A stretch of DNA of 64,000 nt from assembly GCF_002090095.1 (NCBI RefSeq), contig NZ_BBRJ01000002.1:1043265-1107264 (forward strand). The letters are read 5' to 3'. Source of the DNA: Demequina sp. NBRC 110053. GTDB taxonomy: Bacteria; Actinomycetota; Actinomycetes; Actinomycetales; Demequinaceae. Positions 1 to 64,000 of the stretch are shown here, piece by piece; within the stretch, counting starts at the first letter, position 1; each line of letters starts with the position of its first letter. A program made the position numbers and the translations under genes. The notes beneath the pieces are model-generated. The model worked only from the letters and a program-made list of their open reading frames with translations, ran no database searches and was not told the origin of the DNA.

Positions 1-947
1 ACCGCGGCGGTCGCGATCAATCTGGCCCGCAACGAGGCGATCGGCTGGCTGCAGACGGGCGGCGCGATCGTCAAGATCGGCGGCATCGGGCTGCTCGCAG
101 TGGCGGCGATCGTCGCAGCGGGCGGCTCGTACGAGGCAGGGTCGGAGGGCCTGACCGCCGGCGCCAGTGCCGGAGGCTTCCTCGCTGCCACAGGACTCGC
201 CGTGCTGGCGTACAAGGGCTTCACGACCATCACCAATGACGGCTCCGAGCTCCGCGATCCGGCCCGCAACGTGGGACGCGCGATCTGGATCTCGCTCGCG
301 ATCTGCGCGGTCGTCTACGTGGTGGTCGCCATCGGGGCCGGCTCCTCCCTCAGCGTCGACGAGATCGTCGAAGCCCAGGACTTCTCGCTCGCGGAGGCCG
401 CGCGGCCTGCGCTCGGCGACGTCGGCGTGATCGCCACCGTCGCGGTCGCCGTGGTGGCGTGCCTCACCGGCCTGATCTCGTCCATGTTCGCCGTGTCACG
501 GATGCTGACCATGGTCACGGACATGCGGATGATCCCCACCGCCACCTCGGGATGCCAGGGGACGTGCGCCACCACATCCTGGTCTACCTGGGCGTGACGG
601 CCGCGCTGCTCGCCGTGAGCCTCGACCTGTCCCAGATCGCCGCCGTCGGCATCGTCTTCTACCTCATCATGGACATCGTCATCCACTGGGGCGTGCTGCG
701 ACGCCTGCGCAGCGAGGTAGATCCCAAGCCCGGCATCATCATCGCCGCGATCGCGGCCGACGCGGTGGTCCTCCTCGCCTTCACCGTCCTGCGAGGGATG
801 GAGTCACCGTGGATGATCGCGGGCGCCTACGGCGCCGCCGCCGCGGTCTTCGCGTACGAGGCCTGGTACCTCAGGCGGCACCCCGAGCGCGACTCCAATG
901 GATCCGGCGAGCACGAGTCGTCTTCCGCGGAGAGCGACGCGGACTGA
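1..947 (+). pseudogene. APC-superfamily amino acid permease, 5' cut by window, frameshifted
   Basis: The window opens inside a membrane transporter. Frame 1 encodes hydrophobic helices and the loop YKGFTTITNDGSELRDPARN, typical of APC-superfamily permeases, up to about base 537. The reading then jumps frame: the downstream frame gives HRHLGMPGDVRHHILVYLGV and continues through more membrane segments to the stop at 945-947. One extra C in the CCCC run at 534-537 would restore DMRMIPHRHLGMPGDV without interruption. As read, the product would stop at 597 and lose its last membrane segments and cytosolic tail. A sequencing error in the C run is as likely as a real mutation. Substrate cannot be told from this fragment. 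Confidence 0.75.
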
Positions 948-983
948 CCGAGCGCGCCCGACCCGGCACGCGCATCGGCGCTG

Positions 984-1718
984 CTAGCGGTACTCGGGGT
1001 TGGGGTGGCCGAACCGCTCCCCGTCCGTCCATGCCTCGGTCGAGTTGCCGCCCGACGGGAACCCGCCGCGGGACTTGAGCCACGCGGCCGTGTGCATGAG
1101 GTTCCATGCTTGAAAGGTGATGTTGCGCTGGGTGAACTCGGTCTCGGGCCCCCCCGAGCCTTCGTCGAGGTACGACGGCCCCGGGCCGATGGGACCGATC
1201 CAGCCCGCATCTGCGTTGGGAGGGATGGCGTAGCCGAGGTGCTGGAGCGAGTACAGGACGTTCATCGAGATGTGCTTCACGCCATCCTCGTTGCCGGTGA
1301 CGATCACGCCTGCAGTGCGGCCGTAGAAGAGGAACTGACCGCGGTCATTGGTCTCGCCCGACAAGCCGTACAGGCGCTCGATCAGCCTGGTCGCGATCGA
1401 TGACTTCTCACCCAGCCAGATGGGCGTGCCGACCACCAAGATGTCCGCCGCGAGGATGCGGCGGGACAGGTCGGGGAAGTCGTCGTGGTCGAGCCCTCCA
1501 CCGGGGACGTCCTCGCGCATATCTGGGTAGACGCCGGGCGGCACGTCGTAGTCCACCAGCCGGATCTGGTCCACCTCGACGCCCTGACCCTGCATGATGC
1601 GCACGGAGTCCTCCATGAGCCCCTGCGTGTTGCTGAGCGCCGGGTTGGGCTTGAGTGTGCAGTTCACGAACACGGCCTTCAGGCCGGTGAAGTCGTGCTG
1701 CTGTGCTGTGTCGGTCAT
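984..1718 (-). CDS. flavodoxin-fold NAD(P)H-dependent oxidoreductase
   Basis: A 244-residue cytosolic protein with a flavodoxin-like fold. Near the N-terminus KAVFVNCTLKPNP is the first strand and FMN-phosphate loop, and VVGTPIWLGEKSS (about residues 96-108) is the second flavin-contacting segment of the NADPH-dependent FMN reductase family. It probably reduces quinones or other small electrophiles using bound FMN; the substrate is not evident. The start is an ATG with a strong upstream AGGAGG (GGGAGGAGGTGCGACG). The C-terminal 50 residues are rich in Gly, Trp and Pro and extend beyond the core fold. It converges with the permease and reads in the same direction as the two genes to its right. 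Confidence 0.8.
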   Translation of the reverse strand: MTDTAQQHDFTGLKAVFVNCTLKPNPALSNTQGLMEDSVRIMQGQGVEVDQIRLVDYDVPPGVYPDMREDVPGGGLDHDDFPDLSRRILAADILVVGTPIWLGEKSSIATRLIERLYGLSGETNDRGQFLFYGRTAGVIVTGNEDGVKHISMNVLYSLQHLGYAIPPNADAGWIGPIGPGPSYLDEGSGGPETEFTQRNITFQAWNLMHTAAWLKSRGGFPSGGNSTEAWTDGERFGHPNPEYR

Positions 1719-1776
1719 CGTCGCACCTCCTCCCGGTGCGACACTGGCCGGGCCCCGCCTATTCCGAGGGCGACAG

Positions 1777-2034
1777 CTAGCGGGGGGTGACGTCCACGTA
1801 GGACGCCTGCTGGCTGAGCCGCGCCTCCCACTCGTTCTTCTCGCGCGTGGCGAGCATCACCACCACGCCCCACAGGCCCAGGTCGTCGATGAAGCCGAGC
1901 GGACCGAGCAGAAGCTCCGGGATCAGGTCGACGGGGCTGAGCGTGTAGATCACCGCGGCGACGGCCGTCAGCCACGTCGTGGGCGCGAGCTTGTGCTCGC
2001 CGCGTCGCACCGCCTGGAAGAACTTCCACCACAT
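1777..2034 (-). CDS. DUF1232 (YkvA-like) small membrane protein
   Basis: An 85-residue protein with the DUF1232 signature YTLSPVDLIPE at about residues 30-40, followed by a second hydrophobic stretch LGPLGFIDDLGLWGVVVML. Proteins of this family are small membrane proteins of unknown function, common in bacteria. The ATG at 2034 is preceded by AGGAGGTGTCCC, a near-perfect ribosome site. It lies between the reductase and the carbonic anhydrase, all on the minus strand, but spacings of 58 and 91 bases do not force an operon. Confidence 0.85.
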   Translation of the reverse strand: MWWKFFQAVRRGEHKLAPTTWLTAVAAVIYTLSPVDLIPELLLGPLGFIDDLGLWGVVVMLATREKNEWEARLSQQASYVDVTPR

Positions 2035-2095
2035 GGGACACCTCCTGTCCTCCTACGGTAACCCCGGCGGATGTGCGCGGCTTCCCGAAGACGAG

Positions 2096-2112
2096 GCCGA
2101 TGCGCGGGCTGG
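2096..2112 (+). repeat. 17-bp repeat GCCGATGCGCGGGCTGG, copy A
   Basis: Intergenic, just downstream of the carbonic anhydrase stop. Exact copies occur at 26938 and 47668 (plus) and at 17276-17292 (minus). Its first eight bases are the octamer that recurs across the whole window. Confidence 0.8.
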
Positions 2113-2125
2113 CTCCCGCTCGGGG

Positions 2126-2614
2126 TCAGACGACCTCGCGCACCGCACCCGTCTGGACGTCGAAGATCAGACCGCGCACGTGTGCGGTGTCGACCAGGAA
2201 GGGATCGCTCCGCACTCGCTCGACGGAGTCCCGCACCGACTGCTCGAGGTCCCCGAACGCACCTGGCGCCCACGAGGGGGCCTCGCCCACGTCCTCGCGC
2301 AGCTCCTCGACAAAGCCCTCGTCGGTGATCGTCATCATCCCGCAGGCCGTGTGCTGCACGATGACCACCTCGCGCGTACCGAGCTTGCGCTGAGAGATCA
2401 CGAGCGAGCGCAGCGCGTCGTTGGAGACGATGCCGCCGGCGTTGCGGATCACGTGCGCCTGCCCCACCTCGAGGCCGAGCACGGGCAGCGGGTCGAGCCG
2501 CGCATCCATGCACGCCACGATCGCCACCTGACGGGACGGAGCGCCCTGGGGCTCCGGCTCGAACGTCGCTGCATACGCGGCGTTGTTCTCGATCAGCTCG
2601 TCGGCGATGCCCAT
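2126..2614 (-). CDS. beta-class carbonic anhydrase
   Basis: Interconverts CO2 and bicarbonate using zinc. The 162-residue protein has the beta-class ligands in order: Cys35 with Asp37 and Arg39 (ACMDARLDP), then His88 and Cys91 (QHTACGMMT), and the conserved VIRNAGG turn at 55-61. The length fits the short cab-type subfamily of actinobacteria. I chose the ATG at 2614 because GGAGG lies 7 bases upstream and the longer reading adds 24 unconserved residues. A copy of the 17-bp GCCGATGCGCGGGCTGG repeat sits just past its stop codon at 2096-2112. Confidence 0.93.
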   Translation of the reverse strand: MGIADELIENNAAYAATFEPEPQGAPSRQVAIVACMDARLDPLPVLGLEVGQAHVIRNAGGIVSNDALRSLVISQRKLGTREVVIVQHTACGMMTITDEGFVEELREDVGEAPSWAPGAFGDLEQSVRDSVERVRSDPFLVDTAHVRGLIFDVQTGAVREVV

Positions 2615-2794
2615 GGATGTGCCTCCAGAAGTCGTGAGCGGTTCATCGGATGTTCGTCCCGTCGGGACCGAGGGTCCGGTCAGCACAGACTACTGGCGCG
2701 TACGCTGGACCTGTCGAGGCCGTACTTCTCTGGGCGTTGTGTGCCGTTCCGGTGGAGTGCGGCCTCGGCGCTTCGCGCCGCCTAGGGTGATCGC

Positions 2795-3562
2795 ATGGCA
2801 CGCATCCTCGTCACCGGTTCCGCCCAGGGCATCGGCGCCCAGACCGCTCGCGACCTCACCGCGCTCGGCCACCAGGTCGTGGTCCATGGACGTGACTCCA
2901 CCAGGGCCGATGCGGCACTCGCCGAGGTACCCGACGCGGAGGCCGTGGTCGCGGGCGACCTCTCGTCGCTCGCCTCCGTGCGGGAGCTCGCCGCCGCGGC
3001 CCGCCACGCGGGACCGTTCGATGCCGTGATCCACAACGCCGCCCTGGGGCCGGAGCAGGACGCTCCAGTCATCACCGAGGACGGCCTCGAGCGCCTGTTC
3101 CAGGTCAACGTGGTCGCGCCCTACGTGCTGACCTGCCTCATGCCGCTCAGCCCGCGCATGGTGTACATCGGCTCGGATGCGCACCGGTACGGGCGCGCCG
3201 ATCTGGGCGCACCCGGCCCTGACTGGACGGGCCACCAGGCGTACGCGGACTCGAAGCTGCTGCTGCAGATGTGGGTCTTCGAGCTGGCGGCGAGCGCGAC
3301 GCACGCGGCCATCAACGTCGTCCACCCTGGCTGGGTGCAGACCGCGATGGGCGGCCCCAACGCGACGCTGCCGCTGCGCGAGGGCACCGACACCCCTGTG
3401 TGGATGGCCACCAGCGACGACGACCTCGCACTCGGCTCCGGCGCGTTCGTGCACCGGCGCGCACAGGAGGACGTCAACCCCGCGACCCTCGATCACGACC
3501 AGCGCGCGGCCGTCGTGGCGCACCTCGAGGAGATCACCGGGCTGGTGCTCCCCACCAGCTGA
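2795..3562 (+). CDS. short-chain dehydrogenase/reductase (first of a tandem pair)
   Basis: A 255-residue SDR-family oxidoreductase. It has the Rossmann motif TGSAQGIG at 7-14, the HNAA element replacing NNAG at 80-83, and Tyr150/Lys154 of the YxxxK catalytic pair (YADSK). The substrate is unknown; NAD(P)H use is inferred from the family. The ATG at 2795 follows TAGGGT (2783-2788) by 6 bases with no Shine-Dalgarno, so the mRNA is probably leaderless. The neighbour at 3613 is a close paralogue of the same length with almost identical motif spacing, suggesting a local duplication. Confidence 0.88.
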   Translation: MARILVTGSAQGIGAQTARDLTALGHQVVVHGRDSTRADAALAEVPDAEAVVAGDLSSLASVRELAAAARHAGPFDAVIHNAALGPEQDAPVITEDGLERLFQVNVVAPYVLTCLMPLSPRMVYIGSDAHRYGRADLGAPGPDWTGHQAYADSKLLLQMWVFELAASATHAAINVVHPGWVQTAMGGPNATLPLREGTDTPVWMATSDDDLALGSGAFVHRRAQEDVNPATLDHDQRAAVVAHLEEITGLVLPTS

Positions 3563-3612
3563 CCATCCGCGCGCGTCAAGATTCCTCCGCGACTCGTGTC
3601 TACGCTGGGCGC

Positions 3613-4383
3613 ATGGCACGCATCCTCATCACCGGATCCTCCCAGGGCATCGGCGCCGAATGCGCCCGGCAGCTGCTCGACCTCGGCCACGAGGTGGTCC
3701 TCCACGCGCGCGACGGCCGCAGAGCCCAGGCCGCCATCGCCTCCAACCCGGGTGCCCTCGCCGTGGTGACAGGGGACCTGTCGAGCATCGAGGAGACCCG
3801 AGCCCTCGCATCGGCCGCGAACGAGCACGGCCCCTACGACGTCATCATCCACAACGCCGGCATCGGCGGCGGCGCGACCTCGCGCACCGAGACGGCCGAC
3901 GGGCTCGAGGAGATCTTCCAGGTCAACGTGGTCGGCCCGTACCTGCTCACCGCGCTCATGCCGATCGCTCCGCGGATGATCTACCTGACGAGCGGACTCG
4001 AGGCGGACGGCACGTGGGTGCCCGCCGACCTGCAGTGGTCCACGCGCGACTGGAACGGGATGCAGGCCTACTCCGACTCGAAGCTGCACGACTCGATGCT
4101 CGCGTTCGAGATCGCGAGCCGCCACCCTGAGGCGATCGTCAACGTCGTCGACCCCGGCTGGATCAAGACTGCGCTGGGCGGCGAGGACGCGTGGGACGAG
4201 GTCGAGGACGGCGCCGAGACGCAGGTCTGGCTCGCCGTCTTCGATGACCCCGCGGCCACGGTGTCCGGCCGCTACGTCAAGCGTCGCGAGACGTTGAATC
4301 CCAACCCGATCGTCGAGGACGCCGATGCGCGGGCCGGTCTGGTCGCTGAGCTCGAGCGGGTGACGGGCGTCTCGCTGGGATAG
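3613..4383 (+). CDS. short-chain dehydrogenase/reductase (second of a tandem pair)
   Basis: A 256-residue SDR paralogue of the preceding gene. It keeps TGSSQGIG at 7-14, HNAG at 80-83 and Tyr153/Lys157 (YSDSK), and shares the VNVV.PGW.(Q/K)TA segment. The two differ most in the loop before the catalytic Tyr (DLQWSTRDWNGM here) and in the C-terminal third, so substrates probably differ. TACGCT at 3601-3606 is 6 bases before the ATG, so it has its own leaderless-type promoter rather than being co-transcribed only. Its last codons contain GCCGATGCGCGGGCC, a coding instance of the window-wide repeat. Confidence 0.88.
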   Translation: MARILITGSSQGIGAECARQLLDLGHEVVLHARDGRRAQAAIASNPGALAVVTGDLSSIEETRALASAANEHGPYDVIIHNAGIGGGATSRTETADGLEEIFQVNVVGPYLLTALMPIAPRMIYLTSGLEADGTWVPADLQWSTRDWNGMQAYSDSKLHDSMLAFEIASRHPEAIVNVVDPGWIKTALGGEDAWDEVEDGAETQVWLAVFDDPAATVSGRYVKRRETLNPNPIVEDADARAGLVAELERVTGVSLG

Positions 4384-4388
4384 CGGGT

Positions 4389-5387
4389 CTAGGCTCGCGG
4401 CGCGGCCGTGGAGGACCGCTCGACCAGGGTCGGGACGATGAAGCCCGTCTCGCGCGGAAGCTCACCCGCCATGTGGGCGACCACGAGCTCGACGGCTCGA
4501 CGGCCCACGGCCTCGAAGTCCTGGCGCACGGTGGTGAGCGGCGGGAGGGAGTGACGCGACGTCTTGGTGTCGTCGAAGCCGACCACCGAGAGCTCGTCCG
4601 GCACGGAGCGGCCGGCTGCCACGAGCGCGTGGATGAGTCCGAACGCCATGTCGTCGTTCGCGCTGAACACCGCGGTCGCACGGGGATCGATCGACGCGCC
4701 AGCCGCGAAGCCCGAGTCCGTGGTCCAATCGCCCTCGAGGATCTCGAGCTCTGGCAGACGCGCCTGGGCGATCAGGTCGCGGAACTCGTCGCGACGCAGT
4801 TGGGCCTCGATGAAGGTGAGCGGCCCGGCGAGGTGCTGGATGCGGGTGTGCCCGAGCCCGATGAGATGCTCCACCGCGAGGCGGGCGCCAGCGCGCTGGT
4901 CGATCGACGCGGCCTCGCCCACCGGCTCTCCACCCGTGAGCAGGCGAATGACGGGCACGCCCACCTCGACGCCGTCGAGCGCCTCGAGCACCGTGTGCTC
5001 CTGCGCGACGAGCACGACCGCGTCCACCCCGCGGCCGACGATGAACTCGAGCGCGTCGCGCACGTGCGCAGTCGAGGGGTCCGCGCTGGTCATCATCGTG
5101 TGGAGCCCTGCATCGCGGGCCGCGCGCTCCACGGCATGCAGCGTCGACAGTGGGCCGATGTCGGGGATCTCCGGCCCGATCATCCCGATGGTGTGGGACC
5201 GACCGGTCACGAGCGCACGCGCCGCCAGATTGCGGCGGTAGCCCAGCTCCTCGATCGCCGCGAGCACCTTGTCGCGGGTCTCTGGCCGGATCCCGGGGAA
5301 GTCGTTGAGGACGCGGCTGACCGTCTGGTGCGAGACGCCCGCGCGTGCGGCGACGTCGTGCATGCTCGGACCGCGCTTGCCGTTCAC
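4389..5387 (-). CDS. LacI-family transcriptional regulator
   Basis: A 332-residue repressor: an N-terminal LacI helix-turn-helix (MHDVAARAGVSHQTVSRVLND) with hinge helix RRNLAARALVTGRS, then a periplasmic-binding-protein-like effector domain. I placed the start at the GTG at 5387, giving VNGKRGPSMHDV; GGGGAGGGG lies upstream and the longer reading is not conserved. It is divergent from galK-galE, and a perfect 16-bp palindrome with a central CG lies at 5631-5646 before galK. This makes a galactose- or galactoside-responsive repressor of galKE the simplest reading, an inference from position only. It converges with the SDR gene, 5 bases apart. Confidence 0.9.
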   Translation of the reverse strand: MNGKRGPSMHDVAARAGVSHQTVSRVLNDFPGIRPETRDKVLAAIEELGYRRNLAARALVTGRSHTIGMIGPEIPDIGPLSTLHAVERAARDAGLHTMMTSADPSTAHVRDALEFIVGRGVDAVVLVAQEHTVLEALDGVEVGVPVIRLLTGGEPVGEAASIDQRAGARLAVEHLIGLGHTRIQHLAGPLTFIEAQLRRDEFRDLIAQARLPELEILEGDWTTDSGFAAGASIDPRATAVFSANDDMAFGLIHALVAAGRSVPDELSVVGFDDTKTSRHSLPPLTTVRQDFEAVGRRAVELVVAHMAGELPRETGFIVPTLVERSSTAAPRA

Positions 5388-5520
5388 GAATGCTGCCCCT
5401 CCCCGTTGCACGCTCACACTAGCGGGAGGTGGCTCGAGCGCACGGCAGAGGGCCCGCGCTGTCGCAGGGCCGATGCGGTCGCTCGCGGTCGCCCCTCGCC
5501 CACCTGCGCCCACGGAGACG

Positions 5521-5580
5521 AGCGAGTTGGGCCCAACTGGTGCGCCTCAGCGCTTAGATGAGCGAGTTGGGCCCAACTCG
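5521..5580. repeat. double copy of the GAGTTGGGCCCAACTC palindrome
   Basis: AGCGAGTTGGGCCCAACT occurs at 5521-5538 and again at 5561-5578, 40 bases apart. The second copy is the full perfect palindrome CGAGTTGGGCCCAACTCG (5563-5580). Related elements lie at 13144-13160 and 47752-47769, all between genes. Confidence 0.85.
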
Positions 5581-5630
5581 CCGAGTGGAGCGGGCGGGTG
5601 GGGAGCGTGCGATGGGGCCAGATAGACTGG

Positions 5631-5646
5631 CTGTGACCGGTCACAG
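5631..5646. promoter_or_regulatory. putative LacI-family operator upstream of galK
   Basis: CTGTGACCGGTCACAG is a perfect 16-bp palindrome with a central CG, the usual form of LacI-family operators. It lies 54 bases before the galK start and next to a TAGACT box at 5623-5628. The adjacent divergent LacI regulator is the obvious candidate binder. Confidence 0.6.
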
Positions 5647-5699
5647 TGACGCGCTTGCCTGCGATACTGGACCCCGCCCGACCCCGAGTGGAGCCATGG

Positions 5700-6860
5700 A
5701 TGACTGACCGCGTAGCCGCCGTGACGGCCGCATTCGAGGCCGCCTACGGCCGCCTGCCGACCGGGGTGTGGTCGGCGCCGGGACGCGTGAACCTCATCGG
5801 CGAGCACACCGACTACAACAATGGCTATGTGCTCCCGTTCGCGATCAACCGGCGGACGTGGGCCGCGGTGGGCATGCGCGAGGATCGCACCGTGCGACTG
5901 CGCTCCACGTTCGCGGACGGCGAGACCACCGCGAGCCTCGACGCGCTGAGCCCCGATGCCATGGGCGGCTGGAGCGCGTACGTGCTGGGCGTGGCGTGGG
6001 CGATGGCCGATGCGGGGATCGACCTGGGCGAGGCGTCCGGGCTCGACATCCTCATCGACTCCGACGTCCCGGTCGGCGCGGGGCTGAGCTCCTCGGCCGC
6101 GCTCGAGTGCGCGGCCGGCGTCGCGTTCACCGAGCTGTGGACGCTCGACCTGGACAAGATCGCCCTCGCGCGGATCGGCCGCGTCGCGGAGAACAAGGCC
6201 GTCGGGGCGCCCACCGGGTTGCTGGATCAGGCGGCGTCGATGCTGGGCGAGGAGGACCACGCGGTGTTCCTCGACTGCGACACCGAGGCAGCGCACCCAG
6301 TCCCGCTGCACCTCAAGCAGGAGGGACTCGCGATCCTGGTGATGAACTCGAACGTCGAGCACGAGCACGCCACTGGCGGCTACGGCGACCGCTTCGCGTC
6401 CTGTGCGAACGGCGCGAAGGCGCTGGGCGTGGCGACGCTGCGCGAGATCGGCGCCGATGACCTGACCCGCGCCGAGGGCGCCCTCGACGAGGAGACCTAC
6501 CGGCGCGTTCGGCACGTCGTGACCGAGAACCAGCGAGTCCTCGACACCGTGGACACGCTCGCCGCCGCGGGCCCGCGCGCCATCGGCGACCTGATGAACG
6601 CCTCCCAGGCTTCCATGCGCGACGACTTCGAGATCACCGTGCCCGAGATCGACCTCGCTTGCGACGCAGCAGTCCTCGCTGGCGCGGTCGGTGCAAGAAT
6701 GACCGGTGGCGGCTTCGGTGGTTCCTCTATCGCCCTCGTGCCTGCCGAGAAGGCCCAGGAGATCGCTTCGGCGGTGCAGGGCGCCCTCAGCGACGCCGGT
6801 CTGCGCGAGCCCACCATCTTCACCGTCGCGCCCTCGCAGGGCGCGCGTCGCGACCGCTGA
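5700..6860 (+). CDS. galK: galactokinase
   Basis: Phosphorylates galactose at C1 with ATP, first step of the Leloir pathway. The 386-residue protein has the galactokinase signature GRVNLIGEHTDYN at 28-40, the GHMP ATP loop PVGAGLSSSAALE, and the C-terminal GGGFGGSSIALV loop. I chose ATG 5700 (MTDRVAAV) over the overlapping out-of-frame ATG at 5696; GTGGAG lies just upstream. galE follows 17 bases later, so they form an operon. No galT is seen in this window, so the uridylyltransferase must be elsewhere or the order is split. Likely controlled by the neighbouring LacI repressor. Confidence 0.95.
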   Translation: MTDRVAAVTAAFEAAYGRLPTGVWSAPGRVNLIGEHTDYNNGYVLPFAINRRTWAAVGMREDRTVRLRSTFADGETTASLDALSPDAMGGWSAYVLGVAWAMADAGIDLGEASGLDILIDSDVPVGAGLSSSAALECAAGVAFTELWTLDLDKIALARIGRVAENKAVGAPTGLLDQAASMLGEEDHAVFLDCDTEAAHPVPLHLKQEGLAILVMNSNVEHEHATGGYGDRFASCANGAKALGVATLREIGADDLTRAEGALDEETYRRVRHVVTENQRVLDTVDTLAAAGPRAIGDLMNASQASMRDDFEITVPEIDLACDAAVLAGAVGARMTGGGFGGSSIALVPAEKAQEIASAVQGALSDAGLREPTIFTVAPSQGARRDR

Positions 6861-6877
6861 CTTAAGGAGAGGCTCAC

Positions 6878-7855
6878 ATGACCTGGATGGTGACCGGCGG
6901 CGCCGGATACATCGGCTCGCACGTGGTGCGAGCGCTGACCGACGCCGGCATCGATGCGGTGGTCCTGGACGACCTGTCGAGCGGCTTCGAGAGGTTCATT
7001 CCTACGGGTGTCCCGTTCGTCAACGCGTCGATCCTCGAGACCGAGCGCGTGCGCGACGCCCTCGCCGAGCACCGCGTCAAGGGCGTCATCCACTGCGCGG
7101 GCTACAAGTACGCCGGCGAGTCCGTGAAGCACCCCATCCACACCTACCGCCAGAACGTCGAGGGGACGGCCTGCCTGCTCGAGGCGATGGCCGATGCGGG
7201 GGTCACCCGTCTGGTGTTCTCGTCGTCCGCCGGGGTCTACGGCACGCCCTCCGAGCCGGTGGTCACGGAGGAGACCGCGACGGCACCCGAGTCGCCGTAC
7301 GGGGAGTCCAAGCTCATCGGCGAGTGGCTGATCCGCGATCAGGTGCGCGCTACCGCGGACACCGACGCCCCGCTGCGCGCCACCTCACTGCGCTACTTCA
7401 ACGTCGTCGGCTCCGGCACCCTTGACGTCCACGACGCGTCCCCGCACAACCTGTTCCCCAAGGTGATCCGCGCCATCAAGGCGGGGCAGGCGCCGCTGAT
7501 CTTCGGCGACGACTACGCCACCGAGGACGGCACCTGCGTGCGCGACTACGTGCATGTCCAGGACCTCGCCCACAGCCACGTCGCCGCCGCCCGCATGCTC
7601 GACTTCGGGAAGCCCCTCGCGCCGGTGTACAACCTGGGATCCGGCGACGGCACCTCCGTGCGCGAGATCGTCGGGTCGCTGCTCGAGGCGGCCGGCTCCG
7701 ACCTCGAACCCGAGGTTCGCGAGCGCCGCCCGGGCGATCCCGCGCGCATCGTCGCCACCGGCGAGCTCGCCGCTGACGACATCGAGTGGAAGATGTCCCA
7801 CACCATCGAGGAGATGGCCGCGAGCGCTTGGGCCGCCGCTCCCGACGAGGACTGA
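6878..7855 (+). CDS. galE: UDP-glucose 4-epimerase
   Basis: Interconverts UDP-galactose and UDP-glucose with bound NAD. The 325-residue extended-SDR protein has the nucleotide motif TGGAGYIGSH at 6-15, the Ser in SSSAGVYG, the catalytic YGESK pair and the RYFNVVG segment that follows it. TAAGGAGAGG precedes the ATG by 6 bases. It is the second gene of the galK-galE operon. The product feeds galactose carbon to glycolysis and supplies UDP-galactose for surface glycans. Confidence 0.94.
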   Translation: MTWMVTGGAGYIGSHVVRALTDAGIDAVVLDDLSSGFERFIPTGVPFVNASILETERVRDALAEHRVKGVIHCAGYKYAGESVKHPIHTYRQNVEGTACLLEAMADAGVTRLVFSSSAGVYGTPSEPVVTEETATAPESPYGESKLIGEWLIRDQVRATADTDAPLRATSLRYFNVVGSGTLDVHDASPHNLFPKVIRAIKAGQAPLIFGDDYATEDGTCVRDYVHVQDLAHSHVAAARMLDFGKPLAPVYNLGSGDGTSVREIVGSLLEAAGSDLEPEVRERRPGDPARIVATGELAADDIEWKMSHTIEEMAASAWAAAPDED

Positions 7856-7873
7856 GCGGCCGCCGGTGAGCCC

Positions 7874-8248
7874 CTACGACTCGATGTAGGCGTCCGCCTG
7901 GATCTCCACGAGGTAGTGCGGATCCGCGAGCGCGCTCACCTCGACCAGAGTCGCGGCAGGGCGTACGTCCCCGAACACGCTGCGATGCGCCGCGGCCACC
8001 TTCTCCGTGTCACGAATGTCCGTGACGTAGGCGACCGTGCGGACCACGTCCCCGAGGGAGCCGCCTGCTTCGGCGAGCGCGCGCTCGACCACCCGCAGCG
8101 CATCGAGTGCCTGCGCGTAGGCGTCCGGCACGATCGCCTCGTCCCTCGCGCACGAGCCCGATACCCACACGTGCGGGCCTACCCGAACCGCGCGCGAGTA
8201 GCCGTACATGTCCTCGAAGGGCCCGTCGGAGCCGAAGGTCTGCCGCAT
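7874..8248 (-). CDS. RidA/YjgF/YER057c-family protein
   Basis: A 124-residue single-domain protein of the RidA superfamily. Founding members hydrolyse reactive enamine/imine intermediates; many relatives have other or unknown roles. Visible features are VGPHVWVSGSCARDE, the YAQALDALRVVERALAEAGGSL helix and VVRTVAYVTDIRD. The usual RidA Arg near the C-terminus (RPAATLVEV) is present. The ATG at 8248 is preceded by TAGCGT 7 bases upstream, a leaderless arrangement. It converges with galE. Confidence 0.85.
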   Translation of the reverse strand: MRQTFGSDGPFEDMYGYSRAVRVGPHVWVSGSCARDEAIVPDAYAQALDALRVVERALAEAGGSLGDVVRTVAYVTDIRDTEKVAAAHRSVFGDVRPAATLVEVSALADPHYLVEIQADAYIES

Positions 8249-8285
8249 GGTGCTCACGCTACGCCCACCCGCGTACGCTGGCACG

Positions 8286-8501
8286 ATGGAGCCGTTCAGC
8301 ATGACCCACGGGACGCAGGTCAAGGTGTTCCACACCGAGGATGACGGCACAACGCTCGTCACCACGACGACGGACACGGCGCACCCTGAACGCCCGCCGC
8401 ACGTGGGCTACGAGCAGTGCGAGAACGAGTCGGAGGTGGAGGCCGTGCTGCAGAAGTTCGTCTTCGACCTCGAGCGGCGGGGGTGGCAGGCCCAGGCGTA
8501 A
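8286..8501 (+). CDS. hypothetical 71-residue protein
   Basis: A small acidic protein (MEPFSMTHGTQVKVFHTEDDGTTL...) with no family I recognise, no signal peptide and no membrane segment. A Thr-rich stretch TTLVTTTTDTAH is followed by a helical end ESEVEAVLQKFVFDLERRGW. TACGCT at 8274-8279 lies 6 bases before the ATG, supporting expression as a leaderless gene divergent from ridA; the two promoters face each other within 40 bases. The next in-frame ATG at 8301 is a possible alternative start. Confidence 0.6.
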   Translation: MEPFSMTHGTQVKVFHTEDDGTTLVTTTTDTAHPERPPHVGYEQCENESEVEAVLQKFVFDLERRGWQAQA

Positions 8502-8527
8502 CGCTGGCGACGGAGCCCCTTCTCGCC

Positions 8528-8881
8528 TCAGCCCCAGCCCAGCTGGTGCAGCCGCTCGTCGTCGATGCCGAAGTGGTGCGCGATCTCGTGCACGACGGTG
8601 ACCGCGACCTCCTCTCGCACGTGACCGGCGTCCTCGCAGTGCCGCAGCGTGGGATTCATGTAGATGAAGATGCGGTCCGGCAGGTCGCCCAGTCCCCATT
8701 CGGAGCCGCGATCGGTGAGGGCGATGCCGTCGTAGAGGCCCAGCAGGTCGGGGTCGCTCTCGGGTGCGTCGTCCTCGATCAGGATCACCACGTTGTCCAC
8801 GAGCGCGAGCAACTCCTCGGGGATCGAGTCGATCCCGTCGTCGACGGCCTCCTCGAACTCCTCGCGCGTCATCTCCACCAT
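8528..8881 (-). CDS. zinicin-like metallopeptidase family protein
   Basis: A 117-residue protein with the zinc-peptidase motif HEIAHHFGI (His98, Glu99, His102) near the C-terminus and an N-terminal REEFEEAVDDGIDSIPEEL helix, the layout of the small actinobacterial and proteobacterial metallopeptidase family once called DUF1025. Cytosolic, with no signal peptide; substrate unknown. The ATG at 8881 has no clear Shine-Dalgarno. It lies just left of the tRNA cluster and reads away from it. Confidence 0.85.
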   Translation of the reverse strand: MVEMTREEFEEAVDDGIDSIPEELLALVDNVVILIEDDAPESDPDLLGLYDGIALTDRGSEWGLGDLPDRIFIYMNPTLRHCEDAGHVREEVAVTVVHEIAHHFGIDDERLHQLGWG

Positions 8882-8991
8882 GGCGCCATCATCCCAAACC
8901 CGGCAGGCGCATCGGCCCGTTTGTCGCGGTGGCTGCGCGCCCCGTACGATGGGCGGGTCCTCGGCGCCTGGCCTGCCAGGCGTCGGACGGC

Positions 8992-9064
8992 GCCCTCATC
9001 GTCTAGCGGCCTAGGACGCCGCCCTTTCACGGCGGTAGCACGGGTTCGAATCCCGTTGGGGGTA
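8992..9064 (+). tRNA. tRNA-Glu (TTC)
   Basis: A 73-nt cloverleaf. The acceptor GCCCTCA pairs with TGGGGGT using two G-T wobbles. The anticodon stem CCGCC/GGCGG encloses CTTTCAC with anticodon TTC at 9026-9028. The T-arm is ACGGG TTCGAAT CCCGT. The CCA end is not encoded. Confidence 0.95.
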
Positions 9065-9184
9065 CTGAGGAAGATGTGTGCTCCATGTGATCGTGGTCAC
9101 CTCGCGCAGGCGGGGGTACAAACCGGCCGCCTCCATGGTCTACAATCTTCTTCGGCCCACTTCTCGCGAGGTGGGACACAGCAA

Positions 9185-9258
9185 GGCCCTGTGGCGCAGT
9201 TGGTTAGCGCGCCGCCCTGTCACGGCGGAGGTCGCGGGTTCAAGTCCCGTCAGGGTCG
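9185..9258 (+). tRNA. tRNA-Asp (GTC)
   Basis: Acceptor GGCCCTG pairs with CAGGGTC. The anticodon stem CCGCC/GGCGG encloses CTGTCAC with GTC at 9219-9221. The T-arm is GCGGG TTCAAGT CCCGT with discriminator G. Its anticodon stem is identical to that of the neighbouring tRNA-Glu. CCA is not encoded. Confidence 0.95.
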
Positions 9259-9266
9259 CGAGTGGC

Positions 9267-9292
9267 GATGCCCCTTGTTCGCAAGGGGCATC
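9267..9292 (+). terminator. hairpin between tRNA-Asp and tRNA-Phe
   Basis: A perfect 11-bp stem, GATGCCCCTTG and CAAGGGGCATC, closed by a TTCG tetraloop, 8 bases after tRNA-Asp. It could end the tRNA-Asp transcript or be a processing structure in a joint precursor. No strong T tract follows. Confidence 0.6.
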
Positions 9293-9318
9293 GTGCTTAC
9301 CGTGGGTGACATCCACAA

Positions 9319-9391
9319 GGCTCTGTAGCTCAGTTGGTAGAGCGTTCGACTGAAAATCGAAAGGTCACCGGATCGACGCCGGTCGGAGCCA
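9319..9391 (+). tRNA. tRNA-Phe (GAA)
   Basis: Acceptor GGCTCTG pairs with CGGAGCC. The anticodon stem TCGAC is followed by loop TGAAAAT with GAA. The T-loop reads ATCGACG rather than the usual TTCRANN, a form I recall from other actinobacterial tRNA-Phe genes. Discriminator A, no encoded CCA. Confidence 0.93.
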
Positions 9392-9396
9392 CACCG

Positions 9397-9430
9397 AGAA
9401 GGCCCTCGCCGTTCGCGGCGGGGGCCTTCT
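9397..9430 (+). terminator. terminator after tRNA-Phe
   Basis: AGAAGGCCC pairs with GGGCCTTCT around an inner CGCCG-TTCG-CGGCG stem-loop. It starts 6 bases after tRNA-Phe and just before the promoter of the next gene. Confidence 0.75.
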
Positions 9431-9461
9431 GCTGTGCGCTGCATCTCCCTAGAGTCGGGCC

Positions 9462-10343
9462 ATGGCGCGCCTCCACGAGCAGCAGATCGACGTCCCCGAC
9501 GCGCTCGTCGATCGCCTGATCCGCGATCAGGCTCCCGCCTTCGCGGGGCTGCCGCGGCGACGGCTTCCCTCCGACGGCACCATCCATCGCGTCGACCTGC
9601 TGGGAGCCGATGCGGTGGCGAGGATGCCCTTCATCGACTGGGCCGGAGACGAGGCCGGAGACGACGCGCGGCGGGTTCCCGTGCTCGCCGCGGCCCTGGC
9701 GGAAGCGGGGATCGCCGTGCCAGAGGTGTTGCTGCGCGGCGAACCGTCCGCGGGCATGCCGTGGCCGTGGGGGATCTGGTCCCGCCTGCCGGGCCGGCAC
9801 CCGCGTCGCGGAGATCCCCACGACGAGGCCGCCGTGGCGCGTGGCGTCGCGGCGGCGATGGGCGCGCTTGCCAGCATCGACCTCCCCTGGCCGCCAGCCC
9901 CCGACCCCACCTTCCTCGCCACCGACGACGGCACGCGCGACAAGGTCGTCGCGCTCGGCTCGGCGGCTGCGCTCGCGGCGTGGGACGCCGCCACGGATCC
10001 GGGATCCGACGAGCGACCCCAGTGGATCCACGGCGACCTCATGCCAGGCAACCTGCTGCTGGAGGGCGAGGGCGCATCGGCCCGCCTGACCGGGATCATC
10101 GACTGGGGCGCCTCCGGCATGGGCGACCGCGGGTTCGACCTGCTCGCAGGGTGGGTGTGCATGGGGCCTGACGCGCGGGTGCTGCTGTTCGATGCCGCCG
10201 CGGCCACAGACGCCCAGATCGCACGATCGCGCGCGTACGCGGTGCGCAAGGCCGCATGGGGCATCGAGTACTACCGGGAGTCCCTGCCGGCTTTCGCGTC
10301 CACCCTGCGATACGCCCTTCGCCAGGCGGAGATGGAAGCCTGA
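9462..10343 (+). CDS. aminoglycoside phosphotransferase-family kinase
   Basis: A 293-residue APH/ChoK-fold phosphotransferase. The Brenner motif reads WIHGDLMPGNLLL (His190, Asp192, Asn197) and the metal-binding Asp214 lies in IIDWG. WSRLPG upstream matches the hinge region between lobes. Members phosphorylate antibiotics, amino alcohols or sugars; the substrate here cannot be read, and adjacent housekeeping genes do not suggest resistance. TAGAGT at 9450-9455 is 6 bases before the ATG, so it is likely leaderless and starts just after the tRNA terminator. Confidence 0.85.
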   Translation: MARLHEQQIDVPDALVDRLIRDQAPAFAGLPRRRLPSDGTIHRVDLLGADAVARMPFIDWAGDEAGDDARRVPVLAAALAEAGIAVPEVLLRGEPSAGMPWPWGIWSRLPGRHPRRGDPHDEAAVARGVAAAMGALASIDLPWPPAPDPTFLATDDGTRDKVVALGSAAALAAWDAATDPGSDERPQWIHGDLMPGNLLLEGEGASARLTGIIDWGASGMGDRGFDLLAGWVCMGPDARVLLFDAAAATDAQIARSRAYAVRKAAWGIEYYRESLPAFASTLRYALRQAEMEA

Positions 10344-10414
10344 GCGCCCTTCACGCGTTTGCGCTGGTGTGCCGATAGACGGTGTACTAGAGGAAAGCCA
10401 ATCTGGGAGGAACC

Positions 10415-10786
10415 ATGGCCTCGAGCTACGGGAAGATGTTCGTCAACGCCATCCTCGGCGCGATCGCCGGGCAGTGGATCGCGACCATCAAGTCCGAGGT
10501 GGAGGTCGTCAAGGTCGAGCTCAAGTACAAGAGCCAGCGACTTGGCCTCGGGGCTGCCCTGGTCGTCGTCGCCGCCGTGCTCGGGTTCTTCATGACGATG
10601 GTGCTCATCGCCGCAGCGGTGCTCGGATTCTCCAACGTGATGGAACCCTGGGGAGCTGCCCTGCTCGTCGCGGGGATCCTGCTCGTGTTCGTCCTGATCT
10701 TCGCGCTGATCGGCGTGCGCCTGATCAAGAAGAACAAGGACCTGTTCCCGTCCGCCTCGATCGAGCGAATCAAGAACTCCGTCTAG
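10415..10786 (+). CDS. holin-X-like (phage-holin superfamily) membrane protein
   Basis: A 123-residue membrane protein. A short N-terminal helix is followed by a charged amphipathic stretch (IKSEVEVVKVELKYKSQR), then two long transmembrane helices at about 48-73 and 84-103, ending with a KKNKDLFP tail. This matches the actinobacterial phage-holin-superfamily proteins (holin-X), which are chromosomal, widespread and of unknown function; no phage genes are near. GGGAGGAACC precedes the ATG. It converges with the DMT transporter 5 bases away. Confidence 0.7.
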   Translation: MASSYGKMFVNAILGAIAGQWIATIKSEVEVVKVELKYKSQRLGLGAALVVVAAVLGFFMTMVLIAAAVLGFSNVMEPWGAALLVAGILLVFVLIFALIGVRLIKKNKDLFPSASIERIKNSV

Positions 10787-10790
10787 TCCG

Positions 10791-11732
10791 CTAGGCCGGT
10801 GAGCCCTTGAGCTCCTGCATCACCTCAGGACGCGGTCGCGGCTTGCGCTGAGCGAGCCACACTCCCGTCAGCACGATCGCGGCGCCCACAGGCTCATACC
10901 AGTGCAGGTGCTCGCCGAGCACGAGAATTCCGAGCGCGGTCGCCACCACCGGCACGGCGTACGTCACCGACGCCGCCATGGTCGCACCTGCCGCCTTGAC
11001 GATCTTCCAGAACCACACGTACGCGAAGCTCGTGCCCGTCACGCCCAGCGCGACGATCGCCCACAGCGACACGGAGTTCAGCGCGAGCGCGTCGGCCCCG
11101 GGGTTGGGAGCGGCGAGCGCGAAGGGCGCGACGATCAGCACCGACAGCGAGATCTGCGTGGCGGACAGCACCACCGGCGACTCCTGGACGCGCGCCAGCA
11201 GGACCCGGGACAGGGTCGATCCGATGCCGTAGCATGCCGTGGCCCCCAGCATCAGGGCCGCCCCCACCAGCGGGAAGTCGTCGACGTTCCACGCCCCCAG
11301 CAGCACGGCGATCCCCATCGCGCCCAGCACGAGCCCGACGATCTGCACGCGGCTCACGCGCTCCGTGGGGATCAGGAGCGCCACGAACAGCGCGGTCCAC
11401 AGCGGCGTGGCGGCGTTCAGGAGACTCGCCAGGATGCTGGTGAGGTGCTCCTGGGCGAGCGGGATGAGGATGAGCGGGATGCCCGAGAGGAACGCGCCCA
11501 CCACGGCGATCGCGCCCACCTGACGCCACGAGAGCCGAGGCAGTCGCCGCAGGGATACGACCATCGCGAGCAGCACCACCGCCCCGAAGATCAGCCGGCC
11601 GAGCCCGACCTGCGCCGGCGCGAAGCCCTCCAGGCCCACCTCGATGAAGAGGAAGCTCGCGCCCCACGCCGCGGATACGCCCAGGAAGTACGGGAGCCAC
11701 GCGCGCAGCGGCACGTCAGTGGCGGCGCTCAT
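10791..11732 (-). CDS. EamA/DMT-superfamily transporter
   Basis: A 313-residue inner-membrane protein with ten hydrophobic helices in two EamA repeats, the arrangement of drug/metabolite exporters such as RhaT- and YdcZ-type carriers. The first repeat begins YFLGVSAAWGASFLFIEVGL and ends with IVGLVLGAMGIAVLLGAW; the second ends with PVGAAIVLTGVWLAQRKPR. Substrate unknown. GGGGAGGCTGGTC before the ATG at 11732 fixes the start; the longer reading adds 33 arginine-rich residues and is not credible. Confidence 0.88.
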   Translation of the reverse strand: MSAATDVPLRAWLPYFLGVSAAWGASFLFIEVGLEGFAPAQVGLGRLIFGAVVLLAMVVSLRRLPRLSWRQVGAIAVVGAFLSGIPLILIPLAQEHLTSILASLLNAATPLWTALFVALLIPTERVSRVQIVGLVLGAMGIAVLLGAWNVDDFPLVGAALMLGATACYGIGSTLSRVLLARVQESPVVLSATQISLSVLIVAPFALAAPNPGADALALNSVSLWAIVALGVTGTSFAYVWFWKIVKAAGATMAASVTYAVPVVATALGILVLGEHLHWYEPVGAAIVLTGVWLAQRKPRPRPEVMQELKGSPA

Positions 11733-11766
11733 GACCAGCCTCCCCGATGCGCCGGCCGGGTCGCGC

Positions 11767-12342
11767 TCACCATTCACCCGCGCTCTGTCGCACAGGTCGA
11801 GGCGAGGTCGCCGCCCAGGTGACCGCCGCATCGGCCCCCACCAGCGAGTCCGCGGTGACAGGTCCCGGCGCGATGGCCACCCCCTCGTGCTCGAGCAGCG
11901 CCGCCTTGATGCCGGACCCGCCGAAGCCGTACCCGCCCAGGCGCCCGCGGGCGGCGATGACCCGATGGCACGGCACGAACAGGCTGAGCGTGTTTTGGGC
12001 GCACGCCGTGCCGGCGGCGCGCATCGCGCGGGGCCTTCCCGCCATCTCGGCGAGCTCCGCGTAGCTCACCACCTCGCCAGCCGGGACCGTGCGCAGCGTG
12101 TCCCACACCTCGGTGAAGAAGGGGCTCCCCGTGAGCCGGACGGGAACGCGAGTGAGCGCGTCGGCGTCGCCGTCCTCCCACGCCGCGAGTGCCTCGGCGA
12201 TGCGTGGCAGCCGGCCGGGCTCGGTGCACGCAGCGCTCCCCGGTCGGAGCTCGGCGGCGTGCACCGTGCCGTCCGCGCTCGCGACCACATGCAGCGAACC
12301 GAAGGTGGTCGCGAAGTCGGCCGACACGAGCGTGGAGGACAT
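11767..12342 (-). CDS. ogt: methylated-DNA--[protein]-cysteine S-methyltransferase
   Basis: Suicide DNA-repair protein that moves alkyl groups from O6-alkylguanine to its own cysteine. The 191-residue protein has the active-site motif FVPCHRVIAARG with Cys125, the recognition helix MAGRPRAMRAAGTACAQN, and the GGYGFGGSGIKAALLEHEG end. About 30 residues beyond the usual C-terminus (VTADSLVGADAAVTW...) are extra. TAGATT lies 6 bases before the ATG at 12342, a leaderless signal. Confidence 0.93.
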   Translation of the reverse strand: MSSTLVSADFATTFGSLHVVASADGTVHAAELRPGSAACTEPGRLPRIAEALAAWEDGDADALTRVPVRLTGSPFFTEVWDTLRTVPAGEVVSYAELAEMAGRPRAMRAAGTACAQNTLSLFVPCHRVIAARGRLGGYGFGGSGIKAALLEHEGVAIAPGPVTADSLVGADAAVTWAATSPRPVRQSAGEW

Positions 12343-12418
12343 GGCACCAATCTACGGCTCCGGCGCCTCGCCACGGGCGCGCCGACTGGCACCTGCGCCG
12401 GCCCCGCCGAGGATGAAA

Positions 12419-12449
12419 GCGGCCCCCATCCCTCAGGGACAGGGGCCGC
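12419..12449 (-). terminator. terminator of bldC
   Basis: GCGGCCCC pairs with GGGGCCGC around a small inner TCCCT..AGGGA stem, 15 bases beyond the bldC stop. Read on the minus strand it is followed by TTTC. Confidence 0.7.
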
Positions 12450-12463
12450 ATCAACGGTCGTTG

Positions 12464-12670
12464 CTACGGGCGACGCTGCTCTTCAGCCTCCGCGAGGAGG
12501 GCCCGGACCTCTGCCTCGCGAAAACGACGGTGGCCGCCCAGGGTGCGAATCGAGGACAGCTTGCCGACCTTGGCCCACCGCGTGACGGTCTTCGGGTCAA
12601 CCCTGAAGATCGCAGCGACCTCACTGGGGGTCAGCAGCTTGTCCGGCTCCTGGACTGTGTCAGCCATCAT
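12464..12670 (-). CDS. bldC: BldC-family MerR-like DNA-binding protein
   Basis: A 68-residue one-domain DNA-binding protein. The winged-helix core LLTPSEVAAIFRVDPKTVTRWAKVGKLSSIRTLGGHRRF is nearly identical to Streptomyces BldC, where the protein controls entry into development; in non-sporulating actinobacteria its role is less clear. Two consecutive ATG codons begin the gene and either could be used. It is divergent from the DUF3073 gene, with 224 bases between. Unlike MerR proteins it has no effector domain. Confidence 0.93.
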   Translation of the reverse strand: MMADTVQEPDKLLTPSEVAAIFRVDPKTVTRWAKVGKLSSIRTLGGHRRFREAEVRALLAEAEEQRRP

Positions 12671-12894
12671 CTCTAGCTTCCTATCGGTTTCCTATCCGAC
12701 CCTGGGTGGGTCGTCGCGATATGAGACGGGCGACGTTCGGGATGATGACGACGTTTGTTGAAGATTTCTCTTTTCGCACTCTCGGGAGGGACTCGCAAGC
12801 ATCGCGATGAGCGTTGTAAAGTACGTGCAGGACTCAAACCGCAGGGCCCGCACTACATGCGCGCCCGCGAAGCAACCCGGGAAGGGACGGCGAC

Positions 12895-13089
12895 ATGGGG
12901 CGCGGCCGTCAGAAGGCAAAGGACGCGAAGATCGCGCGTCAGCTCAAGTACTCGAACCACGGCGCGGACCTGCGCGACCTGGAGCGGGAGCTGATCTCTG
13001 GATCCGCGGAGTCCTCGCCGTCCGCAGCCTCTGCGACCGACACCGACGACCGGGACACCTACGATCGCTGGGCGGACGACGACCGCTGA
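12895..13089 (+). CDS. DUF3073 family protein
   Basis: A 64-residue basic-then-acidic protein starting MGRGRQKAKDAKIARQLKYS, the hallmark of the actinobacterial DUF3073 family, and ending in a Ser/Asp-rich tail. Function unknown; conserved next to bldC and purM in many actinobacteria, as here. GGGAAGGGACGGCGAC precedes the ATG. It converges with purM. Confidence 0.88.
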   Translation: MGRGRQKAKDAKIARQLKYSNHGADLRDLERELISGSAESSPSAASATDTDDRDTYDRWADDDR

Positions 13090-13105
13090 GACTCGGTCGC
13101 CCCGC

Positions 13106-13165
13106 GGTTGATTCTGGTTCACCCACGCCTGTGGGTGCGCGAATGGGGCCCAACTCGCGCGTCTA
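13106..13165 (-). repeat. GGGCCCAACTC repeat element, copy 3
   Basis: Intergenic between DUF3073 and purM. It combines TTGATTCTGGTTCACC (13106-13121) with GGGGCCCAACTCGCGCGTCT (13145-13164). On the minus strand it shares CCTTAG..GCGAGTTGGGCCC with the copy at 47715-47775. Here the left palindrome arm has decayed to GCGAATGG. A separate small hairpin CCCACGCCTGTGGG lies at 13120-13135. Confidence 0.7.
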
Positions 13166-13238
13166 AGGCGCTGGGCGCACCAGTATCGACCACCACGGCG
13201 GACTTCTCCGCGCCGATGCGCGGGCCCGGCTGGCAGCG

Positions 13239-14342
13239 TCAGCGGCGGTAGTCGCCGGTCAGGTACACCGCGCCTCCGTGAACGCCCTTGGCGCCGCGGA
13301 CGGTGTCCGCACCGGCGGTGCGACCGTCGTCGGCGCTCACCTCGCCGAGCACCCACGCGTCCACCCCGGCGGTGCGTGAGGCGGCGATGAGAGCCTGTGC
13401 GTCCTCAGGCGCCACCACGGCGACCATGCCCACGCCCATGTTGAGCGTCGACTCGAGGTCGGCCGTGGGCACGGAGCCGGCGTCCTGGACCACGGAGAAC
13501 ACCGCGGGGAGCGACCAGGAGTCGCGCGCGATGGTCGCGGCGAGACCCGTGGGGAGCACGCGCGCGAGGTTGGCCGCAAGCCCACCGCCGGTGACATGCG
13601 AGAAGGCCCGCAGACCCGGCACGGACGCGGCCAGGGACACGCACAGGCGAGAGTAGATCCGCGTGGGCTCGAGCAGCTCCTCGCCCGCGGTGCGGCCCAG
13701 ATCGTCGAGGTGCGTGTCGAGCGACCAGCCCGCATGCTCGACAACGCGCCGCACCAGCGAGTACCCGTTGGAGTGCAGCCCGGAGGAGGCCATCGCGACC
13801 ACCACGTCACCGGAGCGCACCCGGTCGGGGCCGAGCAGCGCGGAGGCCTCCACCACGCCGATCGCCGCGCCGGCCACGTCGTAGTCGTCGGCCTCCATGA
13901 CGCCGGGATGCTCGGCGGTCTCGCCGCCGACGAGCGCCACACCGGCCATCTCGCAGCCCTCGGCGATGCCGCGCACGATGTCCGCGATGCGCTCGGGCAC
14001 CACGCGGCCGCACGCAATGTAGTCCGTCATCACGAGTGGCCTGGCGCCGCACACCACGATGTCGTCGACGACCATCGCGACCAGGTCCTGGCCGATGGTG
14101 TCGTGCACGTCGAGCGACCGCGCGATGACGATCTTGGTGCCCACGCCGTCGGTCGAGGATGCCAGGAGAGGACGCTCGTAGTCCTTCAGCGCGCTCGCGT
14201 CGAACAGGCCGGCGAACGACCCGATGCCCCCAAGGACCTCCGGACCGTGCGTGCGCGCGACAGCCTCCTTCATCAGCTCGACGGCCTTATCGCCCGCCTC
14301 GGTGTCGACTCCCGCGCCGGCATACGTGATGGGTTCGGTCAC
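13239..14342 (-). CDS. purM: phosphoribosylformylglycinamidine cyclo-ligase (AIR synthetase)
   Basis: Closes the imidazole ring of AIR from FGAM with ATP, step 5 of de novo purine synthesis. The 367-residue protein has the family segments ASSTDGVGTKI, DLVAMVVDDIVVCGARPLVMTDYIACG and the GGETAEHPG loop, plus GLHSNGYSLVR and VTGGGLAANLARVLP later. The start is GTG at 14342, only 3 bases after the purF stop, so the two are co-translated from one mRNA in the order purF-purM. The window octamer with extension GCCGATGCGCGGGCC lies 19 bases beyond its stop. Confidence 0.97.
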   Translation of the reverse strand: MTEPITYAGAGVDTEAGDKAVELMKEAVARTHGPEVLGGIGSFAGLFDASALKDYERPLLASSTDGVGTKIVIARSLDVHDTIGQDLVAMVVDDIVVCGARPLVMTDYIACGRVVPERIADIVRGIAEGCEMAGVALVGGETAEHPGVMEADDYDVAGAAIGVVEASALLGPDRVRSGDVVVAMASSGLHSNGYSLVRRVVEHAGWSLDTHLDDLGRTAGEELLEPTRIYSRLCVSLAASVPGLRAFSHVTGGGLAANLARVLPTGLAATIARDSWSLPAVFSVVQDAGSVPTADLESTLNMGVGMVAVVAPEDAQALIAASRTAGVDAWVLGEVSADDGRTAGADTVRGAKGVHGGAVYLTGDYRR

Positions 14343-14345
14343 GGC

Positions 14346-15818
14346 TTAAGCCACCTCCACGGGCTGGATCGCGAGCAGGTGCCGAGCGTTGATGGGTGGT
14401 GCGATCGGGTACTCACCCGTGAAGCACGCCGTGCACAGCCGCTCTCGCGACTGCTCGGTCGCGGCGATCATGCCCTCGGCTGAGATGTAGCCCAGCGAGT
14501 CCGCGCCCAGCTGGTCGCGGATCTCCTCGACGGAATGGCCCACCGCCGCGAGCTCCTCACGCGTCGCGAAGTCGATGCCGTAGAAGCACGGCCACTGCAC
14601 GGGTGGCGAGGAGATGCGCACGTGGACCTCGGCGGCGCCGGCCTCCCGCAGCATCGCCACGATCGCGCGCTGGGTGTTGCCGCGCACGATCGAGTCGTCG
14701 ACCACCACGAGCCGCTTGCCGGCGATCTGCTCGCGCAGCGGGTTGAGCTTGAGACGGATCCCCAGCTGGCGCAGCGTCTGCGACGGCTGGATGAAGGTGC
14801 GTCCCACATAGGCGTTCTTGGTGAGTCCCTGCCCGAACGGAATGCCGGACTGCTGCGCATAGCCCACGGCCGCAGGTGTGCCCGACTCGGGCGTGGGCAT
14901 CACCATGTCGGCCTCGACGGGGTGCTCGCGCGCGAGCGCGCGGCCCATCTCGACGCGCGCGGCATGAACGGAGCGGCCGCCGATGGTCGTGTCGGGCCTG
15001 GCCAGGTAGACGTACTCGAACACGCAGCCCTTGGGGTCGGCCGTGGCGAAGCGCTGCGAACGCACGCCGGAGGCGTCGATTGTCAGGAACTCGCCCGGCT
15101 CGACCTCGCGCACCAGGCGAGCGCCCACGATGTCCAGCGCCGGCGTCTCGGACGCCACGACGTACCCGCCGGACGGCATCTCGCCGAGCACGAGAGGCCG
15201 GACTCCCTGCGGGTCGCGGGCCGCATACAGCGTGTCCTCGTCCATGAAGACCAGCGAGAACGCTCCCTCGATGTGGGGCAGCAGCTCGATCGCGGTCTCG
15301 GTGACGGTGTCGTAGCGGTCCCAGCCGAGCAGCGCGGTGAGGAGGATCGTGTCCGACGCGCCTCGTGCCTCCATCTCGGCGCGACGCTCGGCGCCCAGAC
15401 GCTCCCCCACGAGCTCGAGGAGCCGGTGCGTGTTGGTGAGGTTGCCGTTGTGGCCGAGCGCCACGGTGCCGTGCTTGGTGGGCCCCAGGGTCGGCTGCGC
15501 GTTCGCCCAGGTGGACGCGCCGGTGGTCGAGTAGCGCGCGTGGCCCACCGCGATGTGGCCCTGCAGCGCCTCGAGCGCGCCCTCGTCGAACACCTGCGAC
15601 ACCAGCCCCATGTCCTTGAACACCAGGATCTTGTCGCCCATCGAGGTGGCGATGCCCGCGGACTCCTGGCCGCGATGCTGCAGGGCGTAGAGCCCGAAGT
15701 AGGTGAGCTTCGCGACCTCCTCGTCCGGCGCCCAGATGCCGAACACGCCGCACGCGTCCTGCGGCCCCTTCTCCCCGGGGAGCAGGTCGTGGTTCAGCCG
15801 GCCGTCACCGCGGGGCAT
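14346..15818 (-). CDS. purF: amidophosphoribosyltransferase
   Basis: Commits PRPP to purine synthesis by making phosphoribosylamine from glutamine. The 490-residue protein has a 22-residue propeptide before the nucleophile Cys23 (DACGVFG), the N-terminal glutaminase motif YALQHRGQESAGI, and the C-terminal PRPP loop VVVDDSIVRGNT. Cysteines typical of the iron-sulfur (Bacillus-type) enzyme are visible near the C-terminus (ERLCTACFTGEYP). The ATG at 15818 overlaps the stop of the upstream small membrane protein by one base, so the order is membrane protein, purF, purM. Confidence 0.97.
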   Translation of the reverse strand: MPRGDGRLNHDLLPGEKGPQDACGVFGIWAPDEEVAKLTYFGLYALQHRGQESAGIATSMGDKILVFKDMGLVSQVFDEGALEALQGHIAVGHARYSTTGASTWANAQPTLGPTKHGTVALGHNGNLTNTHRLLELVGERLGAERRAEMEARGASDTILLTALLGWDRYDTVTETAIELLPHIEGAFSLVFMDEDTLYAARDPQGVRPLVLGEMPSGGYVVASETPALDIVGARLVREVEPGEFLTIDASGVRSQRFATADPKGCVFEYVYLARPDTTIGGRSVHAARVEMGRALAREHPVEADMVMPTPESGTPAAVGYAQQSGIPFGQGLTKNAYVGRTFIQPSQTLRQLGIRLKLNPLREQIAGKRLVVVDDSIVRGNTQRAIVAMLREAGAAEVHVRISSPPVQWPCFYGIDFATREELAAVGHSVEEIRDQLGADSLGYISAEGMIAATEQSRERLCTACFTGEYPIAPPINARHLLAIQPVEVA

Positions 15819-16249
15819 CAGCGATTCTCCTCGTCACGGTGAGGGGCCGATGCGCGGGTCGGCTCGTCATCCGACGTCGCCTCCGCTGCGCTCGCCGGTG
15901 CGACGGTCGGGTCTGCCTCGTCCACCCAGTCGACGGCCGCGTCGCGCTCCTTGGCTCGCTTGACGTAGCCGGGGCTGTCCCGGTCGAGCCAGACGGCGAC
16001 CAGCGCGGCGATGAGGCCGGCGAAGCACGCGAAGCCGAAGCCCACGACGAGCCCGACCGTGCCGCGCCCCACGCCCGTGGAGTTGGGCAGAATCATGCCG
16101 CACAGGAAGCCCACGACGAACCCCGCGACGGCTCCGGTCCCGATGATGCGCCCGTAGCGCGGCGCCCGGCGAAGGTGCGCTGGCAGAGCCTTGCGCTCGA
16201 GCTCCTCGGCCGACGGGGCGGCGGGGCGGCTCTCGGGAACGTCGCTCAC
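15818..16249 (-). CDS. small two-helix membrane protein upstream of purF
   Basis: A 143-residue protein of unknown function. Residues about 33-55 and 63-88 form two transmembrane helices (IIGTGAVAGFVVGFLCGMIL and VGLVVGFGFACFAGLIAAL), with an acidic C-terminal tail. The start is GTG at 16249, with TAGACT at 16256-16261 six bases before it, so this is the leaderless first gene of the purF-purM unit. The C-terminal codons contain the octamer with extension GCCGATGCGCGGG. I see no link to purine chemistry beyond co-transcription. Confidence 0.75.
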   Translation of the reverse strand: MSDVPESRPAAPSAEELERKALPAHLRRAPRYGRIIGTGAVAGFVVGFLCGMILPNSTGVGRGTVGLVVGFGFACFAGLIAALVAVWLDRDSPGYVKRAKERDAAVDWVDEADPTVAPASAAEATSDDEPTRASAPHRDEENR

Positions 16250-16258
16250 GGGTCAAGT

Positions 16259-17318
16259 CTAGGCGTTGCCCGCCAGCTCGAGGGCACCCTCGAGCCACCA
16301 CTGCCCCGCGGCGGGCCCGCCGTTGCACTCGCCGTCCGACTCGCCCGGCGCCTTGACCCACGCCGTCGCCTCGAGCGGCCATTCGCGTGTCACCTTCGGA
16401 GGCGTTCCGAGAGCGCGCCCGGAGGGGTTGCACCACTCGCCGTCGGAGCCGTTGCCGTTGCGCGATGTGTCGACGAGGTACCCCAGGCCCGTCGCCTCAG
16501 CGATCTGGTCCGCCCACGCGCGCTCGTCGTCGAGCGCCTGGTGGTTCGAGGTGTTGGTGGCGAAGCCGTCGATGTCTCTCAGGCCCACCCGCTCGATCCG
16601 GGCCAGGGTGTCGTCGACGCCGCGCCACCCCGAGTGGCCGATGTCGAGGTAGACCCGCGCGCCGCCGGCCGACAGCGCCGCGGCCGCCCGCGCGAGCAGT
16701 TCCGCACGGTCGCCCTGTCCGGTGCAGTCGCCCATCTGCGCGAGCGCATCGGGTTCGAGCACCACCCAGGTCTCCGCGGCAGGGTCCATGCCGTCCGCGA
16801 GCGACTGGGCGAACGCCACGTACAGATCTGCCTCCACGCCCCCCGCCGAGTGCAGCCCGCAGTCGCGTCCCGGTATCGCGTAGAGCACGAGCAGCGCGAC
16901 TTCATCGGCCCGCGCCGCCGCCCGCGTGATCTGCGCCACGGTCGCGGTCGGGTCCGTGACCCACTCGCCGATCCACGTCGCCTGCGGCTGCCGCGCGATC
17001 CGCTCGATCAGCGCCGCGTCCGCGTCGCGACCGTCCGCGAGCAGCTGGGCATGCGCCGTGTCCGCCTGGGAGCCGGCATCGTAGAAGGCCGATGCGCCGG
17101 CCTCGGGCCGCGCCGACGTCACCGAGGGCAGGGGCTCGGACGATTCCGCGGGGGGCCTCAGGGCTGGACGTGACCGTATCGGCAGTCGACGCCGAGGTCG
17201 CTGGAACCGACGTCGTCGACGCCGGGTCCGGCACCGCGCCCGAGCACCCCGCCAAGGCGAGTGCGGCCACGAGGGCCAGCCCGCGCATCGGCGCTGGCGA
17301 ACGGTGGCGGTGCGGCAT
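16259..17318 (-). CDS. glycoside hydrolase family 6 lipoprotein, apparently frameshifted
   Basis: A secreted beta-1,4-glucan hydrolase (endoglucanase or cellobiohydrolase type). The GH6 domain shows SQADTAHAQLLADG, the PGRDCGLHSAGG loop, WVVLEPDAL with the catalytic-region Asp, HSGWRG, VDTSRNGNG and WVKAPGESDGEC. This domain is in one frame to the stop at 16259. The lipoprotein signal MRGLALVAALALAGC (lipobox LAGC) and a Ser/Thr-rich linker are in another frame starting at ATG 17318 or 17288. Removing one base from the six-G run at 17150-17155 joins them. The alternative in-frame N-terminus (from 17353) is arginine-rich and not credible. The ATG at 17288 sits inside a copy of the 17-bp repeat. 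Divergent function from neighbours, but close to the sugar importer. Confidence 0.75.
17276..17292 (-). repeat. 17-bp repeat GCCGATGCGCGGGCTGG, copy B
   Basis: This copy lies in coding sequence. Its ATG is the second possible start of the GH6 lipoprotein, and the repeat encodes the beginning of the signal peptide (MRGLA). Confidence 0.75.
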
Positions 17319-17388
17319 GCCGCCATGGAACCGGCCCGCGCCGTCGCCGTCAAGGGCGTGACGCGGGCCGATCCTCCCCCAGCTTGGC

Positions 17389-18336
17389 TCAGCCCTTCGT
17401 GGACCCCGCGAGGAGCCCTCGCACGAAGTACCGTTGCAGCGAGAAGAACACGATGAGCGGGATGATCATCGAGATGAACGCCGCGGGCGGGACCAGGTAG
17501 GCGTACTGGCCGTAGTCACCCGCGAGGTTCGAGATCGGATAGGTGAGCGGGTAGGTCTCCGCGGACCCGAAGACCGCCGAGACCAGCAGGTCGTTCCAGA
17601 CCCACAGGAACTGGAAGATCGCGAGCGACGCGACCGCCGGCAGCGACAGCGGGATGATGATGCGGAAGAACACCTGGGTGTGGCTCGCTCCGTCCACACG
17701 TGCAGCCTCCAGCACCTCGCGCGGGATATGGCTGACGAAGTTGTGCAGAAGGAATACCGACAGCGGCAGCGCGAAGATGGTGTGCGCTATCCATACGCCG
17801 CTGAACTCGCCCGCGAGGCCGAGGTTCTCGGGTCCCAGCAGGCGCAGCAGCGGGATGAGGGCCAGCTGCAGCGGCACCACCTGGAGCGCGAAGATCAGCA
17901 CGAACAGGAAGCTCGAGCCCCTGAACGGGATCCACGCGAAGGCGTAGGCGGCCATGAGGCCCAGTACCACTGGGAACACCACGGACGGCACCGTCACGAC
18001 GATCGAGTTGAACACGTATTGGAGCAGCGGCGGGGCCGTGGAGTTGTCGCCGAACGAGTCGAACAGCACGTGGCTGAAGTTCTCGAAGGTCAGGGCTCCG
18101 TCCGCCATGACCGTCCACCAGGCGTCGGTGCGGTAGCGATCGCCCGGCACCAGCGAGGACATGAACAGCGCGATCGTGGGGATGGTCCAGAACACCGCGA
18201 TGACGATCGCCGCGACCGTCGCCCACGGACTGGACAGCCGCTCCTTGGCCTTGTCCGAGCGCTTGGTGGGCAGCGCCTTGCCCTGGGTCGGCGTCTCGTC
18301 GTCGACCGGGTGCTGAGGAGGCATCGTGACACTCAT
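17389..18336 (-). CDS. sugar ABC transporter permease (MalG type)
   Basis: A 315-residue inner-membrane permease with about six helices and the ATPase-docking EAA loop EAARVDGASHTQVFFRIIIPLSLP. The long N-terminal cytoplasmic segment and the FENFSHVLFDSF periplasmic region match the MalG/AglG class that imports alpha-glucosides, but the exact sugar is not readable. Its start overlaps the stop of the MalF-type gene by one base, so the two are translated together. No ATPase gene is present; actinobacteria often share one MsiK-type ATPase encoded elsewhere. Confidence 0.92.
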   Translation of the reverse strand: MSVTMPPQHPVDDETPTQGKALPTKRSDKAKERLSSPWATVAAIVIAVFWTIPTIALFMSSLVPGDRYRTDAWWTVMADGALTFENFSHVLFDSFGDNSTAPPLLQYVFNSIVVTVPSVVFPVVLGLMAAYAFAWIPFRGSSFLFVLIFALQVVPLQLALIPLLRLLGPENLGLAGEFSGVWIAHTIFALPLSVFLLHNFVSHIPREVLEAARVDGASHTQVFFRIIIPLSLPAVASLAIFQFLWVWNDLLVSAVFGSAETYPLTYPISNLAGDYGQYAYLVPPAAFISMIIPLIVFFSLQRYFVRGLLAGSTKG

Positions 18337-19409
18337 CAGTGGGTCTCCTTCACCTTGTTGAGCGATCGCACGTTGTAGACGACGACCGGGATGACGAAGA
18401 TGAACAGGATGACCGCGAGCGCCGCGCCCAGGGCCTCACGGCCCTCGACGAAGCTCAGCACGTACATCTTGTTCGCCACCACGTCCGTCTGATCGCGTCC
18501 CTGCGTGACGGTGCGGACGATGTCGTAGACCTTGAGCGCCATGATGGTGATGGTCGTGAGGACCACCACGATGGTGCTGCGGATCGACGGGATGGTGATC
18601 CTCCAGAAGCTCTGCCACGCGTTGGCGCCGTCCAACGACGCCGCCTCGTTGAGCTCGGCCGGGACTCCCTTGATCGCGGCGGACAGGATCACCATTGCGA
18701 ACCCGGTCTGGATCCACACCAGGATCACGATGAGCCAGAAGGTGTTCCACGGATTGTCCGTGAGGAAGTTGTAGGGATCCATGCCGAACAGCGCGCGCAG
18801 CGCGTTCAGCATGCCGGTCTGCTCGCCCACCTGGTTGTAGTCGTACATGATGTTGCCCCAGATGACCGAGGCGCCCACGAGCGAGATGGCCATGGGCATG
18901 AACACCAGCGACTTGAGGACCTTCTCCCCCTTGGCCTTGTCGATGAAGACCGCGTAGGCGAGGCCGATGCCGGTCGACAGGATGGGGACCAGCACCATCC
19001 ACACGAACGTGTTGAGGATGGTCCGCAGAGTGGTGGGGTCGCTGAAGGCGAAGCGATAGTTGTCGAGCCCCACGAACTGCATGGTGGTGGTGTAGATGCC
19101 CGTCGTGGGATCCGGCTCGTTGGAGATCTCGTTGAACGACAGCCAGGTGGTGTCGAGGGCGGGATAGATCAGGCCCACGCCGAGCAGGGCGAGCACCGGG
19201 GTGATGAGCACCACCAGCTGCACCTTGTCGCGGGCGCCGCCCTTGACGAGGTCCGCACCGAACATGATGAGCGCGATGATCGCCAGGAAGGCGAGGATCG
19301 CGATGGCTCCGAACAGCAGGTTCTGTCCCTGCGTTGCCCAGAAGTCCGCGCCCAGACCTGCCATGGGCAGCGGTCGTGGACCTGCGGCGAGCACCTCGGT
19401 CGTCGGCAT
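18336..19409 (-). CDS. sugar ABC transporter permease (MalF type)
   Basis: A 357-residue permease with an extra N-terminal membrane helix (LLFGAIAILAFLAIIALIMFG) before the six-helix core, as in AglF-like proteins. The EAA loop reads NEAASLDGANAWQSFWRITIPSIRS. It forms the heterodimer with the MalG-type protein encoded next. It lies 82 bases after the binding-protein gene, in the usual order binding protein, F-type, G-type. Confidence 0.92.
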   Translation of the reverse strand: MPTTEVLAAGPRPLPMAGLGADFWATQGQNLLFGAIAILAFLAIIALIMFGADLVKGGARDKVQLVVLITPVLALLGVGLIYPALDTTWLSFNEISNEPDPTTGIYTTTMQFVGLDNYRFAFSDPTTLRTILNTFVWMVLVPILSTGIGLAYAVFIDKAKGEKVLKSLVFMPMAISLVGASVIWGNIMYDYNQVGEQTGMLNALRALFGMDPYNFLTDNPWNTFWLIVILVWIQTGFAMVILSAAIKGVPAELNEAASLDGANAWQSFWRITIPSIRSTIVVVLTTITIMALKVYDIVRTVTQGRDQTDVVANKMYVLSFVEGREALGAALAVILFIFVIPVVVYNVRSLNKVKETH

Positions 19410-19491
19410 CGACGAGTCCTTTCGTCAGAAGGGTCGTGCTGGCGGGGCCTCGCGTGTCGCGGGGCCCCGCCAGCCTCTCACCTAGGACCGA

Positions 19492-20859
19492 TCAGGGCCA
19501 GGCGTTGTCGATGTCCGTCAGGACGGTCGACAGCTGGGTTCCGGTGACGTAGTCGTTCATGCCGGTCCAGAACGCCGAGGCGCCCACCTCCGCCGGCATG
19601 AGGTCAGATGCGTCGAAGCGGAAGATCGTGTCCTCACCCTGGAGGATCTCGATCGACTCGCGTCCCAGGTCGGAGCCGGCGTTGGCCGGGTCCAGTCCCT
19701 TGTTGGCGGAGATCACGCCGCCGATCGAGACGCGGTTGTTCGCCCACGTGTCCGAGGACAGGTACGCCTGCAGCGCCTGCGTGGCGTCCTCCTCGTTGAA
19801 CGCCGCGACGAACTCGCCGCCGCCGGTGACCGCGGCGGGGTCGTCGGCGTTGACGTTGGGCGTGAGGAAGGCCCAGATGTCGCCGTCCTCAGCCACCGTC
19901 ACGTCCTCGCCCCACTGCGCCTCGTAGAACGAAGCCTGGTGGTGCAGCGAGCAGTTGCCGTCGAGGATCTGGAGGCCGGCCTCCTGGAAGGCGGTGTCCA
20001 CGATCGATGCCGCGTCACCCAGGCCGCCGTTGATGTAGTCGGGGTTCGTGGCGATCGCGCCGAAGGATTCGAAGGCCTCGGTGATCTCGGGAGACGAGAA
20101 CTCGAGCTCACCGGCGACCCACTGGTCGTAGGCCTCGGGGCCCTGCTGGCGCAGGACCAGGTCCTCGATCCAGTCGGTGCCGGGCCAGCCCGTCGCCGTG
20201 CCGGACTCGAAGCCGATGCACCACGGCTTGTAGTTGTCGCCCGAACCGCCGTTCTCGGCCATCGTCGCGGTGAGCTCCATGAGCTCGTCCCACGTCGTGG
20301 GGACCTCGTAGCCGTTCTCCTCGAACTCCGAGGGCGAGTACCAGACGTAGCCCTTCACGGACGCCATCAGCGGCGCGGCGTAGAAGGTCTCGCCCACGGT
20401 GCCGTAGTTCTTCCAGTCCTCGGACCAGAACTCGTCGACGTTGGCCTCGACGGCCTCAGGCGCGGCGACGACCTCGCCGGTGCCGACCACGCGCTGGAGC
20501 AGGCCGGGCTGGGGGATGATCGCCAGATCGGGAGCGTTGCCGCCCTCGACGCGGATGTTGATCTCGGTCTCGAACTCGTCAGAGCCGTTGTAGGTGACGT
20601 CGATGCCGGTGCACTCCTCGAAGGGCACGATGGACTCGGTGAGCTGCTCCGCCTCGACACCTGAGATGGTGCCGTAGAGCTCGACCGCGGCGCCGTCGTG
20701 GGTGCCGTACGCGGCGTAGTCCTCGCAGCCGGCGGGCTGCGAGCCCCCGGTGCCGGGTGTCTCCGTGGCGCCACCGCCGCCGTCATCGGACGAACAGCCC
20801 GCCAGGACCAGCCCGGCAGCCGCTGTCGCGGCGACGGGGCCGATGAACCTTCTCTTCAT
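19492..20859 (-). CDS. sugar ABC transporter substrate-binding lipoprotein
   Basis: A 455-residue extracellular solute-binding protein of the MalE/AglE class. The signal peptide ends in VLAGC with Cys22 as the lipidation site, followed by a Gly/Thr-rich tether. DLAIIPQPGLLQRVV and PTTWDELMELTATM are typical of family-1 binding proteins. The ATG at 20859 is preceded by GAGGAGGAGC. It heads the three-gene importer. A LacI-operator-like site at 20953-20966 lies about 95 bases upstream, suggesting sugar-dependent repression. Confidence 0.93.
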   Translation of the reverse strand: MKRRFIGPVAATAAAGLVLAGCSSDDGGGGATETPGTGGSQPAGCEDYAAYGTHDGAAVELYGTISGVEAEQLTESIVPFEECTGIDVTYNGSDEFETEINIRVEGGNAPDLAIIPQPGLLQRVVGTGEVVAAPEAVEANVDEFWSEDWKNYGTVGETFYAAPLMASVKGYVWYSPSEFEENGYEVPTTWDELMELTATMAENGGSGDNYKPWCIGFESGTATGWPGTDWIEDLVLRQQGPEAYDQWVAGELEFSSPEITEAFESFGAIATNPDYINGGLGDAASIVDTAFQEAGLQILDGNCSLHHQASFYEAQWGEDVTVAEDGDIWAFLTPNVNADDPAAVTGGGEFVAAFNEEDATQALQAYLSSDTWANNRVSIGGVISANKGLDPANAGSDLGRESIEILQGEDTIFRFDASDLMPAEVGASAFWTGMNDYVTGTQLSTVLTDIDNAWP

Positions 20860-20952
20860 GAGCAACGCTCCTCCTCGTCGAGTGGCATCCCGGCGCCCTG
20901 AGGTCTCGCGCCGAGACGTGCTGATCACCGGGTGCGGGAATGCAGACCGCGA

Positions 20953-20966
20953 TGTCAGCGCTTGCA
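20953..20966. promoter_or_regulatory. putative LacI-family operator for the sugar importer
   Basis: TGTCAGCGCTTGCA: an imperfect palindrome around a central AGCGCT, matching the TGxxAxCGxTxxCA type bound by many LacI-family repressors. It lies in the promoter region of the binding-protein gene. No LacI gene is adjacent; the one at 4389 is a possible binder. Confidence 0.4.
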
Positions 20967-21045
20967 TCTTCACCTTATGCAGGCCCGACGAGCCGCGCCA
21001 AGCCACGGCCCGACCGTCACCGAATCGTGACGTTTCGACGGAGGG

Positions 21046-21471
21046 CTATTCTGTCGTGCCTGGTAGGGGAAGCAGGGACGACAAATCGCTCCGCTCGCCC
21101 GACGCGTCGACCGCGCCCGTGGCCACCGCATCGGCCCACGACAGGCGCCCTGTGACCAGTCCCAGCCACGTGCCCGCGTCCATCTCCACCACCGCGGGCG
21201 GCGTCCCGCGACGGTGGTGGCGTCCGGCGACGCACTGGGCCGCGCCGAAGGGTGGCACGCGGACCTCGAGCGCCCCGCCTGGCGCCGCCTCCGCCAGCTC
21301 CTCGAGGGCGAAGCGCACCGCCGTCGCGAGGGTCGCGCGGTCGATCGTGGGAGCGGCATCCTGTCGAGTGGCGGCCTGCGGCGCGTGAAGGTCGGGCTCA
21401 CGCGTCGACACGAGCCAGCCCCTGACCGCGGCGCGGCCGGCGTCGATGTCGATGCGGCGTCGGGCAGGCAT
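21046..21471 (-). CDS. sterol carrier family protein
   Basis: A 141-residue actinobacterial protein of the sterol-carrier-like family found near purine genes. Recognisable segments are RATLATAVRFALEELAEAAPGGALEVRVPPFGAAQ, an RGTPPAVVEMDAGTWLGLVTGRLSWADAV stretch, and the SGERSDLSSLLPL end, which resemble the SCP-2 fold. Function unknown. It lies 160 bases downstream of purL on the same strand, as often seen. A degenerate GACGCT box 7 bases before the ATG might allow its own leaderless transcript. Confidence 0.8.
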   Translation of the reverse strand: MPARRRIDIDAGRAAVRGWLVSTREPDLHAPQAATRQDAAPTIDRATLATAVRFALEELAEAAPGGALEVRVPPFGAAQCVAGRHHRRGTPPAVVEMDAGTWLGLVTGRLSWADAVATGAVDASGERSDLSSLLPLPGTTE

Positions 21472-21517
21472 GGCACCTAGCGTCGCACACGAGGGTCACG
21501 GGGCGTGACGGCCAGCA

Positions 21518-21535
21518 GAACTCACAGATCAGCTG
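21518..21535 (+). repeat. GAACTCACAGATCAGCTG element, single copy
   Basis: Intergenic between the sterol-carrier gene and purL. It matches the arms of the inverted repeat at 49393-49471 (consensus GAACTC(A/G)CAGA(T/C)C). Confidence 0.5.
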
Positions 21536-21631
21536 ATGGGCGCGCCGGCGAGGCATGCGTGGGCGCTCGTTGGCGCTGCAGCTCGCCTGTGGGTGGGGCA
21601 GGCCCGATGCTCCAGACCGAGCGAGCAGGCG

Positions 21632-23941
21632 TCAGCCGAAGTGCGCGCGCAACGGCTCGGCCCAGGCGGCGCGCAGCTCGGTCAGGGGCAGCGAGAACTG
21701 GTCCTGCACCTCGAGCGCAGGATCATCCGCGTCCTCGGTGACGCCCAGGCGGATCGCGGGCACCCCGCGCGCCTCGAGCATCGCGACCAGGCGCGTCTCC
21801 TCGTCGCGGGGCAGCGCGACGAGCACGCGGCCCTGCGTCTCAGAGAACAGGGCCTGCGCGGGCGTGACGCCGTCGCGCTCGCACACCTCGTCGAGCACCA
21901 CGCGCGCGCCCACTCCGTAGCGCAGCGCACCCTGCGCGAGCGCCGCGGCCAGGCCCCCCTCCCCCACCTCGCGTGCCGCGTCGATGAGGCCGTCGCGGCT
22001 CGCGGACACCATGACCTCGGCGAGCACCTTCTCCGCCGCGAAGTCCACGGCGGGCGGACGTCCGCCCAGGTGTCCCGACAGCTCCGCGAAGCGCGAGCCG
22101 TCGAGGTCGGCACCGGTGGCGCCCAACAGGTAGAGCAGCTGTCCGCCCTTGCGCCAGCCGGACGGCGTCGCCCGCTCGACGGTGTCGAGGATGCCCAGCA
22201 TGCCCACGATGGCCGTGGGGTTGATCGACGAGTCGATGCGGCCCGGCTCGCCCGTGCCGTTGTACAGCGACACGTTGCCGCCGGTGACGGGCACCTCGAG
22301 CTCAGCGCACGCATCGGCGAGGCCGCGGATGGCCTCGACGAACTGCCACATGGCATCGGGGTCTTCGGGCGAGCCGAAGTTGAGGCCGTCGGTGATCGCG
22401 GTGGGCACGGCGCCGGCGACGGCGACGGCGCGGTAGGCGGCGACTACGGACTGCTGCGCGCCCGCGTACGGGTCGAGCTTGGTGTATCGGTCGTTGGACC
22501 GCGTCGCGATCGCGACGCCGCGGCCGGTGGCCTCGTCGACCCGCACCACGCCCACGGTGTCCGGACGCGCCAGCGCGGTGTTGCCCTGGACGTAGCGGTC
22601 GTACTGGTCGGTGATCCACGAGCGGTCGGCGAAGTTGGGCGAGGACATGAGCGCGACCACGGCCGAGCCCAGCTCAGCGCCCGACTCGGGAAGGGAGCCG
22701 GCGAACGCATCGGCCTGCAGTCCGTCCATCCAGGACGGGCGGGCGAACGGGCGGTCGTAGGTGGGACCCTCGTGCGCGACCGTGCGCGGGTCCACGTCGA
22801 CGATCCGCTCGCCGTGGTGGTCGATCGTCAGGCGGCCGGAGTCGTTGACCTCGCCCACGACGGCGGACTCGACGTCCCACTTCGCAGCGATCGCCATGAA
22901 TGCGTCGAGCTTGTCGGGCGTGACGACCGCCATCATGCGCTCCTGCGACTCCGACATGAGGATCTCGCCGGCGTTGAGAGTCGGGTCGCGCAGCAGCACG
23001 TCGTCGAGCCACACGTGCATGCCGCCGGAGCCGTTCGAGGCGAGCTCCGAGGTCGCGCACGAGATGCCCGCGGCGCCGAGGTCCTGGATCCCCTGCACCA
23101 CGTCGGCGCGGAACAGCTCGAGGCAGCACTCGATGAGCACCTTCTCCATGAACGGGTCGCCCACCTGCACTGACGGCCGCTTGGCTGGCACCCCATCCTC
23201 GAAGGTCTCGGAGGCCAGGATGGAGGCTCCGCCGATGCCGTCGCCGCCGGTGCGCGCGCCGAACAGCACCACCTTGTTGCCCACGCCCTCGGCGGACGCG
23301 AGGTGGATGTCCTCGTGCTTCATCACGCCCACACACAGGGCGTTGACCAGCGGGTTCCCCTGGTAGGACGCATCGAACACCGAGCCGCCGCCGATGTTCG
23401 GCAGGCCCAGCGAGTTGCCGTAGCCGCCCACGCCGCCCACGACGCCGTGGACCACGCGCGCGGTGTCGGGGTGGTCGAGACGTCCAAAGCGCAGCTCGTC
23501 CATGCCGGCGACCGGGCGGGCGCCCATCGCGAGGATGTCGCGCACGATGCCGCCTACGCCCGTCGCGGCGCCCTGGTAAGGCTCCACGTAGGACGGGTGA
23601 TTGTGCGACTCGACCTTGAAGGTCACTGCCCAGCCGTCGCCGATGTCGACCACGCCGGCGTTCTCGCCCATGCCGACCATGAGGCGCTCCTTCATGGCGT
23701 CCGTGGTCTTCTCGCCGAACTGCTTGAGGTGGATCTTCGAGGACTTGTAGGAGCAGTGCTCGGACCACATGACCGAGTACATCGCGAGCTCGGCGGCGGT
23801 GGGGCGCCGTCCCAGGAGATCGACGATGCGCTGGTACTCGTCGGGCTTCAGGCCCAGCTCCGCGAAGGGCATCTCCTGGTCGGGAGTGGCCTGCGCCGCC
23901 TCCACCGTGTCGAGCTGGTGCTGTGCGGGCGCGTCGGTCAT
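21632..23941 (-). CDS. purL: phosphoribosylformylglycinamidine synthase subunit PurL
   Basis: ATP-dependent large subunit that makes FGAM; works with PurQ (glutaminase) and PurS, both encoded at 53-54 kb. The 769-residue length is that of the small PurL type, lacking a fused glutaminase. Visible landmarks are [17 protein letters not shown] near residue 60, [29 protein letters not shown], and a second nucleotide-binding half with TGGNVSLYN. The start ATG at 23941 has AAGGGA upstream. Its promoter lies in the 318-base gap to the right; it is not co-transcribed with purS-purQ. Confidence 0.97.
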
Positions 23942-24259
23942 GTCATCCCTTGCATGTCAAACCTGGAGGTGCGGCGGCGTGAGGGGCGCGCGCGTGGGCG
24001 CGGCGCATAGGGCCAGCCTACCGGCGCGTGCCCGGCTCGATGGCGGGGAGGGACGATGCGCCAGCTGGGTTCGCGGGCGACCGGACCGTCCTGGTCCGCG
24101 AGGGGCCCGGTGTGCGTCGACGCTGGTGGCCTTGCGCGGAAGGATCCGCGCGTCGCCCCTCCGCTCACCACATCCGTGGGCTCCTGCGGCATGACGCCGG
24201 CGGTGACCCGCGGGAAGCGACGGCGGTCACTCGGGAAGCGCCGGCGAAGGCTGCGGTCC
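23942..24259. other. 318-base intergenic gap upstream of purL
   Basis: I see no gene here. It contains GATGCGCCAGCTGGGTTCGC (24055-24074), a divergent relative of the GCCGATGCGCGGGCTGGGTTCAC copy at 47668, and a weak hairpin GGACC-GTCCT-GGTCC near 24081-24095. TTGACA on the minus strand near 23958 is too close to the start to be the purL -35. Confidence 0.4.
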
Positions 24260-24691
24260 TCAGCGCGCGAGAGCGCCCACCGCTGCGCGGGCCGCGTCGA
24301 GCAGTGCGTCCCAGTCCGCGCCGGGGGCCCGGACATGCAGGCGGTCAAGGCCCTCCCACGTCCACGCCTGGACCACGTCGATGCCGCCGATGGCCTCGCC
24401 CAGACGTTCCGCGACGTGCGAGCCGAGGATCGACTCGGCGGAGGGCGAGATCCACAGCACGTGAGTGAATCCGCCCGACCGGGACGTGCCGCACTCGAGC
24501 ACGATGCTCGCGGGTCCCGAGGCTGGGGCCGCCGGGGTGGAGGCCAGCGCCGCGCCACGGCGGCGCCCGGGCAGGCTCGGGCCCGTCTCGCGGTGGGCCG
24601 CGGTGGAGGAGGGCGCGAACCGACCGGCGTCCCGCTCCAGACCCTTGGCGAGGGTCGCGAGCACGCCGTCGGCGCCATCTGCGTGTGCCAT
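24260..24691 (-). CDS. hypothetical protein
   Basis: A 143-residue protein from ATG 24691 (MAHADGADGVLATLAKGL). The N-terminal third is low-complexity Ser/Ala/Arg; the C-terminal part (ASIVLECGTSRSGGFTHVLWISPSAESILG... WTWEGLDRLHVRAPGADWDALL) looks folded. No signal peptide, no family recognised. TAGGAC five bases before the ATG resembles the leaderless -10 but lacks its final T. A start 13 codons upstream is possible. Confidence 0.55.
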   Translation of the reverse strand: MAHADGADGVLATLAKGLERDAGRFAPSSTAAHRETGPSLPGRRRGAALASTPAAPASGPASIVLECGTSRSGGFTHVLWISPSAESILGSHVAERLGEAIGGIDVVQAWTWEGLDRLHVRAPGADWDALLDAARAAVGALAR

Positions 24692-24874
24692 CGAACGTCC
24701 TATCGGCAGAGTGTCCAGGCTCCATGACACCCCATGCGGGCGCGCGGGGGAACAGAACGTGACGAATCAGACATCGCGCAGACGAGGTCTCGGAGGAACG
24801 AGAGGGCGCCCACAACGGGCGAGCCGTCGCGCGGTGGCGGCCACCACGCGGGCACGCGCCTCTACAGTGTCGCC

Positions 24875-25666
24875 ATGGTGTGGATCCTCGCCGCCGTACT
24901 GGTGGCTGCGGCCGCTGCCGCAGGCGTCCTCGGAGTGCGCCTGCGCCGGGCACGAGCGCGCGTGGCAGCGCTCGAGGCGCAATTGGCCCGCGACACCGAG
25001 GCCGAACGTGCACTCGCCGCCGCGGCGGAGCGCGCCCGCATCGCCCGCGAGATGCACGACGTCGTCGCCCACACCCTGTCCGTGGTCGTCGCGCAGGCCG
25101 ACGGTGGCCGGTTCGCCGCGGCGCATGAGCCGGAGGCCGCCACCCGCGCGCTCGGCACCATCGGCGAGGTGGGTCGCTCGGCGCTCGCGGAGATGCGCTC
25201 GCTCCTGGGATTGCTGCGCGACGCCGACGACGAGGCCGCCCTCGGCCCGCAGCCGAGCATCGATGACATTCCCGCCCTCGTGGCGTCCACCCGCGACGGC
25301 GGCCTGGACGTGAGCTTCGTGACGACCGGCACGCCGCGCCCGCTGCCCATCGGCGCCGGTCTCGCGCTCTACCGCGTGGCACAGGAGGCGCTCACGAACG
25401 TGCTCAAGCACGCCGGTCCGGGACCTCAGGCGTACGTGCAGCTCACGTGGGAGCCCGCCGCCGTCCACCTGAGCGTGTCTGATGACGGCCGCGGTGCCGC
25501 CGCGAGGGATGACGGCGATGGCCAGGGGCTGGCAGGCATGCGCGAGCGGGCCACCGTATTCGGCGGCACGCTCTCCGCAGGCCCGCGCGCCGGCGGCGGG
25601 TACCTCGTGCGCGCCACGCTGCCCCTCCGCACCGCCGAGCCAGCTCCCACCGCTGCCGGTGACTAG
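24875..25666 (+). CDS. NarL/DesK-type sensor histidine kinase with minimal input region
   Basis: A 263-residue kinase. One N-terminal transmembrane helix (VWILAAVLVAAAAAAGVLGV) leads directly into a coiled-coil, then the HisKA_3 dimerisation box REMHDVVAHTLSVVV with phospho-acceptor His61, and a short HATPase domain (QEALTNVLKHA as N-box, DDGRGAA as D-box, GLAGMRERA). No extracellular sensing domain exists, so input probably comes through the membrane or a partner protein. TACAGT at 24863-24868 is 6 bases before the ATG. The response regulator lies two genes on, separated only by a phosphoribosyltransferase. Confidence 0.9.
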   Translation: MVWILAAVLVAAAAAAGVLGVRLRRARARVAALEAQLARDTEAERALAAAAERARIAREMHDVVAHTLSVVVAQADGGRFAAAHEPEAATRALGTIGEVGRSALAEMRSLLGLLRDADDEAALGPQPSIDDIPALVASTRDGGLDVSFVTTGTPRPLPIGAGLALYRVAQEALTNVLKHAGPGPQAYVQLTWEPAAVHLSVSDDGRGAAARDDGDGQGLAGMRERATVFGGTLSAGPRAGGGYLVRATLPLRTAEPAPTAAGD

Positions 25667-25735
25667 GGTGACTGGCGTGACTGAGGTGCGAGCGCATCGG
25701 CCCTGCGCGCCCCAGCCGACGGACGGGAGCCATGG

Positions 25736-26233
25736 ATGAGCGACGAGCGCGAGGTGCTGACCTGGCAGGGATTCGGCGACGCGTCGCGGGTCCTCGCCCA
25801 GATGGTGGTGGACGACGGCTTCGAGCCCGAGGTGGTGGTGGCCGTCGCGCGCGGCGGGCTGCCCGTGGGGGGCGCGCTGGCGTACGCGCTCGGCACCAAG
25901 GGCGTCGGCACGCTGAACGTCGAGTTCTACACGGGAGTGGACCAGCGCCTGCCGGCGCCGATCGTGCTGCCGCCGCTGCTGGACACGGACGCGATGGCGG
26001 GCATGCGCGTGCTGGTGGCGGACGACGTCGCGGACACCGGCGAGACCCTCGCGCTCGTCAAGCAGCTGATGGACCAGCACGCGGGCGAGGTCCGCACCGC
26101 CGTTCTCTACGCCAAGTCCCGCTCGATCATCGAGCCCGACTACGTCTGGAAGCGCACCGACCAGTGGATCACCTTCCCGTGGTCGGCGCTGCCTCCGGTG
26201 ACGCGCGGCCGAGCGCATCCGGGGCACGGATGA
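25736..26233 (+). CDS. phosphoribosyltransferase-family protein between kinase and regulator
   Basis: A 165-residue type I PRTase-fold protein. VLVADDVADTGETL at about 97-110 is the PRPP-binding motif, and VVVAVARGGLPVGGALAYAL is the first loop, as in xanthine-guanine-type enzymes. It could salvage a base or act as a non-catalytic binder. Its stop codon overlaps the response-regulator start (ATGA), so translation of the two is coupled. ATG 25736 is preceded by GGGAGCC; the out-of-frame ATG at 25732 is not used. The placement inside a two-component operon is unusual. Confidence 0.85.
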   Translation: MSDEREVLTWQGFGDASRVLAQMVVDDGFEPEVVVAVARGGLPVGGALAYALGTKGVGTLNVEFYTGVDQRLPAPIVLPPLLDTDAMAGMRVLVADDVADTGETLALVKQLMDQHAGEVRTAVLYAKSRSIIEPDYVWKRTDQWITFPWSALPPVTRGRAHPGHG

Positions 26234-26886
26234 TTCGCGTCGCGCTGGTCGACGACCAGCAACTGATCCGGGCGGGCTTCCGCATGGTCGTGGACTCGCA
26301 GCCGGACATGGAGGTCGTGGCTGAGGCAGGGGATGGGGCCGCTGCGGTGGCCGCGCTGACCGCCCTCGACGCACCCGCCGACGTGGTGCTGATGGACGTG
26401 CGCATGCCCGGCATGGACGGCATCGAGGCGTGCCGGGCGATCGCCGCGGCGCTCGACAGCCGGGTGGTGATGCTCACCACCTTCGACCTCGACGAGTACG
26501 TGGTCGCCGCGATCAAGGCGGGTGCCAGCGGGTTCCTGCTCAAGGACGCGCCGCCCGACGACCTGCTGTCCGCGATCCGCACCGTCCACGCCGGCGACGC
26601 CGTCATCGCCCCCTCCTCGACGCGGCGCCTGCTCGCGAAGGTCGCGGAGCTGCAGACCGAGCCAGCGGACGCATCGGCGCTCAAGACGCTCACCGACCGC
26701 GAGCGCGAGGTCCTCACCCTCATGGCGAAGGGCCACTCCAACCAGGAGATCTGCGCAGAGCTGTTCCTCGCCGAGCCGACCGTCAAGACGCACGTGGGGC
26801 GGGTGCTCGCCAAGCTCGGCGCTCGCGACCGGGTGCAGGCCGTCGTCATGGCGTACGAGACAGGCTTGGTGCGGCCGCAGGTCTGA
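26230..26886 (+). CDS. NarL/LuxR-family response regulator
   Basis: A 218-residue regulator: receiver domain with Asp8/Asp9 acidic pocket, phospho-acceptor Asp56 (LMDVRMPGMDG) and the conserved Lys in LLKDAPP, then a LuxR-type helix-turn-helix (LTDREREVLTLMAKGHSNQEICAELFLAEPTVKTHV). The partner of the kinase two genes upstream. Its likely target is the ABC exporter that starts 92 bases downstream; this is inference from position. Its start is fused to the PRTase stop as ATGA. Confidence 0.93.
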   Translation: MIRVALVDDQQLIRAGFRMVVDSQPDMEVVAEAGDGAAAVAALTALDAPADVVLMDVRMPGMDGIEACRAIAAALDSRVVMLTTFDLDEYVVAAIKAGASGFLLKDAPPDDLLSAIRTVHAGDAVIAPSSTRRLLAKVAELQTEPADASALKTLTDREREVLTLMAKGHSNQEICAELFLAEPTVKTHVGRVLAKLGARDRVQAVVMAYETGLVRPQV

Positions 26887-26937
26887 CACCCCCGGCCTCG
26901 GCGTCATACCTGGGTATCACCCAGGTGAAGACCGGGG

Positions 26938-26954
26938 GCCGATGCGCGGGCTGG
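26938..26954 (+). repeat. 17-bp repeat GCCGATGCGCGGGCTGG, copy C
   Basis: Between the response regulator and the ABC ATPase, 11 bases before the TAGCGT -10 box of the latter, so it overlaps the promoter spacer and -35 region. Confidence 0.8.
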
Positions 26955-26978
26955 GCCCCGCTCGATAGCGTCGCTGGC

Positions 26979-27761
26979 ATGGACACACCAGAGGTGACGG
27001 GCGGCGAGCAGCCGGCGAGCGCATCGGCGCCCGTGGCGCTCGCCAGCCGCGGGCTCACCAAGACCTACGGCGCGGGCGATGCGGCCGTCACGGCCGTCGA
27101 CCACGTGGACCTCGACATCCCCGGTGCCACGCTCACCGCGATCATGGGCCCGTCGGGCTCGGGCAAGACCACGCTGGTGCATCTGCTCGCTGGTCTCGAC
27201 CGGCCCGACAGCGGCGACGTGTGGGTGGGCGAGGACAACCTCGCCGCATTGAGCGACAAGCAGCTCGCCCGCGTGCGGGGCCGCGTGGTGGGCTTCGTGT
27301 TCCAGGGCTTCAACCTCATCCAGACCATGACCGGACGGGACAACATCCAGCTGCCGCTCCGGCTCAACGGCCTGGCGCACGACAAGGACTGGATGGCGAC
27401 GCTGGTCGACATGCTCGGGATCGACCGGGAGCTCGACCGCCGCCCCTACGAGATGTCGGGTGGTCAGCAGCAGCGGGTCGCCATCGCCCGCGCGCTGATC
27501 ACCCGGCCGCGTGTGGTGCTCGCGGACGAGCCCACCGGCAACCTCGACACCCACGCGAGCGCGGAGATCCTGTCGCACCTGCGTGTCAGCTGCCGGGAGC
27601 TGGGCCAGTCGGTGGTCATGGTGACGCACGACCCGACCGCCGCGTCCTACGCGAGCCGGGTGCTGCTGTTCGCGGACGGTCGCGTCGAGGGCCACATCAC
27701 CGATCCGTCGCCCGAGGCCGTCCTGGCCGGGCTCGATGCACTAGCGGGGGTTGAACGATGA
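26979..27761 (+). CDS. ABC transporter ATP-binding protein (MacB/LolD type)
   Basis: A 260-residue ATPase: Walker [11 protein letters not shown]-loop FQGFNLI, signature [15 protein letters not shown], Walker [13 protein letters not shown] and the switch His in MVTHDP. The class pairs with FtsX-like permeases, here the two downstream genes. TAGCGT at 26966-26971 is 7 bases before the ATG, so the exporter has its own leaderless promoter. Its stop overlaps the next start as ATGA. Confidence 0.95.
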
Positions 27762-29764
27762 AATGGATTCCAGTCGCCATCGTGGCAGCGGTCTCTGGGC
27801 TGCTGACGTTCGCCGGGCCGGCGCCGTTCACGGACTGGTCTGACGAGCGCGGCTTCGTCGCCTACTTCTCGTACGTCCTGCTGCTGATCTATGCGCCGTT
27901 TCTGATCGCGGTGGTCGGCGGCACCGCGGCAGCCTTCCGCGGAATCTGGGCTGCCACGCGGCGTGCTGACCTCGTGGCCGAGCTCGCGTTGGGGCGCGCG
28001 CGGGCGGACCTGATCCGTTCCCACGCGCTCGCCGGTCTGCGCGAGGGCGTGATGGCGGGGGCTGTGGGCGGGGTCGCCGGTGCCACGGTGCGGCAGGCTG
28101 TCTCGGGGCTCGGAGGAGAGTTCGTCCCCGGCGCGATGTGGATCTGGCTGAGCGTGGTCGCGCTCGCGGCGATCTGCCTGACCGCCGCGTATGCGCTGGT
28201 TGCCTGGTGGGCGACACGCGGATCGGTGCGCGAGATCGCGGAGGGTGCTCCCCCAGCGAGCACGACGAGGCCCTTCCGCGGAGAGAGCGTTCCTCCAACC
28301 GCGCCGCGGTCGCGCGGGCGCGGTCGTCGGGTCTGGGCGTGGGCCACAGCGGGCGGCGTCGCGACCGTGATGCTCGGGCTCGTGCTCGCCGCGACCGGGA
28401 ACCTCTCCACGGACGACAGTGACAGCGCGATCGCCATCGCCGCGTCGGTCGTCTTCGGCCTCGTGCTGATGGTGACACTGTCGATCGGCTTGCCCGCCCT
28501 GCTCGTCTGGGGCGGCACGAGGGCGGCGGTGCGCCTGTCGCTCGGGACAGTCGCTGCTGTCGCGCGAGGCGCGGCGCCGGGCAGCGCTCGCGCGCTCGCG
28601 GCCGATGCGGTGGCCAGGCCCACGCCCATGCGCACGGGCGCGCTCGCGGCCGTGATGGCCGTGATGGGCGTGGCGACGGTCGTCACCTGCATCTACGCGG
28701 GCACCGAGTCGCGCAACGCGCTCGGGGAGTCGCTGATCCCGGATGCGAGCGTGTCGACCATCGACCTCGTTCCAGGGGAGGAGGGCATCGACGCCCGAGA
28801 CGCCGGGTGGGTCGAGCCCCTGCCCACCTCCCTTCTCGAGGAGCTGCGTGCGGACGCGGACCTGCTGGTGATCGAGGCCGGGGTGCTGCTCACGGATGTG
28901 CGAGAGCTGCCTCTCGAGCCCGGTGAGGTGGACTGGCTCAACCATCGCGATCTGCTGATCGCGGTCGACGCGGCGGACGTGGACCGGGTCGAGCCCGGCA
29001 GCGCGCAGGCGATGTATTTGACTGGCGAAGCGCTGTGGGCGTGGGGGCACCTGGGGTGGACCGCGCCGGGGACGGGCGACGCCGTCACGGTCAACGGCGT
29101 CACCGCGCCGACCCACACCGTGAACCAGTCCGTGCCGTGGGCCGGCGTCGAGAGGGCGTGGGCGGAGGAGCAATGGGGGACCTCGACCACGGCAGCGGTG
29201 CTGCTCTTCCCTGCGGGAGACGTGTCGGTCTCGAAGGCGCTCGCCCGGCATGACCTGAGGGGGCTCGAGGTGGTCGACCTGAGCATGCGCAGCGGTTGGT
29301 CCAGCCCGGTCAGGGGCGGCCTTGTCGCGGCTGTGACGGCTCCCTTCCTCGCGGTCGCGGTGGCGATCGTCATCGCTCTGGCCTGGTCGACGCAGCGCTT
29401 GCGCGCAAAGGACCAGGCGACGCTGCTCGCCCTGGGCGCCACGCCGCGGGCCTTGCGCGGAGCAGCGGCGGTCGAGGCCCTGGTGCCCACACTGATTGCC
29501 GGCCTCCTCGGCGTGGTGGGCGGCGCGCTGATCGGGTTGCCGCTCGCCGAGCTCGCCAACGCGCCGCTGGGCGCGGCTGGCGTCGGCAACCTCGTCGCAG
29601 GCATCGGCGTAACCGCCTCAGCGATGCCGTGGCTGGCGCTGCTGGGGCTCGTGATCGTGGCGGCAGTGGTCGCCGCGATCGGAGCGGCGCTCGTGAGGGT
29701 GCGGCTGGACCGGCTGTCGCCAGCTCAGCAGCTCGAGCAGGCGCAGAAGGCCGGAATCTCATGA
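27758..29764 (+). CDS. ABC exporter permease (FtsX-like), subunit 1
   Basis: A 668-residue membrane protein. The N-terminal half carries about four helices, then a further helix pair near 195-245, an extracellular region around 310-510 and an FtsX-like three-helix C-terminal bundle (AAVTAPFLAVAVAIVIALAW... EALVPTLIAGLLGVVGGALI... WLALLGLVIVAAVVAAIGAAL). It overlaps the ATPase gene and the next permease gene by four bases each (ATGA). Substrate unknown; related two-component-linked exporters handle antimicrobial peptides or lipids. Confidence 0.82.
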   Translation: MKWIPVAIVAAVSGLLTFAGPAPFTDWSDERGFVAYFSYVLLLIYAPFLIAVVGGTAAAFRGIWAATRRADLVAELALGRARADLIRSHALAGLREGVMAGAVGGVAGATVRQAVSGLGGEFVPGAMWIWLSVVALAAICLTAAYALVAWWATRGSVREIAEGAPPASTTRPFRGESVPPTAPRSRGRGRRVWAWATAGGVATVMLGLVLAATGNLSTDDSDSAIAIAASVVFGLVLMVTLSIGLPALLVWGGTRAAVRLSLGTVAAVARGAAPGSARALAADAVARPTPMRTGALAAVMAVMGVATVVTCIYAGTESRNALGESLIPDASVSTIDLVPGEEGIDARDAGWVEPLPTSLLEELRADADLLVIEAGVLLTDVRELPLEPGEVDWLNHRDLLIAVDAADVDRVEPGSAQAMYLTGEALWAWGHLGWTAPGTGDAVTVNGVTAPTHTVNQSVPWAGVERAWAEEQWGTSTTAAVLLFPAGDVSVSKALARHDLRGLEVVDLSMRSGWSSPVRGGLVAAVTAPFLAVAVAIVIALAWSTQRLRAKDQATLLALGATPRALRGAAAVEALVPTLIAGLLGVVGGALIGLPLAELANAPLGAAGVGNLVAGIGVTASAMPWLALLGLVIVAAVVAAIGAALVRVRLDRLSPAQQLEQAQKAGIS

Positions 29765-31758
29765 CCTGGACCCTGCTGCGCGAGCAGGTTCGCTCCCAGC
29801 GCTCTTACGCCGTGTGGACGGTGCTGCTCATCGCCGCCGCCGTCGCGCTCGCCTCCTATGCGTGGACCGTGGACCGCACCTATGACGCCCAGGCGCACGC
29901 GTACGCGGATGCCGCAGGGGAGGCCCGCGAGGTCTCCGCCCAGGTCGCGCTCTACCCTCCCGACGGATCGGCCGCCCCCGACATCGCCGAGTACGGCGTG
30001 CCGATGACGGAGGCGGGGCTCGACACCCTCCTTGCGGAGGCGAACGCCGAGGGCGCAGGCGCCGTCGCCTCCTTGCAAGGAATGCTGCTGGCGATCGAGC
30101 CCGACGCGCAAGGGTCGTGGGCGGATCCCGCAGCAGTCCAGTGGGGAGACGTGCGCTGGGACGACGCGATCGCCCAGGGCCGCCCACCGGGGCCGGGCGA
30201 GATCGCGCTCGAGGCATCGTCGGCCAGCGCGCTCGGCGTGGACCTCGGCGACGCCGTGACCATCCAGCTGGAGAGCGAGCAGCCGTCGCAGGCGGCCGTC
30301 GTCGAGAGTCGAACCCTGGTGGGCCTCGCGTACGACAGCGCCATGTGGCCCGCCGGCCACTGGCCCGTGGGACGCGCCTACCTGCCGGCGGAGGACGCGA
30401 GCGCCGCAGTGGCCGCGATGGACGCATCGCTCGTGGGGTGGGACGGCGTCCGGCTCGGATACACGACCGTCGCCGTGTCCTGGGACGTCACCACACCCGT
30501 CCTCGCACAGGCGTTCCCTGAGACCTGGACCTTCGGCGGGTACTGGTCGGAGCCACTCGGCATCGTCGCGCCGGTGGGACTCGCGATCGCGGTCGCGCTG
30601 GGCGTGGTGGCGACGGCGTTCGCCGTGGGTCGCGCTCGTGCAGCCAGTCGGGTCCAGTGGACGGCCACGGCCCGCGCCCTGGGAGCGACGCGCGGTCGGA
30701 TCGCGGCCGCCACCGTTGCGGAGGGCCTGCTGCTCGGCCTTGTCGGAGCCGCGCTCGGGCTCGCATGCGCCCTGGGTGTCGCGGCGCTCCAATACTCGCA
30801 ATACCGCCAGTCCGTGGAGGCGCCGCTTCCGGTACCGCTGACGACGTCTGCGGGCATGAACTGGCTTGCTCTCGGCGGTGGGCTCGCGTTGGGGCTCATC
30901 AGCGCGGCGATTCCGGCGCTGCTTGCGACGCGCGTGTCTCCGTCGGCCGCCCTCAAGGCTCTGCCCGCGGTCGACGAGGCGACCGTGTCCCGTCGCGTCT
31001 CCGCGGCCCCGGTGACGATCGCGTTCGCCCTCCTCTACGTCGCGTTCCTGGCCGCGGCCGCGGGCGCGACCCAGGAGGAGGCGCCATGGTCGATCCTCCT
31101 GTGCGTGGGGGCGCTGGTGACGTTCGTGCCGGTCCTCGTGGAGTCGGCCCGGCGCCTCGCTGGGCTGCTGGGAGCGAGCCTGAGCAGGAGGCGACACCCC
31201 GCCCTCGTTCAGGCCGGAACCGCCATCGCGGCACACCCGCGCCAGGCCGCGATTCTCGCCACAGTCCAGGCGGTCACGATGACCGCGCTGGTGGGCGTGA
31301 CCTCGACCGTCACCATCACCTTCGGATCGGCGACGTACTCGCCGTGGACGCTCACCGCTGCCGCCCTGGGGGCGACCCAGGCGCTGTGCGCCGGTGCGTG
31401 GTCTGCGACGCGGCGGCTGACGGCGGGCGACGACGCCACGGCCGCGGCGCTCGGGCTCGATGCGCGGGCGCTCGGCCTCGCCCATGCGGTGAGGTACGGC
31501 GCGCCGCAAGTAGCCGGCGCGATGCTCGGGGCGCTCGCCGGACTGATCGTGGTGCTGCCCGCCGCGACCGCCATGGCAATCGGGTGGTGGCTGACCCTGT
31601 CCGGTCCCGCAGATGACTCGGTCGGCCCGCTGTGGACGCTCGTGGCGTCGCTCACGACGATCACGGCCCTGGTCAACGTGGCGCTGATCGCGCTGAGTGC
31701 GGCCGTGGCCGGCGTGGTGCGTCAGCGGGACCGGCCGCGCACTCAGATCTCCGCGTGA
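29761..31758 (+). CDS. ABC exporter permease (FtsX-like), subunit 2
   Basis: A 665-residue permease. One helix near residues 18-38 is followed by a large extracellular domain (about 40-250), three FtsX-type helices with ARALGATRGRIAAATVAEGLLLGLVGAALG, and a second set of helices to the C-terminus. It shares this overall plan with the preceding gene and probably dimerises with it. ATG 29761 overlaps the upstream stop. The charged end RQRDRPRTQISA is cytosolic. Confidence 0.82.
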   Translation: MTWTLLREQVRSQRSYAVWTVLLIAAAVALASYAWTVDRTYDAQAHAYADAAGEAREVSAQVALYPPDGSAAPDIAEYGVPMTEAGLDTLLAEANAEGAGAVASLQGMLLAIEPDAQGSWADPAAVQWGDVRWDDAIAQGRPPGPGEIALEASSASALGVDLGDAVTIQLESEQPSQAAVVESRTLVGLAYDSAMWPAGHWPVGRAYLPAEDASAAVAAMDASLVGWDGVRLGYTTVAVSWDVTTPVLAQAFPETWTFGGYWSEPLGIVAPVGLAIAVALGVVATAFAVGRARAASRVQWTATARALGATRGRIAAATVAEGLLLGLVGAALGLACALGVAALQYSQYRQSVEAPLPVPLTTSAGMNWLALGGGLALGLISAAIPALLATRVSPSAALKALPAVDEATVSRRVSAAPVTIAFALLYVAFLAAAAGATQEEAPWSILLCVGALVTFVPVLVESARRLAGLLGASLSRRRHPALVQAGTAIAAHPRQAAILATVQAVTMTALVGVTSTVTITFGSATYSPWTLTAAALGATQALCAGAWSATRRLTAGDDATAAALGLDARALGLAHAVRYGAPQVAGAMLGALAGLIVVLPAATAMAIGWWLTLSGPADDSVGPLWTLVASLTTITALVNVALIALSAAVAGVVRQRDRPRTQISA

Positions 31759-31794
31759 CGGTGGCGATGGGCGCGGTCAGGCGGCAGCGCCTGG

Positions 31795-32205
31795 TCAGCC
31801 GTTCATCTGAGCAAGCTGGATGAGGTTGCCGCACGTGTCGTCCAGCACTGCGGTGGTGACGGGGCCCATGGCGGTGGGCGGCTGGATGAAGGTGACGCCC
31901 AGGTCCACCAGCCGCGCGTGCTCGGCCTCGACGTCATCGACGCTGAAGGACGTCGCCGGGATCCCGTCGGCGACGAGCGCCTCCTGGTAGGGACCGACCG
32001 CAGGGTGACCCGCTGGCTCGAGCAGCAGCTCGACGGCTGGCACGCCCGAGCTGGCCTCCTGGCCAGGGTTGCCGACGGTGAGCCAACGGCCGCCCGGGCC
32101 CAGGTCCATGTCCTGGCGCAGCTCGAAGCCGAGCACACGCGTGTAGAAGTCCTTGGCGCGCTCCTGGTCGGTGACGAACACGGAGGCGAGGTGGATGCCG
32201 ATCAT
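31795..32205 (-). CDS. VOC-family (glyoxalase-like) protein
   Basis: A 136-residue vicinal-oxygen-chelate protein with two beta-alpha-beta modules: IHLASVFVTDQERAKDFYTRVLGFE and ARLVDLGVTFIQPPTAMGPVTTAVLDDTCGNLIQLAQ. His5 and Glu-type metal-ligand positions are only partly kept, so metal-dependent catalysis is uncertain. It overlaps the ArsR gene as ATGA and so is the second gene of a regulator-enzyme pair, a common layout for ArsR-VOC modules. Confidence 0.88.
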   Translation of the reverse strand: MIGIHLASVFVTDQERAKDFYTRVLGFELRQDMDLGPGGRWLTVGNPGQEASSGVPAVELLLEPAGHPAVGPYQEALVADGIPATSFSVDDVEAEHARLVDLGVTFIQPPTAMGPVTTAVLDDTCGNLIQLAQMNG

Positions 32206-32486
32206 GACTGCTCCTGGGGGTCGGTGAGCCAGCGGCGCGCGATCGCGCGCAACGGCTCGGGGGTGAGGGTGTGCAAGACGTACCGCCCCTGCCGGCGGCG
32301 CTCGACGAGACCCGCCTCCTCCAAGACCTGGAGGTGCTGGGAGACGGCCTGTCGAGTGAGCGCCGTCGCGGGGTCGGTGCTCAGGCGGTTGACGAGCTCG
32401 AACAGGGTCTGGTCGGCGCGCTCGGCGAGCGCGTCGAGGATGGCTCGTCGCGCAGGGGCGGCGAGCGCGTCGTAGATATCGGGCAC
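32202..32486 (-). CDS. ArsR-family transcriptional regulator
   Basis: A 94-residue winged-helix repressor: APARRAILDALAERADQTLFELVNRLS and the recognition helix LTRQAVSQHLQVLEEAGLVERRRQGR. It has no cysteine, so it does not sense metals through thiols; members paired with VOC or SRPBCC proteins form a distinct non-metal class. A perfect 14-bp palindrome lies 24 bases upstream of its start and is the probable autoregulatory operator. Confidence 0.9.
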   Translation of the reverse strand: MPDIYDALAAPARRAILDALAERADQTLFELVNRLSTDPATALTRQAVSQHLQVLEEAGLVERRRQGRYVLHTLTPEPLRAIARRWLTDPQEQS

Positions 32487-32504
32487 AGAATCAGCATAGG
32501 CAAG

Positions 32505-32536
32505 TTAACGCTTGCATGCAAGCCCACGCTTGCCTC
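32505..32536. promoter_or_regulatory. putative ArsR operator
   Basis: GCTTGCATGCAAGC (32510-32523) is a perfect 14-bp palindrome. The surrounding sequence repeats the half-site: CAAG just before it at 32501 and CGCTTGCC just after it. It sits directly upstream of the ArsR-VOC pair. Confidence 0.55.
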
Positions 32537-32625
32537 TCGGTCCACGCCGCCGCCCCTCCCCTAGACTGGCCGCGCGTCGGGGCCACAGCCCCGCCCGCGC
32601 ATCGGCCGCCTGGAAGGACCCGCTC

Positions 32626-33048
32626 GTGACCAACTACGCCGGAGACATCACGCCGCAGGAGGCGTGGGACATCCTCACCTCGAACCCGGATGCTCGCCTC
32701 GTGGACGTGCGCACCGAGGCCGAGTGGCGGTTCGTGGGCGTGCCCGACACCTCCGCTACCGACCACGAGACGCTCTTCATCGAGTGGGTGTCCTACCCCG
32801 ACGGAGAGCGCAACTTCCAGTTCGTCCAGCAGCTGAGGGCCAGCGGAATCGAGCCCGACGGTGAGGCGCCGGTGATCTTCCTGTGCCGTTCGGGGCAGCG
32901 CTCGATCGGTGCCGCCGTCGCGGCCACCGATGCAGGGATCGGTCCCTCGTACAACGTCCTCGAGGGATTCGAGGGGGCCGTGAACGGCGAGGGCCACCGC
33001 GGCTGGCAGGGATGGCGCGCCGCCGGCCTGCCGTGGCGACAGGGCTGA
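32626..33048 (+). CDS. rhodanese-like domain protein
   Basis: A 140-residue single rhodanese domain, with the active-site loop FLCRSGQRS carrying Cys87. It could act as a sulfurtransferase or carry persulfide sulfur. Starts at GTG 32626 with AAGGA seven bases upstream. The octamer in the form CCCGCGCATCGGC lies just before its ribosome site. metZ, another sulfur gene, is 4 kb away, but the intervening gene has no sulfur link. Confidence 0.85.
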   Translation: MTNYAGDITPQEAWDILTSNPDARLVDVRTEAEWRFVGVPDTSATDHETLFIEWVSYPDGERNFQFVQQLRASGIEPDGEAPVIFLCRSGQRSIGAAVAATDAGIGPSYNVLEGFEGAVNGEGHRGWQGWRAAGLPWRQG

Positions 33049-33095
33049 GCCGAGACGCCCTCAGCGACGTTCATCCCGCCAGCCCGGGCGCAAAC

Positions 33096-33149
33096 TTCAC
33101 CCTCTCTTCACCGCGCGTTCAGGGCGCGTTCCCGCGAGCGACCTACGGT
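33096..33149 (+). promoter_or_regulatory. putative PHO box and promoter (first)
   Basis: TTC recurs at 33096, 33107, 33118 and 33129, an exact 11-base period: TTCACCCTCTC, TTCACCGCGCG, TTCAGGGCGCG, TTCCCGCGAGC. Eleven-base direct repeats with a TTCA core are the form of PhoP boxes in Streptomyces. TACGGT at 33144-33149 may be the -10 of the small gene at 33192. Confidence 0.5.
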
Positions 33150-33191
33150 CGAGACGTAGCCATCATCCAGTCCTGACGAGAGGGTGACGCG

Positions 33192-33335
33192 ATGTCTGAG
33201 GCACTGCAGTCGATCGCACTCGAGGCCGCGACGGCCGTCGGCGGCCCCGGCGAGGCCATGCTCCTCGCCTGGTGCGCCTTCGGCCTTGCCGTCGGTGGCG
33301 CAGCGCTCGCGGTCAAGCGACGCCGCGCGGGCTGA
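33192..33335 (+). CDS. hypothetical 47-residue membrane peptide
   Basis: A tiny protein too short for most gene callers. It starts MSEALQSIALEAATAVGG, has one hydrophobic helix (MLLAWCAFGLAVGGAALAV) and ends KRRRAG. GAGAGG lies upstream of the ATG at a normal distance. The helix-plus-Arg tail resembles the end of the sorting signal in the next gene, but there is no LPxTG-like motif. It sits between two PHO-box-like repeat clusters and may belong to the same phosphate response; function unknown. Confidence 0.5.
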   Translation: MSEALQSIALEAATAVGGPGEAMLLAWCAFGLAVGGAALAVKRRRAG

Positions 33336-33431
33336 CGGGCCCGCCACACCTCGCGGACTGCGGGTCGCGACGGCGGCCCCGCGTCTGCCTGCCCGCCCAC
33401 CTCGCTCGCCCGCCGGCGGCCGCCACCCAAC

Positions 33432-33475
33432 CGTCATCTGCGGTTCACGAGCCATTCGTCTTGGCCCCATAGATT
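33432..33475 (+). promoter_or_regulatory. putative PHO box and promoter (second)
   Basis: Three 11-base units share a TCA/TC core in register: CGTCATCTGCG (33432), GTTCACGAGCC (33443) and ATTCGTCTTGG (33454). TAGATT at 33470-33475 is a good -10, 44 bases before the lamin-tail gene. Weaker than the first cluster but correctly placed. Confidence 0.45.
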
Positions 33476-33518
33476 CCCCTCGTCCGTGACAACTCACTTC
33501 CGACGAGGGGAAGCACTC

Positions 33519-36698
<3,180 letters not shown>

Positions 36699-37037
36699 TT
36701 CACCCACACGTGCGCGGGGCGGGGATCCCTCAGGGTCTCCGCCCCGAGCGCGTCGCGGGCGGGCGCATCACCGTGCGACTCGTCCGTCGCTGCTCCCAGG
36801 GCCTCGCATCCTCAGGTGAAGAACAGGTGAACGCGCGCCGGCGAAACGCTTCGAATGCGACGTCGTGCCTGGTGACAGGCGAATTAAAACCGGCGCCCGC
36901 ATCGGAGCATCAGCGATTCCTCGTCTTCATCCACAATGGCGCGCAACATTCCGTGGCGCGCACGAGCACTTCTCCGGACCATTCTTCGAGCTTTCCCAGG
37001 CATGCCCGCGACGACAGCGCGCCGCTACCCTGAACCC
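36699..37037. promoter_or_regulatory. intergenic region upstream of metZ
   Basis: After the terminator at 36716-36745, this 339-base gap holds a small GCCTG-GTGA-CAGGC hairpin followed by AT-rich GAATTAAAAC (about 36867-36891). I looked for a SAM riboswitch because metZ follows, but found none of its conserved elements. TACCCT at 37026-37031 is the likely metZ -10. Confidence 0.45.
36716..36745 (+). terminator. terminator of the surface-protein gene
   Basis: GGGGCGG pairs with CCGCCCC around a loop with inner TCCCT/AGGG pairing, 18 bases after the stop codon. No T tract follows, as is common at high GC. Confidence 0.6.
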
Positions 37038-38258
37038 ATGAGCGCCGACCTCCCCGACTCCCTGCGCCCCGACACGCTCGCGGTGCACACTGGCATCCAC
37101 CGCTCCGAGGCGAACGAGATGTCCGAGGGGATGTTCCTCACGCAGGGCTATGCGTACGACAGTGCGGAGCAGGCGCGCGACGCCTTCGCGGGCGACATCG
37201 ACATCTACATGTACTCCCGGTACGCGAACCCCACGGTGACCGCGTTCCAGGAGCGTCTCGCCGCGATCGAGGGCGCCGAGTCCTGCTTCGCGACCTCGAC
37301 GGGCATGAGCGCGGTGTTCGTCGCGCTCGGCTCGATCCTCGGCTCGGGCGACCGGCTCGTCGCCGCGAAGGCGCTGTTCGGCTCGACGCTGCAGACCTTC
37401 GCGAACTTCTTCGACAAGTGGGGCATCGTCATCGACTACGTCGACGGCAACGATCCTGCCGAGTGGGAGCGCGCCCTCTCGACGCCCGCGAAGGCCGTCT
37501 ACATCGAGTCGCCCACGAACCCCATGCAGGACGTGCTCGACATCCCCGCCATCGCGCGCCTGTGCAAGCAGGCCGGCGCGCTGTTCATCGTCGACAACGT
37601 GTTCGCGACGGCTATCGGCCAGAAGCCGCTCGAGCTGGGGGCCGATGCGGTGGTCTACTCAGCGACCAAGCACATCGACGGGCAGGGTCGGGTCCTGGGC
37701 GGGGCGATCCTCGGATCGGCCGACTACGTCGAGGGCCCGGTCAAGCTCATGGTGCGCAACATGGGCGCGACCATCTCGCCCTTCAACGCCTGGGTGCTGC
37801 TCAAGGGGCTCGAGACGCTCGCCGTCCGGGTTCGCCATCAGGCCGCGAGCGCCCTCGAGCTCGCGACGTGGCTCGACGCTCATCCCAAGATTCGGGTCGC
37901 CCGCTACCCGCTCCACCCGTCGCACCCGCAGCACGACCTCGCGGTGTCCCAGATGAGCCTGGGCGGCACCCTCGTGACGCTCGACCTGGACCTAGGTCCC
38001 GACGTCGACGTCGCCGGCCCCGAGGCGCAGGCCGCGGCGTTCCGCTTCATGAACGCGCTACGCCTGTTCACCTGCTCGAACAACCTTGGCGACGCGAAGT
38101 CGATCTCGACACATCCGGCGACCACGACGCACAACAAGATGAGCCCCGAGGGACGCGCGGAGGTGGGCATCTCCGAGACCACCGTGCGGCTGTCGATCGG
38201 CCTCGAGGACGTCGAGGATCTGAAGGAGGATCTCGAGCGGGCGCTCGCGCACGTCTGA
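37038..38258 (+). CDS. metZ: O-succinylhomoserine sulfhydrylase
   Basis: PLP enzyme that makes homocysteine from O-succinylhomoserine and sulfide, bypassing cystathionine. The 406-residue protein has the Cys/Met-metabolism fold: SRYANPTVTAFQERLAAIEGA, TSTGMSAVFVAL, ESPTNPMQDVLDI, and the PLP lysine Lys211 in SATKHIDGQGRVLGG, a form typical of MetZ rather than MetB. TACCCT at 37026 lies 6 bases before the ATG, a leaderless arrangement. O-acetylhomoserine use cannot be excluded. Confidence 0.9.
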   Translation: MSADLPDSLRPDTLAVHTGIHRSEANEMSEGMFLTQGYAYDSAEQARDAFAGDIDIYMYSRYANPTVTAFQERLAAIEGAESCFATSTGMSAVFVALGSILGSGDRLVAAKALFGSTLQTFANFFDKWGIVIDYVDGNDPAEWERALSTPAKAVYIESPTNPMQDVLDIPAIARLCKQAGALFIVDNVFATAIGQKPLELGADAVVYSATKHIDGQGRVLGGAILGSADYVEGPVKLMVRNMGATISPFNAWVLLKGLETLAVRVRHQAASALELATWLDAHPKIRVARYPLHPSHPQHDLAVSQMSLGGTLVTLDLDLGPDVDVAGPEAQAAAFRFMNALRLFTCSNNLGDAKSISTHPATTTHNKMSPEGRAEVGISETTVRLSIGLEDVEDLKEDLERALAHV

Positions 38259-38350
38259 GGGACCCGTCGCTCGGGTGGGCGAAATGTCCGGTTCCCGGCG
38301 GTCGGCGGGTGGCCCCGCTCGGGACGTGCCCGCGTGGTACCGTCCCGGCC

Positions 38351-38977
38351 ATGAGCGCCGGCGAGCCGCCCCGAGAGGAACCGGCCGCGCCCACGACGGA
38401 GACGCTGGCCACGGGCCCGCGCCTGCCGCTGTCCGTGCGCCTGATCGGCCGCAGCTCCCTGCCGGGCGCGGCCATCATCGCCGGCATCGCGCTCATCATG
38501 GTCGGCGTGGTGCCCTACGCAGCGGGCGCCCTCACCGGCACCGCGACCAAGGACGAGACCACCGCAGCCGAGGGCACGCTCGAGATCTCCCTCGCGCCCG
38601 GTTGGGCGGTGGAGCAGCAGGCGGACGGCGTCACGACGCTCGCAAGCGGCAGCGCGACCCTGACGGTCGAGGTCGAGGGCGGCGCCGTCGACGTGCAGCA
38701 AGCGGCCCAGGATGCCGCTGACGCGCTCGCCGAGGACGCGAGCGCGAACTGGATCATGACCGAGCCGAGCGCCTTCACCGCCGACGACGGCAGCCGGGGT
38801 GCCACCGTCACCGCCACGTCCGAGGCCCGCTCGACGCAGGTCTGGGTGACGTCCTACGAGACGTTCTGGACCACGTCGACCCTCACGGCCCCGCTCGAGG
38901 CGTGGGCGAGTGCGCAACCGGGCGCCGAGCAGATGGTCGTCGCGATGACCGTGGTGATGGACGAGGGCGAGCCGTGA
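38351..38977 (+). CDS. membrane-anchored hypothetical protein, partner of PrsW
   Basis: A 208-residue protein with a Pro/Glu-rich cytosolic start, one transmembrane helix at about 38-60 (PGAAIIAGIALIMVGVVPYAAGAL) and a roughly 145-residue extracellular domain (GTLEISLAPGWAVEQQADGVTTLASGSATLTVEVEGG...) probably of beta structure. No family recognised. TACCGT at 38338-38343 is 7 bases before the ATG. Its stop overlaps the PrsW start as GTGA, so the two are translationally coupled. A substrate or accessory of the protease is a reasonable guess. Confidence 0.65.
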   Translation: MSAGEPPREEPAAPTTETLATGPRLPLSVRLIGRSSLPGAAIIAGIALIMVGVVPYAAGALTGTATKDETTAAEGTLEISLAPGWAVEQQADGVTTLASGSATLTVEVEGGAVDVQQAAQDAADALAEDASANWIMTEPSAFTADDGSRGATVTATSEARSTQVWVTSYETFWTTSTLTAPLEAWASAQPGAEQMVVAMTVVMDEGEP

Positions 38978-40161
38978 GCGCGCGTGAGGAACAGCCGTAC
39001 ACGGTGTCGATCGCCGCGCTCCCGAGGCTGATCCCGCGCACTGCCAGCTTTGTCGACGCGCGGTCCTGGGTCTTCTGGGTGGGCGCGGCGCTGACGATGT
39101 ACGGCCTGGCGCTGTGGGCGCCGCACATCGCGCGCGCGATGGAGGCCAGCCCTCGCACCTCGTCGCTCGCCGTCGTGCTGTGGCTTCTCTACGGCTTCGT
39201 GTTCCTCGTGATCCTGTACCGGATGGAGCTGTTCGAGAGACGCTCCCCCGTGACCGTCATCGGCGCGCTGCTGTGGGGCGCCGTCGCCGCTCCCGGCCTG
39301 GGCGCGGTGGCGGCGCCGGCGATGCACGACGTGGTCGCGAGCGCCATCGGCGCCGACAACCCGTGGGTGGCGTCCTTCGCGGCCCCGCTGTCGGAGGAGC
39401 CCCTCAAGATGCTGGGGGTGCTGGCGCTCGCGCTCATCCCCGGCGCGCGGGTGCGCTCGGCAGCGGACGGGCTCTTCTACGGGGCCGTCGTGGGGCTGGG
39501 CTTCCAGGTCTCCGAGAGCTTCCTCTACACCGCGACGTTCGCGGCCGATGGCGACGCCGGCACCGTCTACGCGATGGTCTGGCTGAGGGGCATCGTCGGC
39601 GGACTGTGGAGTCATGCGACCTTCACCGCGGTCGCGGGGGCCGGTCTGGGCTACTTCTTCAATGCGGGCACCTCCACGCTGCAGCGATGGGCGGCGCTGC
39701 TGGGAGGGCTCGCGCTCGCCATGGCGCTGCATGGCTTCTTCGACACGCCGCTGCTCGCGGGCAACGCGGTCGTCAGCTCCATCGTGAAGGGCGTTCCGGT
39801 GCTCGCGCTGTTCCTCGTGGTGCTGCGGTGGGCGCATCTGAGGGAGCGACGCACCTTCGCGGGGCTCGCCCGCCACGTGGTGCCTGACGACCTCGTCAGC
39901 CCCGGAGACTTCTCGACGCTCGCGACGCGGCGCGCACGGCGTCGCGCACGGCGGTGGGCGCAGCACCGCGGAGGCAGGCAGACGGCCCGGGCGCTGCGCC
40001 GACTCCAGGGTGCCCAGCTGAGCCTGCTCACCGCTGCTCACGAGGATGGATGGGGCTCACCGCGCACGGTGGAGCTGACCCGTGACGTGCGCATCCTGTC
40101 GGCGACGCTCGACCGGCGACAGGCTCGTGCCGATGCTCAGCGCCGGGCGCGCTCGGGCTGA
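38974..40161 (+). CDS. PrsW-family intramembrane metalloprotease
   Basis: A 395-residue polytopic membrane protease of the PrsW/CPBP type. All PrsW motifs are visible: EExxK as Glu141-Glu142-Lys145 (SEEPLK), the GxxxE with Glu181 (GFQVSESF), His214 (SHATFTAVAG) and HGxxD as His253/Asp257. A 120-residue Arg-rich cytosolic tail follows the last helix. In Bacillus, PrsW cleaves an anti-sigma factor; no such factor is adjacent here, but the upstream single-pass protein is a candidate substrate. Starts at GTG 38974 overlapping the previous stop. Confidence 0.88.
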   Translation: MSAREEQPYTVSIAALPRLIPRTASFVDARSWVFWVGAALTMYGLALWAPHIARAMEASPRTSSLAVVLWLLYGFVFLVILYRMELFERRSPVTVIGALLWGAVAAPGLGAVAAPAMHDVVASAIGADNPWVASFAAPLSEEPLKMLGVLALALIPGARVRSAADGLFYGAVVGLGFQVSESFLYTATFAADGDAGTVYAMVWLRGIVGGLWSHATFTAVAGAGLGYFFNAGTSTLQRWAALLGGLALAMALHGFFDTPLLAGNAVVSSIVKGVPVLALFLVVLRWAHLRERRTFAGLARHVVPDDLVSPGDFSTLATRRARRRARRWAQHRGGRQTARALRRLQGAQLSLLTAAHEDGWGSPRTVELTRDVRILSATLDRRQARADAQRRARSG

Positions 40162-40223
40162 GTCGCCCGCGCTGTGGCGAGGATGTCTCCGGGACCCAGG
40201 CGCCCAGCGGCAGGGTGCGCCCG

Positions 40224-42587
40224 TCAACCCCGCGCGCGGTGCCCCGCGAACGACCGCAGCCGCAGCGAGTTGCCCACGACGAACAGGCTGGATCCGCCCA
40301 TGGCGGCCGCCGCGATCATCGGGTTGAGGATGCCGAACGCCGCCAAGGGGATCGCTGCCACGTTGTACGCGAAGGCCCAGAACAGGTTGCCGCGGATGGT
40401 GCCCAGCGTGCGTCGCGACAGCGCGATCGCGTCGGCCGCGGCCCGCAGGTCGCCGGACACGATGGTGAGGTCGGAGGCCTCGCGAGCCACGTCGGCACCC
40501 GTGCCGATGGCGAGACCCAGATCGGCCTGAGCGAGCGCGGGGGCGTCGTTCACGCCATCCCCCACCATGGCGACGCGCGTCCCGCCTCCCTGGAGGGAGC
40601 GGATCACGTCCGCCTTGTCGGCCGGGAGAACCTCCGCGATCACGTGCTCGATGCCCACCTCGCTCGCGACCGCGTGCGCGGCTCGCGCGTTGTCACCGGT
40701 GAGCAGCACCACCTCGAGTCCCAGGTCCTCGAGCGCCTGGACGGCCGATGCGCTGGTGGGCTTGACGGCGTCGCTCACCACCAGCACGGCTTCCGGTCGG
40801 CTGGGCGCGCGGGTGGTCAGGGTCGCCGCTCCCAGCCCCCCGGAGTCACTGGGCACGCGCCCGGCGAACACCGCGGTGCGCCCCTCGGACTCCGCGGTGG
40901 CGGCCAGCTCCTCGAGCTCCGCGGGGATCTCGTCGAACAGTCGACGTGAGCCCACCAGGACGTCGGCGTGCGCCCCTGTCCCGCCCGGAGCCTCACCCGC
41001 GAGGCCCGCGTGCTCGACGGTGGCCGCAACGCCGTGGCCGGCGATCGACCGGAAGCCCTTGAGGCGCACGCGCTCCGGCCGCGCCCGGGAGACCGCCTGT
41101 GCGATGGGATGCTCCGACCGAGCCTCCACGGAGGCGACCGCGTCGAGCAGCGCGGCGACGGCCGCGGCGCCGTGGTCGCGCTCGAGGGAGGGTGCGCTCG
41201 CCTCGACCAGCTCCATCTGTCCTGAGGTGACGGTGCCCGTCTTGTCGAGCACGATCGTCTCGACGTCGCGCGTGTCCTCGAGCGCCTCCGGCCCACGCAC
41301 CAGGACGCCCAGCTGGGCGCCGCGGCCCGTGCCGACCATGATGGCGAGCGGCGTCGCGAGGCCGAGTGCGCACGGGCAGCTGATGATGAGGACCGCGACC
41401 GCCGCCGTGAACGCCGCGTCGACGTCGCCCGTGGCCAGCCACCACGCCGCCAGCGTGACGAGCGCGACCGCGATCACGACAGGTACGAACACCCGGGAGA
41501 TGCGGTCGGCGAGGCGCTGGACGCGCGCCCGGCCGGTCTGGGCCTCGTCGACCATGCGCGCGATCTGCGCGAGCATCGCCTCCGAGCCCACGCGCGTGGC
41601 CTCCACGGTCAGCGCTCCGTCGGTGGCGATGGTGCCGCCGACCACCTCGGAGTCTCGTCCAGCGCCCGGCTCGACGCGGACCGGCACGGACTCGCCGGTG
41701 ACGAGGCTCGCGTCCACGGCCGCGCCGCCGTCGACGACCACGCCGTCAGTGGCGATGGTCTCTCCCGGACGCACCACGAAGCGCATGCCGACCTCGAGGT
41801 CCGCGCGCGGGATCTCGCGGCCGTCCTCGAGACGAGCGGTCGCGGACTGGCGGCTCGACAGGGCGCGGATCGCGTCGCCCGCCTGCGAGGTCGAGCGCAC
41901 CTCGAGCCACTTGCCCAGCAGGATCAGGGTCACGATCACGGCACCGGTCTCGTAGTAGAGGTGACCGACGCCGGTGAGCAGCACGACCGTGGACCACGTC
42001 CAGGCCGCCACGGTGCCGAGCGTGACCAAGGTGTCCATGTTGACGCTCGCGTGGCGGGCGCCGCGCAGCGTCGAGCGGTGGAACGGCAGTGCGGCCCACC
42101 AGATGACTGGGGTCGAGAGGATGGCCACCGCCCACTCCCACCCCGAGAACTGCCAGGGCATCACCATCGACAGCGCGAGCACGGGAACGGTGAGGATTGC
42201 GGCGACAGCGAACCGCCGGCGGTAGTCCGCGATGCGGCTCGCGTCCGCGGCCAGGTGGGCGGCGTGCTCGTCCGCGTGGGCGTCGCTGCGCATGTCGCCG
42301 TGACCGTCGTGCTGCTGACCCGCTCCAGGGGAGCCGGCCACGGCCCGGGGTCGGGTGACCACCTCGTATCCCAGCGCCGCGATGGCCGAGCGCATCTCCT
42401 CCTCGAGCACCGCCGCATCGGCTCCCTCGGCCGGCCTCACGGTGGCGCGACGGGTCGCATAGTTGACGCTCGCGTCATCGACGCCGGGGAGCCGTTCGAG
42501 CCCGCCCTGAACGGTGGCGGCGCAGCTCGAGCAGGTCATGCCGGAGACGGCGAGATCGATGGTGCGCGGTCGCGCGGTGTCGGTCAT
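40224..42587 (-). CDS. copA: copper-translocating P1B-type ATPase
   Basis: Exports Cu(I) using ATP. The 787-residue protein has one heavy-metal-binding domain with Cys19/Cys22 (GMTCSSC), a His-rich linker (QQHDGHGDMRSDAHADEHAAH), eight helices with the membrane CPC motif ISCPCALGLATPLA, VTGES, phosphorylation site VLDKTGTVTSG, the HP pair RSEHPIAQA and GDGVND. TAGCGT at 42594-42599 lies 6 bases before the ATG and pairs with a TTGACC -35 across a 20-base spacer filled by a MerR-type operator. The regulator gene is immediately upstream. Confidence 0.96.
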   Translation of the reverse strand: MTDTARPRTIDLAVSGMTCSSCAATVQGGLERLPGVDDASVNYATRRATVRPAEGADAAVLEEEMRSAIAALGYEVVTRPRAVAGSPGAGQQHDGHGDMRSDAHADEHAAHLAADASRIADYRRRFAVAAILTVPVLALSMVMPWQFSGWEWAVAILSTPVIWWAALPFHRSTLRGARHASVNMDTLVTLGTVAAWTWSTVVLLTGVGHLYYETGAVIVTLILLGKWLEVRSTSQAGDAIRALSSRQSATARLEDGREIPRADLEVGMRFVVRPGETIATDGVVVDGGAAVDASLVTGESVPVRVEPGAGRDSEVVGGTIATDGALTVEATRVGSEAMLAQIARMVDEAQTGRARVQRLADRISRVFVPVVIAVALVTLAAWWLATGDVDAAFTAAVAVLIISCPCALGLATPLAIMVGTGRGAQLGVLVRGPEALEDTRDVETIVLDKTGTVTSGQMELVEASAPSLERDHGAAAVAALLDAVASVEARSEHPIAQAVSRARPERVRLKGFRSIAGHGVAATVEHAGLAGEAPGGTGAHADVLVGSRRLFDEIPAELEELAATAESEGRTAVFAGRVPSDSGGLGAATLTTRAPSRPEAVLVVSDAVKPTSASAVQALEDLGLEVVLLTGDNARAAHAVASEVGIEHVIAEVLPADKADVIRSLQGGGTRVAMVGDGVNDAPALAQADLGLAIGTGADVAREASDLTIVSGDLRAAADAIALSRRTLGTIRGNLFWAFAYNVAAIPLAAFGILNPMIAAAAMGGSSLFVVGNSLRLRSFAGHRARG

Positions 42588-42593
42588 GGCTCC

Positions 42594-42625
42594 ACGCTAG
42601 ACCTTCCAGTGCACTGGAAGGTCAA
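42594..42625 (-). promoter_or_regulatory. copA promoter with CueR-type operator
   Basis: A perfect 22-bp palindrome at 42601-42622 (ACCTTCCAGT and its inverse ACTGGAAGGT) fills the space between -35 TTGACC and -10 TAGCGT on the minus strand. The spacer is 20 bases, the overlong spacing that MerR-family activators correct. The arms match the known CueR operator form. Confidence 0.88.
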
Positions 42626-42716
42626 GCCGGTTCCTTGCCGTCGCTTCGCTGCGCTTTCCCCGGGTCAGGTCGCAGGCGAGAGTCGATCAGGCGCCAGACG
42701 TGCCGATGCGGCATCC

Positions 42717-42782
42717 CACGTCAGTCGTGGGACACCACCTGGCAACGGTCACGTCAGTCGTGGGACACCACCTGGCAACGGT
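42717..42782. repeat. perfect 33-bp tandem duplication at the merR 3' end
   Basis: Two identical 33-base units at 42717-42749 and 42750-42782, beginning CACGTCAGTCGTGGGACACC. The right unit contains the last codons and stop of the MerR gene; the left unit lies beyond the stop. 33 is a multiple of three, but the stop falls inside the first-read copy, so the protein is not lengthened. Confidence 0.95.
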
Positions 42783-43152
42783 TCGGGTCGGCGCAGTCCG
42801 CCGGGTCGAGCGCGTCCGCGCGGGCGGAGAGGGCGAGCAGCTCCGCGCGCGCCGCCTCGAGCGAGGCGATCTGCGCGTCGATGTCCGCGAGGTGACCCTC
42901 GAGCAGGGCGCGGGTGTGCTGGCAGGTCCCACGGCCAGCGGCCTTCATGTCGAGGATGGTGCGCGACTCCTTGAGCGTGAGGCCCGCGGCCTGCGCATCG
43001 CGGATGAACCGCAGCCGGTCCGCCGACTCGCCGTCGTACTCGCGATAGCCGGACGCGGTGCGCCCGGGGTCGGGCAGCAGCCCGATGGATTCGTAGTACC
43101 GGACGGTCTTCGCCGTCACCCCCGCCTGGTCCGCCAACTCGCCGATGCGCAT
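42754..43152 (-). CDS. CueR-like MerR-family copper regulator
   Basis: A 132-residue activator: MerR winged helix MRIGELADQAGVTAKTVRYYESIGLLP, a dimerisation helix, and a C-terminal metal loop with Cys120 and Cys126 (DCADPNRCQ), plus Cys77 at the helix start. Two C-terminal cysteines fit a Cu(I)-sensing CueR rather than a Zn or Hg sensor, and the operator before copA agrees. TACGCT at 43159-43164 is 6 bases before the ATG, and a second palindrome upstream suggests autoregulation. Confidence 0.9.
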   Translation of the reverse strand: MRIGELADQAGVTAKTVRYYESIGLLPDPGRTASGYREYDGESADRLRFIRDAQAAGLTLKESRTILDMKAAGRGTCQHTRALLEGHLADIDAQIASLEAARAELLALSARADALDPADCADPNRCQVVSHD

Positions 43153-43158
43153 GGCTCC

Positions 43159-43188
43159 AGCGTACGCCAAGGTTCCAGCGCGCTGGAA
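43159..43188 (-). promoter_or_regulatory. merR promoter with second palindrome
   Basis: TTCCAGCGCGCTGGAA (43173-43188) is a perfect 16-bp palindrome with the same TTCCAGnnnnCTGGAA core as the copA operator, located just upstream of the TACGCT -10. Confidence 0.75.
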
Positions 43189-43236
43189 GCCTGCACCGCG
43201 CCAGCACGGCCCAGTCGAGGGCGGTACGGTGGCGCC

Positions 43237-43941
43237 ATGCGCTCCCAACCTCGCACCCTCGGCCTGCTCGGCGGCATCACCTGGCACAGCTCCCTCGAGT
43301 TCGAGCGCCTGCTCAACGAGGGCGTCAACGCGCGCCTGGGAGGCTCGAGCGCTGCGGACCTGCTGGTGCGCTCGTACGACTTCCAGCAGATCTCCGACCG
43401 CCAGGCAGCGGGCGACTGGGACGCGATGGGCGCGCTGTTCGCCGCGGACGCTCGCAAGCTGCAGGACGCCGGTGCCGAGGCGATCATGATCTGCGCCAAC
43501 ACCATGCACAAGGTCGCTCCCGCCGTGGCGGACGCGATCGACGTGCCACTGATCCACATGCTCGACGCGACGGCGGAGGCGATCCGGACGGCGGGAGTCG
43601 AGACCGTCGCGCTGCTCGGCACCGGATACACGATGCGCGACCCGTTCTATCGCGACCACATGGCGGCCAGGGGGATCACCACGATCGTCCCCGAGGAGCC
43701 CGCGTTGGACGACGTGCACGACCTGATCTACGGCTCGCTCGCGCGCGGCGTCGTGCCCGAGGGCGCGCCGGCATGGATCCGGGGCGTGTACGACGAGCTG
43801 CGCGACCGTGGCGCCCAAGGCGTCATCTCCGGATGCACGGAGATTCCGATGGTGATGACCGCCACCGACGTCGAGCAGCCCTACTTCGACTCGCTCGCGC
43901 TGCACGTCGACGCCGCGCTCGAGTTCGCGCTCGCTGACTGA
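43237..43941 (+). CDS. aspartate/glutamate racemase family protein
   Basis: A 234-residue PLP-independent racemase with both catalytic cysteines: Cys86 in ICANTMHK and Cys200 in SGCTEIP. GLLGGITWHSSLEF replaces the usual GILGGMGP-type opening. It probably interconverts L- and D-aspartate or a related amino acid. TACGGT at 43225-43230 is 6 bases before the ATG; it is divergent from the copper regulator. Confidence 0.9.
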   Translation: MRSQPRTLGLLGGITWHSSLEFERLLNEGVNARLGGSSAADLLVRSYDFQQISDRQAAGDWDAMGALFAADARKLQDAGAEAIMICANTMHKVAPAVADAIDVPLIHMLDATAEAIRTAGVETVALLGTGYTMRDPFYRDHMAARGITTIVPEEPALDDVHDLIYGSLARGVVPEGAPAWIRGVYDELRDRGAQGVISGCTEIPMVMTATDVEQPYFDSLALHVDAALEFALAD

Positions 43942-44120
43942 CGCGCCCTGCCACGGACCCGCCGAGCCTGCACGCGCATCGGCGCAAATGACCCGATACC
44001 TGGACATTCGTTGCTACTGGCGCGGACATGCAGTTCTTCACACGGGCGTGTCGCGACGCTAGCCTGAAGGCCATACTGGGATCGCAGGCGCGAGCCCAGG
44101 AACGATGAGCTGAGGGGCAC

Positions 44121-46553
44121 ATGGGAGCGGCGACGCGCGCAGCCGAGGCTGCGCAGACGCCCGCCGGACAGGGGGGTTGCGCGCAGCGCGCCCAGATCGC
44201 GGCCGCGCGCATCGTCGCGTACGACTTCCCCGACCGCACCGCTGCGGAGCGCGCTGCCATGCTGCGGCGGCTGGGGCTCACGCGCATCGTGTGGGACTGG
44301 CGCGAGGACCACATGCTCCGCTTCGACGAGGAGATGGACGCCCTCGCAGCCGAGCGCATCGAGGTGGTGGGCCTGTGGTGCCCCATGCCGCTCGCCGACC
44401 AGGGCGCGCCCGATGCCGACGCCGCGCTGGGGGTCATCGACCCGCACGTGCGCATCCAGGTCGAGTCGCTCCATGCGCGCGGCATGCGCCCTGACCTGTG
44501 GACGTGCGTCGAGTTCGGCCAGGAGGGCACGCCCGCTCGCCTCGCGCCGAGGATCCAACGCGCACGCGTGCGCCGCTGCGCGGATCACCTCGAGCCTCTC
44601 GCTCTGCTCGCGCGCGAGCACGGCATGTGCGTCGCGCTGACCAACCACCTGGGCTGGTTCGGCGAGCCCGAGAACCAGGTCGAGGTGATCGAGGAGCTCG
44701 GCTCTCGCGGGCTGCGCAACGTCGGGATCGCGTACCAGTTCCAGCACGGCCACCATCATGCGCATCGGTTCGATGAGGTGCTCTCCGCGATGCGGGGCCA
44801 CCTGGTCGCAGTGGCACTGTCGGGCATCGACGCCGATGCGGTGCAGACCGGCCGCAAGATCCTCCCGTGGGGCGCGGGGCGGCTCGACCGCAAGCTCGCC
44901 CACCAGCTGATGGCCTCGGGGTGGGAGGGGCAGATCGCCGTCCAGGGGCACAGCGCCGACGACGCCGAGCTGCGCCTGCTCGACAGCCTCGAGGGCATCG
45001 AGTGGATGCTGGACCGCTGGCGGGGAGTGCGTCACGCGCGCCCGGTGCCGCGCATCGCGACACCCGCATGGCCCGAGCCCGTGGGCATCGCCGGACCGTA
45101 CATGGGCATGTCGCTCATGAGCAGGCGCCTGCGACGACGGCTGGTCGAGGCGGGCAAGGCGGCGCCCACGCTCGCGCGGGTGCGCGTCTCGCCCAGTGAG
45201 CCAGAGCCCATCACGCTGCCACCACGAGCGGTCGATGGCGCCGCTGGCTCGCAGCCCGACGGCTCGGGCGCGCCGATGCGCGACCAGGTCGCCCCGGAGA
45301 GCGCGGTGCCTCTACCTGGTGGAGCGCACGGTCAAGCGGAGCACGGTGACGGCGAGCGCGGCCTCGCCGCCGCCGACACGGCCGCCGGCTCCCCGGCGGC
45401 AGGACTCGAGTCGTTGCCCTCCCGGCGAGCACAGCGGCGCGCGTCGACCCACGGACCCACAGGCGTCGACGCGGGCGCCGAGCCATCGCCTGTCGAGAGA
45501 CCCGGAGCCCCAGCGCCGCGGCGCTCCCGAGGAGGCGCCGCCGGCGCGCTGGCCGCGATTCACGCCGCGCGCCAACAGTTCCGCAAGGCCGACCCCCCTG
45601 CCGTCGAGTGGCCCGCTGCGCCCCCGCCCGGTGCTGCATCTCACGCTGCTCCACCTCACGCTGCGCCACGTCGTGAACGCGGGGCTGCGACCGAGGGCTT
45701 CGCGAGGGGCGACGTGGCGAGCGCATCCGGCGACAGCGCGGGATCGCACCCGCTGTCACCGCTGACGTCAGCGCCGCGCGCGGGGCGGCGCTACAAGCCC
45801 GCGCAGACCCGCGGTGCCGACGAGCTCCCGCTGCGCATCGCGCGGCGCGAGGTCTCGCTCGAGGCCCCCGACCCGTACACGGGGGCCATCCACGCGCTCC
45901 TCACTCACCTGGAGAGCGCAGGCTTCACGGGCGCCCCGCGCAGCTTCGGGTGGGACGCGCAGGGCCGGCACCTGGTCGAATGGGTCGACGGCGTTCGCGC
46001 CGACCACCGCGACGCCCCAGCGCGCGCTCTCGACCCGGCGCGCATCGGCGCCTTCATGCGTGACATGCACGACGCCCTCGACGGCTTCACGCCTCCTGCC
46101 GACGCTCAGTGGTTCGACGGGCTGCCGGGACCGGGCGGCGACCTCATCATCCACCAGGACATCGCGCCGTCGAACCTCGTGATCGCCGGGGACGGACGGC
46201 TCATCGCGATCGACTGGGACGCGGCGGCGCCCGGCACCCGCCTGTGGGACATCGCGCACGCGATCCACGCGTTCGCCCCGCTGCACGGCACCGGGTTCGA
46301 GCTGTCGACCCAAGCTGAGCGGATGCGCGCGTTCGCGGACGGATACGGGCTGGACGACGCCGAGCGCGAGCGCCTGCTGCCGCTGCTGTCGTTGCGCTCG
46401 GAACGCATGCACGACTACCTCGCGCAGATGCGCTCGACGGGCCAGTCTCCCTGGCTTGAGCTGTGGGAGCGCGGCGTGGGCGAGGTGTGGGAGGCGGACG
46501 CCCGCTGGATCCGCGACCACGAGCCGCACTGGCGCCAAGCGCTGCTGAGCTGA
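44121..46553 (+). CDS. fusion protein: TIM-barrel isomerase/epimerase-like domain + APH-like kinase
   Basis: An 810-residue cytosolic protein with two unrelated folds. Residues 28-300 look like the xylose-isomerase-type sugar isomerase/epimerase TIM barrel (IVAYDFPDRTAAERAAMLRR, TRIVWDW, LWTCVEFGQ, NHLGWFGEPENQVEVIEE, GIAYQFQHGHHHAHRFDE). Residues about 340-560 are a disordered Ala/Pro/Arg-rich linker. Residues 565-800 form an aminoglycoside-phosphotransferase-fold kinase lobe with Brenner motif HQDIAPSNLVI (His678, Asp680, Asn685) and Asp698 in IAIDWD. The normal ATP-binding N-lobe of such kinases is short. GAGGGG precedes the ATG at 44121. Linker codons end in A or T more often than the neighbours. 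An enzyme pair acting on one sugar or polyol is inferred; no such fusion is known to me. Confidence 0.75.
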   Translation: MGAATRAAEAAQTPAGQGGCAQRAQIAAARIVAYDFPDRTAAERAAMLRRLGLTRIVWDWREDHMLRFDEEMDALAAERIEVVGLWCPMPLADQGAPDADAALGVIDPHVRIQVESLHARGMRPDLWTCVEFGQEGTPARLAPRIQRARVRRCADHLEPLALLAREHGMCVALTNHLGWFGEPENQVEVIEELGSRGLRNVGIAYQFQHGHHHAHRFDEVLSAMRGHLVAVALSGIDADAVQTGRKILPWGAGRLDRKLAHQLMASGWEGQIAVQGHSADDAELRLLDSLEGIEWMLDRWRGVRHARPVPRIATPAWPEPVGIAGPYMGMSLMSRRLRRRLVEAGKAAPTLARVRVSPSEPEPITLPPRAVDGAAGSQPDGSGAPMRDQVAPESAVPLPGGAHGQAEHGDGERGLAAADTAAGSPAAGLESLPSRRAQRRASTHGPTGVDAGAEPSPVERPGAPAPRRSRGGAAGALAAIHAARQQFRKADPPAVEWPAAPPPGAASHAAPPHAAPRRERGAATEGFARGDVASASGDSAGSHPLSPLTSAPRAGRRYKPAQTRGADELPLRIARREVSLEAPDPYTGAIHALLTHLESAGFTGAPRSFGWDAQGRHLVEWVDGVRADHRDAPARALDPARIGAFMRDMHDALDGFTPPADAQWFDGLPGPGGDLIIHQDIAPSNLVIAGDGRLIAIDWDAAAPGTRLWDIAHAIHAFAPLHGTGFELSTQAERMRAFADGYGLDDAERERLLPLLSLRSERMHDYLAQMRSTGQSPWLELWERGVGEVWEADARWIRDHEPHWRQALLS

Positions 46554-46657
46554 CTCCCCCCTCTCTTCTGGCGCGAAACGGATCCACTTCGCTGGCCCGG
46601 TGCCGTAGAACAGCGAGATGGATCCACTCCGCGGGGAGGGGAGGGAGGGGCGCGTGG

Positions 46658-47650
46658 CTACCAGCCCGCGGCGTCCATCACCTCGGCGGCCACGACCAGC
46701 CGGTCGCGGTCGCCGGCGTTGTCGACCACCGCATCGTCCAGGTCGAGCGACCGTAGGACCGCGTCGAGCTCGACCGTCCGGGCGTGCGCGAAGTCCTGCC
46801 AGTAGCCCTCGGGCTCGCGCGCGGTCAGTCGCGCGAGCCGAACGTCCTCCGGAGCGTCGACGCGCACCACCGTGACCTCGGCCGGGCCGGCCACGGGATC
46901 CGCGAAGGCGCGTGCGTACCGCTCCCGGTCCTCGGGATCCTCGACCACGCGCGGCAGCACCATGAGCCCGAAGCCTGCGTCGCGGTAGTTGGGCGCGATC
47001 GCGGCGAGGTTGGCGAACAGCAGCCTCTGATTGAAGGGGTCGGCGTCCTGGCGGGGCTCCGCCTGGCACAGCAGGTCGGCGTCGACGTAGCCGGAGTGCG
47101 CGCCGCGCTCGGCCAGCAGGTCGTGGACAGCCGCAGCGACGGTGGTCTTGCCCGCGCCCATCGTGCCGTTCACGATCAGGACCCGCGTCGCGAGGTGGCG
47201 CTGGTAGCACCGCGAGTCCGGCTCGTCACGGTACTCGCCGTACGGCTCCATCGCGATCCAGCCCGACGACTCGTACAGCGCCATCGCCTCCGGCTGCCCG
47301 GTGCCGGTCTCGAGGATGAGCCGGGTCGCGCCGGCGCGCCGCGCGGCCTGCTCCGCGACGCCGAGCATCACCCGCGCGTGCCCGAGGCCGCGGTGGACGG
47401 GGTCGACCCAGAGCCGCTTCAGCTCGACGTCGCCGGGCAGCGACTCCGCGTACGGTGACCACCGGGCCACGATCGAGGCGACAGGAGCGCCGTCCTCCGC
47501 GTAGCCCACCCAGGAGCCCACGAGCGTCGGGAAGACGGTCTCGAGGACCAGGTCAGGCTCGTCGTAGCGCTCGGCGAGGTCGCGCTCCTGCGCCTTCCAC
47601 AGCGCGTGGGCATGGGCGTCGTCGGCACGGACGCGGCGGACGGTGAGCAT
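46658..47650 (-). CDS. fusion protein: GNAT acetyltransferase + P-loop kinase-like domain
   Basis: A 330-residue protein. Residues 1-150 form a GNAT N-acetyltransferase (ELKRLWVDPVHRGLGHARVML with the acetyl-CoA loop, ALYESSGW near its end). Residues 155-330 are a P-loop NTPase of the nucleotide/gluconate-kinase type with Walker A NGTMGAGKTT (161-170) and a VRVDAPEDVRLARLTAREP LID-like segment. It may couple acetylation and phosphorylation of one substrate or simply be two enzymes joined. TAGGAT at 47657-47662 lies 6 bases before the ATG. It converges with the TIM-kinase fusion. Confidence 0.82.
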   Translation of the reverse strand: MLTVRRVRADDAHAHALWKAQERDLAERYDEPDLVLETVFPTLVGSWVGYAEDGAPVASIVARWSPYAESLPGDVELKRLWVDPVHRGLGHARVMLGVAEQAARRAGATRLILETGTGQPEAMALYESSGWIAMEPYGEYRDEPDSRCYQRHLATRVLIVNGTMGAGKTTVAAAVHDLLAERGAHSGYVDADLLCQAEPRQDADPFNQRLLFANLAAIAPNYRDAGFGLMVLPRVVEDPEDRERYARAFADPVAGPAEVTVVRVDAPEDVRLARLTAREPEGYWQDFAHARTVELDAVLRSLDLDDAVVDNAGDRDRLVVAAEVMDAAGW

Positions 47651-47667
47651 GGCGTCATCCTAGAAGC

Positions 47668-47684
47668 GCCGATGCGCGGGCTGG
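47668..47684 (+). repeat. 17-bp repeat GCCGATGCGCGGGCTGG, copy D
   Basis: Five bases upstream of the TAGGAT box of the GNAT-kinase gene, thus in its promoter spacer, as copy C is for the ABC ATPase. Confidence 0.8.
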
Positions 47685-47714
47685 GTTCACGTCCGGCCCC
47701 CGGCTTCCGCTCCT

Positions 47715-47775
47715 GGTGGTCGATTCTGGTTCATCGACGGCCTTAGCCGAGCGAGTTGGGCCCAACTCGCGCACG
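47715..47775 (+). repeat. GAGTTGGGCCCAACTC repeat element, copy 4
   Basis: TCGATTCTGGTTCATCGACG (47720-47739), then CCTTAG, then the perfect palindrome CGAGTTGGGCCCAACTCG (47752-47769). It shares both the ATTCTGGTTCA part and the palindrome with the element at 13106-13165. Between the GNAT-kinase promoter and the dgt stop. Confidence 0.8.
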
Positions 47776-47820
47776 GGGCAGCGCAGGAGGTGGCGCGGGA
47801 TGTCCGGCGGGACAAGAGGG

Positions 47821-49314
47821 CTAGAGGCCCTGGCCCGCGTCCCACAGCCGCTCGGTCGTCCCCGCGAGGAGCGCGTCAAGGTGGGTGGCCTGGGCGTCGG
47901 TGAGCGCCGCGACGTAGTCGATCACACCCCGACCGATGGCGCGCTGGCGCAGCTCCTCCTCGTCGACGTCCGGCAGGGCCTCCGGCCTCTCGCGACGCAC
48001 CGTCAGGTAGTCCTCGGTGGCGAGGTCCACCAGGTCGAGCAGGCGGCGGGGGGCGCGGCGGACATCGTGCGGGTCGTCGAGCCATGCGGCGAAGCCGTCG
48101 ACCAGCCTCTCCAGCACGCTCGCCTGGCCGCGCTGGTAGACGGCCAGGTCGGGCCGGTCGAGGATGAAGCGCTCGTGCAGGAACTTCAGCACCGCGACCT
48201 CGTGCCAGGCGGTGCGGTCGAGCGACACGTGGCCCGAGCGATGCGCGGGCTCACGATGCACCTCGATCGAGGACTGGAGGTGGCGAATCCACGTGGTCGT
48301 GAAGCCCGCGAGCGACCGGTCCGCCGCAAGGGAGCCGTCGAACGGCACCGTGAGCAGCCCCTCGACGACCTCCTCGGTGACCTTCTCGACGGCGGCGTCG
48401 AACGCGTCGGCATCGGCGATCCAGGGGTCGCGCTCCTCGAGGCGGCGCCACAGCAGCTCGAGAGAGTGACCGGGCGAGCGGCTGGTGTCGCGCAGCGTCG
48501 CGGTGTCGAGAGCGCGGATGTCGGCGAGCTCGCGCCCCCACTCGCGGAACTCGCCCGCGATGGTCGCCTGGTTGAGCAGCCCCGCGCGGTAGAAGTCGTC
48601 CAGGTCGTGCAGCGAATAGGCGATGTCATCGGCGATGTCCATCACCGAGCACTCGAGCGTCTGCTGACCTGCCTCGATCTGGGGGTAGGCGCTCAGGGCG
48701 TCGAGGCCGTCCGCCGCGTCGATCACATACATCGAGAACTTGCGGCTGCCGGCCCCGCGCCTGTCGCCTCCCTGGCCGCGCAGCCACGGGTACTTGAGCA
48801 CGCCTGCTCGCACCGCCCGCGTGAGGTTCAGCCCCACGCCGGCGGTGTCGTGCTCGTCGAGCCGGGTGAGGATGCGATACGTCTGCGCGTTGCCCTCGAA
48901 GCCCTCGCGAAGGCGAAAGCGGTCGCGCGCGAGCCGGTCGAGCGCCCGCTCGCCCAGGTGGCCGAACGGTGGGTGGCCCACGTCGTGGGCGCTCGCCGCG
49001 GCCTGCACCACCACCGGGTCGCAGCCGCCCAGCTGTCCCACGAGCGTGCCCACGGGTCCGGTGTCGCGGTGCAGGTGCATCGCGATCGCGCGCGCGACCG
49101 CCGCCACCTTCACCGAGTGCGTGAGCCGGTTGTGCACCGCGAGGCCGGCGCCGGACTGCGAGATGACCTGGGTGACGGCGGACAGGCGCGAGAAGTATGG
49201 CGAGAAGCGGATGCGCTCGATGTCGACGCGGTAGTCCGGCCTGCTCTCCGCCAGCTGGAACTCGTCCAGCTCCTCGGGTGCGCGCCGGGCGAGGCGGGGA
49301 TCGGCGTCTGTCAT
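47821..49314 (-). CDS. dgt: deoxyguanosinetriphosphate triphosphohydrolase
   Basis: HD-domain enzyme that hydrolyses dGTP (or related dNTPs) to the nucleoside and triphosphate, controlling dNTP pools. The 497-residue protein has RLTHSVKVA and the HD core AAASAHDVGHPPFGHLGE, then MDIADDIAYSLHDLDDFY carrying the final metal-ligand Asp. I place the start at ATG 49314; an ATG three codons earlier (49323) is possible. CAGGAT 7 bases upstream is one base off the leaderless consensus. Confidence 0.9.
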   Translation of the reverse strand: MTDADPRLARRAPEELDEFQLAESRPDYRVDIERIRFSPYFSRLSAVTQVISQSGAGLAVHNRLTHSVKVAAVARAIAMHLHRDTGPVGTLVGQLGGCDPVVVQAAASAHDVGHPPFGHLGERALDRLARDRFRLREGFEGNAQTYRILTRLDEHDTAGVGLNLTRAVRAGVLKYPWLRGQGGDRRGAGSRKFSMYVIDAADGLDALSAYPQIEAGQQTLECSVMDIADDIAYSLHDLDDFYRAGLLNQATIAGEFREWGRELADIRALDTATLRDTSRSPGHSLELLWRRLEERDPWIADADAFDAAVEKVTEEVVEGLLTVPFDGSLAADRSLAGFTTTWIRHLQSSIEVHREPAHRSGHVSLDRTAWHEVAVLKFLHERFILDRPDLAVYQRGQASVLERLVDGFAAWLDDPHDVRRAPRRLLDLVDLATEDYLTVRRERPEALPDVDEEELRQRAIGRGVIDYVAALTDAQATHLDALLAGTTERLWDAGQGL

Positions 49315-49392
49315 GCCCCCCATCCTGGCGCATCGGCCCCTCGCGGCGCCCTCGCACGCCGCTGCCCTCCCCCATCGCCCCAGCCGCGACAC

Positions 49393-49471
49393 GAACTCGC
49401 AGATCGACTGCGCACGACCGGCCTCCCGGCCGCGTGGGTGACGCCACGGGCGCCAGTTGGTCTGTGAGTTC
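49393..49471. repeat. inverted repeat with GAACTC-type arms
   Basis: GAACTCGCAGATCGACTG (49393-49410) and CAGTTGGTCTGTGAGTTC (49454-49471) match in inverted orientation at 15 of 18 positions, enclosing an inner CCGGCCTCCCGGCCG hairpin. Between the dgt start and the LLM gene. A third copy of the arm is at 21518. Confidence 0.75.
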
Positions 49472-49540
49472 GGTACACGAGCGATGCGGCAGATCCCGCG
49501 CGCGGGGGAATCCGCCCGACAGACCTGACGTTCCGTGCCC

Positions 49541-50638
49541 ATGATCAACATCGGCTTCCTGAGCTTCGGGTGGTTCTCCGCCGCGCCGGGCTCCAAGGTC
49601 CGGACCGCGGGCGACCTCATGCATGACACCATCGCGCTTGCCGAGGCCGCCGAGGATGCCGGCATGGACGGCGCGTGGATCCGCATCCACCACTTCGAGC
49701 AGAACACGTCCTCGCCGTTCCCGCTGCTCGCCGCCATGGGCGCACGCACCGAGCGCGTCGAGCTCGGCACCGGCGTCATCAACATGCGCTACGAGAACCC
49801 GCTGTACATGGCGGAGGCCGCAGCCACTGCCGACCTCATCGCCGGCGGCAGGCTCCAACTGGGAGTGAGCCGCGGCAGCCCAGAGCCCGCCGCCGACGGC
49901 CCCGGTGAGTTCGGCTACCCGCTTCCCGTGGGCAAGCTTCCCGTCGAGGACGCCGCCGAGCGCATCGCGAGGTTCCGCGAGGCGATCTCGGGCGCCGGCA
50001 TCGCGCTGCCTGGGCCGCGAGCACACGGGCGTGCGGGCGAGCGTCTGCCCATCCAACCCCAGTCCCCCGGCCTCAGCGACCGCATCTGGTACGGCGCCGG
50101 TGGCGAGGAGTCCGCCCGCAAGGTCGGCGAGCTGGGCATGAACCTGATGTCATCCACGCTGGTCGAAGGCGGCACCGGTGAGCCGCTCGGCGTGATCCAG
50201 TCGCGACAGATCGACGCGTTCCGCGAGGCGTGGTCCGAGGCCGGCCACGACGGCACCCCGCGCGTCTCGATCTCGCGCTCGATCATGCCCATCATCGACG
50301 ACGAGACCCGGATGTACTTCGGCACCACTCTCGAGCGTGACCTCATGGGCGCCAACCGCGACCAGGTGGGCGAGATCGACAACTTCATCGCGACGTTCGG
50401 CAAGACGTACGTGGGCGACCTCGACAAGATCGAGGCGGAGCTGCGCGACGATGCTGCGGTCCAGTCGGCGGACACCGTCCTCGTGACGATCCCCAATCAG
50501 CTGGGCGCGGACTTCAATCACCGCACCTTCTACGCCCTCGCCGAGCTGCGAGACCGGCTCGCCGGCGCGCATACGGGGCCCGCTCCAGCATCGGCTCTAC
50601 GAGGACGGACCGGCGACGGTCACCGCGACACGCGGTAG
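49541..50638 (+). CDS. LLM-class flavin-dependent oxidoreductase
   Basis: A 365-residue luciferase-like monooxygenase. The barrel opening MINIGFLSFGWFS, the segment DGAWIRIHHFEQNTSSPFPLLAAMGARTERVELGTGVINMRYENPLYMAEAAATADLIAGGR and the phosphate-binding GVSRGS are typical of the F420- or FMN-dependent family. Cofactor and substrate are not readable. I chose ATG 49541; GTG 49535 is the alternative. Its last 19 bases overlap the convergent DHFR-like gene. Confidence 0.88.
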   Translation: MINIGFLSFGWFSAAPGSKVRTAGDLMHDTIALAEAAEDAGMDGAWIRIHHFEQNTSSPFPLLAAMGARTERVELGTGVINMRYENPLYMAEAAATADLIAGGRLQLGVSRGSPEPAADGPGEFGYPLPVGKLPVEDAAERIARFREAISGAGIALPGPRAHGRAGERLPIQPQSPGLSDRIWYGAGGEESARKVGELGMNLMSSTLVEGGTGEPLGVIQSRQIDAFREAWSEAGHDGTPRVSISRSIMPIIDDETRMYFGTTLERDLMGANRDQVGEIDNFIATFGKTYVGDLDKIEAELRDDAAVQSADTVLVTIPNQLGADFNHRTFYALAELRDRLAGAHTGPAPASALRGRTGDGHRDTR

Positions 50639-51198
50639 CGCAGGAACACCGTGCCGGACTGGAAGGTGCGGCTCTCGGCCAGTTCGAGGTCCTCGCGGCG
50701 CCCGTCGTGAGCGAAGAACGGCGTGCCACCGCCCACGAGGACGGGATCGACGAACAGCTGGTACTCGTCGATGAGACCAAGCCCGGCGGCCTGCGTGGCG
50801 AGGTCAGCGCCGCCTATGGCGATGTCGCCATGCTCGTCAGTCTCACCTCCAGGCTCGGCGCGCAGGCGCTCGACCTCCTCGACGAGCCCTCCGGTCGCGA
50901 GCCGAGCCGATGCGTCCACCTCCTTGAGGGTCCGCGAGAACACGACCTTGGGCAGCGGGTTCCACAGCTCCGCCCACTCGCGCTCGGCATCGCCGAACGA
51001 TGCGGCCACGGCAGGGTCGTCCCAGTAGGCCATCGTCTCGTAGAGGCGCCGACCGAGCAGGTGCACGCCGACGCGGCGGATCTCCTCGATGTGGAACGCG
51101 AACACCTCGGGCGAAGGCTCCGACCAGTCGAATCGGCCGTCGCCGTCCATGATGTAGCCGTCGAGGGACAGGCCCATCGAATAGGTGACACGGCGCAT
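50620..51198 (-). CDS. dihydrofolate-reductase-family protein (RibD C-terminal type)
   Basis: A 192-residue protein of the RibD C-terminal/DHFR superfamily: SMGLSLDGYIMDGDGRFDW opening, LLGRRLYETMAYW, KVVFSRTLKEV, IGGADLATQAAGLGLIDEYQLFVDPVLVGGGTPFF. Members reduce unknown pterin- or pyrimidine-like substrates. The start ATG 51198 has GGAGGAGGG upstream; the longer reading adds 34 doubtful residues. A diverged paralogue lies head-to-head 129 bases away. Confidence 0.88.
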   Translation of the reverse strand: MRRVTYSMGLSLDGYIMDGDGRFDWSEPSPEVFAFHIEEIRRVGVHLLGRRLYETMAYWDDPAVAASFGDAEREWAELWNPLPKVVFSRTLKEVDASARLATGGLVEEVERLRAEPGGETDEHGDIAIGGADLATQAAGLGLIDEYQLFVDPVLVGGGTPFFAHDGRREDLELAESRTFQSGTVFLRYRVSR

Positions 51199-51327
51199 GG
51201 CACACCCTCCTCCCCCTGCCTGTGATGGTACGGCCGTCGGCGGCGACGTGCGCGGGGAGGCCCGGCCGTGCGCCGGCCGTGCGCAGGTGAGATGCTTCAC
51301 CTAGCAGGGACCGGAGAGGAGCTGCCG

Positions 51328-51984
51328 ATGACCCGCGTCCGCGTGGACCTGAACATCTCGCTCGACGGGTTCGCGACCACCACCGATCAGACGCCGAACA
51401 ACCCCTTCGGCGACGACTGGGGACGCCTCACAGCGGACTACGTGGCGACGCGCACGTTCCGCGAGCGCGTGCTGCACATGGCGGACGGATCTGGCACCAC
51501 GGGCGTGGACGACCGCTACGCCGCTCGCTACTTCGAGGACCTGGGTGCGGAGATCATGGGCGCCGCGATGTTCGGTCTCCACCTGCACGGCGACGATCCC
51601 GGCTGGCGCGGCTGGTGGGGCGAGGAGCCGCCGTTCCGCGTTCCCGTGCTGGTCCTGACGCATGCGCCGCGGCCTCCGATCCACTTCGAGAACGGCACCC
51701 GCTTCGAGTTCCTCTCCGCCACGCCACGCGATGCTCTGGCACGGGCGAAGGAGCTGGCCAGCGGCGGTGACGTGCGCATCGGCGGCGGTCCGACCACCGT
51801 GCGGGCCTTCCTGCGCGAGGGGCTGGTCGACAGCCTTCACGTCGCCATGGTGCCGATCCTGCTGGGTCGCGGCGAGTGGCTATGGCAGGGGCTGCGTGGC
51901 CTCGAGGCCGGCTACCGGGTCGAGTCCGAGACCGCGCCCAGCGGCGTCACGCACCTCACCTTCGAGCGCGAGGCGGCCTCGTAG
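51328..51984 (+). CDS. dihydrofolate-reductase-family protein (RibD C-terminal type)
   Basis: A 218-residue paralogue of the divergent gene to its left: VDLNISLDGFATTTDQTPNN, EIMGAAMFGLHLHG, PVLVLTHAPRPPIHFENGTRFEFLS, IGGGPTTVRAFLREGLVDSLHVAMVPILLGRGEWLW. It is longer in the middle loop. AGGAG lies 7 bases before ATG 51328. An octamer with GCTCGGGCTGG extension (51989) follows its stop by 4 bases. Confidence 0.88.
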   Translation: MTRVRVDLNISLDGFATTTDQTPNNPFGDDWGRLTADYVATRTFRERVLHMADGSGTTGVDDRYAARYFEDLGAEIMGAAMFGLHLHGDDPGWRGWWGEEPPFRVPVLVLTHAPRPPIHFENGTRFEFLSATPRDALARAKELASGGDVRIGGGPTTVRAFLREGLVDSLHVAMVPILLGRGEWLWQGLRGLEAGYRVESETAPSGVTHLTFEREAAS

Positions 51985-52014
51985 CAGGGCCGATGCTCGG
52001 GCTGGCTGGTGCGC

Positions 52015-52494
52015 TCAGTCCCCCGGGCAGGTCCCCTGGGCGGGATACAGCAGGCGAAACCGCTCGCAGATCACGGGCATGTCCGGCTCGAAGCCGCGCG
52101 GGCTGTCGGAGTGCTCGCGCCAGTAGCGCTCGTGCACGGCCCTCCAGTGCGCGAGGGTGCGGTCGCCCTCGCCCTCGCTCGCGGCGTGCTCGGCATCGAC
52201 CTCACCGAACGGGACGACTTCGATGCGAGTGGTCTCGAGCAGCGCTCGCGGCACCCCCGCACCGTCGAGGATGATGCTGAGGTCACCGACTGCAGGGATG
52301 GCCTCGCCGGTGTGCTCGAGGTCCCACAGGGAGCTCGCCGTGCCGGTCTTGGCGCCCTCGAGCACCAAGGCGAGCAGGCCGTCCGCATGCTCGGGCGTCG
52401 CGCCGAACGCCCACACCTCGGGGAGCGCCTCGGGGAGCGCAGGATCCTCCGAGCGGCGCGCGGCCCAGAACGCGGTGACAGCAGCGTTCGTCAC
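52015..52494 (-). CDS. ASCH-domain protein
   Basis: A 159-residue RNA-binding-type ASCH/PUA-like protein of the YhfF group: AFWAARRSEDPALPEALPEVWAFGATPEHADGLLALVLEGAKTGTASSLWDLEHTGEAIPAVGDLSIILDG and GDRTLAHWRAVHERYW. Function unknown; proposed to bind RNA or modified nucleotides. I place the start at GTG 52494; the ORF can be read 75 codons further upstream, but that part is Arg-rich and unlike the family. The precise start is uncertain. Confidence 0.8.
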   Translation of the reverse strand: MTNAAVTAFWAARRSEDPALPEALPEVWAFGATPEHADGLLALVLEGAKTGTASSLWDLEHTGEAIPAVGDLSIILDGAGVPRALLETTRIEVVPFGEVDAEHAASEGEGDRTLAHWRAVHERYWREHSDSPRGFEPDMPVICERFRLLYPAQGTCPGD

Positions 52495-52606
52495 TCCGAG
52501 CCACCCTGCGAATGTGCGCTGGGCCGTCCCTGGCGCACCGGGCGCGTGCCTGAGGCGCCCATCCGCGTGAGCCGCTCGCGTGATCGCGCAGGCTCCGACT
52601 CGACGA

Positions 52607-53308
52607 TCACGAGCCCTTGAGGCCCAGCGCGGTCCGCGGCGCCGCCTGATCTCCCGCGCGCGGCAGGATTCGCGGGCGCGCGGGGTCGGTGTTGTCGAGG
52701 ATGACGAGCGCGCGCTCACGCGGTCCCACCTCGGAGCGGTAGATCAGCTGGCCATCGAAGTACCGCCGCTGGATCGGGTCCTCGGGGTCTCGCACGAGTC
52801 CGTCGCGCTCGACCATGCGGTCGAACCGCACGGAGAAGGGCGCCTCGACCCAGATCACGGCGTCCCATCGGTCCGCGAGGCCCGGGTGCTGCATGAACAG
52901 CCCGTCGGCCAGCAGCGTCACGTCGTCGCCCACCGAGAACGACGGCACGTCCTCCACCAGCTCGTCGGAGTCGAGGTCGTGGTGGCGCAGTGTCACCGTC
53001 CGGTCGCCGCCAGGCCCGAGCGGGTCGAGCACCTTGGCGATGAAGGCCCCGTGGTCGAAGCTGTCCTCCCAGAAGCCGCGCGCGGAGGTGCGGCCCTGGC
53101 GGTACCGGTGCTCGGCGGGGTGATGGAAGTCATCCATGCTCGCCTCGACCACGTCGCGGCCGCGCTTGCGCAGCCACGCCGCGAGCTCGCGGCGCAGGAT
53201 GGTCTTTCCCGACGCGTCGGGGCCGTCGATCGCGACGAGCACGGGGCGGCCCTGTGGCTCAGGCAGTGCCTCGGCAACGGTGCCGATGACCTTCTCGCGA
53301 CGCGTCAT
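52607..53308 (-). CDS. uridine kinase-like P-loop kinase
   Basis: A 233-residue P-loop kinase related to uridine kinase and phosphoribulokinase: Walker A GPDASGKT (29-36), SMDDFHHPAEHRYRQG (the conserved DDF motif), FWEDSFDHGAF, and LLADGLFMQHPGL as Walker B region. It may phosphorylate a nucleoside or other hydroxyl compound. Only 3 bases separate it from the purQ stop, so it is the last gene of purS-purQ-kinase, a link to nucleotide metabolism. Confidence 0.87.
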   Translation of the reverse strand: MTRREKVIGTVAEALPEPQGRPVLVAIDGPDASGKTILRRELAAWLRKRGRDVVEASMDDFHHPAEHRYRQGRTSARGFWEDSFDHGAFIAKVLDPLGPGGDRTVTLRHHDLDSDELVEDVPSFSVGDDVTLLADGLFMQHPGLADRWDAVIWVEAPFSVRFDRMVERDGLVRDPEDPIQRRYFDGQLIYRSEVGPRERALVILDNTDPARPRILPRAGDQAAPRTALGLKGS

Positions 53309-53311
53309 GTC

Positions 53312-54013
53312 TCAGCCCGTGGCGACCAGCCTCGAGATCGCCGAGGTGAAGAAGCCCAGCCCATCGGTGCCGCGCCGGCCGTTGAGGATCGAGTCCGGAC
53401 CGAAGCCGGGCTCGACGGCGTGCTCGGGGTGCGGCATGAGGCCCACGACATTGCCCCGCTCGTTGGTCACGCCGGCGATGTCGCGGCGCGAGCCGTTCGG
53501 GTTGGATCCCACGTAGCGGAACGCGACGCGATCCTCGGCCTCGAGCGCGTCGAGGGTGCGCTCGTCGGCGACGTACTGGCCGTCCTGGTTCTTGAGCGGG
53601 ATGGTGATCTCCTGGCCCTGCTCGAAGTCGGAGCTCCACGCAGTGTCCGCGTTCTCGACACGCAGGACCTGGTCGCGGCAGATGAAGTGGAGATGCTCGT
53701 TCTTGATCATCGACCCCGGCAGCAGGTGCACCTCCGTGAGGACCTGAAAGCCGTTGCAGATGCCGAGCACGGGCATGCCGCCGCGCGCGGCGTCGACAAC
53801 GCGCTCCATGATGGGCGCGAAGCGGCTGATGGCACCCGCGCGAAGGTAGTCGCCGTAGGAGAACCCGCCGGGTAGGACGACGGCGTCGACGTCCTGCAGC
53901 GACTCGTCCGCGTGGAAGAGGTTGACGGCCTCGCCGCCGGCCAGGCGCACGGCGCGTGCAGCGTCGCGATCGTCGAGCGAGCCGGGGAAGGTGACGACCC
54001 CGATGCGCGCCAT
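53312..54013 (-). CDS. purQ: phosphoribosylformylglycinamidine synthase, glutaminase subunit
   Basis: Class I glutamine amidotransferase supplying ammonia to PurL. The 233-residue protein has Cys86 in [12 protein letters not shown] and the His-Glu pair in MPHPEHA, plus [14 protein letters not shown]. Start ATG 54013 overlaps the purS stop by one base. Its partner PurL is encoded 30 kb away. Confidence 0.97.
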
Positions 54014-54261
54014 CAGTCGGCCACCTCGACGGCGACGACGTCCTCGATCACGGGGTTCGACAGCATGGTCTCGGCGGCCTCGCGAGCCTTGCCGAGCATC
54101 TCCTCGGTCACGTCACCGTCGACGGTGAGCTCGAAGCGCTTGCCCTGGCGAACCGCGGCGAAGCCCTCGTATCCCAAACGCGGCAGGGCGTTGCCGACGG
54201 CCTTGCCCTGCGGGTCGAGGATCTCGGGCTTGGGCATCACGTGAACGACGATCGTGGGCAT
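54013..54261 (-). CDS. purS: phosphoribosylformylglycinamidine synthase subunit PurS
   Basis: The 82-residue bridging subunit that holds PurL and PurQ together: [57 protein letters not shown] at 54268-54273 is 6 bases before the ATG, making it the leaderless first gene of purS-purQ-kinase. Confidence 0.96.
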
Positions 54262-54302
54262 GGTGCGAGTCTACCGGGAGCGCGCCAGCGCGCGGGCGTC
54301 CG

Positions 54303-54779
54303 TCAGCACACCCAGGCGTACTCGATCTCCGTGGTCGTGAGCCATGTCGCGAGCTCGCCGTTGTCCGAGGACCAGTGCGCGAAGCCGTTGGCGTACACGA
54401 CCAGCGTGCCGGTGTCGTCGCCGGGCTCAGGGGCGACCACCGTGCGCAGGTGAGAAGGACGCAGCGCCGATGCGCGGGCGAAGCCAAGGTTCGCGTCACC
54501 AGGAATGGCGGAGAGTGCGACACCGCTCGCCTCGCTCTGGGGAAAGTCCCAGGTGTTGGCGGGCGTGAACGGGTAGTAGGTCGTGTCGCCAGCGATCAGC
54601 GTCTCGTTACCGCACGCCGGGTAGTACTCGACGCCCGCGACGGTGTGCACCACCTCGCCGGGTGTTCCGAGGTCGAGCTCCTCGTCCCAGTCGATCGGAC
54701 CGGCCGGACCGTTCCCAGCCGCCGCGCACCCGGCGAGCACCACTCCACTCAACGCCACAGCGACACCCAGCGCGCGCAT
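54303..54779 (-). CDS. hypothetical lipoprotein
   Basis: A 158-residue protein with a signal peptide ending VVLAGC (lipid Cys18) and a short Gly/Ala tether. The mature part (VVHTVAGVEYYPACGNETLIAGDTTYYPFTPANTWDFP) resembles no family I know. Cysteines near residue 56 and at the C-terminus could form a disulfide. It lies 41 bases upstream of purS but has no overlap. The octamer with GCGCGGGC extension lies in its coding sequence at 54466. Confidence 0.75.
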   Translation of the reverse strand: MRALGVAVALSGVVLAGCAAAGNGPAGPIDWDEELDLGTPGEVVHTVAGVEYYPACGNETLIAGDTTYYPFTPANTWDFPQSEASGVALSAIPGDANLGFARASALRPSHLRTVVAPEPGDDTGTLVVYANGFAHWSSDNGELATWLTTTEIEYAWVC

Positions 54780-54857
54780 CGTCCCTCTCCCTTCCCGGGC
54801 GACGTCGAGCGCCGCCGCAGGGAGGACGGACGAGCCGCGCCGAGCGTTGGGTGCCGA

Positions 54858-55304
54858 CTAGGCGGATGCCCCCTGGACGGAACCGGTGAGCTCCTCGCCC
54901 TCCTCGCCGACGACGAAGCACGCGACCTGACGGTCACCTGCATCCCAGGTCTCCGGCGAGGGGTACGTCACGCTGTAGTAGTACCGGGACTCGTCATATG
55001 GCACACCGACGTATGCCTCGAAGCTGTCGTAGCAGACGGCGTCCGCCTGAGTGTCGATGTCCGCGGGGTACGACTCGTCGGTGAGCTCGTGCGTGGAGTA
55101 GACCTCCCCATGGTGAGGCTGCGCGCAGTCGACCGTGTCCAGCGCGCCGACCTCGCCCTCGCCCTCCTGCGCGACGGTCGGCTCGATCACGCACTCGCCC
55201 ACGGAGACCTGCAGCTCCTCGACGTTCACGGCCCCGAGTCCCAGCATGGAGCAGCCGGACAGCGCGAGCACTGATGCCGCAGTGGCCGTGATGAGCGTCC
55301 TCAT
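54858..55304 (-). CDS. septum-formation-domain-like lipoprotein
   Basis: A 148-residue protein with lipobox ALSGC (Cys18). The mature part ECVIEPTVAQEGEGEVGALDTVDCAQPHHGEVYSTHELTDESYP has the Cys...Cys..PH.GEVY pattern of the actinobacterial septum-formation domain, and its C-terminal half repeats an acidic DAVCYDSFEAYVG motif. Extracytoplasmic, function in division unproven. Same strand as the preceding lipoprotein gene. Confidence 0.78.
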   Translation of the reverse strand: MRTLITATAASVLALSGCSMLGLGAVNVEELQVSVGECVIEPTVAQEGEGEVGALDTVDCAQPHHGEVYSTHELTDESYPADIDTQADAVCYDSFEAYVGVPYDESRYYYSVTYPSPETWDAGDRQVACFVVGEEGEELTGSVQGASA

Positions 55305-55421
55305 GGATGTTCCCCCTCGTCTTCGCCGGAGTCGGCGGGATCAAGATAGCAGTCGCGGGCCGCGTCAGACGCCATCCTCATCGGCCTTTCATCGGGGGTG
55401 CGGGCGGCTACGCTGGCGGCC

Positions 55422-56138
55422 ATGAGCGCATGGGTTCAGGCCGCCTCGACGCCGGACATCGTCGACTCGGCGCTCGGGACCCTGCGAACCGCGCTCGAAT
55501 ACATCGGCACGGTCGCCTTCGCGATCTCGGGGGCCGTGGCGGCCGGCCGCAAGCGCATGGACGTGGTCGGAGCGATCGTGCTCGCCTGCATCGTCGCCGT
55601 CGGCGGCGGAACCCTGCGCGACGTGCTCCTCGACGAGCCCGTGTTCTGGATGGTCAGCCCATCCTTCCTGCTCGTCGCCGCGGCGGTAGGGCTGATCGTG
55701 GCGCTGCTCGCGCGGTGGCATCCGCCGGACCGCCTCGACCGCTACCGGATCGTGCAGCTGTCGGACGCGGCCGGGCTCGCGGTCTTCGTGGTGGTCGGCA
55801 CGGGCATCGCGCTGGACTCCGGCGCCTCCGCGATCACCGCCGCCGTCATGGGCGTCATCACCGGCGTGGGCGGCGGCGTGGTGCGCGACATGCTCGCCAA
55901 TGACGTGCCGGACGTCTTCCGCAACGGCCAGTTCTATGCCACCGCAGCGCTCGCCGGGGCGGCGTCGTACGCGCTGCTGCTCTGGCTCGACGTCCCTCGC
56001 CATGTCGTGTTCTGGGTGCCGATCGTCGTGGTGCTCGCGGTGCGCATCGGCTCCCTGCGCTTCGGGTGGGGCGTGCCGACCATCGGCGGGAAGCCGGTGG
56101 ATCTCACTGCGCACGACGAGCCGCGCGAGTCCGCCTAG
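55422..56138 (+). CDS. trimeric intracellular cation channel (UPF0126) family membrane protein
   Basis: A 238-residue protein with seven helices and two internal repeats, each with a glycine-rich turn and Arg-Asp: VGGGTLRDVLLDEP and VGGGVVRDMLANDVP. These are the pore signatures of bacterial TRIC-type channels, thought to pass monovalent cations. TACGCT at 55409-55414 lies 7 bases before the ATG. Its stop overlaps the convergent purC by four bases. Confidence 0.92.
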   Translation: MSAWVQAASTPDIVDSALGTLRTALEYIGTVAFAISGAVAAGRKRMDVVGAIVLACIVAVGGGTLRDVLLDEPVFWMVSPSFLLVAAAVGLIVALLARWHPPDRLDRYRIVQLSDAAGLAVFVVVGTGIALDSGASAITAAVMGVITGVGGGVVRDMLANDVPDVFRNGQFYATAALAGAASYALLLWLDVPRHVVFWVPIVVVLAVRIGSLRFGWGVPTIGGKPVDLTAHDEPRESA

Positions 56139-57031
56139 TTCTTCGCGAGCCTGTCGTACGCCTCGAGGTAGCGCTGGCGGGTGCGCTCGACCACGTCCGC
56201 GGGCAGCGCCGGCGGCGGCGTGTCCGACGCCTTGTCCCAGCCGCTCTCGGCACTCGTGAGCCAGTCGCGCACGAACTGCTTGTCGAAGCTGGGCTGCGCG
56301 CGCCCCGGTTCCCACGTGTCCGCTGGCCAGAACCGGCTCGAGTCCGGCGTCAGCACCTCGTCGGCGAGGACGATGCGCCCCTCGCCATCTCGGCCGAACT
56401 CGAGCTTGGTGTCGGCCAGGATGATGCCCTTGTCGGCGGCGATGTCCCGAGCGCGCTCGTAGACGGCGAGGGTGAGGTCGCGCAGCGCGGCCGCGTCCTC
56501 CTCGCCGATCTCCGCGACCACCTTCTCGAAGCTCACGTTCTCGTCGTGCAGGCCCACCTCCGCCTTGGTGGCAGGCGTGAAGATGGGAGTGGGCAGGCGC
56601 GAGCCGTCCGTGAGGCCAGGGGGCAGCTCGATGCCGCACACCGTCCCGAGCTCCCGGTACTCGACCAGGCCCGAGCCCGTGAGGTATCCCCGTGCTACGC
56701 ACTCCACGGGGAACATGTCGAGCCGCTGGCAGACCATCGCCCGGCCCTCCACCGCGACCGGCACCGGTGCCTCGACGGTGTGGTCGGGGACGATGTCCCG
56801 CAGCCGGTCGAACCACCAGAGGCTGAGAGCCGTGAGCACCCCTCCCTTGCCGGGGATCTCCGTGGGCAGCACCCAGTCGTAGGCGCTGATCCGGTCGGAC
56901 GCCACCACCAGCACCACGTCGCCCCGCGGGTGCGGGTCCACGGGCTCGTACAGGTCGCGGATCTTGCCCGAGTAGACGTGCCGCCATCCGTCCACCTCGG
57001 GCGCGGTGGGCTCGATCACGTGGCCGGGCAT
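56135..57031 (-). CDS. purC: phosphoribosylaminoimidazole-succinocarboxamide synthase
   Basis: Joins aspartate to CAIR with ATP. The 298-residue protein has the SAICAR synthase landmarks VYSGKIRDLYE, ASDRISAYDWVLP, PVECVARGYLTGSGLVEY and LADTKLEFGRD. Start ATG 57031 overlaps the purD stop by one base, so the operon is purD-purC. Confidence 0.97.
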   Translation of the reverse strand: MPGHVIEPTAPEVDGWRHVYSGKIRDLYEPVDPHPRGDVVLVVASDRISAYDWVLPTEIPGKGGVLTALSLWWFDRLRDIVPDHTVEAPVPVAVEGRAMVCQRLDMFPVECVARGYLTGSGLVEYRELGTVCGIELPPGLTDGSRLPTPIFTPATKAEVGLHDENVSFEKVVAEIGEEDAAALRDLTLAVYERARDIAADKGIILADTKLEFGRDGEGRIVLADEVLTPDSSRFWPADTWEPGRAQPSFDKQFVRDWLTSAESGWDKASDTPPPALPADVVERTRQRYLEAYDRLAKN

Positions 57032-58302
57032 CAGGAGTCGGCCTGGTCCGTCGCCGCCGCGAGGGCGATGTCGGTGCGGTGGTGGGAACCCGCGAGGCCG
57101 ATGCGCGACAGCGCCTCGTACGCCGTCGCCCGAGCATCGGCCAGGCTCGCGCCGCGCCCGATCACTGACAGCACCCGGCCGCCCGCGCTCACCAGCTCGA
57201 GCGCGTCGTTGGTCGCGGTCCCGGCGTGCAGCACGTGAGCACCGTCCACGGCCTCGGCCTCGTCGATGCCGGTGATCACATCGCCCGAGCGTGCGCTCTC
57301 CGGGTAGCCGTGGGAGGCGAGCACCACGGTGACCGCCGCGTCCTCACTCCATTCGAGCGGCGGGAGCTCAGCGAGCCTGCCCTGGGCCGCGGCGAGCAGC
57401 ACCTTGCCCAGGGGCGTCTTGAGGCGCGCCAGCACCGATTGCGTCTCCGGGTCGCCGAACCGAGCGTTGAACTCGACCACCCGCAGCCCCTTGGACGTGA
57501 GCGCGAGACCGCAGTACAGGACGCCCTGGAACGGGGTGCCGCGGCGAGCCATCTCGTCCACGGTGGGCTGCGCGACGGTCTGCACGACCTCCTCGACCAA
57601 GCCCGGCGGCGCCCAAGGCAGCGGGCTGTACGCACCCATGCCGCCGGTGTTGAGACCCTGGTCTCCGTCGAACGCGCGTTTGAAGTCCTGGGCGGGCTGG
57701 AGCGGCACCACGGTCGCGCCGTCGCAGATGCAGAACAGCGACACCTCGGGGCCGTCGAGGTACTCCTCGATGACCACGGTGCCGCCGGCCGCGATGATCG
57801 CCTCGCCGTGCTCGGTCGCCTGCGTGAGGTCGTCGGTGACGACCACCCCCTTGCCCGCCGCGAGGCCGTCGTCCTTCACGACATACGGGGCGCCGAACTC
57901 GGCGAGCGCCGCGGCCAGCTCTGTGGGGGTGATGCACACTCGCGGCTCGGCGGTGGGCACCTCGGCCGCCGCCATGATCTCCTTGGCGAAGGCCTTCGAG
58001 CCCTCGAGCATCCCGGCCGCAGCGGTGGGGCCGAAGCACGCGATGCCCACCTCCCTGACCGCGTCCGCGACACCTGCGACCAGCGGCGCCTCCGGCCCGA
58101 CGACCACCAGGTCGGCTCGCACGTTCACCGCGAGGGAGGCGATCGCCACGCCGTCGTTCGGGTCCTGCGAGTGCAGCGTCGCCAGAGCGCCGATGCCAGG
58201 GTTGCCGGGGACGGCGTGGAGCTCGGTGACGCTCGGGTCGAGGTGGAGGGAGCGGGCGAGCGCGTGCTCGCGGGCCCCGGAGCCGACGATCAGTACCTTC
58301 AC
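57031..58302 (-). CDS. purD: phosphoribosylamine--glycine ligase
   Basis: Joins glycine to phosphoribosylamine, step 2 of purine synthesis. The 423-residue ATP-grasp enzyme has VGSGAREHALA, VVGPEAPLVAG, VVKDDGLAAGKGV, NTGGMGAYSP and EFNARFGDPETQ. I placed the start at GTG 58302, giving VKVLIVGSG; TAGACT at 58310-58315 lies 7 bases before it, so transcription probably begins at the GTG. The longer reading adds eight residues upstream of the -10 box. Confidence 0.96.
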   Translation of the reverse strand: MKVLIVGSGAREHALARSLHLDPSVTELHAVPGNPGIGALATLHSQDPNDGVAIASLAVNVRADLVVVGPEAPLVAGVADAVREVGIACFGPTAAAGMLEGSKAFAKEIMAAAEVPTAEPRVCITPTELAAALAEFGAPYVVKDDGLAAGKGVVVTDDLTQATEHGEAIIAAGGTVVIEEYLDGPEVSLFCICDGATVVPLQPAQDFKRAFDGDQGLNTGGMGAYSPLPWAPPGLVEEVVQTVAQPTVDEMARRGTPFQGVLYCGLALTSKGLRVVEFNARFGDPETQSVLARLKTPLGKVLLAAAQGRLAELPPLEWSEDAAVTVVLASHGYPESARSGDVITGIDEAEAVDGAHVLHAGTATNDALELVSAGGRVLSVIGRGASLADARATAYEALSRIGLAGSHHRTDIALAAATDQADS

Positions 58303-58328
58303 GGTGGCGAGTCTAGCGACGCGCAAGA

Positions 58329-58430
58329 TCAGCAGGATTCGCCGATGAAGGTCTCCTCAACGGTGAACCCCGTGGTGTGACCGGTCTCGGCGTCGACGCT
58401 GACCGGCCACACTCGCGTCGAGTCCGGGTG
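58329..58430 (-). pseudogene. possible 3' remnant of a lost gene
   Basis: On the minus strand an open frame reads VWPVSVDAETGHTTGFTVEETFIGESC then stop at 58329-58331. It looks like the end of a secreted protein, but an in-frame TGA lies only 34 codons upstream and there is no start region. It may be a decayed gene end between purD and the ArsR gene, or chance. Confidence 0.25.
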
Positions 58431-58552
58431 GACTCACCTTTCGGGCATTTCACTCTCGAGTGAAACGGCGAGAAGGGAGTGCCACCTCCACCCGCTGCGC
58501 GAGCCTGTGGACAACTCTCCACGAACGTTCTCGACCGCCACGGTCGACAGTC

Positions 58553-58867
58553 ATGGCGCCTCGACACGTCGACGACGGCCTGACGAGCTTGGCCGAGCTG
58601 GACAGGGTCATCCACGCGCTCGCGAACCCGACGCGACGCTACCTGCTCGAGCTGCTCAGGCACGACGGCGCGGAAGCCATGGACCTCAATGCGTCAACGC
58701 GCTGCGCGTGGAGCATCTCCCAGGCACGCGCGTCGCAGCACCTGAGCGTGCTGCGCGGCGCCGGCCTGGTGACGGTGACTCCGTTCGGAGCCACTCGCCA
58801 CTACCGGTTCCAGCCTGGCTCCGCCGATGTCGTAGCCATGTGGATCAGCACCCTCGGTAAGCCGTGA
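58553..58867 (+). CDS. ArsR-type winged-helix regulator
   Basis: A 104-residue DNA-binding protein: LAELDRVIHALANPTRRYLLELLRHDGAEAMDL then SISQARASQHLSVLRGAGLVTVTPFGATRHYRF. The insert NASTRCAWSISQ before the recognition helix is longer than usual and carries the sole Cys. ATG 58553 has neither a clear Shine-Dalgarno nor a good -10, so the start is less secure. It converges with purA 2 bases apart. Confidence 0.75.
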   Translation: MAPRHVDDGLTSLAELDRVIHALANPTRRYLLELLRHDGAEAMDLNASTRCAWSISQARASQHLSVLRGAGLVTVTPFGATRHYRFQPGSADVVAMWISTLGKP

Positions 58868-58868
58868 A

Positions 58869-60167
58869 CTACTCGCCGCGGGCGTGCAGCAGGTCGTGGT
58901 TGACGATGATCTCGTCGCGGCCGGGGCCGACCCCGATCGCGGACACCCGGCAGTTCGAGATCTTCTCGAGCGCGAGCACATAGTCCTGCGCGGTCTGAGG
59001 CAGGTCGGAGAACTCGCGAGCGCCCGAGATGTCCTCGGACCAGCCGGGCAGGTACTCGTACACCGGCGTCGCGGCGGCGAAGGCGGCCTGGTCCTGCGGC
59101 AGCTCCTCGTGACGCACGCCGTCCACCTCGTAGGCGACGCACACCGGAATCTCCTCGAGCCCCGTCAGCACGTCGAGCTTGGTGAGGACCAGGTCCGTGA
59201 GCCCGTTGACCCGAGCGGCATAGCGAGCGATGACCGCGTCGTACCAGCCGCATCGGCGCTGACGTCCCGTCGTGGTGCCGAACTCGTGTCCCACGCGCGC
59301 CAGGAACTCGCCATTCTCGTCGAACAGCTCGGTAGGCATGGGGCCCTCCCCCACGCGGGTCGTGTACGCCTTGACGATGCCGATCACGGAGTCGATCCGC
59401 GTGGGTCCCACGCCGGAGCCGGTCGAGGCGCCGCCCGCGGTGGCGGACGACGACGTCACGAACGGGTAGGTGCCGTGGTCCACGTCCAGCATGGTCGCCT
59501 GGCCCCCCTCGAACAGCACGGTCTCGCCGCGGTCGAGCGCCTGGTTGAGAACCAGCGACGTGTCGGTGACCATGGGCTCGAGGCGCTCGCGGTACTGCAG
59601 CAGCTCCTCGGCGACCTCGTCGACCGTGATGGCGCGGCGGTTGTAGACCTTCACCAGCAGGTGGTTCTTCTGCTCGAGGGCGCCCTCGATCTTGTCGCGC
59701 AGCAGCTGCTCGTCGAACAGGTCGCCCATGCGGATGCCGAGGCGGTTGATCTTGTCCGCGTACGCGGGTCCGATGCCGCGGCCCGTGGTGCCGATCTTGC
59801 GCTTGCCCAGGAAGCGCTCGGTGACGTTGTCGAGGGTGCGTGCGTACGGAGCGATCACGTGAGCCGCGTTCGAGATCAGCAGCTTGGACGGGTCGACACC
59901 ACGCTCGATGAGCGCGTCGATCTCGCTGAAGAGCACCGAGATGTCGACCACCACGCCGTTGCCGATCACCGGCACGACGTCCGGCGTGAGGATGCCGGAA
60001 GGCAGCAGGTGCAGCGCGAACTTCTGGTCGCCGATCACCACCGTGTGACCGGCGTTGTTGCCGCCGTTGAACTTCACCACATAGTCGACGCGGCTTCCCA
60101 GCACGTCGGTGGCCTTGCCCTTGCCCTCGTCGCCCCACTGGGCTCCGACGATCACCACTCCGGGCAT
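58869..60167 (-). CDS. purA: adenylosuccinate synthase
   Basis: First committed step from IMP to AMP, using GTP and aspartate. The 432-residue protein starts [21 protein letters not shown], with [26 protein letters not shown] and [20 protein letters not shown] further on. ATG 60167 has GGGAGTGGGCG upstream. Single gene, 190 bases downstream of fbaA with a terminator between. Confidence 0.97.
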
Positions 60168-60304
60168 CTCGCCCACTCCCCTCACCCCGGTCCTGGCCGG
60201 GGGCTTGGTGTCAGCGGGGCGTTCGCCCCGTCTTGTTATCGGCCGATGCGCCCGTCACCTGGACAGGCCATGCCCAGTCGAGCGGGCGCCGGCCCGTGCG
60301 TAGC

Positions 60305-60340
60305 GAAGCCCCGGGGCGTCTGGCGACTCCCCGGGGCTTC
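60305..60340 (-). terminator. terminator of the aldolase gene
   Basis: GAAGCCCCGGGG and CCCCGGGGCTTC form a perfect 12-bp stem with a 12-base loop, 18 bases beyond the aldolase stop. Confidence 0.85.
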
Positions 60341-60357
60341 CGCCTGACGCCGAAGCG

Positions 60358-61377
60358 TCAGATCTTCTTCCCAGCGGAGCCGAGCTGCTGGCAGGCCTCG
60401 ACCACGCGGGCAGCCATGCCCGCCTCGGCGAGCTTGCCCCAGGCGCGCGGGTCGTAGGACTTCTTGTCGCCCCACTCGCCGTCCACCTTGAGCACGCCGT
60501 CGTAGTTGCGCATCATGTGGTCCACCACGGGGCGCGTGTACGCGTACTGGGTGTCCGTGTCGATGTTCATCTTGATGACGCCGTGGCCGACCGCGGTGGC
60601 GATCTCCTCGGCCGTCGAGCCCGAGCCGCCGTGGAAGACCAGGTCGAACGGCTTGTCCTTGCCGAACTTCTCGGCGGCTGCCTTCTGGATGTCGCCCAGG
60701 ATCTCGGGACGCAGCTTCACCGCGCCAGGCTTGTACGCGCCGTGCACATTGCCGAAGGTCATCGCCGTCATGTAGCGACCCTTCTCGCCCAGGCCCAGCC
60801 TCTCGATTGTCGCGATGCCGTCCTCAGGGGTCGAGTAGAGCTTGTCGTTGATCTCGGCCGAGTGGCCATCCTCCTCGCCGCCCACGACGCCGATCTCGAT
60901 CTCGAGGATCGTGCGCGCCGCCTGCGAGAGCTCGAGGAGCTCCTCGGCGATGGCGAGGTTCTCGTCCATCGGCACGGTCGAGCCGTCCCACATGTGCGAG
61001 TTGAAGATGGGCGAGCCGCCGCCTGCGACCTTGTCCGCCTCGATCTTGAGCAGCGGCTTGAGCCAGTTGTCGAGGTACGTCTTGTGGCAGTGGTCGGTGT
61101 GCAGCGCGATGGTCACGCCGTACGAGTCGGCGACCTCGCGAGCGTAGGCCGCGAGCGCGAGCGAGCCGACGACCTGGTCCTTGATCGTGGAGCCGGAGGC
61201 GTACTGGCCGCCACCGACGGAGACCTGGATGATGCCGTCCGACTCGGCCTCCGCGAAGCCCTGGATGGCGGCGGTGACGGTCGAGGACGAGGTGATGTTG
61301 ATCGCGGGGAACGCGTAGCTGCCCGCCTTGGCGGCGTCCAGCATCGCGGAGTACGACTCAACGGTGGCGATGGCCAT
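60358..61377 (-). CDS. fbaA: class II fructose-bisphosphate aldolase
   Basis: Zinc-dependent cleavage of fructose-1,6-bisphosphate in glycolysis. The 339-residue protein shows AFPAINITSSSTVTAAIQGFAEAESDGIIQ, the zinc motif LHTDHCHK, ILEIEIGVVGGEEDG, FGNVHGAYKPG and FHGGSGS. AGGAG precedes ATG 61377 by 7 bases. Class II of the type found in actinobacteria. Confidence 0.96.
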   Translation of the reverse strand: MAIATVESYSAMLDAAKAGSYAFPAINITSSSTVTAAIQGFAEAESDGIIQVSVGGGQYASGSTIKDQVVGSLALAAYAREVADSYGVTIALHTDHCHKTYLDNWLKPLLKIEADKVAGGGSPIFNSHMWDGSTVPMDENLAIAEELLELSQAARTILEIEIGVVGGEEDGHSAEINDKLYSTPEDGIATIERLGLGEKGRYMTAMTFGNVHGAYKPGAVKLRPEILGDIQKAAAEKFGKDKPFDLVFHGGSGSTAEEIATAVGHGVIKMNIDTDTQYAYTRPVVDHMMRNYDGVLKVDGEWGDKKSYDPRAWGKLAEAGMAARVVEACQQLGSAGKKI

Positions 61378-61480
61378 ATGTGTCTCCTGGTCGTGAAGAG
61401 GGGAAGGGAACCGCCGTCCATTCTGTCAGATGTGGGGTGCGTCCGTCATTGCCCCTGCGCCTCGACCCACTCCAGGCTGG

Positions 61481-62140
61481 TCAGGCGGGCTCGGTGAGGA
61501 TCACCGAGGCCGCCGTCAGCCCGAGCGCCACGGGTGCGCCATCGAGCCGGACCTCGACGGTGCCCACCGCTGGGCGTCGCGCGACGAGCTCCACCTCGGC
61601 GCCGATTCCCACGCCGACGTCGACAAGGTGTCGCAGCAGCTCCGGGTCGTCATCGGAGACCCGGGCGATCCGCACCCGCTCGCCCTCGACGACCTGGTCA
61701 AGCGAGACCTGCGGGCTGTCGGGGAGGCTGCCGTCCGCTGCAGGGATCGGGTCGCCGTGAGGATCGTGAGTCGGCTCTCCGAGCCTGCTGGCCAGTCGCT
61801 CGACGAAGCCGTCGGAGACGGCGTGCTCGAGCACCTCCGCCTCGTCGTGGACCTCATCCCAGCCATAGCCCAGGTACTCGACCAGGAACGTCTCGATGAG
61901 TCGGTGCTTGCGCACGGTCGCCAGTGCGATCGCCCGGCCCTCGTCGGTGAGCGAGATCGAGCCGTACCTCACGTGAGTGACGAGCGACCGATCCGCCAGC
62001 TTGCGCACCAGCTCCGACACCGACGACGGCGACAGGCTCAGGCGTTGGGCGAGCACGCTGACCGTCACCGGCGCATCGGACCACTCGCCTGCGTTCCAGA
62101 TCGCCTTGAGGTAGTCCTCGATGGTCGTGTCAGTTGCCAA
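61481..62140 (-). CDS. DtxR/MntR-family metal-dependent regulator
   Basis: A 219-residue repressor. The N-terminal winged helix (TTIEDYLKAIWN, VSVLAQRLSLSPSSVSELVRKLADRSLV) is followed by the metal-binding dimerisation domain (ALATVRKHRLIETFLVEYLGYGWDEVHDEAEVLEHAVSDGFVERLASRLGEPTHDPHGDPIP) and a C-terminal SH3-like FeoA domain. Iron or manganese is the likely cofactor. The best start is TTG 62140 with GGGGAG upstream; no ATG or GTG fits. Target genes are not evident nearby. Confidence 0.88.
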   Translation of the reverse strand: MATDTTIEDYLKAIWNAGEWSDAPVTVSVLAQRLSLSPSSVSELVRKLADRSLVTHVRYGSISLTDEGRAIALATVRKHRLIETFLVEYLGYGWDEVHDEAEVLEHAVSDGFVERLASRLGEPTHDPHGDPIPAADGSLPDSPQVSLDQVVEGERVRIARVSDDDPELLRHLVDVGVGIGAEVELVARRPAVGTVEVRLDGAPVALGLTAASVILTEPA

Positions 62141-62217
62141 CGCCTGCTCCCCGCGGTGCCGTGCTCGACCTGAGCACAGGCCGCCTCCTACGCACGAGCA
62201 TAGTGACGGCGGGCGCG

Positions 62218-62454
62218 TCAGGCCCCGGGACCCATCCGCGTCACCTTGTAGGGCGTGCCGTCCTTGGCGTAGGTGGTCCACTCGCCCACCTGGGCTCCGT
62301 GGTCGAAGGTGCCCGACCGCATCATCGTGCCGTCCTTGCGGAAGAACTCCCAGTAGCCGTGCTCGGTGCCCTCGTGCAGCTGGCCGCGCGCCCAGATCGA
62401 GCCGTCGGCGTGGAGCTTCTCGAACGGCTCGAGATCCTTGTCGTCGATGGACAT
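62218..62454 (-). CDS. YwqK-like small MORN-type repeat protein
   Basis: A 78-residue protein built of three short beta-hairpin repeats of the YwqK/MORN kind: HADGSIWARGQLHEGTEHGYWEFFRKDGTMMRSGTFDHGAQVGEWTTYAKDG. Relatives are sometimes annotated as antitoxins, but no toxin is adjacent. GGAGG lies 6 bases before ATG 62454. Probably a small structural or binding protein. Confidence 0.75.
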   Translation of the reverse strand: MSIDDKDLEPFEKLHADGSIWARGQLHEGTEHGYWEFFRKDGTMMRSGTFDHGAQVGEWTTYAKDGTPYKVTRMGPGA

Positions 62455-62533
62455 CCCGCGCCTCCTCATCGAAGGTTCAAGAATACGGGCACCTGGGTTG
62501 GCGCGTCGTGCGAGCCGCTGGCGTGTGGGTCTG

Positions 62534-63205
62534 TCAGCCGTGGCCGGCGGCGATGTCGCCGTGCTCGCAGATCCAGGCGTGCATCGCGATCGCTGCGGCC
62601 GCGCCAGCGTTGATGGACCTCGTCGAACCATACTGCGCGATGGCCAGAGTCGCATCGGCCACCTCGCGCACGGCGTCCGACAGGCCCACGGACTCCTGAC
62701 CGAACACCAGCACGCAGCTGCGCGGCAGCGCCGCCGTCTCGAGAGGGACCGAGCCCGGCAGGTTGTCGATGCCGATGACGTCGAGGCCCGCGCCATTCGC
62801 CCAGGCGACGAACTCCTCGAAGCTCGGGTGATGACGGACGTGCTGATAGCGGTCGGTCACCATGGCCCCGCGCCGGTTCCAGCGTCGGTTGCCGATGATG
62901 TGGACCTCGCGGGCCGCGAACGCGTTGGCGGTCCGGACCACCGAGCCGATGTTGAAGTCGTGCTGCCAGTTCTCGATGGCGACGTGGAACGGATGCCGGC
63001 GCTGGTCGAGGTCGGCCACGATCGCCTCGTGTCGCCAGTAGCGGTAGCGATCGACCACATTGCGGCGGTCGCCGTCGCGCAGCAGCTCCGGATCCAGCCG
63101 GGGGTCCGCCGGCCAGGCGTCCGCCTCTCCCGGCCATGGCCCCACTCCGTGCGGGAGCACATCACCTGAGTCCCCGGGAACACCGGCATCAGCCACGCGG
63201 ATCAC
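62534..63205 (-). CDS. SPOUT/TrmH-family RNA methyltransferase
   Basis: A 223-residue SAM-dependent RNA 2'-O-methyltransferase: HVAIENWQHDFNIGSVVRTANAFAAREVHIIG, VLVFGQESVGLSDAV and STRSINAGAAAAIAMHAW are motifs 1-3 of the knotted SPOUT fold. The target (tRNA or rRNA) is not readable. The N-terminal extension of about 50 residues before the fold is acidic. Start codon choice is GTG 63205 or GTG 63196; the furthest ORF start is a TTG. It overlaps the end of the upstream gene, so the two are coupled. Confidence 0.86.
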   Translation of the reverse strand: MIRVADAGVPGDSGDVLPHGVGPWPGEADAWPADPRLDPELLRDGDRRNVVDRYRYWRHEAIVADLDQRRHPFHVAIENWQHDFNIGSVVRTANAFAAREVHIIGNRRWNRRGAMVTDRYQHVRHHPSFEEFVAWANGAGLDVIGIDNLPGSVPLETAALPRSCVLVFGQESVGLSDAVREVADATLAIAQYGSTRSINAGAAAAIAMHAWICEHGDIAAGHG

Positions 63206-63935
63206 GCTGCCAGTCCCAGACAAAGTCCGGGATGCCGCTGCGCACGGACTCGAGGGTCGGCAGCCACTCGTCGACCCATCGAAGATCGCCGCCGGGCGCC
63301 CTCCCGACCAGCACCAGCGTCGAGTCCTCGATGATGACGCTGACGATGCTCGCAGGCGCAGCGCTCAGCGCGGCGATCACGGTGGGTGCCAGAACGGCGT
63401 GCGCGACCGCCTCATCGTCCGCGCCTGCCCGCCATCGATCGTTGAAGGCATGCGACTCGACGAGAACGTCATGCGCCCCGGTTTCGAGCACCCCGGCGCC
63501 GAGAAACCGTGCGGCAACGGTTCCTGGCGACAGCACCATGAGAGGAGTCGGCCCCGGCAGGGACGTGGTGAGGACGCGCCAGTCGAGGGTGTCCTCGCCC
63601 GGTCCCTTCGGATCGGGTCGTGCGACCCGGAACGTGTACGCAGTGAACGGCCATGCCGCGCCGCCTCCGTTCACGACGTCGAAGACACGCCGGAGCTCCC
63701 CCTGGTCGAAGGGCGGGGAGGAGAATCCGTAGGTGATGGGCGACCCTGTGGCGGCATACGACCAGCCTCGGGACGCTGCTGCCCGAGCGATCCGGTTCCG
63801 TTCGGGCTCGCGCTCGTCGATCGGCGCCGCCTTCTGGTGGCGGTGAATCACGATCATGCCCACGACGATGGCAAGGGTGAAGAGCACGATCCAGCCGAAC
63901 TGGACGACCTTCACCGCACCATCGAGCGCGCTCAT
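63189..63935 (-). CDS. membrane-anchored hypothetical protein
   Basis: A 248-residue protein with one N-terminal helix (VVQFGWIVLFTLAIVVGMIVI) and a cytosolic or exported domain of mixed structure (SRGWSYAATGSPITYGFSSPPFD...DWRVLTTSLPGPTPLMVLSPG...VLVGRAPGGDLRWVDEWLPTLESV). No family recognised with confidence. It starts one base after a protein end likely of the same operon, and its 3' end overlaps the methyltransferase gene. Confidence 0.68.
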   Translation of the reverse strand: MSALDGAVKVVQFGWIVLFTLAIVVGMIVIHRHQKAAPIDEREPERNRIARAAASRGWSYAATGSPITYGFSSPPFDQGELRRVFDVVNGGGAAWPFTAYTFRVARPDPKGPGEDTLDWRVLTTSLPGPTPLMVLSPGTVAARFLGAGVLETGAHDVLVESHAFNDRWRAGADDEAVAHAVLAPTVIAALSAAPASIVSVIIEDSTLVLVGRAPGGDLRWVDEWLPTLESVRSGIPDFVWDWQRDPRG

Positions 63936-63936
63936 G

Positions 63937-64000
63937 TCAGAACTGGACGCTCGGCGCCTCGCGAGTGCCGGGATCGACCACCTCGAAGTAGTCCTCGCGC
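63937..64000 (-). CDS. C-terminus of a gene running out of the window, possibly LemA
   Basis: Only the last 20 codons are inside the window: REDYFEVVDPGTREAPSVQF then stop. The YFEV.D/A....P.VQF ending resembles that of actinobacterial LemA-family membrane proteins, but this is too little to be sure. It would be the first gene of the unit containing the two genes to its left. Confidence 0.35.
   Translation of the reverse strand, partial: REDYFEVVDPGTREAPSVQF

Follow-up and report, generated by a model that had tools for sequence, protein, structure and literature searches.

An over-represented octamer as a probable DNA uptake sequence in the actinobacterial genus Demequina

Bacteria of two families, the Neisseriaceae and the Pasteurellaceae, are the only users of uptake words named in the sections of a 2025 paper drawn on here (PMC12616744). 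The DUS of the Neisseriaceae, whose receptor is the minor pilin ComP, is an enriched word of about 9-12 bases that occurs in dialects round a fixed inner core and favours permissive and intergenic sites (PMC3630211, PMC12616744). The USS of the Pasteurellaceae has a 9-base core with a flanking consensus and a point-mutation origin; H. influenzae carries 1,465 copies of the 9-mer, and USS are under-represented in coding and constrained genes (PMC7811141, in the parts consulted). The word from Demequina that we describe here resembles the DUS in length, enrichment, dialects and placement, and the USS in its flanking consensus and its origin by point mutation.

The window, a 64,000-nt stretch of Demequina sp. 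NBRC 110053, contains 59 copies of the word (29 read on the + strand as GCATCGGC and 30 as GCCGATGC; Table 1), where 9.8 were expected; the original prediction had put them at about 55, split about evenly by orientation. The strong over-representation on both strands that it proposed holds against 100 dinucleotide shuffles of the window (mean 9.8, maximum 18) as well as against a third-order Markov model, under which 11.9 copies are expected and GCATCGGC/GCCGATGC ranks first among octamers. Across 445 kb of this genome the word also lies far above third-order expectation (369 versus 86.3) and is again the top octamer, while under a fifth-order model (206.1 expected) it ranks second, after the overlapping word CCGATGCG. 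Third-order expectation was likewise exceeded by CGCATCGGC, with 46 copies against 4.4 in the window and 96 against 5.5 in intergenic DNA. One-mismatch copies are barely above expectation (72 versus 60.7), though decay of the word should yield them. The whole 2.50 Mb genome holds 1893 copies (967/926 by strand) and 312 of the reversed word. This density, one per 1.3 kb, is similar to that of the Neisseriaceae DUS at about one per kb. The over-representation is real.

Table 1. Copies of GCATCGGC in the 64,000-nt window, with upstream arms and the state of the octamer in records L053, L054 and L055
Placement	Arm, relatives or neighbouring copy	Position	Strand
Intergenic		972..979	+
Intergenic	agccagcccgc arm	2096..2103	-
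Intergenic		5469..5476	-
Intergenic		8909..8916	+
Intergenic	gggcccgc arm	13212..13219	-
Intergenic	gccagcccgc arm	17285..17292	+
Intergenic		25694..25701	+
Intergenic	cccagcccgc arm; octamer identical in L053	26938..26945	-
Intergenic	ccccgcccgc arm	32599..32606	+
Intergenic		42702..42709	-
Intergenic		43976..43983	+
Intergenic	cccagcccgc arm	47668..47675	-
Intergenic		49330..49337	+
Intergenic	gccagcccga arm	51989..51996	-
Intergenic		60242..60249	-
Within gene		2829..2836	+
Within gene		2906..2913	-
Within gene		3647..3654	+
Within gene		3808..3815	+
Within gene		3860..3867	+
Within gene		4321..4328	-
Within galactokinase gene		6006..6013	-
Within gene		7190..7197	-
Within gene		9606..9613	-
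Within gene		10074..10081	+
Within weakly called gene		11828..11835	+
Within weakly called gene		15846..15853	-
Within gene		17088..17095	-
Within ABC transporter permease gene		18963..18970	-
Within gene		20212..20219	-
Within weakly called gene		21128..21135	+
Within purL		22311..22318	+
Within purL		22707..22714	+
Within purL		23231..23238	-
Within gene	octamer identical in Demequina record L053	26671..26678	+
Within gene	octamer identical in L053	27021..27028	+
Within gene	octamer identical in L053	28601..28608	-
Within gene	L053 has GCATCGGG	29601..29608	+
Within gene	octamer identical in L053, L054, L055	35292..35299	+
Within gene	octamer identical in L053, L054, L055	35487..35494	-
Within gene	octamer identical in L053, L054, L055	37641..37648	-
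Within gene		40129..40136	-
Within metal P-type ATPase gene	octamer identical in L054, L055	40744..40751	-
Within metal P-type ATPase gene	L054 has GTGACGGT	42415..42422	+
Within gene		43141..43148	-
Within gene		44832..44839	-
Within gene		45272..45279	-
Within gene		46042..46049	+
Within dGTPase-like gene		48410..48417	+
Within gene		50588..50595	+
Within gene		50906..50913	-
Within gene		51776..51783	+
Within gene		54466..54473	-
Within gene		56044..56051	+
Within gene	inverted copy 37 bp away	57097..57104	-
Within gene	inverted copy 37 bp away	57134..57141	+
Within gene		58189..58196	-
Within purA		59250..59257	+
Within gene		62652..62659	+

Copies lie both between and inside genes, as had been noticed by eye: our own gene caller placed 15 of the 59 in intergenic and 44 in coding DNA, 18 of the latter in frame as Ala-Asp-Ala. 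Of the 369 copies in the 445 kb, 264 fall in coding DNA, where they occupy a few tolerated frames; GCC-GAT-GC accounts for 108 of these. Such biased frames would suit a compositional or codon-pair artefact, as would the octamer's excess over its reverse, up to 2.8-fold, in some other families. However, 100 synonymous-codon shuffles gave a mean of 92 coding copies and a maximum of 111, so that the test named beforehand as able to refute a selected word left it standing. The remark that these genes otherwise avoid GAT was correct: aspartate in the GCC-Asp-GC context is encoded by GAT in 108 of 171 cases, whereas outside it GAT makes up 1143 of 8381 Asp codons (14%). Together with the intergenic Markov tests and the dialect-dependent conservation described below, the shuffles rule out an artefact for the bulk of the signal, and we regard this as the least probable of the explanations considered.

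The word is 2.7 times denser in intergenic than in coding DNA (1.86 versus 0.68 per kb). The fuller unit, (C)GCATCGGC(C), runs to at least 9-10 bases, and intergenic copies carry an extra upstream arm, giving a longer asymmetric consensus of about aCCaGCCCGC-GCATCGGC-sCT; up to about 24 bases are common to them.

The words of the genus fit one scheme, GC[A/G]TCG[G/T][C/G]C, represented by GCATCGGCC, GCATCGTCC, GCGTCGGGC and perhaps GCGTCGGCC. Among 36 other Demequina genomes, 13 hold 929-1700 copies of GCATCGTCC and two hold 1206 and 1101 copies of GCGTCGGGC; a further genome, G010, is dominated by AGCATCGGCC (736 versus 146 copies of CGCATCGGCC), and two members, G001 and G028, have no clear word. 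Six more genomes were sampled: each genome's own word stood 2.5- to 8.3-fold above synonymous shuffles, and no other word exceeded 1.7-fold. Near relatives differ in dialect, with switching inside the genus. Conservation follows these dialects. In 13 same-dialect relatives, 39 of 62 GAT codons within the word were retained, as were 119 of 468 GAT codons outside it; in 13 relatives with the B dialect, of similar overall identity, the figure within the word was 16 of 55. Of 202 cells that aligned without gaps in same-dialect relatives, 100 had the whole octamer unchanged, as did 45 of 229 in B-dialect relatives. Same-dialect relatives thus retain copies more often than other-dialect relatives, and the proposal of a selected genomic word gains support from this conservation alongside the Markov and codon controls.

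Same-dialect relatives lack the word in 116 cells, of which 98 show a substitution and 18 a gap; the reverse comparison gave 102 substitutions and 23 gaps in 125 cells, intergenic copies being under-sampled in both because mostly coding DNA aligns. The word therefore arises mostly by point mutation rather than insertion. A dispersed mobile or REP-like repeat might be suspected from the extended likeness of intergenic copies and from the perfect hairpins that some copies make near gene ends, at a 21-bp phase, but the preponderance of substitutions and the coding majority in few tolerated frames make it very improbable. Sites of methyltransferases, too, differ among close relatives, which counts for a methylation- or restriction-linked word, or for an iterated word of HIP1 type associated with an orphan methyltransferase. 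Cyanobacterial HIP1 is likewise an octamer enriched genome-wide and has been discussed with orphan methyltransferases, but HIP1 (GCGATCGC) is palindromic (PMC4390886). The Demequina word is non-palindromic, with a one-sided flank arm of about ten bases, which contradicts the HIP1 type; it is also enriched instead of avoided, and a methylation or restriction link alone gives no account of enrichment. We therefore hold out little prospect for this explanation.

We then turn to the chromosome. Orientation is balanced, with no strand heterogeneity over 19 stretches of a 1.96 Mb contig (chi-square p = 0.93; origin position not mapped); this covers the strand part of the skew check that had been proposed. 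Spacing is Poisson-like (88 bins of 5 kb: mean 4.17, variance 3.89, one empty), and close inverted pairs are at chance level (19 versus 17.9 expected). The even spacing could suit a binding site of an abundant chromosome-organising or segregation protein of nucleoid, SMC, FtsK/KOPS or matS type. Against this, polarity is absent among the sampled stretches, the fewest copies occur at a ribosomal-protein and elongation-factor locus (4 in 20 kb, one such stretch only), and specificity would need to have switched repeatedly among near relatives; we consider such a site quite unlikely. A KOPS or FtsK polar sequence in particular should have a strong ori/ter strand skew, whereas the genome count by strand and the sampled stretches of one contig are balanced, and the same balance contradicts any polar segregation or recombination mark. 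A Chi-like site regulating a helicase-nuclease of double-strand-break repair (AdnAB or RecBCD type) is unlikely, if less so. Chi sites, like this word, are short non-palindromic octamers enriched genome-wide. However, the over-representation of Chi is mainly in the core genome, and in E. coli Chi is leading-strand polarised (PMC8022716, in part). No sampled Demequina stretch, all from one contig, is off balance. To our knowledge, an intergenic preference with a long flank and dialect switching within a genus, both seen here, are not features of Chi. Thus, among the interpretations originally listed, the uptake-like signal fits best, while the polar segregation mark fails on orientation and the HIP1 type on symmetry and flank.

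We therefore propose, with a probability of roughly two in three, that the word is a DNA uptake sequence of Demequina, comprising at least CGCATCGGCC and, upstream of it, the looser arm aCCaGCCCG. Its enrichment, flanks, balance and dialects fit DUS and USS and speak against a Chi site, KOPS, HIP1 or a mobile repeat. Recognition of the word by the uptake machinery, and a resulting bias in uptake, are inferred; the papers searched contained no uptake experiment. A type IV pilus/ComEA/ComEC machine would prefer tagged free DNA at uptake; tagged DNA from kin would enter and recombine more frequently, and in this way tagged alleles would spread. The word would then build up through point mutation, on both strands, wherever tolerated and most densely between genes; were the preference of the machine to shift in a lineage, the whole genome would drift to a new dialect.

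The genome does encode a type IV pilus operon (pilB, pilT, pilC, pilA, minor pilins, pilD and pilM), comEA-comEC-holA and dprA. These genes are weak evidence because they are widespread, also in the order, comEC occurring in 57 of 59 genomes, some of them from other families that do not carry the word. The two genomes with no clear word nevertheless carry machinery genes: the pilus operon and comEA-comEC in G001, and in G028 comEA-comEC plus pilins at the least; in G009 comEC looks split, yet its words are strong. A lone pilin encoded next to metE is the strongest candidate for the receptor, but this genome lacks it and G014 has a truncated version, although both are word-rich; this speaks against a ComP-type minor pilin tracking dialect, and comparison of pilin type with dialect across genomes gave no correspondence.

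To conclude, we lean, with less assurance than for the uptake sequence itself, towards a third uptake-sequence system of independent origin, the first in Actinobacteria or any Gram-positive. It would comprise several dialects within a single genus, switched between near relatives, and be read by a receptor other than a ComP-like lone pilin. If so, a Gram-positive phylum would supply the third case and show that bacteria evolve DNA self-tagging again and again, even when they have no outer membrane. Demequina, which is not known to be pathogenic, has dozens of sequenced species and several dialects, some of them differing between near relatives. The genus would allow tests of how specificity changes, of whether drive by itself produces the words and of which protein recognises them, and DNA carrying the right word might allow these little-studied bacteria to be transformed.

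Compared to the Neisseriaceae DUS, the Demequina word is unrelated, its host is a Gram-positive of another phylum and no ComP-type receptor is tied to it; unlike Neisseria, Demequina has no general excess of inverted pairs, some perfect hairpins near gene ends apart, and its uptake bias is a proposal. The word also differs from the Pasteurellaceae USS, its flank being GC-rich and upstream where that of the USS is AT-rich, and the genus has more dialects than the two USS types described in the consulted sections of PMC12616744. There is some likeness to Micrococcus luteus, an actinobacterium in which a comEA-comEC operon is required for transformation; the term 'uptake sequence' does not occur in the main text of that report (PMC8467076). 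M. luteus uses Flp/tad pili, whereas the pilus operon of Demequina is of the classical type IV kind and includes PilT.

The original prediction that the octamer is strongly over-represented on both strands of the window proved real. The window contains 59 copies, whereas 100 dinucleotide-preserving shuffles averaged 9.8 and never exceeded 18, and the whole genome (G000; 2,500,272 bases in three contigs) holds 967 copies on the forward and 926 on the reverse strand, compared to 312 of a reversed control word. Under a third-order Markov model it stays the top over-represented 8-mer of the window (59 against 11.9) and ranks first in 445 kb of G000 (369 against 86.3), a sample made up of the window and 20 stretches, one of just 1.1 kb; with a fifth-order model (369 against 206.1) it ranks second in this sample, behind the overlapping CCGATGCG. 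Longer words containing the octamer are more extreme in the window, with 46 copies of CGCATCGGC against 4.4 expected and 24 of CGCATCGGCC against 1.2, both at third order.

Codon use does not explain this enrichment. According to our own simple gene caller (406 genes, 88% coding), 264 of the copies in the 445 kb are coding, 103 are intergenic and two lie at gene edges, so that numerous copies are indeed intergenic and at the higher density (1.86 per kb, compared to 0.68 per kb coding). Within-gene synonymous-codon shuffles, the control on which the prediction had been staked, gave no similar count (mean 92, maximum 111 in 100 shuffles, against 264 observed). The coding copies are read as GCC-GAT-GC (Ala-Asp-Ala) in 108 cases, with ATC-GGC in frame in 96, as GCA-TCG-GC in 48 and in other frames in 12. 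As anticipated, the word employs an Asp codon that these genes avoid, GAT being the majority Asp codon inside it (108 of 171) and rare elsewhere. Between genes, CGCATCGGC occurs 96 times, where a third-order model predicts 5.5 copies and a fourth-order one 12.6.

Intergenic copies bear a one-sided extension, aCC(a)GCCCGC 5' of the core and approximately [CG]CT 3' of it; of this extension, coding copies retain mainly the C at -1 (67% of 264, compared to 94% of 102 intergenic copies). Intergenic one-mismatch neighbours of CGCATCGGC were rejected as decaying copies, their number (72) being near the expected 60.7, and recognition therefore looks sharp across all nine bases. A HIP1-type repeat, one of the roles originally proposed, does not fit, since HIP1 is a palindrome, unlike this word. 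Some copies form perfect inverted hairpins near gene ends (Table); inverted pairs were rejected as a general feature, with 19 close pairs against 17.9 expected. Among gaps 20-1500 bp long that separate called genes, convergent ones contain 19 copies (3.15/kb), tandem ones 56 (2.55/kb) and divergent ones 16 (1.33/kb). Within tandem gaps 28 copies point along the genes and 28 opposite, so they are not oriented as promoters or terminators are. Counts in 88 bins of 5 kb had a mean of 4.17 and a variance of 3.89, and the suggested check for strand skew found balanced orientations that did not differ significantly among 19 stretches of the 1.96 Mb contig (chi-square p = 0.93). This balance speaks against a segregation mark, also among the proposed roles: KOPS require polarity, whereas the word shows none over these stretches. 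Chi, described as polarised in PMC8022716, is disfavoured on the same grounds.

One protein of the window matches three records, all from Demequina (86, 74 and 70% identity), which by this single protein assigns the host to that genus. At gap-free sites (10 distinct), the octamer was identical in 7 of 8, 4 of 5 and 4 of 4 cases in three Demequina records (L053, L054 and L055, respectively), where control octamers with the same letters were identical in 28%, 19% and 18%. Related species have their own versions, or dialects, of the word, and its alignment across relatives points in a clear direction: it is retained where it is the local dialect. In 13 relatives sharing the dialect of G000 (GCATCGGC), 39 of the 62 conserved Asp cells inside the word kept GAT, compared to 119 of 468 for GAT codons elsewhere (Fisher p ~1e-8). 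The corresponding counts for 13 B-dialect (GCATCGTCC) relatives, whose identity is similar, were 16 of 55 and 71 of 459; in-word retention differs between the two groups with p ~4e-4, both p values being too small as cells share sites and ancestry. Same-dialect relatives share the whole octamer in 100 of 202 gap-free cells, drawn from 64 sites, and B-dialect ones in 45 of 229, from 46 sites. With gaps included, 214 same-dialect cells comprised 98 same, 98 substituted and 18 gapped, and the reverse direction of comparison gave 98, 102 and 23; gapped cells enter this tally and are absent from the identity and GAT counts, and site handling differs slightly between both. Dispersed repeats would show insertions, whereas the word is mostly of substitution origin.

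The ratio of the octamer to its reversed control ranges from ~1 to 9 among 36 other genomes of the genus and only from ~0.7 to 2.8 among 22 genomes that represent other families of this order, and stretches of some octamer-poor relatives have a different, related word. By our own ratio cut-offs, 37 genomes divide into 17 with GCATCGGC, 13 with GCATCGTCC, two with GCGTCGGGC and five weak ones, including G003. In whole-genome counts, GCATCGTCC occurs 929-1700 times in 13 of the 36 genus genomes, 49-275 times in the remaining 23 and 153 times in G000, and GCGTCGGGC occurs 1206 times in G009, 1101 times in G012 and at most 370 times in the other 34; its counts rise to 567 in other families, in which this GC-rich word is common. 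The GCATCGGC type varies at the -1 base (667 CGCATCGGCC and 36 AGCATCGGCC in G000; 146 and 736 in G010), and some GCATCGTCC genomes contain a share of another dialect, such as the 483 CGCATCGGCC of G022. In samples of six genomes (G034, G014, G026, G004, G009 and G012; 15 synonymous shuffles each, G010 left out), the own 9-mer was 2.5- to 8.3-fold over shuffles in genes and denser still between genes, the other three dialect words being at most 1.7-fold in genes; in G000 the own word was 3.5-fold and the others at most 1.5-fold. A 23-kb sample of the culturable Demequina strain NBRC 110056 has 17 copies of CGCATCGGC where 1.7 are expected. GCGTCGGCC, one base off the own word, is also elevated between genes in G009 and G012, and its standing as a fourth dialect in G003 is uncertain because the signal there is milder (2.4-fold in genes) and no denser between genes (0.26/kb). 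No clear word was found in 110 kb of G001 or 120 kb of G028, an early G028 candidate, CCGACCCCGC, having been rejected as mostly confined to one locus; G005 was sampled at one 3.4-kb locus only. On a LepA, LeuS and HolA tree of 34 of the 37 genomes (five nodes with support < 0.8), a single clade unites 11 of the GCATCGTCC genomes, from which G004, also GCATCGTCC, is separate; G029, another of this dialect, is absent from the tree. Near relatives on this tree (G004, G012, G001 and G028) differ in dialect state, and G009 and G012 have a common word though they are not neighbours; dialects therefore switch.

The word survey of other families is partial: 40-100 kb of G037, G040, G041 and G043 and 20 kb of G042, G046, G056 and G057 contained nothing to match the strength of the words in Demequina samples of 60-100 kb, barring local G037 arrays. 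These are inverted arrays of TGATCATGCA (L116, L118, L119), a different dispersed repeat. GCTCGCGCA occurs 21 times in 60 kb of G043 against 2.5 expected, and GAGGCATCC eight times in 20 kb of G056 against 0.3, scattered over both strands; the latter may represent a further enriched word or else an effect of coding. G000 itself has a palindromic intergenic repeat around GCGAGTTGGGCCCAACTCGC (Table), of which TTGGGCCCAA was counted 13 times in the 445 kb, each copy being intergenic by our gene calls and some paired 40 bp apart.

Table. Coordinates of individual features
Feature	Record	Position	Strand	Remark
Perfect inverted hairpins of word copies	L025	4069, 4507, 5505		starts 21 bp apart
Two perfect hairpins from inverted extended-word copies	L025	4069-4535		first 25 bp past stop codon
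Palindromic intergenic repeat around GCGAGTTGGGCCCAACTCGC	window	5527, 5567, 47756
GAGGCATCC	L093 (G056)	342, 9907, 17470	+
GAGGCATCC	L093 (G056)	3029, 3053, 15324, 15699, 15708	-
DUF2510 protein	L199 (G000, contig C3)	1525-2070	+	apparent single membrane helix
comEC match	G009:C1; also L089	2039413-2040200		two overlapping pieces, as if frame split

The type IV pilus (T4P) operon of G000 is uninterrupted (L096), with pilB, pilT, pilC, pilA, three more pilin-like or pilus genes, pilD, pilM and, last, putative pilN and pilO, named by position and appearance; in Pfam the former has no family and the latter only a sub-threshold T2SSM match. Also present in G000 are dprA and comEA-comEC-holA (L033), the latter with open reading frames, and a PilB-type ATPase was present in 24 of 24 genus genomes searched. 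Such genes are common across the order and therefore make uptake possible rather than proving it; ComEC, found in 57 of 59 genomes, was useless as a discriminator. G009, with its seemingly split comEC, still has strong dialect words.

The T4P minor-pilin block was rejected as the reader of the dialect, since across 20 genomes block type does not follow dialect: G000 and G009 share a type despite different dialects, and in G016, of G000's dialect, block genes of G000 type are unmatched. The minor-pilin part falls into distinct types at odds with the species tree (L096, L097-L115), suggesting that block types may be exchanged between species. A lone pilin (~138 aa, two C-terminal cysteines), syntenic at a metE-GNAT locus (L136-L143, L156-L174), was weighed as an analogue of ComP, the Neisseria uptake-sequence receptor; its metE and/or GNAT neighbour was recognised by short text matches in 25 of 31 loci examined. 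No such gene turned up within 1.5 kb of metE in G000, G011, G020, G021 or G027. At this place G000 has a leucine-rich-repeat gene, and apart from the PilA of the operon, a whole-genome profile search of G000 returned only two pilin-like proteins. G014 has a truncated version of the lone pilin and its near relative G034 a whole one, and the versions in G006 and G023 are divergent with the dialect unchanged. As both G000 and G014 are word-rich, it was rejected as a ComP analogue: either it is not the receptor, or its loss is too recent for the word to have decayed. The second half of a DUF2510 protein of G000 (Table) is pilin-like and matches the lone-pilin profile, with weaker such matches in many genus genomes.

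To conclude, we put the chance that the word is a DNA uptake sequence at about two in three, a figure slightly lowered on account of the gapped cells (18-23) and because other families were surveyed only in part. Among matches listed in the open-licence literature, no title or abstract start names such a system for Actinobacteria or Demequina, and PMC12616744 states that uptake sequences are known from two proteobacterial families only. An uptake-like signal is the proposed role that would best suit the word, because known uptake sequences are described as having the features seen here: a comparable density, equal use of both orientations, a consensus in the flanks, a preference for intergenic DNA, an origin by substitution, and dialects (PMC3630211, PMC7811141, PMC12616744).
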